From the NCBI GenBank assembly GCA_949152475.1, contig OX424564.1:1426001-1490000 (forward strand): a stretch of DNA of 64,000 bases, given 5' to 3'. Shown here piece by piece: positions 1 through 64,000 of the stretch (its first letter is position 1; each line of letters starts with the position of its first letter). This DNA comes from Terebella lapidaria (lineage: Eukaryota > Annelida > Polychaeta > Terebellida > Terebellidae). Both the position numbers and the translations under genes were made by a program. The notes beneath the pieces are model-generated. The model did not search any database, was not told the origin of the DNA, and saw only the letters and a list, made by a program, of their open reading frames with translations.

Positions 1-15
1 GAACTGCCACTTGCC

Positions 16-2298
16 ATGAGGATAGTGGAGGCTGGGGATGAGCCGGAACATCCCATCGTACTTGGAGAATCGGCGACAGCCGACAGCGCACCGGGAACAG
101 TTTCCCCTACCTCGGACCCGATCACGATATCGGATACAGAAACGGCCTCTGGGGCCGAAACGGACATTCGAAAGAAAGTAATGGCGAAACTCGCTCAACG
201 TGGAGAGCGTCATACGCCGAGTCCATCATCGGACTCTATGTCGGACTTGAGTGCGCCTGACTTCCAGCGCCTGGAAGAAGGCGGGAAAATTGTCGAACAA
301 GCCATGGCTGCCAGAGACGCAGCTAAAGCCACGGCTAGTGTTACTTCAGACTCCGGACCAAAACAAATGATGGCTACTCCGCCAGTGACAGCCACACGAC
401 CGACCGCCGTGTCGGCTACTTCGCCTGCTTCAGCCAAACCGGCCAAGCCCGCACGGCCTCTCGCGTTGCTCCCGCACGCGACGACATCGCGAGGATATTC
501 CTCGGCATATACGGACTTATTCCGGACTCAAGGAAACCATGAGTCGCGGGATCTACGAAAACGGACTTATCGCCGTCAAGTTGACGAGTTGATGGAGCTC
601 GTACCTCGTCCCCCCACACCCCACGGGACGAGTCCAATCGACTGGAACGCGGTTCCACTCTACGACCGGAACCGGCAAGCAGGATATGGACATGTCCAAA
701 TTGTCCATGATTTCTCCATACCGTCGACACTGACAGAGAGTCAGTACTTGACTCTTATGCCGCTACGCCTCGGAACAGGAGGATTCGACTGCCCCTTCTG
801 TACCAGTGAGGAGGAGTCAGAGCATGAACGGACCTGGCCCACGGTGCCTCGCCGGGCCCCACTTCGGACCCCACAGGAGCTGGATGCTCATGTTCTGGCA
901 TATCATATGCCATTCGTACGCTTCTTTGTGTGCCCCGCACGGGACGGGTACATGACCCTAATGCTTTCCGACATGATACAGCACATCTCGACGCCCACGG
1001 CGAGTCACGCGGACCGGTTCCCCATCTTCCAACGGGGATCACTAATGGCCACCGAGAACATGGTAACTCGTTTCGCCAAGCGATGTGGGGTTGACATGCA
1101 ACCCAACCCGAACTATCGGCCACCACGCGTACCATCGCACGTACCCATCTTCCGACGGACGCCGGAATCAGTACTTACTTTCGGCATCTGGGCGATGGCG
1201 CCCACGGTGATGTCACAGTACCCGCCGAATACCGCACCGGAGGTCCAACTGGTACTGGACCGTATCGAGTACGCCCAACTAAAAACGAGGGCCCACGAAG
1301 CCAAAGTCGAACGGATGGTACGGGACATCCAACTGATCAACCGTCACGTCCGCTACCGAAAGCCTGGGGCTTTCTATTTCGACCGTCCTGTTGTATACCG
1401 GACCTCGGCCATGAAGGCCGCTGAATCTCGGACCTCGGCTTCACCAGCCACAGGAGTTTCAACTCCCGCACGGAGTTCGCCCTCGGGGGCGATACCCAAG
1501 AGTCGGACTGTTGAGAGGCCTACAGCGCCTAACGTTACGGACTATAGAGTTCGGGAGGGACTTGTGCCACCCCCGGATGAATATCCGCCCCTGCCAAGTC
1601 GACCCACGGTCGAGACAGACGCGGCTGAATCTGCGGACTCAGTTAGAACTTCGGACCCAGCCGAACCCATGGAAACGGCTAAGATTATGGACTCTGTGGA
1701 TAGGGAGCCTTCCCCAAAGACGGCTTCTCGAACCCCAGTTACGGACACTGAGTCGCCAATGGAGTGCGACCAGCCGCCACCACTTCGGACGATCGAGGAT
1801 GAGCCGGAACCTCGACAACGTCAAACACCCGACAGCAGGCCGGGCTCTCCCATGGAGCCGTCTCGTGGCCTAATCACTTTCGGACCACCTCCTCCGTATT
1901 TGGATTACGAGGAGTTGTTGCCCCCAACGACCACCTTGGTTACACGAGCCAACGATCCGGACAGGCCTCGGCTAAGGATGGAAGTCCTGGAGGACCAGGA
2001 TCCATTACCTCGCGACCTGGAGGTCAATTTCGGACTTCACGGATCTGGTGAGTTCGGTGCGGACTACCAGCTACTTCGCCAGCACGGGCAAAGGTTGCTC
2101 GAACGGACTTTACCCGGACTACAAGTCCTCCCCGGAATTAACCCGGATTTCGCCGAACTCTACCAGGACGACAACACACGTCGTCTTCCCGCCGGACTCG
2201 GACCGCATCAGTCCTACTGGATGGAACAAATCAACCAGGCTGCAACGGACGCGGACCCTCTACTGCTTGCGGAGGATGCTGAGCATCACCTCCCGTAG
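16..2298 (+). CDS. uncharacterised 760-codon ORF with a CxxC...HxxxxH finger, probably retroelement-encoded
   Basis: I do not recognise the family. The N-terminal 200 residues are Ser/Thr/Pro-rich and look disordered. A compact central region follows with a zinc-finger-like arrangement: Cys259 and Cys262 (CPFC), His292 and His297, then another Cys at 306 within FFVCP. The region from about 300 to 455 is rich in hydrophobic and basic residues and looks folded. Residues 460-620 are again low-complexity, and the C-terminus is acidic and Pro-rich. No protease, polymerase or integrase motif is visible. The same CxxC-H-H-FF-C layout appears in the broken protein near 25.6 kb, which sits next to a Ty3-type reverse transcriptase and a TatD-like module, so a Gag-like or accessory role is possible. 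The ATG at 16 is the first in the frame; the true start could lie left of the window. Confidence 0.45.
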   Translation: MRIVEAGDEPEHPIVLGESATADSAPGTVSPTSDPITISDTETASGAETDIRKKVMAKLAQRGERHTPSPSSDSMSDLSAPDFQRLEEGGKIVEQAMAARDAAKATASVTSDSGPKQMMATPPVTATRPTAVSATSPASAKPAKPARPLALLPHATTSRGYSSAYTDLFRTQGNHESRDLRKRTYRRQVDELMELVPRPPTPHGTSPIDWNAVPLYDRNRQAGYGHVQIVHDFSIPSTLTESQYLTLMPLRLGTGGFDCPFCTSEEESEHERTWPTVPRRAPLRTPQELDAHVLAYHMPFVRFFVCPARDGYMTLMLSDMIQHISTPTASHADRFPIFQRGSLMATENMVTRFAKRCGVDMQPNPNYRPPRVPSHVPIFRRTPESVLTFGIWAMAPTVMSQYPPNTAPEVQLVLDRIEYAQLKTRAHEAKVERMVRDIQLINRHVRYRKPGAFYFDRPVVYRTSAMKAAESRTSASPATGVSTPARSSPSGAIPKSRTVERPTAPNVTDYRVREGLVPPPDEYPPLPSRPTVETDAAESADSVRTSDPAEPMETAKIMDSVDREPSPKTASRTPVTDTESPMECDQPPPLRTIEDEPEPRQRQTPDSRPGSPMEPSRGLITFGPPPPYLDYEELLPPTTTLVTRANDPDRPRLRMEVLEDQDPLPRDLEVNFGLHGSGEFGADYQLLRQHGQRLLERTLPGLQVLPGINPDFAELYQDDNTRRLPAGLGPHQSYWMEQINQAATDADPLLLAEDAEHHLP

Positions 2299-3205
2299 TT
2301 GGCACTGGCCAGCGCGGACGACCTGGCGCTTCAACATCTGCGAGCCATCCGCCGCGGATACGTACTTGCCATGGACGCACACATCCGCCAGGCGGAGTAT
2401 AACGCCATGTCCCTCGGATTTGGGATGGGGTCGCTACACGAGCGACAGACCCCGACAGCCCCGCACCGCGGAGCAAAATGATTCGGACCTACGGGAAGAG
2501 GTACAGGAGCTTAGAGCCCGCCTCTCTACGACTTCGTCTTCGTCTTCGTCGCCGGAACCTCAGGGAATCCCTGACGAACTTTGGACGACGATTGTGGCGG
2601 TTCTACCGCACTTGCCGGCCGACGACCAAAGGCGGCTGATGCAACAGGCATCGCCAGCCGCCCGGCCTCCCGCGTCACGGAGACGCGACCGTCAGTCGGA
2701 CTAGGCCACGTACCTCAGGTCACAGCACCAGGATAGCTGTGGCCTGCAAATATCGTACTTATCGTATCATGTGGTATGCATGTGTATCATGTACTAATCC
2801 TGGTCACTTTCAGGTATTTCGGACTTTAAATTGTTTCCGTTCCGCTAGGGAGCGTCGAGGAGTATTTTTATCATTCCAATAATATATATGTATATATTTG
2901 TGATTCTTTTAACTGTGATTTGTGTGTTGATTTATGTGTTTCATCGTCACCTGTCGTTGTTTTAAATGTATTTGTCAAATGTGTTCATATCATCTTAGTG
3001 ACTGTTGACTGACCGACTAATGACTTTATTTTGACAGTTAGAACTTTTATTGTATCCATTGCTTTATCATTGTCTCGCGCGGTGAATGTGTTTCCCTTTA
3101 GGACTTTTAGCTTATCATGTTTAGATTTTTGGACAGTTAGGTTTCGGGGAGGGTAAATTCCCAGGGGGTAATTTGACGAAGGGGTGTTTTGTAGAATATT
3201 TATGA
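2299..3205 (+). other. tail of the retroelement block: coding-like, then non-coding
   Basis: Up to about 2,704 the DNA keeps the GC-rich, coding-like composition of the ORF before it, with a run of serine codons near 2,540 and Leu/Arg/Glu-rich stretches that could form a coiled coil. From 2,705 to 3,205 it turns AT-rich, with no ORF I would defend, but still carries a TCGGACT word near 2,820. It may be the untranslated stretch between the last gene and the LTR-like end. Confidence 0.3.
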
Positions 3206-3741
3206 CTGTTATGGCCCGAAACCCGTCCCTGACACATTCTCCCACTCGACATACACGGCACAGATTCATCACATGACTTCATACTTACTTACCTTACGTC
3301 ACCGGGCACACACCGTCCTCACACCACACCTACATGTAAACAACACTGCTCACGTTAACACTTCCTACAATCCCACCAATCACCACATTCCCAGACACAT
3401 GACACCGCCCACACAGACATGACATCACTTTCCCGCCATTTTACATGAACACCTGCCACATTACGCGGGAAAACCCACACACATCATAGACTTAGCCCCG
3501 CGCTTTCCCACGGACAGTGTAGTTGGGTAGGATCTGTTGAATAGAAAGGTTGTATTGAGAGGTACTACGCCAAATATTGTGATTAGGAGATATCAAACTT
3601 ATATTGGACTATTAATACTTCGGACTATTGTGGGGATTACGATAGTGTGAGTGACCGTGATCGTACATCGGACTAATCATCTAAATAAACTCGGATATTA
3701 TTGAAACTTACGTCGGACTTCCTGTTGGTGTGTTAACGCAC
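3206..3741 (+). repeat. LTR-like segment
   Basis: It starts with TGTTATGG, ends with GTTAACGCACA, and has AATAAA near 3,684 about 55 bases before the end, as expected for the R/U5 part of a long terminal repeat. A G-rich, purine-biased stretch lies just upstream. It carries three further TCGGACT-type words (near 3,606, 3,667 and 3,713). No partner LTR is in the window, so identity rests on these end features alone. Confidence 0.3.
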
Positions 3742-3805
3742 AACATACATCGTACTATTCGATCAGTGGGCGTAATAGCCGCCCGAAGAACTCCGCTATT
3801 CCGTC

Positions 3806-3942
3806 ACATAATGTTTGTCTTCCCTTCACCCAGTAAACATATAATGACAGAAATATATGATATTTTTAAAGGATTTCTATGGGATGGAAAGCGATCCAAA
3901 ATAGCTTGGGAAAAATTGACTCTTCCTTATGAAGGGGGCTAA
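3806..3942 (+). pseudogene. fragment of a LINE ORF2 C-terminal region
   Basis: The frame reads IFKGFLWDGKRSKIAWEKLT followed by LPYEGG. This is the conserved segment that follows the reverse transcriptase in L1/Tx1-like LINEs, where a similar F-W-G-K...K-I-W...L-P...GG pattern occurs. Only about 45 codons remain before the frame closes, and neither the polymerase upstream nor the C-terminal finger downstream is present. It is a short relic between the LTR-like end and the next LINE. Confidence 0.6.
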
Positions 3943-4021
3943 AAACGTATGGGACGGATATTAGTGTATAGCCAGATCAGGTAGAATATAGACAAAGGTT
4001 GTAAATAATTTAGGGAGGGGA

Positions 4022-6700
4022 ATGAACTCTGATGCTAATAGGAGCAGTAACTTGATAAATGATGATGAACTGGAAAAACTACTAGAAAGTGAAAAATTGT
4101 ACGATGCTGAATGCACATATTATGATATTGATGATTTACAACATATTAAAGTTGATGGACTGACTGAATATAGAGTACTACATTTGAATGTTCAAGGATT
4201 GTATAGTAAACTTGATAACATAAAAATTATTTTGGATGACATGAAGGCTAGAAACAAAAAAGTTGACTTTTTACTGGTCTGTGAAACTTTTCTAACAGTG
4301 CTAAGCGAAAAGATGTGTGAAATTCCTGGTTACAAGTTTGTATGTAGGAATCGAACTAATTCAAAAAGGGGAGGGGTTGGGATATTTATAAATGACAGTA
4401 TTAGCTATAGTTTAAGACCTGACATCAATTCCAATGTGGATGGAGAATTTGAATGTATTTGTATCGAAGTCAAGATAAAAGTTCGAAGAAATTTATTATT
4501 GGTGAAGTATATCGTATTCCAGGCACAAGTGAGAAACTTTCCATTGAACGTTATGACCAGTTACTTAGATTGCTTGATGATGAAAAATGTGACGTTGTGA
4601 TTGGCACGGACCAAAACTTTGATTTTGCTAAAATCAATACGAATAAGTATGTTGAAGAACTGTTCGACTGCTTCTATAGTAAAACTTATATTCCTACAAT
4701 TACAAAACCTACAAGAATAACAAACACATCGGCAACAATAATTGATAATATCTATGTAAAAACCCAAAGTAGAAGTAATGTACATGTAATATCAGGCATA
4801 CTAAACTGCCAAATATCTGATCATCTTCCTGTCTTCACATTCATTAGTAATAATGAAAATAGGCCTGATAAAATTCCGCTGAAATTTAAATGTAGGTCTT
4901 TGACTGATGAGAATATAAATAGAATTATTAATAGTTTGAATAATGAAGATTGGCGAATACTAAATGATATGTCTCCTGATGCTGGATATAACTATTTCTT
5001 GAGTAACCTACAAACCACCATTAACATTTTTGCACCTGAAAAAAGAAATTACAATTAAAGCTAAAGATGTTATAAGGGAGGATTGGATAACACCAGGTTT
5101 AGTAAAATCTTGCAAGACTAAAGATAAGCTATACAAAAAGTACTTGGCTAAAAAATTGAACTGAATCATGCAAAATTTATTGAGTATAGAAATCACTATA
5201 ATCGAATAAAGAAAATAGCGAAAGAAACTCATTATAAATCATTATTAGAACAATATAAAAATGACATTGAAAAATCATGGGAAATTGTGAATAATTTGAT
5301 TGGTAGAAAGAAAGGGAGAAGTGGCTTCGGGGAAGTGTTCAATATAAATGGTAAAAATGTAACTGATAAGGACTTAATCGCCAATAGTTTTTGTAAATAT
5401 TTCACAAATGTTGGCAAAGACCTGGCTGATAAAATACCACCAAGTAACAAACATTATATGGAGTACATGAAAGATAATGCTAAAGGGGATAAAATTGAAA
5501 ATGTAACTAAAACTAAATTTCTAGGGCTGATAATTGATGATAATTTAGATTGGCATGAGCATATTCATATGATTAAAGGGAAAATAGTTAGCGGAATATA
5601 TGTTATTAACACTTTGAAAAACATGCTAACATGCACTACATTGAGGACTGTTGATTACTCAATAATTCATCCATATCTGACATACGGTTTACTTCTATGG
5701 GAAATACACTCAAGAAATATTCAAAAGGAATCGATAAACTACAGAAAAAAGCAATTAGATGTATTCAGGGAGCAAGATATAATGATAACACTGGTCCATT
5801 ATTTGCCCGTAGTAATATATTAAAATTATATGATTTATTTCACATGCAATTAATGGTATTCATGTAAAACTTTTACCACAACCAATTACCTGACCAATTA
5901 CAGCGAATATTCAACAGAAATGAAGAAATACATGATTATAATACTCGATATCGCAGAGATCCACAGACGATTTCCAGAAAGTCAAATCTTGTAGCCAGGA
6001 GTTTCATTGAATTTGTTGTAAACTTCACCCTCATCTTGACCTCTTCTTGTATGTTACTTGTAGCAATGTCATATTTGGAGTAGATGGTATTAATAATTCA
6101 ATATTGATTGATTATATATTTCTGGTAGCTAAAAGAACAAATTTTGTAACAAAATGTAAAGATAACAATTTATCTGTCCAATTTTTTATGAATAATGTAA
6201 GTATACATCTATTACCACCAATAGTCAGATTTTGATGATACCAAAAACAAACGTAAAATAGAACATTTTGGAATAAAAACAAAGCCCGACCAAATAGTTT
6301 ATCCAAAGACATACTGGCGTCATCAGGGGCAGACAGTGTGTTAAATGTAGTTGTTTCTACTGTACACCTGATGGAATTAGTATACAACTGCCCAACAACC
6401 TATGAAAATAATTTAGAAATCTGAAGCAAACCCCATGGAATAGATATATGACAAGTACATAAATACCTAATCACAAGCCCAAAGGCTACTGAGTAGATGG
6501 TTTAATTTAAGAGAAAGCTATAAAAGGGAATATAAAAGTCGTTACTTTGATAAAAACAAATGGCAGCCAATACTAAATATTTTAACATAACTATGTTTGT
6601 TAAAAGTGCAAAACCCAATAATATTATAATGAATGTACTATATCGCTGTAGAACTCTTGATAGATATTTGTATGTGTGGTTGTGAATGTGTACAAATGAA
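4022..6700 (+). pseudogene. LINE ORF2 copy with endonuclease but no reverse transcriptase palm
   Basis: An APE-type endonuclease opens the copy (VLHLNVQGLYSKLDN near the start, VCETFL, RGGVGIFI, then IGTDQNFDF and ISDHLPVF). A frameshift near 4,475-4,490 splits it between two frames, and a stop follows at 5,056-5,058. The linker continues to about 5,490 (ANSFCKYFTNVGKDLADKI). It then jumps directly to the post-polymerase segment TKFLGLIIDDNLDWHEHI, so the whole palm with the YADD box is missing by internal deletion of roughly 250 codons. C-terminal sequence (DYNTRYRR...) runs to about 6,015. A repeat copy interrupts it at about 6,018-6,490, after which LINE-like sequence (RESYKREYKSRYF) and an A-rich 3' end follow to about 6,700. 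The clade looks CR1/Jockey-like, but this is not certain. Confidence 0.8.
6190..6495 (+). repeat. dispersed repeat R1, copy 1
   Basis: It begins AATGTAAGTATACATCTATT and continues through TTTTGATGATACC, GCCCGACCAAATAGTTTATC and GGCGTCATCAGGGGCAGAC. The same sequence recurs at 13,115-13,437, 13,484-13,626, 57,045-57,125 (minus) and, in part, 6,810-6,870 (minus) and 58,613-58,650. It lies inside the LINE copy starting at 4,022. No coding capacity is seen. Confidence 0.75.
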
Positions 6701-6714
6701 TAAAAACCAAAAGA

Positions 6715-8262
6715 AAAAAAATGTTGAGCGTATATTCAATTTCGCTTTCAAACTGACGAGTCATCGGTCTCCTTAGTTCGTTACATGATTGCTTTTTGTG
6801 GCTTGCAAGCCACTATTTTATCGGGTTTTGTTTCTATTCCAAAATGTTGTATATTACGTTTGCTATACACATAATCAAAACCTATTTTTGGTCTTACATT
6901 CGAATTCTAGAGATTTGAAATATAAGGTTGTGTACGCACCAAACATTAAACAAAATACAATCATGACCTGGGCAATATTCCGTTATAGAATGCCTACGAA
7001 TAGTATATGATACATAATTACTTGGATATGCTGTGGTTACATTTCACTATACAAATACAACACTGTACTGTACAAAAGTCATTGGTAATTATTTACGGTG
7101 GCTGATATTTGTCACAACTTTATTCTTTAATTTTTAGGATGCTCAATTCCACACACTGATTACGTACAATGAAAATTAAATATGCACATTATCATACATA
7201 TTTAACAGTGAATATGAGTATTTAATATTATAAGTATGTATATTTACATATTTATATCATTTCAGAGTGTTTCTTCTAGAAAAAGCAAAGAAAAAAAAAA
7301 TTAATGGATACAATTACGGCATATATCAGCCACCGTATATATTCTTGTATATACATGTCTATAAATAGCATACATATCACCCTCCAAGAGTGACAACCAT
7401 AACCAGGCACTCGATACAGGAACACTCACCACATACTGCTACCTAATTATTCAAATCATAAACATCTGAGCATATTTAGATAAACAGATAACATAAGCCA
7501 ACATTTCAACAGCAATTTTTTCTTCATGCATGAATTTTTCATAATTTCAGCATAAAATTGTGGATTCACACTGGACCATTCTTTAGTTAATGATGATTTA
7601 ATTATGTAATTATGTACAAAATGACATTTTGACATAAGTAAATAATATATTGAAAATATTCAGGCTATCTACATTTTAACTGCAACAAATTTGTTTTCGT
7701 CAACATACTATATATTGGGAGAAACATATTATATATTGGGGGAAAAATTCATGCATATATTCAACGCCTTACGACGCTATTGTTCATCTTTCACATATTG
7801 ATATATGATACTAATCAATCTGATATAAATAATCACAAATATACAGTAAAAAAACATACGTATGGGTACCTGGACTGAATTGTGTGAAAGTAACTGAGTA
7901 GAGTGATAGTTTGAGAGTATATCCATGCGTATTATCAATTACGGTATATACAGCTCCAAGAATATAAAGCTCTGTACAAAATATACATCATGATCGAAGA
8001 CATTCAGCTGTCGTGTTTTTTCGTAGATTTCAACTGTATGGACTGATACTATCATGTACATGTAGGTGGAGCTGGCTTTCATCATCAATAGTATAACGAC
8101 TCTTATCATGATAAGTTATATCATTTAAAGTTATAACAACAATCCAAAGGTCAACATTGTGTTATTGAGATGATACCTCTCCTACGTGTTGGTCTTCACA
8201 AGCAAAGGGAAGAGTGGTCGTATTTCGGTGTTTTCAAGTTATCTGACATCAATTCGCAAACT
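6715..8262. other. about 1.5 kb without a recognisable gene
   Basis: This is AT-rich DNA downstream of the receptor's stop codon (the gene runs on the minus strand). A short minus-strand piece of repeat R1 lies near 6,810-6,870. A small direct repeat (ATATATTGGGRGAAA) sits near 7,710-7,745. Part of it could be the 3' UTR of the receptor. I see nothing else I can support. Confidence 0.5.
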
Positions 8263-8563
8263 CTATTTAACATATCGTAATTCGTCGTATTCAGCTGGTT
8301 GAGTGTTGACAGACTGTGGGTTGACATCTTCGTATGTCAGACAGTCATCAGCTGGTGTGGGCTCTCTGGCGACGCCTGGTTTCTTGGATGTCGCCGGTTT
8401 TGATGCCTTAGTCCCCTCGGAATTTCGGACAATTCGCGGCACACCATCTGTTACTGCGGTTGAAGAGATGCTTGATCTTCCAGACATTGAGGCCATGTTT
8501 ACATAGGTAGCATCCTGCGCTGTCGTTCCTTGTTTCTGGTTTGCCAAGATCATCGCCTGCCGC
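8263..8563 (-). CDS. receptor exon: cytoplasmic tail with tyrosine motifs and stop codon
   Basis: The acceptor is ACAATAG at 8,564-8,570. The first base completes the AGG codon left by the membrane exon, giving a basic stop-transfer run (WRRRQ). The tail of about 100 residues is Ser/Thr-rich and has four tyrosines in signalling-type settings: TYVNM (fits both YxN for Grb2-type and YxxM for PI3-kinase-type SH2 domains), LTYEDV (fits the ITIM pattern L-x-Y-x-x-V), AEYDEL (YxxL), and a terminal RYVK. LTYEDV and AEYDEL are 11 residues apart, close to ITAM spacing. The stop is TAG at 8,263-8,265. Reading the motifs as phosphorylation sites is inference. Confidence 0.8.
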
Positions 8564-11500
8564 CTATTGTATCAAATATTGTTTTGGGTAATCCATATCA
8601 CCATTTTGTTGCAAATTAGTGGTAATATATCGATAGATATAATATTATGTATATGTATGATATGATTATTATCAATCACAACTTCACAAGTATCCTACAG
8701 CATGCACATTCTATGATAATGAGGTGGTGCATTGCAATCGTTTCAACTTTTCCCTCACCTCCACATGATGACATTAACGACGATAAGGACAAAAACGGCA
8801 CATCCCAACACTGCCGCTACCACAGCAATGACCGGAACTGTGATGAGAAAGTTTTAAGTTATATTAGCCGATTTATGTCATCTCAAATGGCTGTAACATT
8901 TCAGTTTCCGTCCACAGTACCAAGATTCCGTCCGCAGTACCAAAACACTTGTCATGCAGAATGAAATAACCATACAAGGATCAACTAGGTCAAGAACTTG
9001 GACGTGAAAGGTATTGGACCCCATGAAGCATGCATTGGAAGTTTGGGGTCGGACGCATATTCTGAGCCGAATAGTATTGAATATTAGTATAGAATAGTAT
9101 TGATACGTCACATTTATATCGTGATTGGTATGTTTATAAATAGATGACCGTCATTGCATGAACACCTGACCCAGTGCAGTAGTCAGGAGGAAATTTCACA
9201 CAGGGTGGAAACGTAGTACAGACTTTTTCTGTCGATTGATATGGCTTCATAATGGTCTAAGACAACCTTTTTCAGAGGGTGTGTAAAATTTTCTCCTGGG
9301 CTAACTTTTTTATGGCCTTTTTCAAAATGGCCGACATCGAAAATTTGGTATTTTAGGAAAAAATTAAAATTATCCTCCTGGCATTATGCTCTTGGTCTAT
9401 TAAGGTGACATTTAGTTATATGGAGATATATTCTTCATCACAATACTAAAAATACCGATTCAAACGCCCCGAAAATGGAAAAAATCCAAGATGGCCGCCA
9501 ATTCTCGCTATTTTTACACAAATGCTCATAACTTTCTGCCAAATTGAGATAGGAAGCCAATTTTGGTGTCTAACCCTGGGTTTTGGGGTATGAGGATTTC
9601 AAATATATAACCAATTTTGTGATTGGGTGGTTTGAACCTGCTCAGAATCCAAGATGGCTGCCAAATTTTAGCCCGATTTCGCAAATAAGCACCAATGACC
9701 GTCATATATATCAATAACAAGCCAACTCTGGTGGCCAGTCCTGGGCTTTGGGGTATGAGGGTGCTGAAGAAATGTTCTTGTGTGTAGATGGTGACTGACC
9801 AATTTAGAGGTGTTCAAAGGCGAAGATAACCATTAATTAATGTGAAACATGTAAACGAACCCGTCTAGTAGCACCCACTCGCACAAAATCAACAGAATCA
9901 TTGAGAATCAACCACTATCAGACAGAAACAAAACATTTCTGAGCCAACTCTTCGGGAGGTCTGTTGGTGCACTGATGAGGCGCGGGCATTGATGCCAAAT
10001 TGGTCAATGTCAAATCTAACACACACATTGTGTTTGGCGTAGAGGTTTGTTTGGATCCTTCAATGATCCTAAAGACCGTTCCCATGACGCCACTCACCAG
10101 ACCATCCTTTACATTGGGATTGCTCATCATAGTCACCATGGAGCCCTTACAGAGTGTAACTTCAGCAGAAAGGTTGTATTCAATGGGTACAGGTGTTGTA
10201 TTCTTCTTCAAGCCAGATCTATTCTCGATAACATTCACAGCCACAATCTTCAATTCCTGTCTGTTCAAAGAACAGTCATCTTAACATTGTGTGCAGCAGC
10301 AACTTTTTGGAAAGGAAACACACGAAGTACATCTTGATTGGATCTGTGATCCTTAAGCATCTCCTAATTTTCAGAGCTCTATGATTCAATATCTCCGAAA
10401 ACGATTTGTCTTTTTTTGTCATTATGTCGGTCAAAGTAATAACGTGAAGTCGTCCCAAGGGTCTGCAAGAGCAGCTGGGTCTCAGTATTTGTACTCTTAC
10501 ATGCGGCAGTTGATAAAATCACTGACTGCCAGAATCATGAAGAACTCTTGTTTCTCTTGCGTTGATCCAGATGACCTCTGATGACATTCAGTATGCCTCT
10601 GCTGAGATCTCATCAATGATTATCAGCTCGAGGTTTTAATACAAAAGCCTTTGGGGGCAGTGATGAGCTCTTCAGCGAGTGGTGTGTACTTTTGTCCCAC
10701 ACCCCTTTGCATGCAAGCATGGTTCCGCCACTGATGGTAAATGCTGCTTTGCCAGATGGAGCCACACATCACAGCTTTGATGATATAAAACTTTCCTTTA
10801 CCAATATATTGAAAGTCCCCAAACATTTTCGATTCATCTTATCGATGCACCACTAGCGAGTATGAATGAACACTTTTCCTTGCATATTGTTCATGCACTG
10901 CATGAGAACTTGAGCCTGGTTCTATGAGATTGCCAAGATGCTGTGTTCTACTGACAACTGAGCCCATCTTGGTGTTGGAGCTTGGTGCTCGATCTGCCAG
11001 GTCCTCGAGACTGGTGTCCTCGAGGTAATCGTCATCTAGGTTGGCTTTTGTTTCCAAGCGTCCAGCTGCCACATTCTGGGATAATGTGTGCCAAGGTATC
11101 TTCTGCAAGATGATTTTCTTGGATCTCTTCATGGCTACTTCAACCTCTTTGATATTATTTCCAAATAGCGCTTGCTTTTCTCTGATAATGTTGCCGATGC
11201 TTGTCCTTTTGCCATAGTATGAAATGCTCCCACTCATTTAAATCCATTTCAAAGTGGTGAAGATAAAGAACCATGAGATTCTGATAATGTTTCTCACTGT
11301 CTCTACAGATGTGCAAGCTTTACTGGAAGATTTCCGTTTTGAGATCTATCCTTTATTCCCAGCCAACTTCAATGAAGCATATGGAACATTAGACCGGTTG
11401 TCATTGTTATGGGAAGAATTTTCTTCAGATGGTTCATAATCTCTATCTGGTTTACTATCAACCTTGAAGAGGGATACAATTTCAACCAGACAGGTCTTTG

Positions 11501-14500
11501 AGAATATCTACAGGAGGGCGTGCATGGTACATGTACATGTCCAGTACAGATGTACAGTGTAGCCACACGTCTTCAATGCCAGGATCTCAGTGGCCCAGCA
11601 GGAAGAGTGGAAGTGTCAGTCTGGTACTTGTCGGATCTGCAAGTATCCAAACAACATCCCGACTACAGTTTTTGAGAGGTGTGCTTGTGGCCTTGTAAAT
11701 AGCCTCCGTGACACTCATCTCCCTGTTGGTCAGATATGTTTTGCCGAGTCATTGTAGCTTATCGTCTGTCTTATCCCAGCATATTGTGCTCTGCATGGTT
11801 CTTCATGGAGGAAATGACCATCTTCACTCTGCTTCTTACTGCAATAATATGACACAATATATCGAATGCAGGCGTATGCATCAACAACATATTGTGTAGT
11901 CAAAATTAGGATTCCAGGCTTTCAAAGGGTTTTGATTTGTACTGACTTACACATCAGTCTTTGTGTTTATGCTTATGTACAACCATTTTCGTGGAGGCTA
12001 TAATGTTCCAGGCTTGTTCTTCAGCAGCGTTTTTTCACTCATCTGGATCAGTGTCTGCTGGGATGGCACATAAAAGTCTGACAGGAAGGTGGACGAGATA
12101 ACCTGAACCTGTAGGTCCTGTTACCCACTTGCATGACCTTGTATAATTCTTGGAATGAAGCTGAACATCATTTATAATGTCATGTAACTTGCTGTATCGT
12201 CAAGTTATACGTCCAGCTTAGGACTCAGAAAAGGCAGTGAATGAAAGTACCAATGTGAGGGCAATCTCCTTGTAGAAGCTCAATTGAAACAAAGTAGTCA
12301 CAGACTTTGCCAATTTGATTTGATGGTGAAGTGATCATCAATTTCAAGGAGTTTTTTTACTATCTGATCAAACATCCTGGCAGCTGTTATATGTTTTAAA
12401 ATGCCTAATAAAATATACTTGCTAATGATATGCCTAATATAATATACTTGGGTTTGATTGCTCGGAAAAAAAATTATGCCCGGTAGTGGTACTGTTTATT
12501 TTGAAGTGCGAGTGAGTGTTATTAAACAGGTTTGTTTGCATGAGTTTCATTAATTAGTCTTTATCTTGGCTTTTGGACAGTTGGATAGCTTTAAACTGGC
12601 CAATCACCATCTACACACCAAAGTATTTCTTCAGGTAGCACCCTCATGCCCCAAACCCCAGGACTGGCCACCAAAATTGCCTTCTTATTTTGAATATGTA
12701 ACGGTTATTGGTGCTTATTTGCGAAATCGAGCTATAATTTGGCAGCCATCTTGGATTCTGAGCAGCTTCGAACCATCCAATCACGAAACTGGTTATTAAG
12801 TTGGAATCCTCATACCCAAAAATTAGCCCAAGGGCTAAGAAAGGTTACCGGACAATATACATTTTAGATATTAGCCTTTTGTCCAGTGACCTTGAAAATA
12901 AAGTCACTGATAAATTCAAGGTCATGAAATTTTCAACAAATATATCACTTTTAGTATGTCCACAATAAATTCCTAAGCTGTAAAGTCGATAATAAGTGAG
13001 ACATTAGCCATTCTGTGATGTGACCTTGAAAATGAGGTCAAAGTTCAAGTTCAAGGTTATGAAAATATTCAGTATATATCATTCCTCTATATTCGCAATT
13101 GATTCCTATGCTGTAAATGTAAGTGTCAATCTATTACCACCAATACAATCAGATTTTGATGATGCCAATAAGAAACGTAAAATACTACATTTTGCAATAG
13201 AAACAAACAAAGCCCGACCAAATAGTTTATCCAAAGACACACTGGCGTCTTCAGGGGCAGACAATGTGTTAAATGTAGTTGTTTCTACTGTACACCAGAT
13301 GGAATTAGTATACAACTGCCCAACAACCTATGAAAATAATTTAGAAATCCGAATCTAACCCCATGGAATAGATACGTGACAAGTACAAAAGTACCCAATC
13401 ACAAGCCCGAAGGCTACTGAGTTGATGGTATCCTCGGGGACAGATTAAACGTCCGCCAGCAGTGACACCGACTCAGTGGTACAAATGTAAGTATCAATCT
13501 ATTACCACCAATACAATCAAATTTTGATGATGCCAATAAGAAAGGTAAAATACAACATTTTGCAATAGAAACAAAGCCCGACCAAATAGTTTATCCAAAG
13601 ACACACTGGCGTCATCAGGGGCAGATGTAAAGATGATAATAAGCGACATATTAGCCATTTTGTTCTCTGACCTTGAAAATGAGATCAAAGGTCAAATTCT
13701 AGATCACCAAAATATTCAGCATACATCATTTCCTATATGTTCACTATGGACCCCTAAGCTGTAAATTTGATAATAAGCGAGATATAAGCCATTTTGTATT
13801 CTGACCTTGAAAATAAAATGACTAACCTTGAAATTTAGGTCAAGGGTCAAATTCAAGGTCACTAGAATATTCAGCATATATCATTTCCTATATGTTCACA
13901 ATTGATTCCTAAGCTGCAAAGTCGCTAATAAGCAAGATATTGGCCATTTTGTCCTGTGACCTTGAAAATGAGGTCAAAGGTCAAATTCAAGGTCACGAGA
14001 ATATTCAGCATATATCATTTCCTATATGTTCACAATTGATTCCTAAGCCGTAAAGTCGATAATAAGCGAGATATTAGCAATTTTGTCCTGTGACCTTGGA
14101 AATGAGGTCAAAGGTCAAATTCAAGGTCACGAGAATATTCAGCATATATCATTTCCTATATGTTCACAATTGACTCCTAAGCCGTAAAGTCGATAATAAG
14201 CGAGATATTAGCAATTTTGTGCTATGACCTTGAAAATAAGGTCAAAGGTCAAATTTGAGGTCATCAGAATATTCATATATCCTTTCCTGTATGTCCATAT
14301 TTGATTCCTAAGCTGTAAAGTCGATAATAAGCGAGATATTAGCCATTTTGTCCCGTGACCTTGAAAATGAGGTCAAAGGTCAAATTCAAGGTCACGTGAA
14401 TATTCAGCATATATCATTTCTTACATGTCCATAATTGATCACTAAGCTGTAAAATCGATAATAAGTGAGATATTTGCCATTTTGTCCCGTGACCTTGAAA

Positions 14501-17500
14501 ATGAGGTCGAAGGTCAAATTCAAGGTCATGACAATAATCTGCACAAATAGATAAACAATGGCGCCTCGCCTCGACACTGATGTTGTAAACAGAGCTTCGT
14601 GTGAACTGACTTTTTGGTGTGAAATTTAAAGTCACAAGTGCCCTCCTCTGTATATCTAACAGGGATACCCTGTAGAAGTGAAATAAGACTGTTGAAAGGG
14701 AGTACACTGATGAAATTTAACATTTTCAGTGTGTGAATGTGTTGTCCCCTGTAACATCGCCCACCTGGACTTTGTCAGTTTTGTGTGAGAGTCGCTGCTT
14801 GAGTCTGGTGGAACCCGCACGTACAAAATCATTCGTCACGCATGACTGCCGTCAAAATTCCCCACTGACCACCGAATGATATATCATCACGTCCCATTTC
14901 TGACCCCGTATCTGATTCCTTGGCGCCTCCAACTTTGTCACAACGTACACCATGGTACTGTGTAACGGTCCTCCTCATAAGCCCTGCCCATATAATAAAC
15001 GTGGAAAGGAAGTTATTCTGTGCCAAGGAGACCTGACACTATGTCTTGACTGTGAACATGCAAGATTTCCTGACATATCTCGAATAAGTCAGAATGCAAC
15101 CGGTATATCTTCAGAGAAACCACCCAACACTCGCTCCAGTGGGAAACGCACACAGCAAACAGCACCCCCACCCCCACAGGACCGAGGGCGTCCACAAAGT
15201 CCGGAGGTCATTGTTTGTCCACCCTTAAGTCCGGAAAGCATCAATGCAAAACCAGAATCTTCAATCAGTGTCCTGTGCGACAAAATAAGTGACCTCACTC
15301 GTCTGTGTCAAAACATCCGTGATGAACAAACTGCCCTCAAACATGTTCTTTTTGAAAAGATTGAATCGTCTGAAAAAAAAGTACTGGGGGTCCTTGAACA
15401 GAAGATCGCTGATGTTAACGTGGACATTGCGTGCGTAGTTAGCCGGTTCGATGTAGTGGAGGAAGAACTGAGGATGCTGGGTGTACGAGAGTTCGACCAT
15501 AACAATAGCCTTGTCGTGACCCGTCTCCCTGAAGAAGCTGGAGTTGGAGACCAAGAACAAGCCCAGGCATTGGTTACTGATGGTCTGGAGCTTGATGCGG
15601 TGGTGAAAAGAGCAAAGCGTCTAGGAAAGCGGCCGGGAAATATCGGCATCCTGAAAATAGAGTTAGGATCCACAGATCTCAAGATACAGGCACTCCGCAA
15701 CAAAAAGAACCTTGCCAAAAAGCCCCGCTATAACAGAGTATATGTCAGGTCATCACAGTCGCATGAAGAAAGAGTCGCACAACGGAATCTCAAGACGGTT
15801 ATGGACGCAATCCCCGGTTTTGGTGGCAAGTACCGCCAAAACTTTTCGCTGGAAATGGTGTTCTCGTAGAAAACACGCCCAGACAAACTGACCTACGTGC
15901 TTCCAACGATGACGACGACTTCGGACCCTATCCACGCTACCAGGCACAGGACAACCCGACGGACCATGCACAGAACAATCTGACGGATCAGACAGCATTC
16001 CCCCATTTGGCAGCAGTGCGACGTTAGGATCGAGCCCAGCCACACAAGGAGGAACTCCACGTATCGACGTGGAACGTTAATGGATGGACTGAAATGAATA
16101 AGACACTAAGACAAGAATTGATAATCAGATATAACGATGATATATATTGTATTTGTGAATCCCATCTAGGCGCATCTAGCCCACCGTTACATGTAGACGG
16201 ATATAAATGGTTTGGTAACGACAGAACATTAATCCACAGAAAGGCCAGAAAAGGCTCAGGCGGAGTCGGTATTTTAGTTAAAGCTGTAAGTATGTTATAA
16301 ATAGATAAACGACCATGTAAAAAAAATATTATGATAACGACCACGATCTTCCCCGACGGATAAACCGAACGTAAAACCACAGAACCACGCGTTGTTTGTT
16401 TTGCTTCGAATGTGGGCGGGTCTATGCACTGGCGCGAGTCAGGCCGCCCACGACAGAGGCCAGAGGCAGTCGGCTGTAACGGCGAAGTGGTATAAAGCCA
16501 TTCTTGCAGTGTGTGTCGATGATCATTTGACATGTTTCCCACAGCACAGATGTCAGAGAACACACAAACTGCAAAGTATAATTGCATAATATCCATACGT
16601 GCACACAATTACTCATATAATTAGGGCTACATATTTCCCTCCTAGCCGTAATGAACGTATTATCCATTGGTGTGACGAATTTGTATGGTTCCCAGTAATT
16701 CACGTGCATAGATATATCCCCGTAATGTAGCCACATCAACAGTAAAGTTATCATACATATTTGGGCCCAAGTATTATATCCTGCGCCGTCCTCTATTTTC
16801 AATAAAGATTAAAAAGGTGCGAGACGGATTAAATGGTATGTTTTCAGTGAACGAGTAGTATTAAGGAGCAGTGTATGGTACTTGGGCCCATATTTGTACA
16901 CAACATACAAACAGGCTTTGTGACCTGGTAAATTTTGTACTCATATGTTGTTGAGCAGTGCTCAGTCATTGTATGCTATATTACTAACCTAGAGTACATG
17001 CCAATAGGTGCATACCTGTAACATAGCATGTACATGTACAATTGGACAGACTATCAAGGGTGACGCTATCAATGTTATATGATTACGAAATATTCCGTCA
17101 GAGATGTCACCCATATTGTCACACCCTACATTCAACCAATATGCTATAAACACTGAAATATAGATATACACAATGAAATGCATTACATACGGACATTGAG
17201 GACGATGTGTATGCCTCCTTTGTCTATTGAGTATGCCACATTGTAGGCCAGTCGCCCCCTCCTTTTATACGGCCGAAAATCCCCCTGGTCGGCCTAGGCC
17301 AAAGGCACCTACTTACGTCACCAGTCAGCACGAAAGGTTCAGGGGATGTCTCAAAAGGTCGAAGGGATTGTACAGTATCTCTTTATATAGCATACTTACA
17401 GCTTTAAGGAAGAAATCATGGACTTATATGATGTGGAAGTTGTTGATAAATCAGTAGACGGTATTATTGCACTGCGACTACACAACAGAGTTACAGAATG

Positions 17501-20500
17501 TGTGGTCCTATTATTTTGTTGTTATTTGCCCCCAGAGAATTCATCTAGGGGGAGAGAGTCCAACTTTTTCTTCAGTCACCTCTCGTCACTGTTATATATG
17601 TATATAGAAAGTTCAGATTACATGTTATTTTGTGGAGATTTTAATGCTCGTATCGGAGGTTTGTCTGATATTATTGAGGGAGTTGACAACGTGTGTGAAA
17701 GACATATACTGGACAAAGGTAAAAATAAACAAGGTGAAGAGTTTATTGAATTTATGAATGATATGCGTGTGTGTGTTTTGAATGGTAGATTTTCAAATGA
17801 ACTGGATAATTATACATGTATATCGCATAAGGGCAAATCAGTTGTGGACTATATGGTAGTCCCTCATGAAACACTTGGAAACTATGTCGATTTTAGAGTT
17901 ATGACTGTAACCGAACTTATAAATATGTACGGTGTAGAAATATTAATTTCTGACCAATGTCGGCCACCCGATCACTCTATTGTTAGCGTTACTCTACAGT
18001 TGAGTCCAGGAGATATCCTGCTACTCTCAGACACCCGGTCTGATCCGCCAACTTTTAATATAAATAATAGTAACGAAGAACCAAAACAACGTAGAAGATA
18101 CCGCGTTTCTGAGATACCAGGGGATTTTATGCAGACTGCTGGGTGGCAGACTGTTGTTAACAACATGATTGTACAAATAGAAAACAGAAGGAATGATCAG
18201 CTGAATATTGATCAGTTATATGCTCAAATGTGTGAAAAGATATTTCATGAAATGGACGAATTTTTAACATATAAAGATAGCTCTAACAAAACGGTGCGTA
18301 AAAATCTGCGTTGCGGTAAACCATATTGGGATGACAAACTTACCTTGTTGTGGAAAGAAATGTGTTCCCTTGAGAAAAGTTATCTGAAATATAAGGGACC
18401 GCGTAGATCTAAGGAAAAGCATAGAGTGAACTTTGTGAACGCCCGCGCTAAGTTTGACAAATATCTCCGTCAATGCCAAAGAAAATATAGAAGAGAATGT
18501 ATTAAAGAACTTGATGAAAATTGTACTGAAGACCCCAAAAAATTTTGGGAACATACCCAACGTCTTGGACCTAGAAAACTGAGAAATATCCCAATGTCCG
18601 TTAAAACTCACCATGGCTTGTCGTGTGACCCAACTGTCATCTGTGATGAATGGGCGAATGCTTTCCAGAGTTTATATAATAATCCAAATCGGGTAATTCA
18701 TAACACTCCTTTCAACGATTTTGTACATAACTATAAAAATAACGCGGAGCGTGAAATGAATGCGGACGGTTTTGTTGGAAACGTGTTGTTAAATCAGTCT
18801 ATATCTTTCGACGAAATCAAACACGCTGTGCGAAAAATTAAAACAAAAAAGGCGGTTGGGATTGATTTCATACCAAACGAAATATTGAAGTGTGACGGGA
18901 TTCATGTCGTTTTATACAAGTTTTTTATGATGTTTTTCGATACCGGTGTTATTCCCTCTTTATGGAGAAAGTCGGTGATTAGTCCGATTCCTAAAGGGGC
19001 ATCAAAAGATCCCCACGTACCACTGAACTATAGAGGAATTTCTGTGCTCTCATGTGTTTCAAAAATATATACTTCCATTTTGAATAAACGCATCGTCAAT
19101 TATTGTGACGAACTTAATATAATTGCTGATGAGCAAAACGGTTTTCGTAAAGACAGATCGTGCTCCGATCATCTATTTTCTCTCACCAGTATCATACGTA
19201 ATAGGCTTTCGATGAAAAAATCCACATTTTGTGCTTTCATAGATATGGAGAAGGCATTCGATTGGATCGATAGAGATCTTTTATTGTATAGATTATTGTT
19301 ATATAATATAGATGGCAATATATATAAAGCAATTAAAGCGTTATACTCGGATACATTGTCTTGCATTAAGATAAACGATATGTTTAGTGGATATTTCGAT
19401 GTAAGCAGTGGCGTACGACAAGGTGATAGCCTGTCGCCTACACTATTTAATATATTTATAAACGGACTCGCAGAGGATATAAAACAACTCAACAAAGGCG
19501 TGAATTTAAATGATAGAAATGTTTCTATTCTGCTTTATGCAGACGACATTGTTTTATTATCAGAAAATGAGTTGGATCTACAAGGTATGTTATCGCATAT
19601 GTATGACTGGTGTAAAACATGGGGTATTAATGTAAACTTATCAAAGTCAAATGCTATGCACTTTCGGTCCCCTAGAGCCAATGTTTCACAATTTAACTTT
19701 CGATTTGGTGATCTCGATGTCAACATCACGAGTCAATATAAATATTTGGGTGTAATGTTGGACGACAAGCTAAAGTTTGATATATGTGGAAAATTATTGT
19801 CTGAATCTGCTGGTAGAGCACTTGGAAATGTAATTTCGAAATTCAAGGAAATGAAGGACACTAGTTTTAAAACATTCTCTAAGTTGTATGAATGCGGTGT
19901 GAACAGCGTGAGTGATTATGCATCAGAAATTTGGGGCGCTAAAGATTTTCCAACTGCTCAGCAATTACAATGTCGCGCTATAAGGTATTTTTTAGGTGTA
20001 CATAGATATGCACCAATCCCGGGGATGGAGGGGGACATCGGTTGGATAAGTCCAAAATTTAGACGATTTATTAAAATTATGCAGTTTTGGAACAGGATGG
20101 TTGTAATGGAAGACTCGCGCTTGACTAAGTATATATTTAATTGTGATTATGCAATGTGCAAATTAAATTGGTGTAATGATATAAAAAATATATTTACATT
20201 CGTTGGACAAGGTAATATATTTGAAGAAAAAACTGTTTGTGATATTGTAAACTTCAAAAATATTTTGTATCAAGAAATGGAAACAAAATGGTTTACAGAT
20301 GTACACAATAAACCAAAATTACGTACCTATGTAAGATTCAAACACAAATTTGAGGCAGAGTCGTATGTTGTAAATTATATGTCGAAACGAAACAGAAGTT
20401 TACTTGCACAATTTAGATTAGGTATACTCCCGTTATTTGTTGAAAGTGGTAGATATAGCAATATACCGTTGGAAAATAGGCTATGCACAATTTGTAATTT

Positions 20501-23500
20501 AAATGTGGTGGAAGATGAATTCCATTTTCTCATGATATGTCCTCGATATACTGCCTTGCGTGAGTTTATGTTCACGAAAATATCTAGTGTACATGCCGAT
20601 TTTCACACCTATGATAACGATGAACGTTTTGTATTTATTAACAATAACTGTCAAAAACAACTAGCTCTCTATATTTGTAAGGCCTGGGAAGTGCGTCAAT
20701 CGTTTGTTTTTAATGTAAATGATATGTAGTGACATATAAGCCTTGTTGGCTGGGTACAATATGTTGAAATACTATTTCCTGTATAAATATGATGAATGTA
20801 CATGTCACTGAAATAAACAATATACTACTACTACTACTACTACTATATCATTTCCTATATGTTCATAATTGATTCCTAAGCTGTAAAGTCGATAAGAAGT
20901 GAGATATTAGCCATTTTGTCCTGTGACCTTGAAAATGAGGTCAAAGGTCAAATTCAAGGTCATCAGAATATTCGGTATATATCATTTCTTATATGTCCAC
21001 AATTGATTCCTAAGCTGTAAAGTCGATAATAAGCGAGATATTAGCCATTTTGTTCTTTGACCTTGAAACTGAGGTCAGAGGTCAAACTCAAGGTCACGAG
21101 AATATTCAGCATATATCATTTCCTATATGTCCACAATTGATTCCTAGTCTCTAATCTCAATATTAAGTGAGATATAAGGCATAATGTGTCCCATTATAAA
21201 GCATAGGAAAATTTAACATGGGAAAGTCCCATTTGGGCCAAGTTTGGCCCAAAATGGCCCACTTCGAGCGATTCAAGCGCAACGAAACTTATACACATCA
21301 CAGGAGTACATATGGGGAGTGTTGTGTATCAAAAAGAAAAAAAGTTACTGAACAGTTTTTGAGAAAATGGCCGCCAAAGTCCAAAATCAGGCATTTTTCG
21401 TCGAAAACGGCCGACATTTTGAAAAAAATGCGAAAATCGAAAAACAAAAAAAAGCCTTTCCTTGAAATATTTTTAGGTATTTTTGTGCAAAATTTCATAA
21501 AGATTCGATCATATACTTTAAAGATAAAAATGTGAACGGACGACGGACGGACGGACGGACGACGGACGACGGACGCAACGCCATGCCAATAGGTTATCGG
21601 ACCATAGGTCCGGTAACCTAAAAACCCAGGGGTAGACACCAAAATTGACTTCCTATCTCAATTTGGCAGGAAGTAATGAGTATTTGTGTAAAAACGGCGA
21701 GAATTTGGCGGCCATCTTGGATTCTTTTTCATTTTTGGGGGTCTGAATCGGTATTATTAGTATTGTTAGGAAGAATGTATTTCCATATAACTAATATGTA
21801 TCATATTAGACCGAAAGCATCATGACAGGAGAATAATTTTGATTTTTTCCTAAAATACCAAATTTTCGGTGGCGGCCATTTTGAAAAAGGCCATAAAAAA
21901 GTTAGCCCAGGAGAAAATTTTACACACCCTCTGAAAAAGGTTGTCTTAGACCATTATGAAGCCATATCAATCGACAGAAAAAGTCTGTACTACATTTCCA
22001 CCCTGAGTGCTATATGCTCAAAATTCCTCCTGACTACAGAAGAAAACACCCACTCAGATTTCTGTTGCTATCTGCCTGTAGCTCGGTCTCACTCTCGAGG
22101 TCATGTGGGTCGCTGTTACTGGTATTGGGTACTGTAGTGGCTACTGGGGTCAATGTTGAGACCACGTCTTGGGGCGTGCTTCTTGAGGTTGTGACTTCCG
22201 GCTCAGTGACTGGTGAGTTCATGGTCCAACAATATTTCAGCAAGTAAGGCTCTCATCACTTACCCTACGACATCAACTAACAAATGAAATTGCAAAAAAA
22301 AATGTATCAAAATAGTTGACTTACTGTGATAACATCGGAAAGACAAGCGTACAAGCTGTGCAGGTTCGGAATAACAACGAGAGTAGTTGCCAACGATACT
22401 GGCCCTGGCCACACAGCTTCTCTGGCCAGTACAAGTCTCCAGAATAGGGTGCGTCTTAATTGTTCTTTGGCAATCAGATCTAGATATTCTCGCACCGCGG
22501 CACTCCTGGGAGGTGAAGTCTGTCGATGAGGGGCGTAAAGTTCCATACCTCAAGGATATGAAGTGTAGAACAGATGAACTCGGACACACCAGTTCGTCAA
22601 AGGTGTTACCAGGACATCGATGTGCATATGACAACCCTGGAAGATATTACACAGAAACTGAATGAATATATTTACTTAATTGAAGGTAAATTCATCTTAT
22701 CGTGTAATATCTACTACTCATATTACTGTATTTATGCCACAAAATAGTGTGTAAATCTGACCAAACGGTAAACGTGTTGGCCATATTTCCAGATCGTTTG
22801 TTCATGGTAATATTCGTACCGGGGTTTCCCGTAATATGGCCCACCCGATTTATGGCCCATGGGCAAATTTTCGGGAGCAAATCCCAAAAGATGGCCCATG
22901 GACGATAATTCGGATTCATTTCTTTAAAAAAAATTGGTGATGTGATTTTTTCTATAACGTATTTTCGCTGAAAATTTAAACGATTTATTGAACATGGACG
23001 TATTCCATCAAACATGTGTCAAGTTTTTACATCATGAAACTGTCACAGGGGCGTCAAAATCACAACGGGGTGACTGTTACGCTTATTAGTTTGAGAGAAT
23101 TGCGTATAGGCGCCAAATTGCACGGCAGAAAGTTTCAAGTAAAAACAGTATACTTACTTTAGGCCTAAACTATATGAACTATATTTGTACTATAATATTT
23201 CATGTGAAATATATGTAACTGGAATAACTGAATGATGCGCAATTTTTTTATCTATGGATGAGATTTCTTTTTCTATTACCTGATGTTTCGCTAGTATATA
23301 CATGCAATTCAAAACTAAACATATATCCGTCTAAAACTAAACATATATATTCAGTATTTTGGCAATGTATTCGTGAAAAACGTTTTTTCCGAAAGATCGC
23401 CCATGGGCCATAATGCGGATTCGACTTTTATTCGGTCATATGCTATTTTTTGAAAGATCGCCCAGGGCCATATTACGGAAAACTCCAGTACCTGGGGTTT

Positions 23501-26500
23501 CCGAAGAGTATTTCTCATTGTATTCTTGCTCAGTTGTATTACTTATCACTATAACTGGTATTATTGTGTTAATTTAATCCAAACGAGTATATTTCTACAT
23601 GAATACGCCGAATATGAAACGTGTATTGATAATTCACACTCAGAAGCGTTTGCCAAGTCGACAGGTATGCAAATAAAAAAATGCCATTTCCCGTGATGCT
23701 TTGTCTCCCGCTTCATACGGCAGGAGAGTCAGAATGCTCACAGGGGACCACTTGCCACATTTCCTACCAGAGGAAATATTGAAAAATCGAAGACACTTGC
23801 AAGCGACTGTTATTCTGTTATTAAGTTCAGTTTTATCAGTTTATCATGCAGTGACCTATAGTTAGAATCTGATTTTTTGATCACCCATCATTTATTTGGG
23901 GTATGACGTCACCCCCACAATGTTGTGGGGATAAACCTAATGATGATGTAGCAACGGATCCTGGTGATAAAAAATTCCTCCCCATTTGATGGACGGGTCA
24001 TAAATGTGACCACCCCTAAAGCGCTTAGTTTGTTGGGTCTGGTGATGTAGGCATACTCCATTGATTTATCAAATCATAATAAATACAAATGATGATGTAT
24101 CCAAATCATTTCCAGGTCATATAGGACAAATATGACCACCCAGCCGGGTTATAGATGACTACCCCATAGATTTCACGAGTGCACGATAGAGATCATTTTC
24201 TGTCTTATCTTCTGATGTCCTGTAAGTATTAATGAGCAGCCCTGTGAAGTTATCAGGTGCTACTCTGATGTGGTGATAAACCATTGGTGAACTGATGACG
24301 TTTTTGCATACTCTATAGAACTGGCCATCATGTTTAAACCTACATATTCAATACCTGAAAATTTGATATATATTGCAGAAATTATCGCTTGTCGTATGGC
24401 ACAAAAAGTCTGACAAAAAGAATGCCGGTTGGTCAGTATCAACTCCTAGGCTAACCGAGTTGAATTTGAAATAAATAAGCCACTATGAGCTACAGGCAAA
24501 CGAAATTAGTTGTATCTAAGCCTATCGTCCGTTTGACGAATATCTGCAGAAAACTTATAAATTTAGTTATCTACGAATTCTCAACCTGTGAGTTTCTTAG
24601 TCTTGGAATTTCTATATTATTGTGCTAATTCAGAGAATTAACTCTAATAAATTTATCTGTATTTGTAAAGGAACCACCCTGACAAAAATGAATTGTTGAC
24701 AGGTATCCGACCCGTTTGCAATTATCAAATTAAATCTACGCAATTATAATTGTTGCTGACCAGCAAATGGGAAAAAGCGCTCGCCTACCTCGATGATATC
24801 GTAGTACTGGGCCACACCTTCCAAGAATCCCTGAGTAGCCTACAAGAAATTCTGACCCGGTTGCGTTCACACAACCTCAAACTGAAGCCGAAAAAATGAG
24901 AGAATCCGTTGACTTCTTGGGAAAGAAGTGGGTCGCCAAGGGCTCAGTATTGCATTCAAGGAAATCAAAGTCATTCAAAACAGAGTGCCCATGCACCAAG
25001 TCCATATAGACATCCTGAGACCTTTCTGCACACAAAACAGGAACAACAAATCATGCTAATAACCATTGACCAGTTCACACCGTGCCACCACCACGGTGAC
25101 CAGAGGAGTCAGACCACCAGCTCCCAGCACTGCCAAAGGAGCAGCTCCCAACACCGCCAGGAGGACCAGCGGGACGACGGTCGAGGGGGAACGACGAAAC
25201 CACTGTCAGGAAGCCGAACGGGATGAACGACGGGAAGCACAGTGGTTAGAACGTCAACTATACCCACCACAGGCTGTGAGTGGACGTGGAACCTCCACCT
25301 TTGTCCCAGCCAGAGCGCTGCTCCTCAGCCTGCCGCAGGACCGATTCAAGAGGCTACAGCAGTCTTCTGTAGCCACGATGTGAGAATGAAAGAACCAGCC
25401 AGATGGAGATGGACAGATGGAAAAGGAGAGGGAGTATGGAAAATCCAGTAGTGGAGCCGATCCAGTAGTGGAGCTCTGCGGGAGCCCCCACCTCACCTCT
25501 CCGTCTGCCACTTCAGCTGAAGTTGCTGAAGCTGCCGTCGCCATCGCCAGCCCCAGGAAACGGTCATCAGAGGACCCTGAAGAACCTGGACCAGCTGCCG
25601 AAGAACCTGGACCAGAGGCCAAGAAGATGAAAACTCACGAGTGCCAGTTATGTGAGGGAAGTCCTGGAACTTCAATTACGCCGTCACTTGGAGAAGAAGC
25701 ACCTTTCTTTGTATCTCCACCAAGACCATGCGTTCTTCGCCTGTGGAGAGTCAGTGTCTACTCTGGCTTTCCTGTTCGCCATCCACGGGCCAGCCGCAAC
25801 GGACCACCAAGATGGCGAGGGACTACTTTGACAGCCGCCTCAAATTCTGGGCTGCCTTGATGAGAGGGATAGGTAGAGGGAGTTCCTAACCCAACAGCTA
25901 TGTTCGACAACGAGGAATAGCTGCTAGAAGCTGTCATCAAGTTCAAGCTGCACCCCTCCAGACAGATCATCTCCCTGGCACTGGAGATGTTCCTGCACAC
26001 CTACGAGGCACTCAACACCTCATGACCACTGTCACACCAAGGGGAGAATTACGAGTCGATCACCCTAACTGCATGGCCGGCTTCTGCACTGGGCAGTCCT
26101 AGTCCGTATCATGGAACAACTGAGCCTCACCCTCATGAGGAGTTTCATTGACTAGAGAATCCAGGCATCTGCGAGATTCAGTGCATTGAGGCCCATGCCC
26201 ACGTGAAGCACCTCTCCCTTCAGGAACATGCTATCGCCATTCCACATGAGGACCGCACTGCCTCCCTGGACACTGAGTGAACTTCCATGATGCCCTCTGC
26301 CTGATCGATCGAGTGCATGTAGGAGGGGTGGTAGTCACAGTCGGCTGCCATCCCCATGATGCTGGCAACAAATCTTCAGCTGCGACACTGTCGATATACA
26401 ACGCCCTGATGAGATACCTCATGTGTCTCAGGGTCGAAAATTAGGCACCCTCTCCATCCAGCTGAGCAAGCCCCTCGTCATTCACTGCCGCAATGCCACA

Positions 26501-29500
26501 GACGACTGCGTGGAAATTCTCCGGAGCTGTGTGACCTCTAGAATGGACAACCACCCAATCAACCACCCAGTCCACTGCTTCTCCGGGTCCATGGCAGATT
26601 ACCAGTAGTGGAATACAGTATCGAAAACCTTCTACCTGAGATTTAGCAAGCCGTTGCTGACCCGGAACCCCGAGACGTGTCATCAAGGAAATCAAGCTCA
26701 ACTGGATCCTCCTCGAATCCAACGCCCCCTACTAGTTTGGGACCCCCTGGAGGACGGGTCCGATTGTCCAACAGATCGGGGATGCCCGTAACCTCTGGCC
26801 CTTGCAGGTCCGACTACAGGCGTGGATCAACAGCTGCTCTCTATTTGGATACTGGCTAGCGAGAGACAAAATCAGCACACAGTAACATCCCGGGGGATGC
26901 CTCATCCAGAATGGTGGAAGCTCCACTTGTCACGGATGAGAATGTCTTCCTACCATTGGGAATGGAACCATCGTTCCCAGGCGACAACCCTGGGTATAAC
27001 AGCCGCAGAACAAACGAGTAGAACATCTGCTCATCACAAATGAAAATGTCGTCCTGTCGAGGATGGAATCTCCATTCCTCGTCACTGACAGGATTACTCA
27101 AGCCCCTTGGAGGAGTTCTCAAAACGAGGGAGAGTGTGGTGCCCCACAAGCGACATCTAGCGAGTATTGCATGGACCAAGGAACTGGTGGCAGACGTCTA
27201 CTTGTGGTCTGCCTCGTTCCAGCCTCTCCAGTCAGATCATCAACGAAGCTAGGAGCTCTCTACAAATCCAGGCTCGAGGCATTCTAAAAGTCGTCATAAA
27301 CGAGGCAAGTGATAATTATCGGCACAACAATACGAATTGGGGTGCCCCCAAAATGGGCTGGGAAATCAGCTCAAAAGGTCTGTTGAAACTAGACGTGTGT
27401 CTACATCCAGCGATGAAGAGCAAACTGATACAAGCCACCATTTTCGTCCCCATAGACAAGGGAGACATTCATGTCCCAAACTTTTTTTGGATAAAATATT
27501 GCAAAAATTGCTGGAGTTTTGTTGGAGATTTTGTGTTTATGCAGCTCTCAAGAACAAACTGGTCCGATTTCAAACTGCTCATCGAAAAGCTTGATCATAG
27601 CACTGAACGAAAAGTGGAATTCAGGTTTTCACTAAAAGCCTGTATTATTCGACTTATAACTGAAGTTTTTTTATAGTATAATTTCGACTAAATCCACATG
27701 TTCGTCTGGCGAATCCCTGGAGCGACCAACTGCTATGAGCGTCTTCGTCTTTGTTTGCGAGAGACATGCCTATTTTCCTTGGCAAATTTCTTTTTTTCTC
27801 TCCATACGTGTTGAGGAACCAGTGTCCGAATCTTCATCAAGATTTATCTCATGAATGATCATTTCATCTAATTTCATGAAGATGATAACAATATCACAAA
27901 TAACTTGAAAAATATTCGGTGATATTTCAATAAAATTATGATATCTGTGATCTGCGACTAATTCAAAACAAACACATGTGTGATAACACCCCCCCCCCCC
28001 CCACCAACTCCGACCCATAATTCAATAACATAGATATATCTATGTTAGATCATGCGTGAAGTTTCAAAATGATAGCGATTGATATAACTTAGATAATACT
28101 GAATGAGTTACTGTGCGTATGTGCGTGATGCAATTCTTTGAAAACCAAAACGCACATAGTTTCCCCAAAATTATTCTCCTTTGTACTTGGTGTGATGACA
28201 AAACGAGATTGAAATCACCCATTTAAGTAAACTTGCCCTTCATCTCCTCACTGGAATAATCTAGAACGCACGATCCATCGATATGTATGCCTTCTTTGTA
28301 CTTTCTGAAAACAATTAACTAACGGACCGATTCACAGAGTTTCCCGCCAAGTCATGAATACTCGTAACTTTCCGTAATTTGAATGAACCAATGGGCGACT
28401 GGGCGCACATACGGGCATTCGAAGGCGAATATTAAATAAAACCACACCGTCAGAGTTCAAGAATTGGGTAAAGCATAATTGGACCTACAACAAAAGCCTT
28501 TTTTTACGAACTCTCCTACAAACAACATACATTAATCACACAAATACAACTACAAGTCACATGCAGCCTATCTTGTTGTATTCAGTTGCACGTGCGAGCC
28601 TATACCTTGTGCGAGCCTGTCACACGGCCGATGTAAACATACCGCAATATCTAAATTATTCGAGAGGATTGTCTATGACCAACTAGACAATTACCTCAGA
28701 GCCCATAAGCTCTTGTATGACTACCAATCTGGCTTCAGATCGGCCTACTCAACGGATACATGTTTTGTTCATCTAACTGACTACATCAAGCAGGAACAAG
28801 ACAAAGGCCACTATATTGGCATGGTACTTCTAGATCTCCGGAAGGCCTTCGACACAGTAGACCACAAGATCATGCTACATAAGCTTGAAGCCATTGGATT
28901 GCAGCAATCAGCCATAAACTGGTTCCAGTCTTACCTATGTAATCGTAAACAGATGGTGAAAGTGGGGGGGGGGGCACCTTGTCCTCATGTGCTGATATCA
29001 CATGTGGTGTACCACAAGGGTCAATCTTGGGCCCTTTATTATTTCTGATATATGTCAATGATATTCCATCATCAGTCAACTGCAAGCTGCTTCTGTATGC
29101 AGATGACTCAGCCCGTATAGTTCCGGGCAAATCTCCTGTTGAGATCCAACAAGCCCTGTCTTCAGAACTGGAATCAGTCAGAGAATGACTGATAGATAAC
29201 AAGCTGTCCCTCCATTTGGGAAAAACAGAGTCAATCTTGTTTGGCTCTAAACGGAAACTGTGTCACAACAGTTCCATAGAGGTGCAATTTGCTGGTAAAG
29301 TCCTGACATGCTGTTCTCATGTCAAATACCTGGGAGTTGACCTGGACCAATATCTTTCTGGAGACAGGACGCCAAATAAAATCATTGGTCGGTCAAATGC
29401 TAAACTCAAGTTTCTGTATAGGCACATGAGAAATGTTGACCTAGAAACTAAAAAGCTCCTGGTATCCGCACTCATTCAGTGCCATTTTGACTATGCTAGC

Positions 29501-30003
29501 ACTTCATGGTACACGGGCCTCACCCAGAAGCATAAAAACCGCCTTCAGTGTACCCAAAACAAAATCATTCGTTATCTTTTGAACGCATCGGTCAGAACAC
29601 ATATTGGAGCTCAAGAATTTATGCGGGTTCGGATGTTGCCGGTTGAGTTTCGGGTCCAACAATTGAAATTAAGCATGGTACATGGCATCATCAACAACAT
29701 TGCCCCCAATCATCTCCAGGAATCATTCAGGAATGTAAATGAGGTTCACAATATTAACACAAGATCAAGTAGTCACTCTCTCGTCCCAATTCTAAATTTT
29801 ACTCAGAAGAATTTTTTTTTTACTTTTTACTCAGAAGATATTTTCTATTAATATAATTTCCTAGTCAACCTAGTCAATCCTAGTCTTCATGTTTTGTATT
29901 ATATTTGTTTTGTATATCTCTACCTAATATTAAGTTGTTAAAACCTATGTATACTTTTCTCTACAATCAATATTGTTTATTTTACACCTATTACTATAAT
30001 TTA

Positions 30004-30059
<56 letters not shown>

Positions 30060-33000
30060 TATACACCCCTTATTTGTATTGTTTCTAGTCAGCTCTCCAT
30101 GTTTGTCTGTGATTGTCTAAGGACCACATTGGAAATAAGTGCTTGCACTTTTTTGTTTTATCCTGATTTTTATGTATTATTGTACCTTTGTACATGTTTA
30201 ATCAAATAAATCAAATCAAATCAAAATACCGAAGGGACCAGTTCATTATTTTGTGAACGCACTTGAACAGTTATAGATGGAGGAAAAAATTATGATGTTG
30301 GACCGCGTACTAAATGAATGTGTTTGATTTTTTAAAAACATTTATCCTACTACTAAATAGCTAATGAATCATTTGGTTTAATCCATCGTGAAACACGTGA
30401 AAGGCCATAGAAGAGCGGATCCTATGATTCTAACGTTGATCACATACGGAATAGAATTACAGTAGATATCTGTATATGTACATGAATAGGTCTTACATAA
30501 GGACAAAAAAAATTTCTTCATTCCACAATGGACACGGAAAAATTATAACCTGTCCGATAAAGAAGAATTATATTTTTGACACCTCATCTTAGAGAAAAAA
30601 TACTCTGAAACATGACGAGAATAAAATTTTTGGTGTCAAAAAGTACGTGTACCATAAAATGCATCCCATTGTACGTGGCGAATAAATATATCATAGGGGA
30701 GGGAATTTCTAGCCTTTCTCACTCACGAATTCGTATACTAGTATATGGGCCTGTTGATAGCAATAGTTTCATGTTTTTCGTATGACCTCTGCGAGTATTT
30801 TCACCACCATGTTCATGTGAAACTATCATTAGACATACAAAACAGTTATTCTTGCTTTATTGGCCATTTTCTAATGCCTGTTAAGATCACTCTGAAGTTG
30901 AACAAAACTGGAAACGAATACTAGTAGCCTACTACGAAACAATAAATGGTCCCCAAATCAGATCTGCCCGCAACGTGGTTATCCACCCTGCACGTGCGCA
31001 TGTGATGGTTATGGGGAAATCGGGCTCAATAATGCTCAATCTGCGATGATAAATGCACATATGACAATGTACTTTCACATATTATCGAACACTATTGTCA
31101 ATTTAATGTCAAACACTGATAAATGTGTGTTTTTATAGGGTTGGTCAATTTCTTTACGACCGTTACAGCGCCCAGCTTCTGATTGGTCGGCACTTCGGCT
31201 TATTTGGCGGGAAATTCTGTGAATCGGTCCATTACCTTGCGGTCACATCCATAACAGGCCTGTACGTGGCCTCTGATATGATGTCGAGCATCAACTATCA
31301 TTTATATTGTAACAAAAACCATACAACAGCCAGCGCAAACCGTTCGTTAGGAACGAGCACGTGACCCCCGAAGACTACTGGCGGAGGCACCGTTCGCGGA
31401 AGAACCGTTCGCGGAAGCACCACTTGCGGAGGTACCGTTTGCGGAAGCACCGTTCGCGGAAGTACCCTTCGCGGAAGAGGACCCTTCGCGGAAGAACCGT
31501 TTGCTGATGCAGCCTTCTCCACGTGGTGACGAGCACGGAAGAGACGTTCGCGGACGAGGATGCGCGCGCAGCCACCCTGGCTATAAAAGGGGGAGCGGAC
31601 GGCCGCTCTGAGAGCACTGCAACAGCGACATCGACCGTGGGGAGATCGTCACCGCCACAGCCAAGGGACTCGACGACCTCCGTGCGGACTACTCCTTCTT
31701 CAGGGCCTTTGAGTCAACGGGATTTACGACTAACTAACTGGAGAAACCATTCAACTAAACGGGACGGGAAACTTCAACGGGAAGGGACGGAGAGAAGCCT
31801 CGGCGAAGAACTCTTTTTAGTTGTGCCCCCGTGCACTAGTTATTTTTAACGTGATCATACAGTGCTCCATGTCAACGTCATATCTGTACGTCATGTTGGT
31901 GACCGACAATTTCATTGATGATGAGATGTTGATAAATCTTCATTTATTTACGTCTGAGTTGATTCTTGCCTGAAGTAAGCCGGTAAGCTACTGAGTGATG
32001 ATACACCAGAGATAATGATGCACCGAGAATAGTGACGGCTCTCGAATCACAACGAGCGGGAGTTACCAAAGTCTGTACGATCAAGAGGCAGTGTTTTTGG
32101 GCAGACAAAAACACAAACAACAAGCCATACCTACTAAACGTCACAATATTATATCATGCTTATGCATAGTGTACATTTGTATGTCGTGTAACAATAGTTG
32201 GAAATAAAGTTACATTACGTTTATCGCCAGTTATTATGCGCAACGCATCTATGACGGCCTTTTGTAATGTGTGTGTATCAGATTAAGCAGCTGGGTTGAT
32301 TCAATCGACAATGGGGAGGGGGGGGGGGGGTGCTTTTTGAGTTGAAAGGCAAACAGACAACACATGCAGCGAAATTATTCTATTGGTGATTATCGCGAGT
32401 CTCATTTATCGCGCCGGGCCAAGATAGGTTAGCCCAAGGGCCAAGATAGGTTACCGGACAATATATATTAATATTATTCACTCGGTGGTATTCCCACTGT
32501 AAGGACACTCCTGATTGGGCGATTTGTACCACGTGACAATCCTACATACTCAATGTTGGACGGCGAAAGTCTATATTGGACGGCAAAAATGTATATTGGA
32601 CGGGCGCGTGCTTATCAGCAAATCAGAGCGTGTGTTACATGTGGGTTTTCCCCACTCTGGGTTTCTCCTACATTCATTGGTAAATAATATAGCAAATGTT
32701 TGTATCAAATACCAATATTTGTATAATATATAATATCTTTTATATATAATAGCTATTTTAAACTGGGGCCTTGAAAATAAGGTCAAGGTCAATTTAAAGT
32801 CATGAGAGTATTCAGCATATTTGATTTCTTATACGTTCACAATTGCTTACTAAGCTGTAAATTCAGTACTAAGAGAGATATTAGTCATTATGTCCTGTGA
32901 CATTGACAATGATATCAAAAATCAAATTAAAAGTCATCAGAATATTCGGCATATATCATTTGCTGTATGTCCACAATTGAATCCTACAAATCCTTTACTA

Positions 33001-36000
33001 GTTGTAAAATTCATAATAAACAAAGTATTCGCCATTTTATCCTGTGATATCTTGAATATGAGATCAAAGGTCAAATTCAAGGTCGTGACAATATTCAGCA
33101 TATATCATTTCCTATATTTCCACAATTGATTCCTAATCTGTAAAGTTGATAATAAGCGAAATATTAGCCATTCTGTACTCTGATCTTGAAAATGATGTCA
33201 AAGTTCAAATCCAAGGTCATGACAATACTCAGCATATATTATTTTCAATCTGTCCACAATTCATAGTTCCGACGACATCCCAACAGGCCACGCCCCCTTG
33301 GCAACCGCAGGAAAAGTCCCACAAACATACCATGTGCTTTTGTTTGAGCGAGCCGGGAATAATGCAACTTTTGCTTGCTTCTGTTTACACATCCGTTTTG
33401 TAAAAAAAATACACCATATTTCACATGTCTATATTCATAAAGGGATGGAGAATATACTGTAAGCCTAAATATTTGACTTATTCAAATTTACTTGGCCGTG
33501 AGTGCGTCAGAAGTACACTATCATCCCACTTCATTCAAGAGATTGGGCTGTTGAACACGCCGGTTTTGTTTGTGGGACATTTACGTTTTGGCGCGTTTTT
33601 TGACGTCTTTTGATTGGGTAGTAAATATGGAAGTGGGCGGGGCTTAGGTATCATCGGAACTATGAATTGACTCTCAAGTTGTAAAGTCGATAATAAGCGA
33701 GTTACTAGCCATTTTGTTCTTTGACCTTGAAAATGAGGTCAAAGGTCAAATTCAAGGTCATCAGAATATTCGGCATATGTCATTTCCTATATGTCCACAA
33801 TTGATTCCTAAGCTGTGAAGTCAATAATAAGCGAGATATTAGCCATTTTGTGCCTTACCTTGAAAATTAGGTCACAGGTCAAATTCAAGGTCATCAAAAT
33901 ATTCGGCATACATCATTTTCTATATGTCCACAATTTAGTCCCAAGCTGTAAAGTGGATAATAAGCGAGATATCAGCCGTTTTGTTCCTTGACCTTGAAAA
34001 TGAGGTCAAAGGTCAAATTCAAGGTCATCAGAATATCCTGATTATATCATTTGCTATATGTGCACAATTGATTCCGAAGCTGTAAAGTCGATAATAAGCG
34101 AGATATAAGCCATTTCGTGCTCTGACCTTGAAAATGAGGTCAAAGGTCAAATTCAAGGTCATGACAATAATCAGCATAGGGTAGAGGCGAGCAAAACGCC
34201 CATGCTAAGGGGAAATCCTCTAATCTTCCCCAATATTTGCCCAAGTTGGAACGTCTCCACACCTCAATGCGTGACTCATGGTACGTCACAACTTGAACTA
34301 ACACAGTACCGTTCATAATACAAACCAACTTCTGTAGATCATTCAGATTGTTTCGCTTATCGATGGGCGTTTTACCCTACTGTTGAGGCAAAACGCCCAC
34401 CAGGTTGAGGCAAAACGCCCACGGGGGGCGTTTTGCCCCTTTGCAGATAAAAAATACTTTAGCGTAAATTTTCAAATGAATTTGAAATGCCATGCACATA
34501 CTTGTATATTATATACGTAACACTATAATAGTGTTATGAACTCTTGTGAACAATAGAGAGACCCATATCGGCCCAAAATGTACAGATTGGTCTCTCAGGA
34601 TCTGGGTACAAAACGCAAGTAGGTAGATCTATTGGTGACCCTAAAATTGACCTCAAATCTCAAGGTCACTTCTATACTGAAATAGGGAAACTGGCCTATG
34701 CAGGCAAAACGCTTATAGATGGAAGTATGATTATATGATTAGCCAATAGGAATGCTTCTAATTATGCCGGCTCCTGTTTTGAAGTTGACTTCAATTGACA
34801 TCGATTGGCGAATCTCAAGATCACGTTTGACCTGATTAAGTGACCCTTGTAAATCGACCTCTCAAACAATAAGCTTGTACATGTAGATACAGTTTGTATT
34901 GTGAGCAAATTTATATGAAGTATGATTAGCATCTTTGGTGACCTTGATCTTGACTTCAGGTAATATTAAGAACTGGATGTCAATGCCATGTACGCATGCA
35001 ACTGATCTGGAATGAATGAAAGGTATCGACAGCCAAAGCGCTTGTACAAGTACATATAGCTTGTTTTTTGCTGAGTCGGCATTTTTCATTTTTGGCCATA
35101 TCTCGAAGACGATGCATCTTAGAATGACACGTATGTTATTTTTGGACTCGTGGTACTAGACAAACATGTCTTAGGGGTATTATGGGTGAACTTGTCCCTG
35201 GGCCAAATTTGTTTTCTGCTGAGTCGGCATTTTTCATTTTCGGCCATATCTCAGAAACCATGCGTTGTAGAGCGAAACAGATGTTACCTATGAATTTCAA
35301 TCGAAATGCCCCAAGGCATCTTCAGGCCTTGACGTCTAGTTTGCTTCATGGGTATGAATGGTTCAATTCAATTTATTCTGAACTTACATATTACAATGTA
35401 AATATTATTTTATTCACAATTGCATAAACAGGGACAGTGCTTCCCTGCATACGGATAAAATGATGCCTGAATAGTGATGTTTGGATCTGTATGACGGATC
35501 ACAAATTTGGAATTTAGCATGGTAGCTGGTAGGCTAAATTTTAACTTAATCCGCTAAAGTAGATTTGTGGAGTGCTTTGTGAATATTTTTCTGTCAAATA
35601 CGTCCCTGAAGACGAACAAAATTTTAGTAAGGCAAAACGCCCATACTCAATGGGGCAAAAGGCCCAGGTGGGCGTTTTGCCCCTTTATCGTGTGGGCGTT
35701 TTGCCCCAAAGCATAGTATATTTCAAAACATGGTATGTCGTCTATACCTGCATTAGCACTCGCCCTAAACGAACCTGTGAAGATATATATGGAGTTTACC
35801 ACAAGAACCCTTCAAATAAAACATTTGACAGGTGTTGGCATTTCAAAGGCAAAATTGCAGTCTCATGCATATAGAATTCGCGTGAATATGCCCACTGGGT
35901 GTTTTACCCTACCTGGGCGTTTTGCCCGCCTCTACCCTAAATCATTTCCTATGTGTCCATAATTGATTCCTAGTCTCTAATCTCAATGATAAGTGAGAGA

Positions 36001-39000
36001 TTAGACATAATATGTCCCATTATAAAGCATAGGAGAATTTAACATGGGAAAGTCCTATTTGGGACCCTTCAAGAACATGAAAATGGCCGCCAAACGCAGA
36101 CCGGCGATTCAGGGGCAACGAAACTTATACACATCACAGAGGTATGTGAGAGCAGTCTTTTGAAATAAAAATCTCAAAATTGTCTGAACAGTTTTTGATA
36201 AAATGGCCACCAAAGTAAGAAATTGGCAATTTTTCGGCGAAAATGGCCGCCATTTTGAGAAAAATGCGAAAATCGAAAAACCAAAAAATAAACCCCTCTT
36301 GAAATATATTTAGGTATTTTTTTTGGCAAAAATTCAGAAAGATCCGACTGTAAACTTTAAAGATAAAAATGTGGACGGACGACAGATGCAATGCCATGCC
36401 AATAGGTTATCGGGCCATAGGTTCGGTAACCTAAAAAGATACACCTGTGATTTCGATGTTATCGGAAGGACCGTTTCACCATCATTAACAATATCAACAA
36501 TACTAGAGCGACATTCATTTAATTATATTATGATTTTACAAGAAATGCGAACCAAACCCTAAAATGTCCAATGAGGCAAAATGAGTGCCAATAGAGGGAC
36601 AGACAAGTATGTTTATATTCAAACTTATTGCACTTACAACGATTCAGAAGTTTACGCGCAATTCATAAATAATTTTGAGAGGTGTAAGTTTGCGGACATT
36701 ATGTTATCACAAAAGACCGCGGATATGATACATAAAAAATATCAGTGCAGTTTACTAGAAATAATATTAAAATACCTTTCAGTTTAATGAACTATTATGC
36801 TATAATATACCGATTATCCCCGAAGCATTTACTTTTCATTATTCAGCAATTCAGAGGCGGATCCAGGAATTTAGATTAGGGGGGGGGGGGGGGGGCGCAA
36901 ACAAGTAATATTCGGTCTGGGGGTTCGGGAGGCGCTGTAAGGCCCCCGAGAAAATTTTGCATTTTGTTGTTTTCTGACAGCATTTGGGGTGGTTTCTGGA
37001 GACATTTCTGGGACTATTGGATGCCTATCTCGTGTACTAATCAGGATCGGGTACAGGATTCTTGGTTCCAGCTTGTGGGTGGCGTTGAATCACAGCATGA
37101 CCAAATATATCGAAGGTTTCATATCGAAGGTTTCATTGGGATGAATTATTATTATTGATCAACTATAATGGCAATATATTGAAACGTATATGGTTGAACA
37201 AGGAATTGAGGTGGAGAGAAACACAATTTTATTACACATGTTAGTCGGGTGCGTTGATAAGCAACATTATTTGTGGATGTTTACGAACATACATATCAAC
37301 AACAGCTTTAGGATTGTTTACCTGTCATGATCGATGCCTTATCAGCCGAAGTCTGGAATGTTTTATTTGAGCTACATCTCTCAGCTTGCCAATAAATCTC
37401 GCTGAAAATTGTTCCGTACATTCCGTAGGTTCTGAACATGACTGACTACAAGACTTGTCGAATGGCCAAATTGACGACCCAGTCGATAATCATACAGATC
37501 CTGAACGTTATACACCGCCGATTAAATGAAACTTACAGACAGCGCAGACAGCGTTTTAGGGCGCAGCTTCTTGACTATAGATAGATTACTTATCATAGAG
37601 CAATAACTTACTGCCTGTTTTGGGGTTTACCTGGACTTTAGGTGGTTATTTGATGTTCAAAGTAGCAAGTTATTCATCAATTGCATGGAAAATACACTTA
37701 ACAAAAGAAATTGATTGTCAGTTGCATTATTAACGTATATATCTGTTGGCATTGAGTTGTCAAAAAATATCTATTGGTCTATAGCGGGCAATCAGGTATG
37801 AAAAGGAACATATAAAACTGCTGTTTATGTTACCTCTTCTTGAAAAAGCGTGTAATGCCCTGGTCTGTCTTTCTCTTCATTGTGGAATTTCGAGTTTTCA
37901 ACTCGCCCTAAACCACGAGTAATGGGATTATACCGGTGGAACCGATCCAGATCCGACTGTAGGCCAGCAGGCTGGTCATGTGACTATAGCCCGTGCAGTA
38001 GCATACATATCGCACAGTAGTAGGCCTATATGCGGTCAATAAAAATTTCTATTGGTCTATAGCGGGCAATCAGGTATGAAAAAGAACATATAAAACTGCT
38101 GTTTATGTTACCTCTTCTTGAAAAAGCGTGTAATGCCCTGGTCTGTCTTTCTTTTCATTGTGGAATTTCGAGTTTTCAACTCGCCCTAAACCACGAGTAA
38201 TGGGATTATACCGGTGGAACCGATCCAGATCCGACTGTAGGCCAGCAGGCTGGTCATGTGACTATAGTCCGTGCAGTAGCATACATAGCGCACAGTAGTA
38301 GGCCTATATGCGGCCGCCAAAGCTAATTTGAATATCTAAGCCGATGATCATGGTTAGGCGCCTAATAGGCACGGTGGGGAACCAGAGCGACAATCCTCGG
38401 AGTGAGCGACAATCCTCGGAGTCGATTCAGATGAACAGCTTTGTTGTCCTATAAATGTGTGTATTTGAGGAGTGTTTGGTGCGAATGTGATCTACAAACA
38501 TGTTCTAGAGCAATATAAATGTGTGCTGCAATGACATAAACCCACAAATGTGCCGCATGCAGTCGGTACTCCTCAAACAATACGCACAACAACTCTGGTG
38601 TATGCACGGGTTGGGTGATAACTCGAGAATCCGCTGGCTGAAAATGGATAAACATGATTGATACATGTTACAGGCGATCGCCCTTTACGCCTACTGCAAT
38701 GCAAACACATCCTCCATATTTGTGCACATGTGTCATTGTATGAAGTGATGAAATAATGCTAGAAAATACTTAAGGATTTATTGCATGTGGTCGTCATGAA
38801 CCTGGCGTTGACCAGCTGTCCATTCACTTATAACGTAAATATAAAGGTAACAAATTCATGAATTTACACACTTCCAATCAACGTGAAACTTTGCCTTTCT
38901 GATTGTTAGCCATCAAGGATTACTAACCGAGACTCTGTTTCTTACTAAGCAATGTTAAATTTGTTAAATTAATCATTTTCATATGTCATTTTCCGACCTA

Positions 39001-42000
39001 TTTCCCAGTCTACAAAATACACTCACAACAGGGCGAGCGAAAGGATTATGTTGTGCAGCAAATAGCTAGTGAGGCCAGTAAAACCCACAGGTGATATGTA
39101 CTCGGGTGCACCGAGGTGTTTGGGATTATGAATGTTCAGCTCATTGTATTCATCTCGCAGAAAGCATAGCCCTAGATATTCTCATTATTTTGACGGCAAC
39201 TATGAATAAATATATGCAACAGCCAGTGTCTGTCAAGCAGAACACTCGAATCTTCGTTTTGGTGAAACGTATAAAATGATTTATCTAATCATCAAATTGC
39301 ATAGCTTTCGTGATATCATTTATGAAACCATGTCTCGGTTCATCATCCATGAGTACATGTGTGTGTGCTAGCCAAGTTTTAGGTCAAGGGATTGTATTGT
39401 TTTGGTGATTTTGTTACCTTTACTTTCACATTATAAGTCAATGGAAAAGTGCCTCAATGCAGTCACCGGTAAGTTACGTGCAATCACACCTTAATTTCGT
39501 GATTTTCCACTCTGCAACAAACATCCTTGGAACTATAATTATGCAACGTTAATCCACGGAATAAAATCCGGTCTTCATTTGTTTTATGACCATATCATTT
39601 GAGTGTGTCCTTTCGCGGGCAGAATAATGAAATATTACTGCACGTAGCACCAAAAACTACTAGTATAGATACACATCTACTCGTTTTCAGTGCATTTTGA
39701 TGCAGTGATTCGATTGTTTGAGACCTGTTTCCCTTGAAATTTCCTTTCTGGAAGCAGTATGACAAATTAAGTTTAATTCCATGATAATTCAATTACAATC
39801 TTGAAATAGGGTCATGATCCTGAATATCTTAACTTTTCATTTCATGCATATGAAACACCCATTTCTCAATCTACACCCAACGGTCGAAATCCCTCAAACG
39901 TACATGTCTTCAGAAAATTTCAATCCTAACACATGATAACACATAATTATGAAGTTATTACCTTACCAAACTGAGATAGAATTATTTCGAATCGAATTTC
40001 ATACTTCTCAGAATTTATTGTGAATGCTTCCCATCGTCTCACCTGCCAGTCAGTCTATAATCTGTTGAAATGTCTGTCCATAACCATTGGACGAGCAAAT
40101 CAAGATGTGTACTCTGCTATATAGCATAAATGCCTATATATAGATCTAGACACGTATATGTAATGGATGTAATGAGTCTTAAGATTGTTTTTTTCATTCG
40201 CAATTTTGTTTTAATCAATTACTCAAATATCACCGCTTTAATAGCGCTTTCCCACACAATTAATGGAAATAGCATCCGAGTTGCAACAACGAGGATTGTC
40301 GCTGCACCCGTTTATGCCGTATTTCTCTCAGCCAGAGAGAAATAAAGTCGATATTTCTCCCAGTAACTGATATCTCATGTAACACATGACCATTGGAAAT
40401 CATACTTGATTGTCTATAAGCTGTAACTATTCAGAGTTCAGGACTGATACACATCGAGGGAAGTGTACCCATGGGATGATCGCAGGGCGTGCCGACAAAA
40501 CGCGGTAATATTAACATGCTATAGTCATACGATTGGAACAAACTGTTCCCTGATGTGACTAATACATTCACACATCCATTCCGCATACATTACCAACAAT
40601 ATACAACCATAACTATATCCTTTTTAGTCTGTTTTCCATCGCGCATCGCTGTTGTCCTCGTCTTTTGTTTACAAAAAAACTCCGAGGTTCATCTGAATCG
40701 AATCCGAGGATTGTCGCTCACTCCGAGGATTATCGCTCAGGGTCCCCAGCGTGATAGGCGGTTTAATGAAATTAAGTAACATATACTTAATAACATATAT
40801 TAAGTAACCCTAATAATGAAATTAATAACCAAATGTGGATATTAAAAAATTCCAAATCTTTATTGGAATATCTACATGCGCACACACTTTCAAAAGTAAC
40901 GTCTATCAAAACATTTGATTTCTCCACTTTGTACACAACTATACCTCATTCTGAACTGAAATCTCAGCTTAAAAAACTAATCAATAATTCATTTTTCTCT
41001 AAAAAGGGACAACGTCGGTACCACTATATTGTAGTTAAATATAATACCGCTTATTTTGTTAAAGGCGACTCTGATGCCCCATACAAATATACTGAAATAG
41101 ATGTGGTAAATATGGTTAATTTTCTGATTGATAATATTTTTGTGGAATTTGGTGGTCGAATATTTCAACAAACTATTGGTATTCCCATGGGTACAAACTG
41201 TGCACCATTATTGGCAGACCTGTTCTTATACTCATATGAATCAGATTTTATCCAACATTTACAAAGAGGAGGTTCTAAGAAACTAACATGTAATTTTAAT
41301 TTCACTTTCCGATACATAGATGATGTATTGTCGCTAAATAATCCCAAGTTTGGTGATTATTTGGATATCATATATCCTAAGGAACTTGAAATTAAGGATA
41401 CTACAGAATCCGCTAATTTTTCCAACTATCTAGACCTGAGGTTGGAGATTGATAATGATTCTAACCTGTCAACTAGATTATATGACAAACGTGATGATTT
41501 CAATTTTTCCATAGTCAATTTCCCTTTTCTAAGCAGCAACATTCCTATGTCACCGGCATATGGTGTGTTTGTTTCTCAACTTATACGCTATTCCAGAGCT
41601 AGTTGAAAATATGAGGACTTTGTCTATCGAAGTGCCCAGCTAGTCTCTAAACTGCTACGACAAGGATATGTTTTACCAAGACTTATCGCTGCGTTTAAGA
41701 AATTCTATGGACATCATCATGATCTGGTTGATAAATACAGCAAATCCATGTCTGCCATGCAACTAGATCTATTTTCATGTTAATTTTGGGGAATTCATGA
41801 CGGGTGCCACTAGTGGGGCAGGAAATGCTCACTCTTTCCGGAACACCTGATTTCACCTCCTGATGGCCATTTACGGGGGTTCATGAGTTTCCCTGTCATT
41901 TTTGTTTTCTCTCACTTCGTATGCCTGATATGACTTTCTGTCCCCGGACTATGAGATTGGATAACGGACCCTGTTTTGTTTGCTCGGAATACTTGATACT

Positions 42001-45000
42001 GGGTATTGATTCCACGTCTATTCACAGAGGTATGCCTAGATCTATACATTTTATTCATATCATCAGCTCTTTACCTTAGATATTATGTTTATATTATCTC
42101 TATTAAATCCAGGGTCTATTTACTCTCTCTCTCTCTCTCTCTCTCTCCCCTTTTTCTCTCTCTCTCTCATTTTAGGGGGGAAGAGGGTGTGAACGACCGG
42201 GTAGTGTAAGTGATCAGTTTTTCCAACGAACTTCAAATAATGTGATCACCAAAAATCTCGCATATAATTATGATTAAACCGCATGTATATGTTCATCATG
42301 GAATATCATGAAGTATAATTTTTATTAAAATCGAATTTTCGCAAAGTGTAGATTTGGAAAAATCGGGACTGCTGAAACAATTGGTACTATGTTCAGTCAC
42401 TGGAATCAAAACCCCGGTGAATCTTTCCAGGAATATGTGGCATGGTTGAAAAGGGTCATCCAAATCAGGACGAGGTGACAAGGACTGATTACGGCAAGAT
42501 GGCATTTTAGATGACCGCGATGGAACTCAGTTTGAGTATGTCAAAATCCATTTGACATTGATCTGGGCATTGGGGAAGTTGTCAATGACTTGTGCACTCT
42601 CTCACAAAACCTAATGAAGTTTGAGGAGTCTTCAGAGTCAAAATCTGATCTGAAAGACCTGAGGAGCTGAAAATATGGGTAGTTTGATGAAATCTTTGAC
42701 TGGGAAATTAGTCGGAAGAGCCCAGAAGATTGAATTTTCAGGGCAATAAAGGGCCAAACAACCGTAATCGGGGTCTGAAACCTGATCAATCTAGGACATT
42801 TGAATGTTTCCGATGTGGGAAGTTGGACATCACGCCAATCAGTACCACACAATGATTACATGACAAGTCCAGATGAAAACCCAACATAGTACAGAAACTG
42901 TCAGTGAGGGTGCTGTTCAGAGAGTGGCCAGTGTTCACCCAAACCAATAGGGGCCAACTCTGACCGCCAAGATGAGGCCCTGATACAGTTGTGTGAGAAT
43001 ATGAATGATTCTAATGATGTTGTACATAGCGAAATTAACGTTGGTGTTGTTGACAATGACACCGTTAGACGGGAAAAGTATGATGGGATTTATATTGAGC
43101 GATATTAGCAAGAGGTTGAAGTCAATGTCACTATTGATACTGGGGCAACTTCTACTTTGTTCTCCACCAGAAGATATGAGCAAATTGCGAATCGACCGCA
43201 GTTAAGGAAATGAGGCGGACTTTTTTTTTCCTGCTGATGGCAGTAGTATAACTATAATGGCAAAAGCGTGTTTTTGAAAATAAACTCTGTTGTCCTCTAT
43301 TGCCCACTAACACTACGATATTGAAACTGACTCACTAACGCTAGGATAGTGAATCATTAACACTAAGATATCGATTAGTGATTCACTAACACCAAGATAT
43401 CACTACTACTGAGATATTGAATAGTGGTTCATTGACACTACGATGTTTATGGGTAATTGACTGGATACAGTGTTTAAGGCCCAAGGTCGTGTCTGGGCCG
43501 TAGCACGCACGAGCTTGCGAGTGCGTCCGAGGCACAGACACGACCGAGGGCCTCAAACACTGTATCCAGTCGACCTACTCATTATTATATGCCGCATCAT
43601 GATATTCATACGCCTTAGGATAGAAATGATTACAAATGCTGACATTTTCTAGCCCTTTTAGACCCTGAAAGCAAAGAATTTTATGGACATTTTCATGTAC
43701 AACGAGACAATCAGAGATTGCAGACCCTCGCCCTTCCAGATTTAGTTACTAAACTTAGAGTTTATGACCCTTACAATTTGGACCTGGGCCAAAATCGGGG
43801 ATTTTGGTTGTAATATCATTGGTCATATCGAATGATCGTAAAAAAAATTATGGGAGAAATATTCGTTAATAAAAGTTCTTGCGATTTTTTCTATCTTGAA
43901 AATATTCTCGATCTGTCGACCACGACCTGAATTCTTGATACTGACAACCCAAACTTCGCCAGCTCTTACAACTTGAACATTACCACTATAGCCTACTTGA
44001 AATAATACAAATCAGTGATTTCGGTGGTAGACCCATACACTCGCTAATTTGGGCGATAATGGGAGAATTTGATCACAGGACCATCGGTCATACAGAAAAT
44101 GACGGCCAAAGAAAACTAAGAAATAGTTAGAAAACTTAATGTCAAGTAGAACCAGAGTTACAGCCGATTATGTGATTTTCACTTTTCCCGTTGCCATGGA
44201 AACAGTTTTCATTCGATTTTGAGAAAATTTGAAGGAGACCGAGCCATTAACATATCGCCTCAGTTTAATAAATTTCAGATCGATTTTTCGACATCGAGCG
44301 ATAATGGAGAGTTTTCGTCGCACGACCATCGGCCGTACACCATACGATAGGGAATTAGCTAAGGAAATATACAAAAATAGTTGGAAAATATAATATCAAG
44401 TAGAACCGGAGTTATAGCCGATTATGTGATTTTCACTTTTTCCGTTGCCATGGCAACCGTTTTCATTCGATTTTGACAAAAATTGAAGAAGACCGAGCCA
44501 TTAACATATAGCTTCAGTCCTGTAAATTTCAAATCGATTGAACCGTTTGTCTTTGAACTGTTCGATTGAACTGTTTGTTATAAGTGCAGACACTTGCACA
44601 GAAAAGTCGCTGACAAAAAATAACCGTGATCGTGAACCCCCGATTGTAAACTTCAAAGCTAAAAATGTGGACGGACGACGACGGACCACGGACGCAATGC
44701 CATGCCCATAGGTTATCGGGCCATAGGTCCTGTAACCTAAAAAGATACACTTGTGATTTCGATGTTATCGGAAGGACCGTTTCACCATCATTAACAATAT
44801 CAACAATACTAGAGCGACATTCATTTAATAATATTATGAGGTTACAAGAAATGCGAACCAAGCCCTAAAATATCCAATGAGGCAAAATGAATGCCAGTAG
44901 AGGGACAGACATGTATGTTTATACTCAAACTTATCAAAATAATTTTGAGAGGTGTAAGTTTGCGGACATTATGTTATCACAAAAGACCGCGAATATGATA

Positions 45001-48000
45001 CATGAAAAATATCAGTGCAGTTTACTAGAAATTATACTAAAATACCTTTCAGTTTAATGAACTATTATGCCCAGAAAACTACGCTATAATATACCGATTA
45101 TCCCCAAAGCATTTACTTTTCATTATTCAGCAATTCAGAGGCGGATAATGGTGCAGAGAATTTTCTTTTTCTCTGGGACCACAATGGAAACAAGTGTATT
45201 CACTTTTTTGTGTTATCCTGGTTTTTTTATGTACATTTCATACCATACAAATTTGTATCTTATGTCTTGTAATTTTTAAACCGAATAAATCAAATAAAAA
45301 ATCAAATCAAATCAAAGATCCAGGAATTTAGATTAGGGGGGGGGGGGGGGGCGCAAACAAGTAATATTCGGTCTGGGGGTTCGGGAGGCGCCGTATGGCC
45401 CCCGAGAAAATTTTGCATTTTGTTGTTTTCTGACAGCATTTGGGGTGGTTTCTGGAGACATTTCTGGGACTATTGGATGCCTATCTCGTGTACTAATCAG
45501 GATCGGGTACAGGATTCTTGGTTCCAGGTTGTGGGTGGCGTTGAATCACAGCATGACCAAATATATCGGAGGTTTCATATCGAAGGTTTCATTGGGATGA
45601 ATTATTATTATTGATCAACTATTATGGCAATATATTGAAACGTATATGGTTGAACAAGGAACTGAGGTGCAGAGAAACACAATTTTATTACACATGTTAG
45701 TCGGGTGCGTTGATAAGCAACATTATTTGTGGATGTTTACGAACATACATATCAACAACAGCTTTATGATTGTTTAACAGTCATGATCGATGCCTTATCA
45801 GCCGAAGTCTGGAATGTTTTATTTGAGCTACATCTCTCAGCTTGCCAATAAATTTCGCTGAAAATTGTTCCGAAGGTTCTGAACATGACTGACTACAAGA
45901 CTTGTCGAATGGCCAAATTGACGACCCAGTCGATAATCATACAGATCCTGAACGTTATACACCGCCATTAAATGAAACTTACAGACAGCGCAGACAGCGT
46001 TTTAGGGCGCAGCTTCTCGACTATAGTTAGATTACTTATCATAGAGCAATAACTTACTGCCTGTTTTGGGGTTTACCTGGACTTTAGGTGGTAATTTGAG
46101 GTTCAAAATAGCAAGTTATTCATCAATTGCATGGAAAATACATTTAGCAAAAGAAATTGATTGTCAGTTGCATTAATAACGTATATATCTGTTGGCATTG
46201 AGTCACATCTTTGACTGGAAAATTAGTCGAAAGAGCCTAGAAGATTGAATTTTCAGGGCAATAAAGGGCCAAACATCCATAATCGGGGTCTGAAACCTGA
46301 TCAATCCAGGACATTTGAATGTTTCCGATGTGGGAAGCTGGACATTACGCCAATCAGTACCACACAATGATTACATGGCAAGTCCAGATGAAAACCCAAC
46401 ATAGTACAGAAACTGTCAGTGAGGGTGCTGTTCAGAGAGTAACCAGTGTTCACCCAAACCAATAGGGGTCAACTCTGATCGCCAAGATGAGGCCCTGATA
46501 CAGTTGTGTGAGAAAATGAATGATTCTAATGATGTTGTACGTAGCGAAATTAACGTTGGTGTTGTTGACAATGACACCGTTCGACGGAAAAAGTATGATG
46601 GGATTTATATTGAGCGATATTGGCAAGAGGTGTCAATGTCACTATTGATACTGGGGCATCTTCTACTTTGTTGTCCACCAGAAGATATAGTGCAGGTTCT
46701 TAGCTCATAATTTTGGAGGAATTGTTCACATTGTGATAAAAGCATGAAACTTTGCAGAGTGATAGAATATCACTCACTGATCAATATAAGCTAGGGAGCC
46801 ATTCTCAGTTTGGCCTGTGGCGGATATGGCAGCCATTTTTCTTTTTGCAGTAAATCGACCTAAAACGGCCTGTTTGAGAAATTGGTTATTTCTACCTGTG
46901 CATGTCAAATATGATCCAATATCAGCAAAATTGGAATCAAACTGACCAGAATAACAAGGCCAACTCACTTATGATGGAAACAGATAATTATCTTGAACAT
47001 TCTACAGTTATATGTAAAAACCCCAGGTTTTTTTGCTTGAATTTTGACAAGTTATGAAAATTCTAATTGTGAACCTGAACGTTATGACAACCTGTCGAAT
47101 ATTTTGATGTCCATGCGTAAATTGATTCTCACCTGCTCTTTTGTTGAGTTGCCCATTATTCTTGCCCAAATGTGTTTTGGTTGAACTTTCCACAAAGGAC
47201 TATGGTGTGTGTTTCCCTTGCTCAATATTTGGAAATCAACTTAAAGCCTATTGATTAGTTTGATAACAACAAAGATGTCCGCTTTAATAACAATATGAAA
47301 CAATGAACTCGAATCGTATTGTAACTCGAACTCGTATTGTAATAACTCTCTACTTCCCTCTCACAGAGAACAATTCTCGTAGATGGTCTTACACTACCAT
47401 AATACCTCCAATACTGGTGCCGAGCTTGTCCATGCGAAAATTGATTGTTACTCGCATTTGTTTGTCGACTCGTCCATTATTCTTGCCAAAATGTGTTTTA
47501 GTTGCACTTTCCACAAATGACCAAGGTGTGTGTTTTCTTTGTTCAATATTTGCTACTTAACTTTGTTGTAATCTGAGATTATGACTAGGGTTTAATATAT
47601 TCCCGGTTTTCCTGGAACCGGGAACCGGGAATAAAAAATGCTCAGAACCGGGTACCCGGGAATGGAACCGGGAATAAACTCGTAGCTTCAAAACAATAGT
47701 ACACATGAATTGGTTCGTTAGTTATCACTGCAGACACTATCTGTCAACGAGTTTTCCTTATGAATCACCATGCAATCATGCTTACAGCTATTTATGAAGC
47801 ATGCAAATGTAAACATGGGTGAAATCAGAAATTCAGAATCCTAATTTACGTTGGAGGTATGATGTAACAGGAGAGGGCTCACAAGTTCACAACCCCCCCC
47901 CCCCCCGTCTTTGTTCATTTTTAATATGGACACAAATATTGTGAAGGGACAAATCGCTGTGTGGTCCCAATGTTACATTATGTCTTGTTTTAGATTTTTA

Positions 48001-51000
48001 AAAAAAATACCCAAGGTGTCTTTTTGCATGCACTAGACAAAAATATCACCAACTTTTCATGACAACGACAAATGGAAGCATACAGTAAGGACAGTAAGTA
48101 CTTATTATTCTTTATTTTTATCTTATTTTGGCAATACATTGTCCTGCTATACCACAGAGTGTTGTAGGAAATGTACAGGAACGAAAGATACCGTTTTTTT
48201 CTTCTGTTAATATGTAGTTTTTTCTTGGGGGAGGGGGAGATATATTCCCGGTTCCTGGTCACCTTATTCCCGGGAAACGGGAACTCTGATATCTTGATAA
48301 TTCCCGGGAATTCCCGGGAACTCCATTCCCGGGATTAAACCCTAATTATGACATAAAATATGGATAATGTCATCGCTGACTTATTTCGGTAGCAATAAGT
48401 CCACGCATGGACAAGCTCCTCACCAGTAGTACCATGGGGTCAAAATTACACTAACAGATATAGTACGGCTAACGCCGCACAATGATTACCCCTTATGTAT
48501 GGCACAGAAATATGTGTGTATTTTTTTGTGCAGCACGGTATGACAGTGAACTGAAAACAATGCAGTAGCTCCCGACAAATTCTATGCCAATCATAGCTTG
48601 AACTCTGGTCTCCAGAACGATTACACGGCAAATAAGCAATGGCATATACATGTTCATTCCAACTTGGATTTCCCTGGCATTCACCTAGTAAGATGATGAA
48701 TTGAATAGATCATTCTAGTTCAACCCTAAATACTAGTTCATTTGTATTTTTCATCATCTTACTAGGTGAATGCCAGGGAAATGTTTTTTTCAAAGACCAT
48801 AAACGAGCATCACATTCATCATCGAGTAATGTATCCAGGAATTCAAAAGAATCCACCTTGGTACTAATTCTGTAAATTGATTCTTGTCTTCTGAGCTTAA
48901 TATGTGGAAATGGAACTGCTTTTACTATCAATCTGGCCCCTTTTAGGATTTCTACTCATATCAGTCGCACCATGGTTGGAAATGTGCTTTTCGCCAGTTT
49001 CATTGTCAGCCATTCATAATTCTGAAAGCATTCAAAAGTCACAGGTACTCAGTAATGATAACATTGGATTCTCCATTATCAAAAACATAGGTATAGACAC
49101 CAAAACCATGTCTCTACCTGCAACAGAAGCTGAGATATAGCCCAAAACATGATTTCAGAGTTTTCAACGGCGGCCATTTTGGAAAAGGCCCAGAAAACCT
49201 AGACACATCTTTAATAATCAGTAATATGTTCGTCAGAAAATCATCGGGGGGGGGGGGGGGTGGGATGCAGGCACACCTATTATACATGGCCGACTATAAG
49301 AGCCGTGAATAATTTGTCAAAATTCAAGCAAAAAAATTCTTGCTGCAGAACATTCAATATAATTATCATTTTTCATTATAAATGAGTTGGCCTTGTTTTT
49401 CCGGTCAGTTTGATACCAATTTTGTGGATATTGGATAAGTTTTGACAGGCATAGGTAGAAATAACGAATTTCGCAAACACCCCGTTTGCAAAAAGAAAAA
49501 TGGCTGCCATATCCGCCACAGGCCATATTGAGAATGGCTTCCTAGCTTATATTGACGAGTGAGTGATATTTTACCACTCCGCAAAGTTTCATGCTTTTAT
49601 CACAATGTGAACAATTTTTTGCTAAGAACCTGCACTGTAATAAATGCCTGCTGAGAACCACTTTTTATTTGTTAGAAAAAGGATTATTAACATTACTGAA
49701 ATATAATATTTATCTATAGCAACCATTCATCTCAACAATGGCAGTTTTTCTTCAATTCAACTATTCCAGTTATCGTTTAAATTTGTATATTCTAATCTAA
49801 TCTGCTTCAACGTATTGTCATTTGGTCCAGTTCCGTCTGGCATTATTACAGCACGAAAAGCTAATCCACGACACCATACAAACCTGTCTGACACCGGTAG
49901 TGGACAACAAGCTGGTCCGTCACGAGACTTTCTCTGCTGGCACATGAAGTGTTCCAAACACCAATGGCATACAAGTTCAGATCGCCACAGGATGCTTGAC
50001 CATTGCAGGTTTGCTTGATATGATTACTGGCATGGCTGGCAGAATCATAGGCTCGTAGTGCACAGTCATAGTCTGTGTCAGAGATGTCACAGGTGTCTCG
50101 CCCGGCGTAGTCTACGAAGTACATGTCCAGTATCTGGACCGTGAACCCGTACGGACAGGATATGTCACTGATGATATCCCCTCTGCATGTCCTGCTCACT
50201 TGGATTTCTGCAGAATTACATCCAACCATATTTTACATATCAAACTCCAACTCATTAGCCATATGGTTTGTGATAAGGTATTTACATGTATGTATTCATC
50301 ATACACCATCAAAAGATTTATTCAGTGTTAATGGGTATTTGTCTCCATCTAGCAAAAACTAAAGTCTAGAGAGTTGATGTCTAGCACTAAGGTGTGTGTG
50401 AATGTTCCATGTGGGTCTGTACTACCATTAGGTGTACAACAGAAACAACTCTATTAACACACTTTTTGTGTTTGATGACTTCGGTGTGGCTTTACAGATA
50501 AACTTATGCTGGGGATTGTTTATTTTCCTAAAATGTTTAATTTAAACGATTTCTCCATTGTCCTCAATGGTGGCATATGTTTGGCACATCATGCTGTATG
50601 CCATGTATCACAGTAGTAATTCTCACAAGATGGGATATTTCCTTGAATTGGCCCGGGTAATCACACACATGAAGTACCTGTATGTATCCATCTCTACTTG
50701 CTTTAAAAAGTGTATGGTTATCACGGTCCATTAAGTTCGTTGGAATGGAGTGGACTTACCTGGTTTGAGGGGGACACATTCATATCGCATGTCCATCATG
50801 TTGGATTCCATCGGGCCTCTGCCGCAGTCAATGTCCAGAGTATTATGTTTTATTATTCGGCAAACGATTTTGCCATTACACCAATCCTGCCAGTAACGAA
50901 AATGGTTTTCATGATCCTCTTGCAGGTCTCTGACACAGGTGGTCGAAGCCGGGAACTTGGTACACGTTCTGTCTCCTGCTCTCACTCCGTACTCAACCCT

Positions 51001-51086
51001 GGTGACATTGATCACTGTACCAGAGGGGCAAGGGGTTTGTTGTCCTGCGTCGAGCTTTTTCCCGGCACACACGGTCATCGATAATT
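8263..51086 (-). CDS. host gene: transmembrane SUEL-lectin receptor, six visible exons
   Basis: Exons in order on the minus strand: 51,086-50,760, 50,207-49,884, 22,636-22,325, 22,209-22,054, 8,837-8,759 and 8,563-8,263. Each has AG acceptor and GT donor signals. The phases are 1-1-1-1-1-2, so all junctions fit, and the joined exons total 1,499 bases: an open frame of 499 codons including the stop after a phase-1 entry. The predicted protein has three SUEL/Gal_lectin domains, a Ser/Thr stalk, one membrane helix and a tail of about 100 residues. The SUEL fold binds galactose or rhamnose in sea-urchin egg lectin and fish rhamnose-binding lectins. A type I cell-surface receptor is inferred. The signal-peptide exon and possibly other domains are not seen. 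Because phase-1 exons can be joined freely, linking the 49.9-51.1 kb pair to the exons at 22 kb across 27 kb is less certain than the 22 kb to 8 kb part. Confidence 0.65.
8759..8837 (-). CDS. receptor exon: single transmembrane helix
   Basis: A 79-base exon, phase 1 in and phase 2 out. The acceptor follows a pyrimidine-rich stretch ending CTCATCACAG. The donor is AG|GTGAGG. It codes for [20 protein letters not shown] plus NVIMW, an uninterrupted hydrophobic run of about 24 residues, followed by arginines from the next exon. This is a typical single-pass membrane anchor, with the acidic stalk before it and basic residues after it, fitting an outside-N, inside-C orientation. Confidence 0.8.
9179..9900 (+). 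repeat. left inverted arm of the 12.9-kb TIR element
   Basis: It begins GTAGTCAGGAGGAAATTTC. Its reverse complement is found in two pieces: 21,621-22,037 matches the outer 420 bases and 12,490-12,822 matches the inner 300. The arms have drifted by scattered substitutions and small gaps, so the element is not recent. Confidence 0.8.
9918..11700 (-). pseudogene. broken Pif1/Helitron-type DNA helicase
   Basis: Minus-strand frames in order: a segment with [18 protein letters not shown] near 11,530, resembling the region before the helicase core in Helitron-type proteins; [14 protein letters not shown] near 10,745, matching the VAPTGKAAFNI motif of Pif1 enzymes; LIIIDEIS near 10,610, the Walker B box; [17 protein letters not shown] near 10,420; and near 10,170 [20 protein letters not shown], which matches the C-terminal LCKGxxVMLxxN...DGLVNG motif. 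The order agrees with a helicase core. Several stops and frame changes break it, for example a stop just after Walker B at about 10,590. A clear Walker A was not found. The family unwinds DNA 5' to 3' and is carried by several transposon groups. Confidence 0.7.
11701..12489. other. interior of the TIR element without a readable gene
   Basis: Lies between the helicase remains and the inner right arm. Composition resembles the helicase part, so it is probably decayed coding sequence of the same element. I could not match any motif on either strand. Confidence 0.4.
12490..12822 (-). repeat. inner part of the right inverted arm
   Basis: Reverse complement of about 9,590-9,900, including the CAATCACCATCTACACAC and GGCAGCCATCTTGGATTCTG stretches. 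It ends at an A-run where a tandem-core element has inserted. The outer rest of the arm resumes at 21,621 within the same CCAAAACCCAGG context. Confidence 0.8.
13115..13626 (+). repeat. repeat R1, double copy
   Basis: A 147-bp unit (13,115 to about 13,262) and a second, shorter copy (13,484-13,626) flank about 220 bases, giving a direct-repeat layout like a very small LTR element or a partial tandem. Both units start GTAAGTRTCAATCTATTACC and end CAGGGGCAGA. TGTAAA occurs on both outer sides (CTGTAAAT before, GATGTAAAG after) and may be a target-site duplication. It sits within a satellite monomer of copy A. Confidence 0.7.
13630..14535 (+). repeat. satellite array, about seven monomers of 131-134 bp
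   Basis: TGACCTTGA recurs at about 13,957, 14,091, 14,225, 14,356 and 14,490. Each monomer reads TGACCTTGAAAATGAGGTCA, AAGGTCAAATTCAAGGTCA, then a stretch with ATTCAGCATATATCATTTCC and GTCGATAATAAGCGAGATAT. Degenerate monomers also occur at 12,860-13,110. The array stops where a LINE begins and resumes at 20,847. Confidence 0.9.
14952..15869 (+). CDS. LINE ORF1 protein (RNA-binding, coiled-coil)
   Basis: 305 residues, intact. The first 45 residues have a Cys/His-rich finger ([29 protein letters not shown]) like the PHD-type fingers of some LINE ORF1 proteins. A Pro/Ser-rich linker to about residue 100 follows, then a predicted coiled coil (about 110-175, [20 protein letters not shown]). From about 180 to 290 there is a region resembling the Transposase_22 RRM-like domain of L1-type ORF1 ([43 protein letters not shown]). 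ORF1 proteins coat LINE RNA and act as nucleic-acid chaperones. The start was chosen as the first ATG ahead of the finger. ORF2 sequence begins about 160 bases downstream. Confidence 0.85.
   Translation: MVLCNGPPHKPCPYNKRGKEVILCQGDLTLCLDCEHARFPDISRISQNATGISSEKPPNTRSSGKRTQQTAPPPPQDRGRPQSPEVIVCPPLSPESINAKPESSISVLCDKISDLTRLCQNIRDEQTALKHVLFEKIESSEKKVLGVLEQKIADVNVDIACVVSRFDVVEEELRMLGVREFDHNNSLVVTRLPEEAGVGDQEQAQALVTDGLELDAVVKRAKRLGKRPGNIGILKIELGSTDLKIQALRNKKNLAKKPRYNRVYVRSSQSHEERVAQRNLKTVMDAIPGFGGKYRQNFSLEMVFS
16030..20729 (+). CDS. LINE ORF2: endonuclease and reverse transcriptase, split by a TTAA insertion
   Basis: The endonuclease starts near 16,048 ([33 protein letters not shown]) and stops at the insertion at 16,282. 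Past the insertion the same protein continues: [22 protein letters not shown] and PPDHSIV. Without the insertion the two parts join in frame through a single TTAA, giving roughly 1,190 residues. The reverse transcriptase shows [10 protein letters not shown]...[22 protein letters not shown] (about residue 607 counted from 17,418), [10 protein letters not shown], and YADD (about 707). A C-terminal finger (CTICNL...DEFHFLMIC) follows near residue 1,030. No ATG lies ahead of the endonuclease in this frame, so ORF2 may start by a non-standard route. The copy has no other break. Confidence 0.88.
16282..17403. mobile_element. 1,122-bp TTAA-flanked TIR element (piggyBac-type MITE)
   Basis: The ends are AGCTGTAAGTATGTTATA and its reverse, TATAGCATACTTACAGCT. 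TTAA lies directly outside both ends (16,278-16,281 and 17,404-17,407), the target duplication used by piggyBac elements. Removing the element and one TTAA restores the LINE frame as ILVKEEIMDL, which proves the boundaries. No transposase is encoded. The TIR happens to contain GTAAGT at the left and TTACAG at the right. Confidence 0.9.
20847..21180 (+). repeat. satellite array, right part (2-3 monomers)
   Basis: Continuation of the 133-bp array of copy A beyond the LINE, with the same TGACCTTGAAAATGAGGTCA start and CACAATTGATTCCTAAGCTG stretch. The last monomer grades into the unique 3' part of the element (CCCATTATAAAGCATAGG). Confidence 0.9.
21621..22037 (-). repeat. outer part of the right inverted arm
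   Basis: Reverse complement of about 9,179-9,590, with shared stretches such as CCTTTTTCAGAGGGTGTGTA (on the left-arm strand). It ends CCTGACTAC, the mirror of GTAGTCAGG at 9,179. Confidence 0.85.
22054..22209 (-). CDS. receptor exon: Ser/Thr-rich stalk
   Basis: 156 bases, phase 1 in and out. The acceptor is ACTCACCAG and the donor A|GTGGGT. The 52 codons are rich in Thr, Ser, Pro, Glu and Asp ([20 protein letters not shown] and more), as in O-glycosylated stalks between lectin domains and the membrane. No cysteine is present. An alternative donor two bases further would break the frame into the membrane exon, so this one was chosen. Confidence 0.7.
22325..22636 (-). CDS. receptor exon: third SUEL/Gal_lectin domain
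   Basis: 312 bases, phase 1 in and out. The acceptor is TATCTTCCAG and the donor GTAAGT. It codes for one SUEL-type domain: a start with [17 protein letters not shown], an LRYGTL core in place of the usual A-x-[27 protein letters not shown] in the place of the C-x-GK-x-x-C-x-V signature, and an end LSFRCYH in the place of V-x-Y-x-C. Eight cysteines are expected for the fold and most can be placed. The exact DPC motif is missing (SRCYSEP), so sugar binding may have changed. Confidence 0.8.
22816..23492. mobile_element. 677-bp TIR element without genes
   Basis: The ends GTACCGGGGTTTCCCGTAAT and (reversed) GTACTGGAGTTTTCCGTAAT continue alike into ATGGCCC, a TIR of about 28 bp with three mismatches. 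GGCCCATGGGC palindromes follow near both ends (22,850 and 23,400). No ORF of note. The superfamily is unknown. Confidence 0.7.
23493..24764. other. about 1.3 kb with no recognised feature
   Basis: Intronic if the receptor model is right. A stretch at 23,880-24,160 repeats the words CATAAATGTGACCACCC and CAAATATGACCACCC and several GATGATGTA words, suggesting a decayed low-order tandem repeat. No ORF or element ends are seen. Confidence 0.4.
24765..27140 (+). mobile_element. fossil Ty3/gypsy-type retroelement with finger and TatD-like nuclease remains
   Basis: Parts in order: a reverse transcriptase fragment with [13 protein letters not shown] near 24,810; a Pro/Arg-rich stretch; a CxxC finger followed by an [13 protein letters not shown]-type HxxxxH helix near 25,640-25,700; and TatD-like pieces from about 26,280: [41 protein letters not shown] and ILLESNAPY. 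TatD enzymes are metal-dependent DNases with these HxH, HCR, HCFSG and ETDAPY motifs in this order. Many breaks are present and the copy is old. Whether polymerase and TatD parts belong to one element or two neighbours cannot be decided here. Confidence 0.55.
27290..28638. other. about 1.3 kb with no recognised gene; poly-C tract
   Basis: AT-rich and without a defensible ORF. A run of about 16 C lies near 27,990. A 27-base stretch at 28,325 starting GGACCGATTCACAGAG recurs in reverse with one mismatch at 31,205-31,231, hinting at a larger inverted-repeat element into which the LINE at 28,645 inserted. Confidence 0.4.
28645..30225 (+). pseudogene. 5'-truncated LINE ORF2 with 6-bp target-site duplication
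   Basis: The copy starts inside the reverse transcriptase ([20 protein letters not shown]) and runs through [60 protein letters not shown] and the C-terminal part (IHNINTRSS-like). The frame shifts at a run of about ten G near 28,963, and a stop lies near 29,186. ATACCG flanks both ends (28,639-28,644 and 30,226-30,231). The 3' end is a run of TCAAA units. It looks CR1/Rex-like. A 165-base 3' end of the same family is inserted at 45,154. Confidence 0.88.
30005..30058 (+). repeat. (ATT)n microsatellite in the LINE 3' UTR
   Basis: About 18 uninterrupted ATT/TTA units within the 3' untranslated part of the LINE that ends at 30,225. Confidence 0.95.
30232..31300. other. about 1.1 kb without a recognised gene
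   Basis: Begins with the second copy of the LINE's target duplication. AT-rich with many A/T runs. The only structure seen is the 27-base inverted match of 31,205-31,231 to 28,325-28,351. Confidence 0.4.
31372..31510 (+). repeat. 15-bp minisatellite, about eight units
   Basis: Units follow CCGTTCGCGGAAGMA with small changes (CCACTTGCGGAGGTA, CCGTTTGCGGAAGCA). In one frame they spell Pro-Phe-Ala-Glu-(Glu/Ala/Val) pentapeptides, but no gene context supports translation. The stretch is CpG-rich and leads into the TATA box at 31,582. Confidence 0.85.
31582..31589 (+). promoter_or_regulatory. TATA box of a possible RNA polymerase II promoter
   Basis: TATAAAAG preceded by CCCTGGC and followed by GGGGAGCGGACGG in a CpG-rich stretch (31,330-31,750). 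An initiation site would be expected near 31,610 (CTCTGAGAGCACTG). The stretch to 32,216 (AATAAA at 32,199) may be a transcribed repeat such as a lone LTR; no ORF fits a host gene. Confidence 0.4.
32760..34170 (+). repeat. satellite array of copy B, interrupted by a MITE
   Basis: Monomers of about 133 bp from 32,760 to 33,258 and from 33,669 to 34,176, with a partial one after 35,938. The right-hand ones are well kept (GAGGTCAAAGGTCAAATT perfect at three sites); the left-hand ones are more diverged. Confidence 0.9.
33262..33664. mobile_element. 403-bp MITE
   Basis: The ends CATAGTTCCGACGACATC and (reversed) CATAGTTCCGATGATACC form TIRs, with AATT on both sides (33,258-33,261 and 33,665-33,668). 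The interrupted satellite monomer reads on across it, which fixes the borders. No ORF. Confidence 0.85.
34179..35937. mobile_element. 1,759-bp TA-flanked TIR element rich in GGGCGTTTTGCCC motifs
   Basis: The ends GGGTAGAGGCGAGCAAAACG and (reversed) GGGTAGAGGCGGGCAAAACG are flanked by TA on both sides (34,177-34,178 and 35,938-35,939), as for Tc1/mariner-type insertions. The word GGGCGTTTTGCCC or its reverse occurs about ten times in two clusters (34,189-34,440 and 35,630-35,925). It has no transposase, only short frames. It lies in the satellite core of copy B. Confidence 0.85.
36433..37757 (+). repeat. duplicated segment, copy 1
   Basis: Matches 44,742-46,203 in direct orientation over its full length, starting AAAAAGATACAC and ending ATCTGTTGGCATTGAGT, with only scattered differences. 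The preceding 3' end of a hairpin-ended element is also shared. It contains a G-run near 36,880. The ORFs in it (for example 36,964-37,158) are open in both copies but short and unrecognised. Confidence 0.9.
37759..38313 (+). repeat. tandem duplication, two units of 278 bp
   Basis: Units start near 37,759 and 38,036, both with CTATTGGTCTATAGCGGGC and both ending AGTAGTAGGCCTATATGCGG. They differ at only a handful of positions, so the duplication is recent. No coding capacity seen. Confidence 0.93.
38345..40764. mobile_element. 2.4-kb TIR element with internal direct repeats in the arms
   Basis: Left arm: CGCCTAATAGGC, TGGGGAACC, then two copies of GAGCGACAATCCTCGGAGT. The right arm is the reverse of this (40,690-40,764), again with two copies, continuing into ATTCAGATGAAC on both sides. 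The repeated 18-mer looks like a paired transposase-binding site. The interior has no recognised gene. Confidence 0.75.
40820..41782 (+). pseudogene. Penelope-type reverse transcriptase fragment
   Basis: The main ORF (from 40,833) reads [20 protein letters not shown], then [41 protein letters not shown] and [17 protein letters not shown]...[17 protein letters not shown]. Related sequence ([33 protein letters not shown]) continues to about 41,780. The RT fingers, the YIDD box (D-D at about residues 167-168) and the thumb are present, but the N-terminal part is missing and no GIY-YIG endonuclease was found. Assignment to Penelope-like elements is by general resemblance; another non-LTR-type reverse transcriptase family is possible. 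A non-coding 3' tail may reach about 41,990. Confidence 0.6.
41990..42295. other. short unassigned stretch with (CT)n
   Basis: Holds a (CT)n run at about 42,122-42,147 and a second short one near 42,157-42,168, and otherwise AT-rich DNA without a recognised feature. Confidence 0.6.
42310..43205 (+). mobile_element. fossil Ty3/gypsy-type gag-protease fragment, copy 1
   Basis: Readable parts: a Gag-like stretch ([18 protein letters not shown]), a zinc-knuckle-like ECFRCGK, and an aspartic-protease active site ([13 protein letters not shown]). This order is that of gag-pol in LTR retroelements. Many breaks; old. No LTRs are seen on either side. The right half (from about 42,690) is repeated at 46,204-46,690. 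Confidence 0.7.
43290..43450 (+). repeat. degenerate minisatellite, about five units
   Basis: Units of roughly 25-40 bases built on CACTAACACTAMGATATTGA with variable ends. Confidence 0.7.
43458..43573. repeat. 116-bp near-palindrome (long hairpin)
   Basis: Left arm GACTGGATACAGTGTTT..GG, AGGTCGTGTCTG; right arm is its reverse, ending CACTGTATCCAGTC. The arms, about 50 bases each with few mismatches, close on CGAGCTTGCGAG. CpG-rich in an AT-rich setting. It could be a short foldback MITE. Confidence 0.8.
43840..44741 (+). mobile_element. hairpin-ended element, copy D, with a different tandem core
   Basis: The 3' end (44,640-44,741) is the same as in copies A and B: TAAAAATGTGGACGGACGAC, then GGTTATCGGGCCATAGGTCC with the closing GTAACCTA. 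The core instead holds two to three copies of another unit of about 237 bp (44,043-44,280 and 44,280-44,520; shared words CAAGTAGAACCRGAGTTA, GCCGATTATGTGATTTTCAC, GACCGAGCCATTAACATA). The left border is not seen; the start given is approximate. Confidence 0.6.
44742..46203 (+). repeat. duplicated segment, copy 2
   Basis: Second copy of 36,433-37,757. It differs by a 165-base LINE insertion (45,154-45,317) and a few small gaps. It is joined directly at its right end to the second copy of the gag-protease fragment. Confidence 0.9.
45154..45317 (+). mobile_element. 3' end of a LINE, inserted in duplicate copy 2
   Basis: Closely resembles the last part of the LINE ending at 30,225 (GGGACCACAATGGAAACAAG, CACTTTTTTGTGTTATCCTG) and ends in ATCAA units. 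GAT is repeated at its borders inside the GCGGATCCAGG site that is whole in copy 1 at about 36,855. It is a strongly 5'-truncated insertion. Confidence 0.85.
46204..46690 (+). mobile_element. fossil gag-protease fragment, copy 2
   Basis: Near-identical to about 42,690-43,180, covering the zinc-knuckle and protease (VNVTIDTGA-like) part. Its left edge joins the duplicated segment; its right edge is cut by the element starting at 46,690. Broken. Confidence 0.75.
47586..48344. mobile_element. 759-bp hAT-type non-autonomous element with perfect 8-bp TSD
   Basis: The ends TAGGGTTTAATATATTCCCG and (reversed) TAGGGTTTAATCCCGGGAAT are followed by repeated CCCGGGAA words. ATTATGAC lies on both sides (47,578-47,585 and 48,345-48,352). 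TAGGG-type ends and 8-bp duplications are hallmarks of hAT transposons. No transposase; a poly-C run near 47,890. Confidence 0.92.
48668..48782. repeat. perfect 33-bp inverted repeat around a 49-bp loop
   Basis: The arm at 48,668-48,700 begins ATTTCCCTGGCATTCACC; the arm at 48,750-48,782 is its exact reverse complement. It lies inside the 46.7-49.6 kb element. Confidence 0.95.
49645..49883. other. intronic or 3' flank of the second lectin exon
   Basis: AT-rich, no feature beyond the donor at 49,878-49,883 that ends the lectin exon on the minus strand. Confidence 0.5.
49884..50207 (-). CDS. receptor exon: second SUEL/Gal_lectin domain
   Basis: 324 bases, phase 1 in and out. The acceptor is TAATTCTGCAG and the donor ACAG|GTTTGT. 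The domain begins [20 protein letters not shown], continues with [13 protein letters not shown] and [18 protein letters not shown] (the C-x-G-x-x-x-C centre of the family), and ends LVVHYRCQT, close to the family's V-x-Y-x-C end. Cysteines are conserved; the YGR and DPC signatures are weakly kept ([13 protein letters not shown]). It follows the first lectin exon by a 0.55-kb intron. Confidence 0.85.
50208..50759. other. intron between the first two lectin exons
   Basis: 552 bases from the donor GTAAGT of the first lectin exon to the acceptor of the second. No repeat element recognised. It is the only intron of the gene seen here that is free of transposons. Confidence 0.75.
50760..51086 (-). 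CDS. receptor exon: first visible SUEL/Gal_lectin domain
   Basis: 327 bases, phase 1 in and out. A strong acceptor (TTTTTTATTTGCTTCCAG) and GTAAGT donor frame it. The domain reads [38 protein letters not shown], a [15 protein letters not shown] centre that fits the C-x-GK-x-x-C-x-V signature best of the three domains, and an end MRYECVP. The usual A-x-YGR is EYGVR and the DPC motif is replaced by DIDCGRG. A signal peptide must come from an exon further right that I could not identify. Confidence 0.85.
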
Positions 51087-51374
51087 CTGGAAGCAAATAA
51101 AAAATATAAATGTTTAGTGTTATTGTCTTCTGTGCCAATATAGGTCTTGTAAGTCACGTGTGTTGAACCCACTAATGTGAAAACGCCCACAAATGTGAAA
51201 ACCCACACGGTGTGATTCTGGTGACCAACAAAGACCTTTCGTGTCGCAGGCATTTAGGGGTAAATTACCGCAACTATCCCCTCTTTGCACCCTGGGGTTT
51301 ATTCAGTGATGCGTGCAGCTTAAAACAAACTATTCCCGCCAGAGCGATTTCCATTCGACGCTGGACAGAGATTG

Positions 51375-51415
<41 letters not shown>

Positions 51416-52125
51416 GATCGGGGTATGTCCGACTTTGGTTGCATTTACCCCATGGGTAATGGCTTCACGCCATCCCAGCCCCGACCGCCAGTCCTACGAC
51501 TCGCATTATCTTCTTAAACTATAGCTTAATAAGGCAAAGCCTGTATTCCAATTTATTATCATTTTAGCTTCACGCCATCCCAAACCCCGACAGCCAGTCC
51601 TACTAGGACACCCAGGTCGATAGAAATGAATCCTGATACATTTGTGGTGTTACTAAGTTAGGCACGACATACCCATTTTGAGGCAAATTACCGCAACTAT
51701 ATTGAGAGTTGCATTGAGAAGCAACTGGAGCCCTAAAGCTGAAGGTGCAAGGAGGCAAAATATAATCTCCATAAAAGAGATGTTTCATAGATACTGAGCA
51801 TACATGGTAACCAGCCTGTAGCTTTTGGAGCACACGACTGAGGTCGTCCATATATCGGTGATTCTATGAAAAAGGGTTGTTTCCCCGTCCAATGCAGTCT
51901 AGGTGTTGATATAATTTTGTGTTAATGTACATGTGGTTTATTTTGATAAATTTATAAATTACATTTATTTCCAAGAATGTTGATGTTGGAGTTAAGACTA
52001 TTTCCCAACTAAATATCACAGAAAGTCTTTTCCGAAGATGTACATGTTTGTCAGTGACCACAATGAGACCATGGAGCCTTTGTACTGTTAATGATCATTT
52101 CTGAATTGAGTGAATTCGTAGTTTT
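51087..52125. other. upstream stretch with short repeats
   Basis: An 18-bp duplication (AATGTGAAAAC-CCCACA) lies at 51,172-51,212. An (AAT)n run lies at 51,377-51,413. The phrase TTCACGCCATCCCA occurs twice (51,466 and 51,571). A minus-strand frame near 51,720 reads CNSQYSCGN, slightly like a lectin-domain centre, but the rest does not fit. No signal-peptide exon can be defended. Confidence 0.5.
51377..51413 (+). repeat. (AAT)n microsatellite
   Basis: About 12 uninterrupted AAT units. Confidence 0.95.
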
Positions 52126-53545
52126 TAGGTTACCGGACCTTTGGCCCGATAGCCTATTGCCGTGGCGTTGCGTCCGTCGTCGTCGTCCGTCTACATTTTT
52201 ATCTTTAAAGTTTACAGTGTGGATTTTTCTGAAATTTTGCACAAAAGTGCCTGAAAATATTTCGAGAGGGAGGTATTTTTAATTTGTTTGAGTTTCGCTT
52301 TTTTTTTTCAAAATGGTGGTCGTTTTCGTCAAAAAATGGCCAATTTTGAACTTTGACGGCCGTTTTCTCAAAATCTTTTCAGTAACTTTTTTTTCTTATT
52401 GATGCATTACACTCCTCATATGTACCCCTGTGACATGTATAAGTTTCGTTGCCCTTGAATCGCTCGAAGTGGGCCATTTTGGGCCCAACCTCGGCCCAAA
52501 TGGTACTTTCCCATGTTAAATTCTCCTATGCTTTATAATGAGGCACATTTTTCCGACAATCTCACTTAATATTGAGATTAGAGATTAGGAATCAATTGCA
52601 GACATATAGGAAATGATATATGCTGAATATTCTCATGATCTTGAATTTGACCTTTGACCTGATTTTCAAGGTCAGAGCACAGAATGGCACAGAATGGAAT
52701 ATCTCGCTTATTAACGACTTTACAGCTTAGGAATCAATTGTGCACATATAGGAAATGATATATTATGAATATTGTCGTGACCTTCAATTTGACCTTTGAC
52801 CTAATTTTCAAGGTCACATGACAAAATGGCTAATATATAGCTCATTATCGACTTTACTGCCTAGGAATCATAGTGAACATATAGAGAATGATATATGCTG
52901 AATATTCTGGTGACCTTGAATTTGTCCTTTGACCTCATTTTCAAGATCAGCGAACAAAATGGTTAATATCTCGCTTATTAATGACTTTACAGCCTAGGAA
53001 TCAATTGTGAACATATAGGAAATGATATATGCTGAATATTGTAGTGACCTTGAATTTGACCTTTGAACTCATTTTCAAAGTCAAAGAACAAAATGGTTAA
53101 TAGCTCCCTTATTATCGACTTTACAGCTTACGAATCATAGTGAACATATAGGAAATCATATATGCTGAATATTCTGGTGACCTTGAATTTGACTTGTGAC
53201 CTCATTTTCAAGGTCAGAGAACAAAATGGCTAATATCTGGCTTATTATCGACTTCATAGCTTAGTAATCCATAGTGAACATATAGGGAATGATATATACT
53301 GAATATTCTGATGATTTTGAAGTTGACATTTGAACCTATTTTCCAGGTCAGATCACAAAATGGCTAATATCTGGCTTATTACCAACTTTATAGCTTAGGA
53401 ATCAGTTGTGGACATACTATAAAAGATATATGCTGGATATTCTCGTGACCTTGAATTGACCAATGACCTTATTTTTGAGGTCATGGGACAAAGTGCTAAT
53501 ATCTGAAATATATATTGTCCGGTACCTTTCTTAGCCCTTGGCTAA
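52126..53545 (-). mobile_element. tandem-core, hairpin-ended element, copy C
   Basis: The same element as A and B in reverse. The 3' hairpin (AGGTTACCGGACC...GATAGCC) is at 52,126-52,155, next to a (GTC)n-type tract. The unique stretch (CCTATGCTTTATAATG) is at 52,525. Seven to eight monomers follow, and the 5' end with ATTGTCCGGTACC and TTAGCCCTTGGCTAA is at 53,516-53,545. It inserted in a T-run. It is the least interrupted copy in the window. Confidence 0.8.
52565..53510 (-). repeat. satellite array of copy C, seven to eight monomers
   Basis: Monomers of about 130 bp with TTGACCTTTGACCTCATTTT and CTTAGGAATCA-type words, more diverged than those of copies A and B. Confidence 0.9.
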
Positions 53546-54013
53546 TTTTTAAATAGTCTACTATATTACTCCCCAGATGAAAAACACATGAATTATTGTG
53601 AGAAAGTTTTCTTATTGGGGAAGAAAGAGACGTTTGACATGTCTCTGGGGTTTTTTTCCCACTCCGTCACGAATGTTAATAATTATGCAAAGCACTGTAC
53701 CGGCTTCTGGTAGGTTGGCGGGAAATTACAAATTGAATGCAGATAGAAAGCATGCTTTCTTAAAATTGCAAGATTTATTGTTAATTTATGAAGCGGTAGA
53801 CCTCAACAGCTCCACTCCGTCACAGGATTTACCTCCAGGTAATGTACAATGCTATTTTTTGTTTGTCATGATGATAAGCATGTAAAACACTATCTCTTTG
53901 CATGTAAAGTGGGCGATAATAGATGTACTTTAACAGTTCATGATGCCAAAAGACACCACACATTTCCACTCCGCATTGTGACGGAGTGGAATATATATAT
54001 TCCTGAATGGCAT

Positions 54014-54510
54014 ATTAGGTTACTGGTCTGATAATCTATTGAAATGACCTTGCATCCATTCCAGTGTTTCACTGTCATCGTCCGTTGTCCGTCCACATTT
54101 TTATCTTCAAAGTTTAAAGGCGAATCTTTGTTCGAAAGGCGAAATCAATGTTCAGTTCTGATATTTTTTTTTATTTCAGAATATATAATAGGGGTTAATC
54201 TTAACATCACACCTGAACTGAAATGCGTAAAATTGGTCTCTACAGACAAACGGTTGAAGATAGAGCTTTTGTTTGTATATATCATGTATATAGGAAGTCA
54301 CATACGACACTCCTAATGACAACCTTAAACTTGACTTTAGGTGACCTCGAGTTAGTAATGCGTAGAAGGGTATTTGCAGACGAAACTATTATAAATAGAA
54401 CTACATATGATATTTTTGGTGATATTGAATTTGACCTCAGCTTACCTTTTTTGGTGACATTGAATTTGACCTCAGCTCACCTTAGGTGACTTTGACTGTT
54501 AATTCTCAAA
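54014..54510 (-). mobile_element. hairpin-ended element, copy E, partial
   Basis: AGGTTACTGGTCTGATAATC, then CCTTGCATCC and CGTCCGTTGTCCGTCCACAT are the decayed 3' end of the same family as copies A-C, reversed. The stretch beyond has two copies of GATATTGAATTTGACCTCAG-like words rather than full satellite monomers. Confidence 0.6.
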
Positions 54511-54539
54511 TTCATATGTCATCAAAATTGTTCAGTAAC

Positions 54540-56230
54540 ATATAGCGCTGGCTCCGACGTGTTGCAAAGGGACAAGTAAAGAAATCAAAGGATCTGACAA
54601 ACAGAGAGAGGAGAAAACAAAGGAAAATATGAAGGCAGTAAAAAAGGAAACAGAAAGAAACTGCGTTATCTCTACTTACACCACCACAGTCACCAACATC
54701 AGAACCGAAAGGTCATGGAAGTCGCCAATATCGACAAGGGCAGGCACAGCGACGAAGACATATCCAAAGACTGAGAAGAGACTATGATAATTTGAAAGAA
54801 AAGCTGAAAGAAGAAAAACGCCGCAGTGAAAGATACAGAAAAAAAGATGGTCGAGACTGACCTCAAACAACGAAAATGCACTAACCATGGCTCTTCTTCG
54901 TCAGAGTTATTCAGCTGTGAGGAAAGTGTTGCTTTTTCACACTGTCCTGTCCGATCAAATGAAGGAACGCTACAGGAAAGCCAAATCAGAGCGTCTCAAG
55001 AACATCTACACCAGACTGTTCTGTGGAAATCTCTTGGCAAAATACAAGTTCACTAATCTTGTGAAGTCTGAATTCGGGATTGGTACAAAGCGCATGAAGG
55101 CACCACTTCTCCAAGCAACGCCGTTTGAAGAAACTGGTTGAGGACTTCTTTTGCTCGGATGAGGCATCCCGAACTATGGCTGACAAGAAAGAGACCATAA
55201 CCAGACAGAAGATAAAAAACAGAAACGCTTGCTGTCTGACACACTCCTAGTCCTACATGAGCGATTCACCAAGGCATATCCTGAACATCCTTTGAGTTAC
55301 TCTTTATTCTGCCGCCTTCGTCCATTCTGGGTTGTTCCTCCATCTGCAAAGTACAGAGAAACATGTATGTGTACGACCCATGAAAACCTGCAGTTAATGT
55401 TCAACAAACTTCATTCTCTCAAGGTGATTTCTCACCAGTTGAACATGCAGCATCAGTTTGACTACTACCGGGATATTAGAAACAGCTTGTCAGACAAAGA
55501 GGCACTCATTCATGTTGACTTTTCTGAGAATTATCAGGCGAAATCATCAAAAGAAGTCCAAAGTGCACATTTTGGAGCTCCACACAGGCAGAGTCTCCAC
55601 ACGGGAATCTAATTCATTGGGACTCAGATGCAGAAAACATTTTGCACAATTTCTGACCACACCAACCACAGTCCTGGTGCCATATGGATGCACTTGAAGC
55701 CAATTCTCACAGAAATTAAGAAGAATACTGAAGTTGAACATCTCATATTTTTCAGTGGTGGGCCATCAAGTCAATACAAGCAAAAGCTCAATTTCTTCTT
55801 GCTTGCAAATTTCCATAACAATTTGGGTTCAAAAGCATTGGATGGAACTTTCACGAATCTAGCCACGGTAAGGGCGTTCAAGACGGAATTGGAGCCACAA
55901 TCAAGAGACTTGCTGATGCGAGCGTCTTCCATGGCACTGACGTTGAGAATGCAACGGCACTAATGAAGTCAGTCGACAGTTCAATTCAAATGTATTTGGT
56001 AGACGAGCTATCCATCACTGAAAGTATGACAGAGGTCATGAAGTACAAACTAACGCCAATACCAAACACCGTGAAAATTCACCACATTATAACTACCACC
56101 AAAAATGAACTACACTGCAGAGATCTCAGCTGCTTGTGCAAACGTCCACTGTGTGACTGCTACTGTCCACGTCAGTTCAAATTCAAGGAACATTTTCACT
56201 CATCCATCTGGTGTGAGGAAAGCAGTAGAG
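54540..56230 (+). pseudogene. DDE-type transposase of the OTU-bearing transposon
   Basis: Basic N-terminus (WLRRVAKGQVKKSKDLTNRE), an LLTPPQSP linker, and a coiled coil. A core follows: KAYPEHPLSYSLFCRLRPFW, CMCTTHENLQLM, HVDFSENYQAKSSKEVQSAH (first acidic residue), HLIFFSGGPSSQYKQKLNFF (where an Asp is expected and Gly is found), and WNFHESSHGKGVQDGIGATI (likely catalytic Glu). Cys-rich LHCRDLSCLCKRPLCDC comes near the end. Several frame changes (near 54,860, 55,140, 55,610 and 55,850) and the D-to-G change make it inactive. The family is an invertebrate transposase I recognise by pattern but cannot name with certainty. Confidence 0.75.
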
Positions 56231-56322
56231 ATCAAATGTCGCTACCAAGTCGATGAGAGTATTTCGCATGTGCTCTGCTGAAGCTTTCAAGTTGCAAGAC
56301 TTTCAATGAGCTTAATGACCTT

Positions 56323-57330
56323 GTGAGAATCATTGAAAAAGAAATGACCACAAATAAAATGCCAGACGAGCCAGCTTGCCTGGAACCGATGTTGCCGAAT
56401 GATGAAGTTCCTGGTGATGGCGACTGTCTTCCACATTCCGCCAGCTTGCTCTTGTTCGGGCATGTGAACAACCACGATGAAATTCGTGCAAGGATAGTCC
56501 TGGAACTCATACTCCATCGAATAGAATATTGTGACCCGAAGTACCTGTCAAGGGGCATGACACTGTCTGCAAAACGGAAGAAACAACTGGCCGCCAACTA
56601 CGCCATGTACTCTGGATACTACGACCCATCATCACAAAAACTAACACCTGAAACTATTCGTGAAGTCTCCCAAAATGAAGTGCTCCATGTGGCGCATTCA
56701 GGTTGTTACAGAGGCATTTTGCAGATGATGGCACTTGCAAGCATGTTCCGCAGGCCAGTTCATTCTGTATATCCCAATCTTGGAAACAATAATGTTCGAG
56801 GTGATATCAACAGGCATATACTACCGATAACTGAACTCCTCACAGACGACCCTCTTCACATCATGTGGACATCTACAAGGTTACCGGATGCTGAAAGTGA
56901 ACATTTTGTCCCAAATCACTTTGTTCCCTTGTTGATACGTGTTCAGGACTCAGAACTAACCTCGTATCTCAACCAACATATTATTGTTCAGTACGAAGAA
57001 GACTTCTATGTCTTCTATGTTCAGTACGAAGACTATGACACTATTTGTTTCTATCGCAAAATGTTGTGTTTTGCGTTTGTTATTGGAATCATCAAATAGT
57101 AATAGATTGATACTTACATTCTACACAGGACTTGTTGTGGACGATGACGATGTGGAAGTGATGTGCATGCATAGGATTGGAGCGAATCGATTCTACTGGC
57201 CACCAATGAAAGATGTGTGTTGTATACAAAAGTCAAGGTCAAGGCAGTCATTCCAGAACCAGCAGCGGTAACTGGACGACACAAGCAAGTGGAATGGTCC
57301 ACAATATGGAACAATCTGATGAAGTTGTGA
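56323..57330 (+). pseudogene. OTU/vertnin-like cysteine protease ORF of the transposon
   Basis: 258 codons are open to 57,099. The OTU-type nucleophile box is at about residues 29-38 (VPGDGDCLPHSAS, Cys in GDGDC), followed by a helix EIRARIVLELILHRIEY. The His end is HFVPNHFVPLLI near residue 205. The normal C-terminus (DVEVMCMHRIGANRFYWPPM, KAVIPEPAAVTGRHKQVE) resumes at about 57,126 after a minus-strand R1 repeat, so the insertion cut the gene. OTU proteins are deubiquitinase-like proteases; several transposon families carry one, function unknown. The residues needed for a Cys-His pair are present. Confidence 0.75.
57045..57125 (-). repeat. repeat R1, short copy in the OTU gene
   Basis: Reverse complement of the first 80 bases of R1 (starts GTAAGTATCAATCTATTACT on the minus strand). 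It interrupts the OTU-like ORF near its end. Confidence 0.8.
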
Positions 57331-58248
57331 ACTTATGATCAGTTCAAAATGTAGGATGTTTGCGCTGTTCTTTCACATCACAGTATTGCATATTGTTGTG
57401 AACATCAGGTGAGCATATCGACACATATACTACATGTTGTTTACCTACCTTGACCAAAATGTCTTATGTTCGTTTTCCAAATTGCACTTGATTGCTGCCT
57501 ACTGCTAATACTAGTATTGGGGCTGTAAATGATGTATTTTTGTGGGTCTAAAACCTGGTGACAACCCAAGTGTTGTTGAAATGAGTTGTGTACATGTAAT
57601 TATCAATAGATAAAAATAAATTTTAGCAGTTTAAAAGGCTTGTATGCGATTTAAGCGTGTTTCTATTCTATCCTGCACATACATATTACCCGTGTGTACT
57701 ATATCCACTCCGTCACTATTTTTCAACTCCGCCACATTCATGATTCAACTCCGTCACGGGGACATTTATGCATAAAAGTATAAGTTATTAACAACAAACA
57801 TTCGAATAAACTTTATATTCTATAAATATTATATATATTTGAAGCATTTGAAAAATGTAAGTATCAATGTTACGCACAGTTTTTCTGGTGTGTATTGGAA
57901 TTAGGTGCGCTTTCACAAATAAACCAGTCATCCATGTTGGGCAAATTACCCTGCCAGACAGAACATCATACTTTTTGAGCTATTTTTGTTTGTTTATCAA
58001 ATACAAGGACAAATGGTTCCACTGATTCCTATGAGAATAATACGCTGTTCGATTCCTTTCTTTGCCACACAATGTATAGTTTGACTGTGACGGAGTGGAA
58101 ATTTGGTATATAGTTTTTACTAGGAAGGCAAACTTCATGTCACAATTTTTTCAATGTGCATGAGAATTAGGCTCGGTCAGATTATTATCATAACCATATA
58201 TATGCTAATAAATGCCAACGACACCCTCTTTTAAGCAAAAAGTGTTAT
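57331..58248. other. 3' flank of the transposon
   Basis: No gene. Holds the four right-hand CCACTCCGTCAC copies (57,704-58,099) and otherwise AT-rich sequence with a decayed start of R1 near 57,857 (ATGTAAGTATCAATG). Confidence 0.6.
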
Positions 58249-59190
58249 TTATTTTTGAGTTTGAGTCACACCGGGAACGCTCCTATTTGGTAGAATGACC
58301 GATATAAGGCAAATAACTTGGGAGATAAAATTCCACCCTGACGGACACCGTTTTGAGTAAAAAATGCAGAACAAGTAACTGAACCCCATTTGACACAAAA
58401 CACTGTACCAATAACACAAAAGTCGGACAATCAACGACGGGACACCCCGTTCGGATATTTCTAACCAATAGGCATCAACATAAGAAGTGAAAACTGTGCT
58501 ACCATGACAACGATAATATTCTATGACACTTTTCAGTGTATGAACAGACATGTCAGTCCCATATCACGCTCAAAACCAAACTGATAATCAGTAGTAACAA
58601 AGATTTTCTATACCAATGTAAGTATCATTCTATCACCACCAATACAGTTCCAGAATGAAAGTGCACTCAGGCTAAAACGGAAGCGAACATTTGAACAGTG
58701 TCGATCCTGGTGGTGAGACTGAAAGTTGACGTATCCCCAAGAGTGACGGCGGTTTTTATTCATGAAAAGACGCTTTGGTGACAGATATTCATTCATAAAA
58801 AGGAAAATGTAGTAATTCCTCAGTCTGACCGCTAGGGGAATTGTTCACTTCCGTTTTGGCCTGAGTGGACTATCATGGTATAGAAAATCTTTGGTAGTAA
58901 TCAAATCAATCAATCAAATCCAACAGAATAAGCTCAAATATCTTTGAGGTTGAGGTGAGTGTAGATCTATGGGCCTATAATTAGATTTGTCGCAGATATT
59001 GCTGGTCTTATTTTTACCAATGGGACAATAATGGTTTTCAAAAGTACACTTGGCAGATAACCATGCGACATACAAGAAGTGAATAACATTGACAACAATA
59101 CCGATATAGAGTCATGAGCATGGATAAAGTTCTCTGCAGCCAACAAATCATGACCTACCGCGCTTTTGGCGTAACCCTGTAAGCACAATT
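58249..59190 (-). pseudogene. LINE reverse transcriptase fragment, interrupted by a foldback element
   Basis: The part at 59,190-58,900 reads IHVHDSISVLLSMLF-like sequence, SHGYLPSVLLKTIIVPLVK and NICDKSNYRPI. After the foldback insertion (58,588-58,899) it continues TDYQFGFERDMG, SVHTLKSVIEYY, FTSYVDA and, in another frame, NGVRQGGILSP. The stretch SKAFDxxNH between SYVDA and the following RGVPSLIVRLLCYWYS is missing, a small deletion in the catalytic palm. It stops near 58,249. A different LINE family from the one to its right. Confidence 0.75.
58588..58899. mobile_element. 310-bp foldback MITE
   Basis: Outer arms AAAGATTTTCTATACCA and its reverse (58,875-58,893). Inner arms GCACTCAGGCTAAAACGGAA and the reverse of TCCACTCAGGCCAAAACGGA. 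The left arm carries about 40 extra bases that match the start of R1 (GTAAGTATCATTCTATCACC). It splits a LINE whose frame reads on across it. Confidence 0.8.
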
Positions 59191-59763
59191 AGTTAAATTC
59201 ACGCATGCGCATTGCACTATAGGGCACGGTATGATTGTGTTCACCCTCATGCTCGTAAGGTCTATAGGCCGCAGATCATTTAGCCGACATCTTGCTTGTT
59301 TGTTGCTTTGAAAGTCATAAGTCATAAGTAGTTTATTCACCCGACATAAACATATTTACATGGGTGGGGAAATGAAACCACAAGGCTTATTTTAAAATAA
59401 ATATTGACATAATTAAAATACATACATGGAGATATCCAACGTGAGCATCATAGAACAACACACAATTTTGTACTAATTGACATGAAACACAGCTATGTGA
59501 TATTTTGACAAGTGATCAGATGGTTTTTCAGTTTTGATTTGAAAGCATATAGTGTTCTACTACCTCTGATATTACTTGGAATGTTATTCCAGATCTTTGG
59601 ACCATGTATTTTCACATCGAAAGAAGATATTAAAGATCTACACTCATTTGACCTGTAGTTGCTTTTTTGTCTTTTATCGTACATGTGATTGAAGTCATTT
59701 CTTGAAAAAAATACAGAATAAAACATTGGCAGTTTATTCTGACTAAACTTGAACATAAGTATG

Positions 59764-60598
59764 TGTGACCAAGCATCTCGTGTAATTATTTCATTGATTT
59801 CCAGCAAGCGTTTGAACGGTGCATTTTGATACTCGCGAATACACGGAGCGTTATGATCGCTAATCGATATTGACCGTCGATTGAATATTCATATCTTGTA
59901 CGTGATCGTATTGCGCAATAATTATATTCCGTCCGAAATATTTATACTGACGCATAGTATCCGGCTGATATTATTTAATATTAACTCATACATAGTTAAT
60001 ACACATTATTAACAGTTATATTGAAAAACTAGATCATTCGCATTTCCTCGCCATGGTTACATGCTTTCATTGACCAATGACCTGACTGGACGCTGTGACC
60101 ACTGTGACGTCAATAATTTACTGGTACTCTCGTGGTCAGTCTATCACGAGCGGTCCACTTGGACAGACGGGACAGTACAGGAGTTGGGGGAAGTGTATGT
60201 ATTCATATATTTTTATTATTCGAAATTATTCTGAAATTCATGGGCTTGTATGCACATTAGTTGAACCAATTTGCAATTTAATTATTCAGTTGGTGTGATT
60301 TATCTGTGGGACGGCCCGTGCTTATGAAGGGGCATGTATTACCATAAAATGGTGATATTCTCACGGGGTATGTGTTAGCCATGAATTCTCCATTATTGAT
60401 AAATTATTGATATATTACTTTGGTGAAATAGCAATTGCTGATTGATGAATTGTGTGGAAATACAGTGTAATTTAATTCCAGATTATTATTTTCATGCTGC
60501 AATATTTTATTTGTTTTATTTTTTGCCTATATATTTTATATATATTTGTTTTAGGATTTTGTTAATAAATAAAAGTCGTTCGAGCCTACTTCGCTTTA
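59764..60598. mobile_element. 835-bp insertion in the LINE, class unknown
   Basis: TATG lies on both sides (59,760-59,763 and 60,599-60,602), and the LINE protein reads on across it as FTGI|LMFKF. The insert begins TGTGACCAAG and ends CGCTTTA, without inverted ends. AATAAATAAA near 60,570 suggests a 3' processing signal. It may be a lone LTR or another short retroelement. Confidence 0.6.
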
Positions 60599-61612
60599 TA
60601 TGCCCGTAAAATATGAATACAACGAATCAAACTTTAAAATCCTACAGTTAAGAAATAAGTTGTTTGTATGCGCCCTGTATTCGGAAAAAAGTTATTAGTC
60701 GAACAATTTTCTTCTGTAGCAATAAAATTGAGTTGGTATTTCTATTGTAAGAACGAACCCATACAACGATACAATATGATAAAACCAAGGCATTGTATAT
60801 AGTTATAAGTGTATCTGTAAATAGCTTGTGCCTTGACTTGTACAAAATACCAATGCTTTTGGAAACTTTAGCTTTGATGTTTCTGGAATGGGAATCCAAG
60901 TTCAATTTGTCGTCTATCATGACGCTTGAAAATTTGGTTTCGAGGGTTATTTCTATTCGATTACCATTATTAAACATGTCCTTATTGTTTCGAAAGAGTC
61001 GACTTCTAGGTGAAAATATCATACATTTAGTTTTACTCACATTCAATGAGAGCTTATTCGCCTTGAACCATTCATCAATTTTCATGACCTCGCGATTCAT
61101 GACATTGATGGCATCGTCGAGTGTAGTATTTGAGGAGAATATATATTCGTATCATCGGCGTACAAGATCATATACAAGAGATCAGATATATTAACAATAT
61201 CATTAATATAAACGATAAACAGTAATGGTCCGAGTATGCTGCCTTGCGGCACCCCACATTTGCTATCACAATTCTCTGATTTGGTGTTGTTGAAATATAC
61301 GTACTGTTTTCCGTCGGAGAGATAATCAATCCATATGCATTTCCCCTTATCCCATAATGATGAAGTTTGGTGAGTAAGATATGGTGATCCAGCGTATCAA
61401 ACGCTTTCGACAAATCAATGAAAAGTCCCACCGTATATTTATTTGCTTCCATTGCAGAATGCAGTTTATCGACGAGTAAATGGAGGGCCATGTAAGAAGA
61501 CTTCCCTCTCTGAAATCCGAACTGGAAATCATTGATAATGTTGTGCTTTTCGAAATAAAATATCATGCGATTATATACAATTTTTTCAAATATTTTAGAT
61601 ATGACGGGTAAA

Positions 61613-62255
61613 ACTCTGATTTTTCTAACTCGTTTACACCGTTTTTTGCCGATATCTTTGCGACGTTTATTGGTATCGTATTGTAACTTGGCATACTTCA
61701 CCTGGAGATCAAACGGCATTTTTCTGCAAACTTTCAGACTTCTGCTCATAGAACTGTGAGAGTTAGCAATCTACTGCAATGATAAATTTTCCCTGAAATC
61801 CTGTCGTTTGCATGTCAACAAATATTGTTTTCCTCTGGCACGTGATGGGCGATTCTGTTCCGATAATTTGCATAGGGGCGAGGGTTAGGATTCGGGACCG
61901 CCCACGCAGGTAAACTGATTCGGAATTACTCGCACGTGCAGGCACCTTGACGACAACTGACAACCCGATCCCCCTATTATGACTAATTTGAACTTGCCCA
62001 TTTGGATTCCGTCATCAGTTATCAAGAACCAAGCAAATATGTCGGCGCCCATGGTTCGAGCAAATCCTCGCTTAAATAAAATTTTTGTGTTTTGAAAGAA
62101 ACAGATAGCGTTCCGGAAGACAGGTTTGTATACATTAATTGCCGTTTGTATCACAGATATGCAATATTCAGTTGATTAGTTCGCTCGAAGTAACTTGACT
62201 GAACTAAAGGCAAAAAACGGTGTAAACGAGTTAAAAAAATCAGAGTATAGTTTTT
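61613..62255. mobile_element. 643-bp TIR element in the LINE reverse transcriptase
   Basis: The ends ACTCTGATTTTTCTAACTCG and (reversed) ACTCTGATTTTTTTAACTCG continue alike into TTTACACCGTTTTTTGCC, a TIR of about 38 bp with one mismatch. It splits the LINE between NYR-like and VLPVISK sequence. A minus-strand frame near 61,650-61,750 (KMPFDLQVKYAKLQYDTNKR) looks coding-like but is unrecognised. Confidence 0.85.
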
Positions 62256-64000
62256 CATCTCGTCCGTAGCACCAGTTTGGAAGGAAGGAATTACTTTTGC
62301 TATTTTCAGCTCATTCGAAAAAAAATCCATCTCGAAGTGCTAAGTTGCAGATATGTACTATCTGTCGTAGTACTGCCGTAGAGACTGATTTTAAGATTTT
62401 AGAATTTAACCCATCCCAACCGAATGCTGTTGACTTCAATTGTCTTATGATTTCTTGAATTTCATGTTCCGTTACTGGCGTGAGGAAAATAGATTCAGGA
62501 TACTCCCCCCGCAAATAATCAGCGGGGCATTTTGTTTGGGTTGGTATTTTTTCGGCCAATGATTTGCCGATATTTGAGAAGTTTTTATTAAAATTATCCA
62601 CAATTTCGGATTTATCGAAAATATGCGAGTTCCAATTTTGAATCGAGATTGGCAAAGTGTATCCCTTGTTTTGTTAATAATTTCATTTAAGACTGACCAT
62701 GTTTTCCGTAAGTTTGACCTATTGGAATTAAGAAGTGCTTTATAATGACTCCTTTCAGCGATACGCAGCAAGTGATTCAGTTTGTTTTTTATATTTTCTG
62801 TACAGCTGTGTACAGAAGCGACCACCAAGTGTATCACTGTAGTCTGTTTTTATTCTTTATTGAGGTTATCAACCCTCGGCTGAGCCACGGCTTAGACATT
62901 CCCGAAGTTTTTTTTTCGATCACATTGGTTATAGGCATAACGTCATCAAGCAAGTTGAGAATTGTTTCAGAAAATACTGTATATGCTGATTGTGCATCAT
63001 CGCACCCTATAACATGGTCCCAATTTGCTGGCGTCAAACGTTCAGACAAGGTTTCGAGCTTTGGTTCAGTAATAATTCGCTTACATAATCCAGCATTTTC
63101 AGTCTGAAGATCCCTGCCGAGACATATGTGGAAAATTGGGAAATGATCGGTAATATCGGTCAAACAAATCCCGTTTAGGGCAATATCAAAATTCAGATTG
63201 TTAGTGAAAATATTATCGATACCGGTAGCCGTTTTTTCGGTCACCCTGGTTGGTCGATTGATCATTGGCACAAAATGGTTGCTGAACATCAGATCTACAA
63301 AATCTCCCGTCAGATTATTTGCATTTGACTTGATAAGATCGATGTTGAAATCACCCAAAAGATAACAAACTTTTCTTTTCTTTGTTTACCTTTTGTAACA
63401 AAAAGTTCATATTGTCTGAGAATATGACAAAGTTCGAGTTGGGTGGTCTATAGATTGTCCCAACTAGTATTTTTTTGTTATCGCTGTCCACAAGCTCCAC
63501 GAATACTGTTTCAATGTCATGTTCCGAGAGAGTCAAATCATTTCGCTTTTCATATATAATAAACTCCCTTAAAAGTACAGATACACCACCTCCGATTCGA
63601 TCACCACGATAATTAAAAACATGATTATATCCATCGATACCATTACATCTGTTGGCTCACTGATCCAGTTTTCAGTTAAAGATATTACAACACACGACAT
63701 GTCTATACCACTCAAAAAATTAACCAGATGTGACACATTTTTGTTCAGACTTCTAATGTTCTGATGCATAAAGGACAATTTTGGTATGGCAGTAACACGT
63801 TCATTAATAGCTGTGTTTGACTGTTCCAGCATCCAGCAAATAGTAATCACAAGTATTTATACTACTTTGCACAATATTAAAATAATTATCATCTGGATTA
63901 ATGTCAGGCAAAGGTGAACGACTTTCGAACTCCATCTCATCAAATGGATGAGACCATTCTGAGAATCTGAATCTGGCCATATCTGATCATTCTGAGATAT

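Follow-up and report, generated by a model that had tools for sequence, protein, structure and literature searches.

A candidate membrane receptor with three tandem SUEL/RBL domains and a multi-tyrosine cytoplasmic tail in Terebella lapidaria

Six exons on the minus strand of the window, i.e., the 64,000 nucleotides of the Terebella lapidaria contig OX424564.1 (positions 1,426,001 to 1,490,000) analyzed here, quite probably belong to one gene for a membrane protein, whose joined product comprises three SUEL/RBL domains, a Ser/Thr-rich stalk, one membrane helix and a cytoplasmic tail with the tyrosine motifs YVNM, LTYEDV and YDEL. Membrane SUEL proteins are already known, and it is the combination of three domains, stalk and multi-tyrosine tail that distinguishes the present one. 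Should transcripts confirm the gene, the SUEL family, which has largely been studied as secreted marine lectins, would become linked to phosphotyrosine-type receptor signalling, and those invertebrate receptors whose tails carry tyrosine motifs would gain a further type of ectodomain in addition to immunoglobulin.

The six-exon gene model

Read on the minus strand, the six exons join in phase, as the original prediction had claimed, into 498 residues followed by the stop codon TAG, whereby the exit phases of exons 1 to 5 are 1, 1, 1, 1 and 2, AG precedes each of the six exons and GT follows exons 1 to 5. The gene is spread over approximately 43 kb, with gaps of 27 kb between exons 2 and 3 and of 13 kb between exons 4 and 5. 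Exon 1 (50760..51086; phase 1 in, 1 out) encodes SUEL/RBL domain 1, and among the minus-strand AG/GT sites its acceptor ranks within the top 0.2% and its donor, CAG/GTAAGT, within the top 0.03%. Domain 2 is encoded by exon 2 (49884..50207; phases 1-1; acceptor top 17.8%, donor CAG/GTTTGT top 4.8%) and domain 3 by exon 3 (22325..22636; phases 1-1; acceptor top 3.2%, donor top 2.6%). The stalk exon 4 (22054..22209; phases 1-1) possesses the weakest splice sites of the model (acceptor top 38%, donor top 16%), its GC content being 0.53 as compared to 0.35 and 0.45 in its flanks. The transmembrane exon 5 (8759..8837; phase 1 in, 2 out; Kyte-Doolittle peak 3.28; acceptor top 7.9%, donor GAG/GTGAGG top 0.26%) is followed by exon 6 (8263..8563), which encodes the cytoplasmic tail with its three motifs and ends with TAG. 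The acceptor of exon 6 at 8563 is the sole frame-keeping AG among seven in the examined range, and the Arg-Arg pair following the helix exists only through the exon 5/exon 6 junction. The weak acceptors of exons 2, 4 and 6 (top 18%, 38% and 26%, respectively) count against the model. As a candidate 3' end, the first AATAAA after the stop was identified at 7119..7124 on the minus strand, which as a consensus match only would imply a 3'UTR of 1.1 kb; ATTAAA occurs at 7602, 7226 and 7131, in between this site and the stop.

For exon 4, an alternative in-phase donor after 22093 scores better than the donor at 22054, and the frame is also kept when the exon is skipped, hence the length of the stalk may vary. 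At the opposite end, the gene model is 5'-incomplete within the window, possessing neither a start codon nor a signal peptide, and exon 1 of the model is probably not the first exon of the gene. A screen of 51087-64000 for a signal-peptide exon (ATG exon, hydrophobic core with a 10-residue mean of at least 2.4, phase-1 donor scoring at least 1.5) gave zero candidates on the minus strand, as did the plus-strand control, and a looser screen yielded one further candidate 1-1 exon at 52134-52250 that is devoid of known domain features. The start of the protein, and possibly further domains, would thus be encoded beyond the window or by exons that differ in phase.

Exon phases, Pfam matches, base composition and the membrane exon support the architecture of a membrane receptor. 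The four ectodomain exons are all of the 1-1 phase type, which is typical of shuffled extracellular modules. GC contents of 0.49-0.53 were found for all six exons versus 0.33-0.47 for their flanks, whereby the contrast is least beside exon 3, whose flank of 0.47 includes exon 4. A screen that required a donor score of at least 3 and took exon 5's own score as acceptor threshold, which favours this exon somewhat, gave 99 candidate exons, 61 of them on the minus and 38 on the plus strand, and of these exon 5 alone is transmembrane-like. When a profile built from the three domain exons was compared with all six-frame ORFs of at least 15 residues, it retrieved just these three exons (next best E 0.84), and the corresponding search for a second tail exon found none in the window (next best E 1.8).

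Two alternative partitions of the exons have to be weighed against one continuous gene. First, exons 1 to 4 might encode a secreted triple-domain lectin, with exons 5 and 6 used elsewhere or in a minor isoform, which would agree with the weak donor of exon 4, with the stop codon reached after six extra residues when this donor is read through, and with the 13 kb that separate exon 4 from exon 5. This is considered unlikely, however, as neither AATAAA nor ATTAAA is present within 1.3 kb past exon 4 (the first is located at 20714, inside a retrotransposon ORF), as the entry phase 1 of exon 5 matches the other junctions, and as a scan of low sensitivity found no other host domain on the minus strand in between. 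Second, exons 1-2 and exons 3-6 might derive from adjacent genes of one family, 27 kb apart, as the length of this intron and the merely moderate exon 2 donor GTTTGT could indicate. Strand and phase do match across the gap, though, the window holds three SUEL exons only and is without a second tail exon, and the reverse-transcriptase ORFs at 28536-29848 and 40794-41603 would lengthen the intron, so that neighboring genes are judged quite improbable. The absence of other host domains from the gaps is weak evidence, as the Pfam block scans are insensitive: the long-block scan recovered one of the three known SUEL exons (exon 1, E 0.035) and missed exons 2 and 3. These scans covered all three minus frames for 9001-49000, two of three for 49000-64000, and on the plus strand ten selected stretches, one of which was actually of the minus strand. 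Rfam and tRNA scans returned no matches.

The introns of the gene considered here as one unit contain retrotransposon ORFs and repeat arrays, and such insertions would explain some of the length of these introns. Intron 4 harbors, outside the receptor, a non-LTR retrotransposon on the plus strand (14916..20726) with a 317-codon ORF (14916-15866) that matched nothing in Pfam or NCBIfam and an uninterrupted 1112-codon endonuclease/reverse-transcriptase ORF (17391-20726; RVT_1 E 1.3e-38; Exo_endo_phos_2 E 4.8e-6, just under the cut-off). Both ORFs are taken to form one element, which is possibly young. The two reverse-transcriptase ORFs within the 27 kb intron likewise reside on the plus strand (28536-29848, E 9e-11; 40794-41603, RVT_1 E 9.2e-6, below the cut-off). 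Upstream of the receptor exons, reverse-transcriptase ORFs are located on the minus strand at 60651-61770, whose RVT_1 matches (E 1.4e-12 and 1.9e-8) fall into two frames and are thus frameshifted. Tandem arrays of a 134-base repeat with AGGTCA-type runs occur at 12889-14543, 20844-21182, 32769-34178 and, on the opposite strand, 52559-53504; from array to array the members of this family are 81-90% alike. A minisatellite of 15/30/45 bases of the GCGGAAGAACCGTTC type lies in minus-strand open frames at 31370-31501, and two 278-base tandem copies at 37763-38313, being 98% identical, represent a recent duplication. On the plus strand, the ORFs of 55184-57096, one of which encodes an OTU-like cysteine protease domain (56257-57096, E 3.2e-6), may belong to a transposon, and 1-2295 is a 765-codon open frame, GC-rich (58% over 1-2000) and lacking any Pfam or NCBIfam match.

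SUEL/RBL domains and the sugar-binding site

As proposed originally, three SUEL domains are present: the whole product matches PF02140 in three stretches with E 3e-8 and 34.4 bits, exceeding the curated cut-off of 31.4, and each of the three domains holds eight cysteines, which in RBL domains form four disulfides (PMC2430599). The HMM check suggested for the individual exons turned out less favorably, as exons 1, 2 and 3 alone reach 24.2, 16.9 and 16.8 bits (E 4.4e-5, 0.0087 and 0.0092), each under the cut-off. Domains 2 and 3 share 21 and 22% identity with domain 1. Compared with a structure library, the three-exon profile gave as best match the L-rhamnose-binding lectin 5h4s (E 2.4e-12) and also matched Latrophilin-like protein 1 (8suf, E 0.0035), and domain 1 weakly matched ADGRL3 (E 0.016). 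At the level of sequence, membership of the SUEL/RBL family is confirmed; AlphaFold, run for domain 1 on a three-row alignment, failed to give a fold model (mean pLDDT 42.3). Further Pfam matches (Tox-SGS E 0.0098, TMEM100, EphA2_TM, TMEM154 and Wzz; E up to 1) were all below the curated cut-offs and were rejected. When viral contigs were scanned with the SUEL alignment and with the tail, no relative was found, a result that says nothing about animals.

Structure-function work on mouse latrophilin-1 describes a Glu following the first Cys and a Lys of loop 2 as needed for rhamnose/galactose binding, which was lost or strongly diminished with every substitution tried, among them E42D and K120R (PMC2430599). 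Domains 1, 2 and 3 of the present protein carry A, R and P in place of the Glu; at the position of the Lys, taken as eight residues before the last Cys according to the ADGRL3 alignment row, they carry N, D and Q. With both sugar-contact residues replaced in all three domains, the designation as a lectin receptor becomes doubtful: the family assignment stands, but canonical sugar binding is unlikely as far as two residues allow predicting it. For receptor-attached RBL domains it was argued that they recognize non-carbohydrate ligands (PMC2430599), and by analogy a protein or glycoprotein would be the most likely ligand of the domains described here. The absent sugar site hence predicts a protein or an unusual glycan as ligand, and not rhamnose or galactose.

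Tail motifs and proposed mode of action

The membrane helix and the tail with YVNM, LTYEDV and YDEL were found as had been predicted, the tail comprising 100 residues and four tyrosines, with those of the three motifs located 21, 78 and 93 residues into it. To judge the motifs, their frequencies in shuffled tails were determined and are given as raw values, uncorrected for the eight motif definitions applied. LTYEDV is the only match to the ITIM pattern [SIVL]xYxx[LIV], which bears out the original assignment as far as the pattern goes, but the match is weak alone, such a site turning up after shuffling in 12% of the tails, or in 17% once Thr is permitted at -2. In a human ITIM screen a threshold of 0.25 was used, below which the value of 0.12 obtained for LTYEDV falls; according to the same work, more than 1600 ITIM-bearing membrane proteins were estimated for the human genome (PMC11460946), hence an ITIM alone means little. 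The match is close to chance and is retained as a weak lead. By the same shuffling, the presence of at least three Yxx[LIVM] sites (1.4% of shuffled tails) and of YxNM (0.6%) appears more notable than the ITIM match, the corresponding values being 11.5% for YxxM and 7% for an acidic hemITAM-like site. The ITAM resemblance assumed for LTYEDV and YDEL did not hold: the first site ends with V, the spacing is 11 as compared to 6-8, and the strict pattern Yxx[LI] x6-8 Yxx[LI] has no match in the tail, while a loose pair (V allowed, spacing 11) has a shuffle frequency of 0.013. Both labels, "lectin" and "ITAM", should consequently be dropped.

For the protein as a whole, a single-pass type I receptor is proposed that would be exposed at the cell surface, bind a non-sugar ligand through at least three tandem SUEL/RBL domains and signal through its tail tyrosines, a proposal whose chances are viewed as about even. 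Going by the motif preferences of SH2-type partners, YVNM would suit PI3K p85 or Grb2, LTYEDV an SHP-type phosphatase and YDEL a further SH2 protein. In the suggested sequence of events, the RBL domains, being without sugar contacts, would bind a protein or glycoprotein ligand, and clustering of the receptor, whose Ser/Thr stalk is probably O-glycosylated, would lead to phosphorylation of the tail tyrosines. Phosphorylated YVNM could then recruit PI3K p85 or Grb2, LTYEDV an SHP-type SH2 phosphatase, and YDEL a further SH2 protein.

The same receptor might instead use its motifs as endocytosis signals of the AP-2 type and function in scavenging or clearance independently of SH2 signalling. YxxPhi is the consensus for AP-2 sorting and all three tail motifs fit it, which together with an ITIM barely above chance would argue for uptake; SH2 domains, on the other hand, prefer acidic or Asn contexts, and it is in such contexts that the tyrosines of YVNM, LTYEDV and YDEL are found. 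Tyrosine positions 21, 78 and 93 do not discriminate between the two, and pure endocytosis is considered rather unlikely. Judged from the motifs, the tail tyrosines would most likely serve either SH2 recruitment or endocytosis, i.e., signalling or uptake. Going beyond the signalling receptor proposed above, it may tentatively be suggested that the protein represents a receptor class of invertebrates, serving immunity or self-recognition, in which an RBL recognition ectodomain released from sugar binding is combined with a costimulatory-type YxNM and an ITIM; this is possible, with the odds clearly against it. If true, the paired-receptor logic of vertebrate immunity would be realized on an unrelated fold.

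Comparison with known systems

EVA1C, formerly named Fam176C, carries a FAM176 region, a family that the Pfam search with the joined protein did not retrieve at E up to 1. The view held originally that SUEL proteins are mostly secreted overlooks established membrane-bound members, namely EVA-1, the latrophilins and PKD1-like proteins (PMC2430599). Like the protein described here, EVA-1/EVA1C (C21orf63) is single-pass with a tandem SUEL/RBL ectodomain, and its sugar residues are described as substituted too (PMC2430599). As EVA-1 was reported to require both its domains and its tail for function (PMC4133157), the present gene could encode a divergent EVA-1 orthologue acting as guidance co-receptor. 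This is held to be very improbable: the description of EVA-1 is that of two domains and a short tail (PMC4133157), a difference by description and not by sequence, whereas at least three domains, a stalk and a 100-residue multi-tyrosine tail are found here, and the FAM176 match is missing.

Latrophilins (ADGRL) likewise carry an RBL domain on a receptor, in line with the weak matches to ADGRL3 and Latrophilin-like protein 1. They are, however, seven-helix adhesion GPCRs, and this identity was rejected, as the joined protein has one hydrophobic segment and no seven-helix or GAIN Pfam match. Three tandem SUEL domains are shared with the L-rhamnose-binding lectin 5h4s, in which all three domains carry CEG in contrast to CAG, CRG and CPG here; other tandem L-rhamnose-binding lectins are the fish and sea-urchin egg lectins. 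Such tandem lectins are without the membrane helix and tail seen in the present protein.

As to the tail, a literature search, which had most subscription journals outside its scope, found no RBL protein with an ITIM/ITAM tail in the passages on rhamnose-binding lectins and such motifs; in two papers that mention both, the motif is that of a different protein. Tyrosine-motif tails are described for several invertebrate receptors, namely the oyster membrane receptor CgIgIT2 with its immunoglobulin domains (PMC11999971), Botryllus FcoR, which combines immunoglobulin and sushi domains and was reported along with Hydractinia candidates (PMC12065747), and a Halocynthia hemocyte glycoprotein with an ITAM/ITIM-type tail (PMC5465252). 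The motifs of CgIgIT2 and FcoR are called classic or canonical (PMC11999971, PMC12065747), whereas a loose ITAM-like pair is present here, and their ectodomains are immunoglobulin-based, that of FcoR with sushi domains in addition (PMC11999971, PMC12065747), where the protein from T. lapidaria carries RBL domains.
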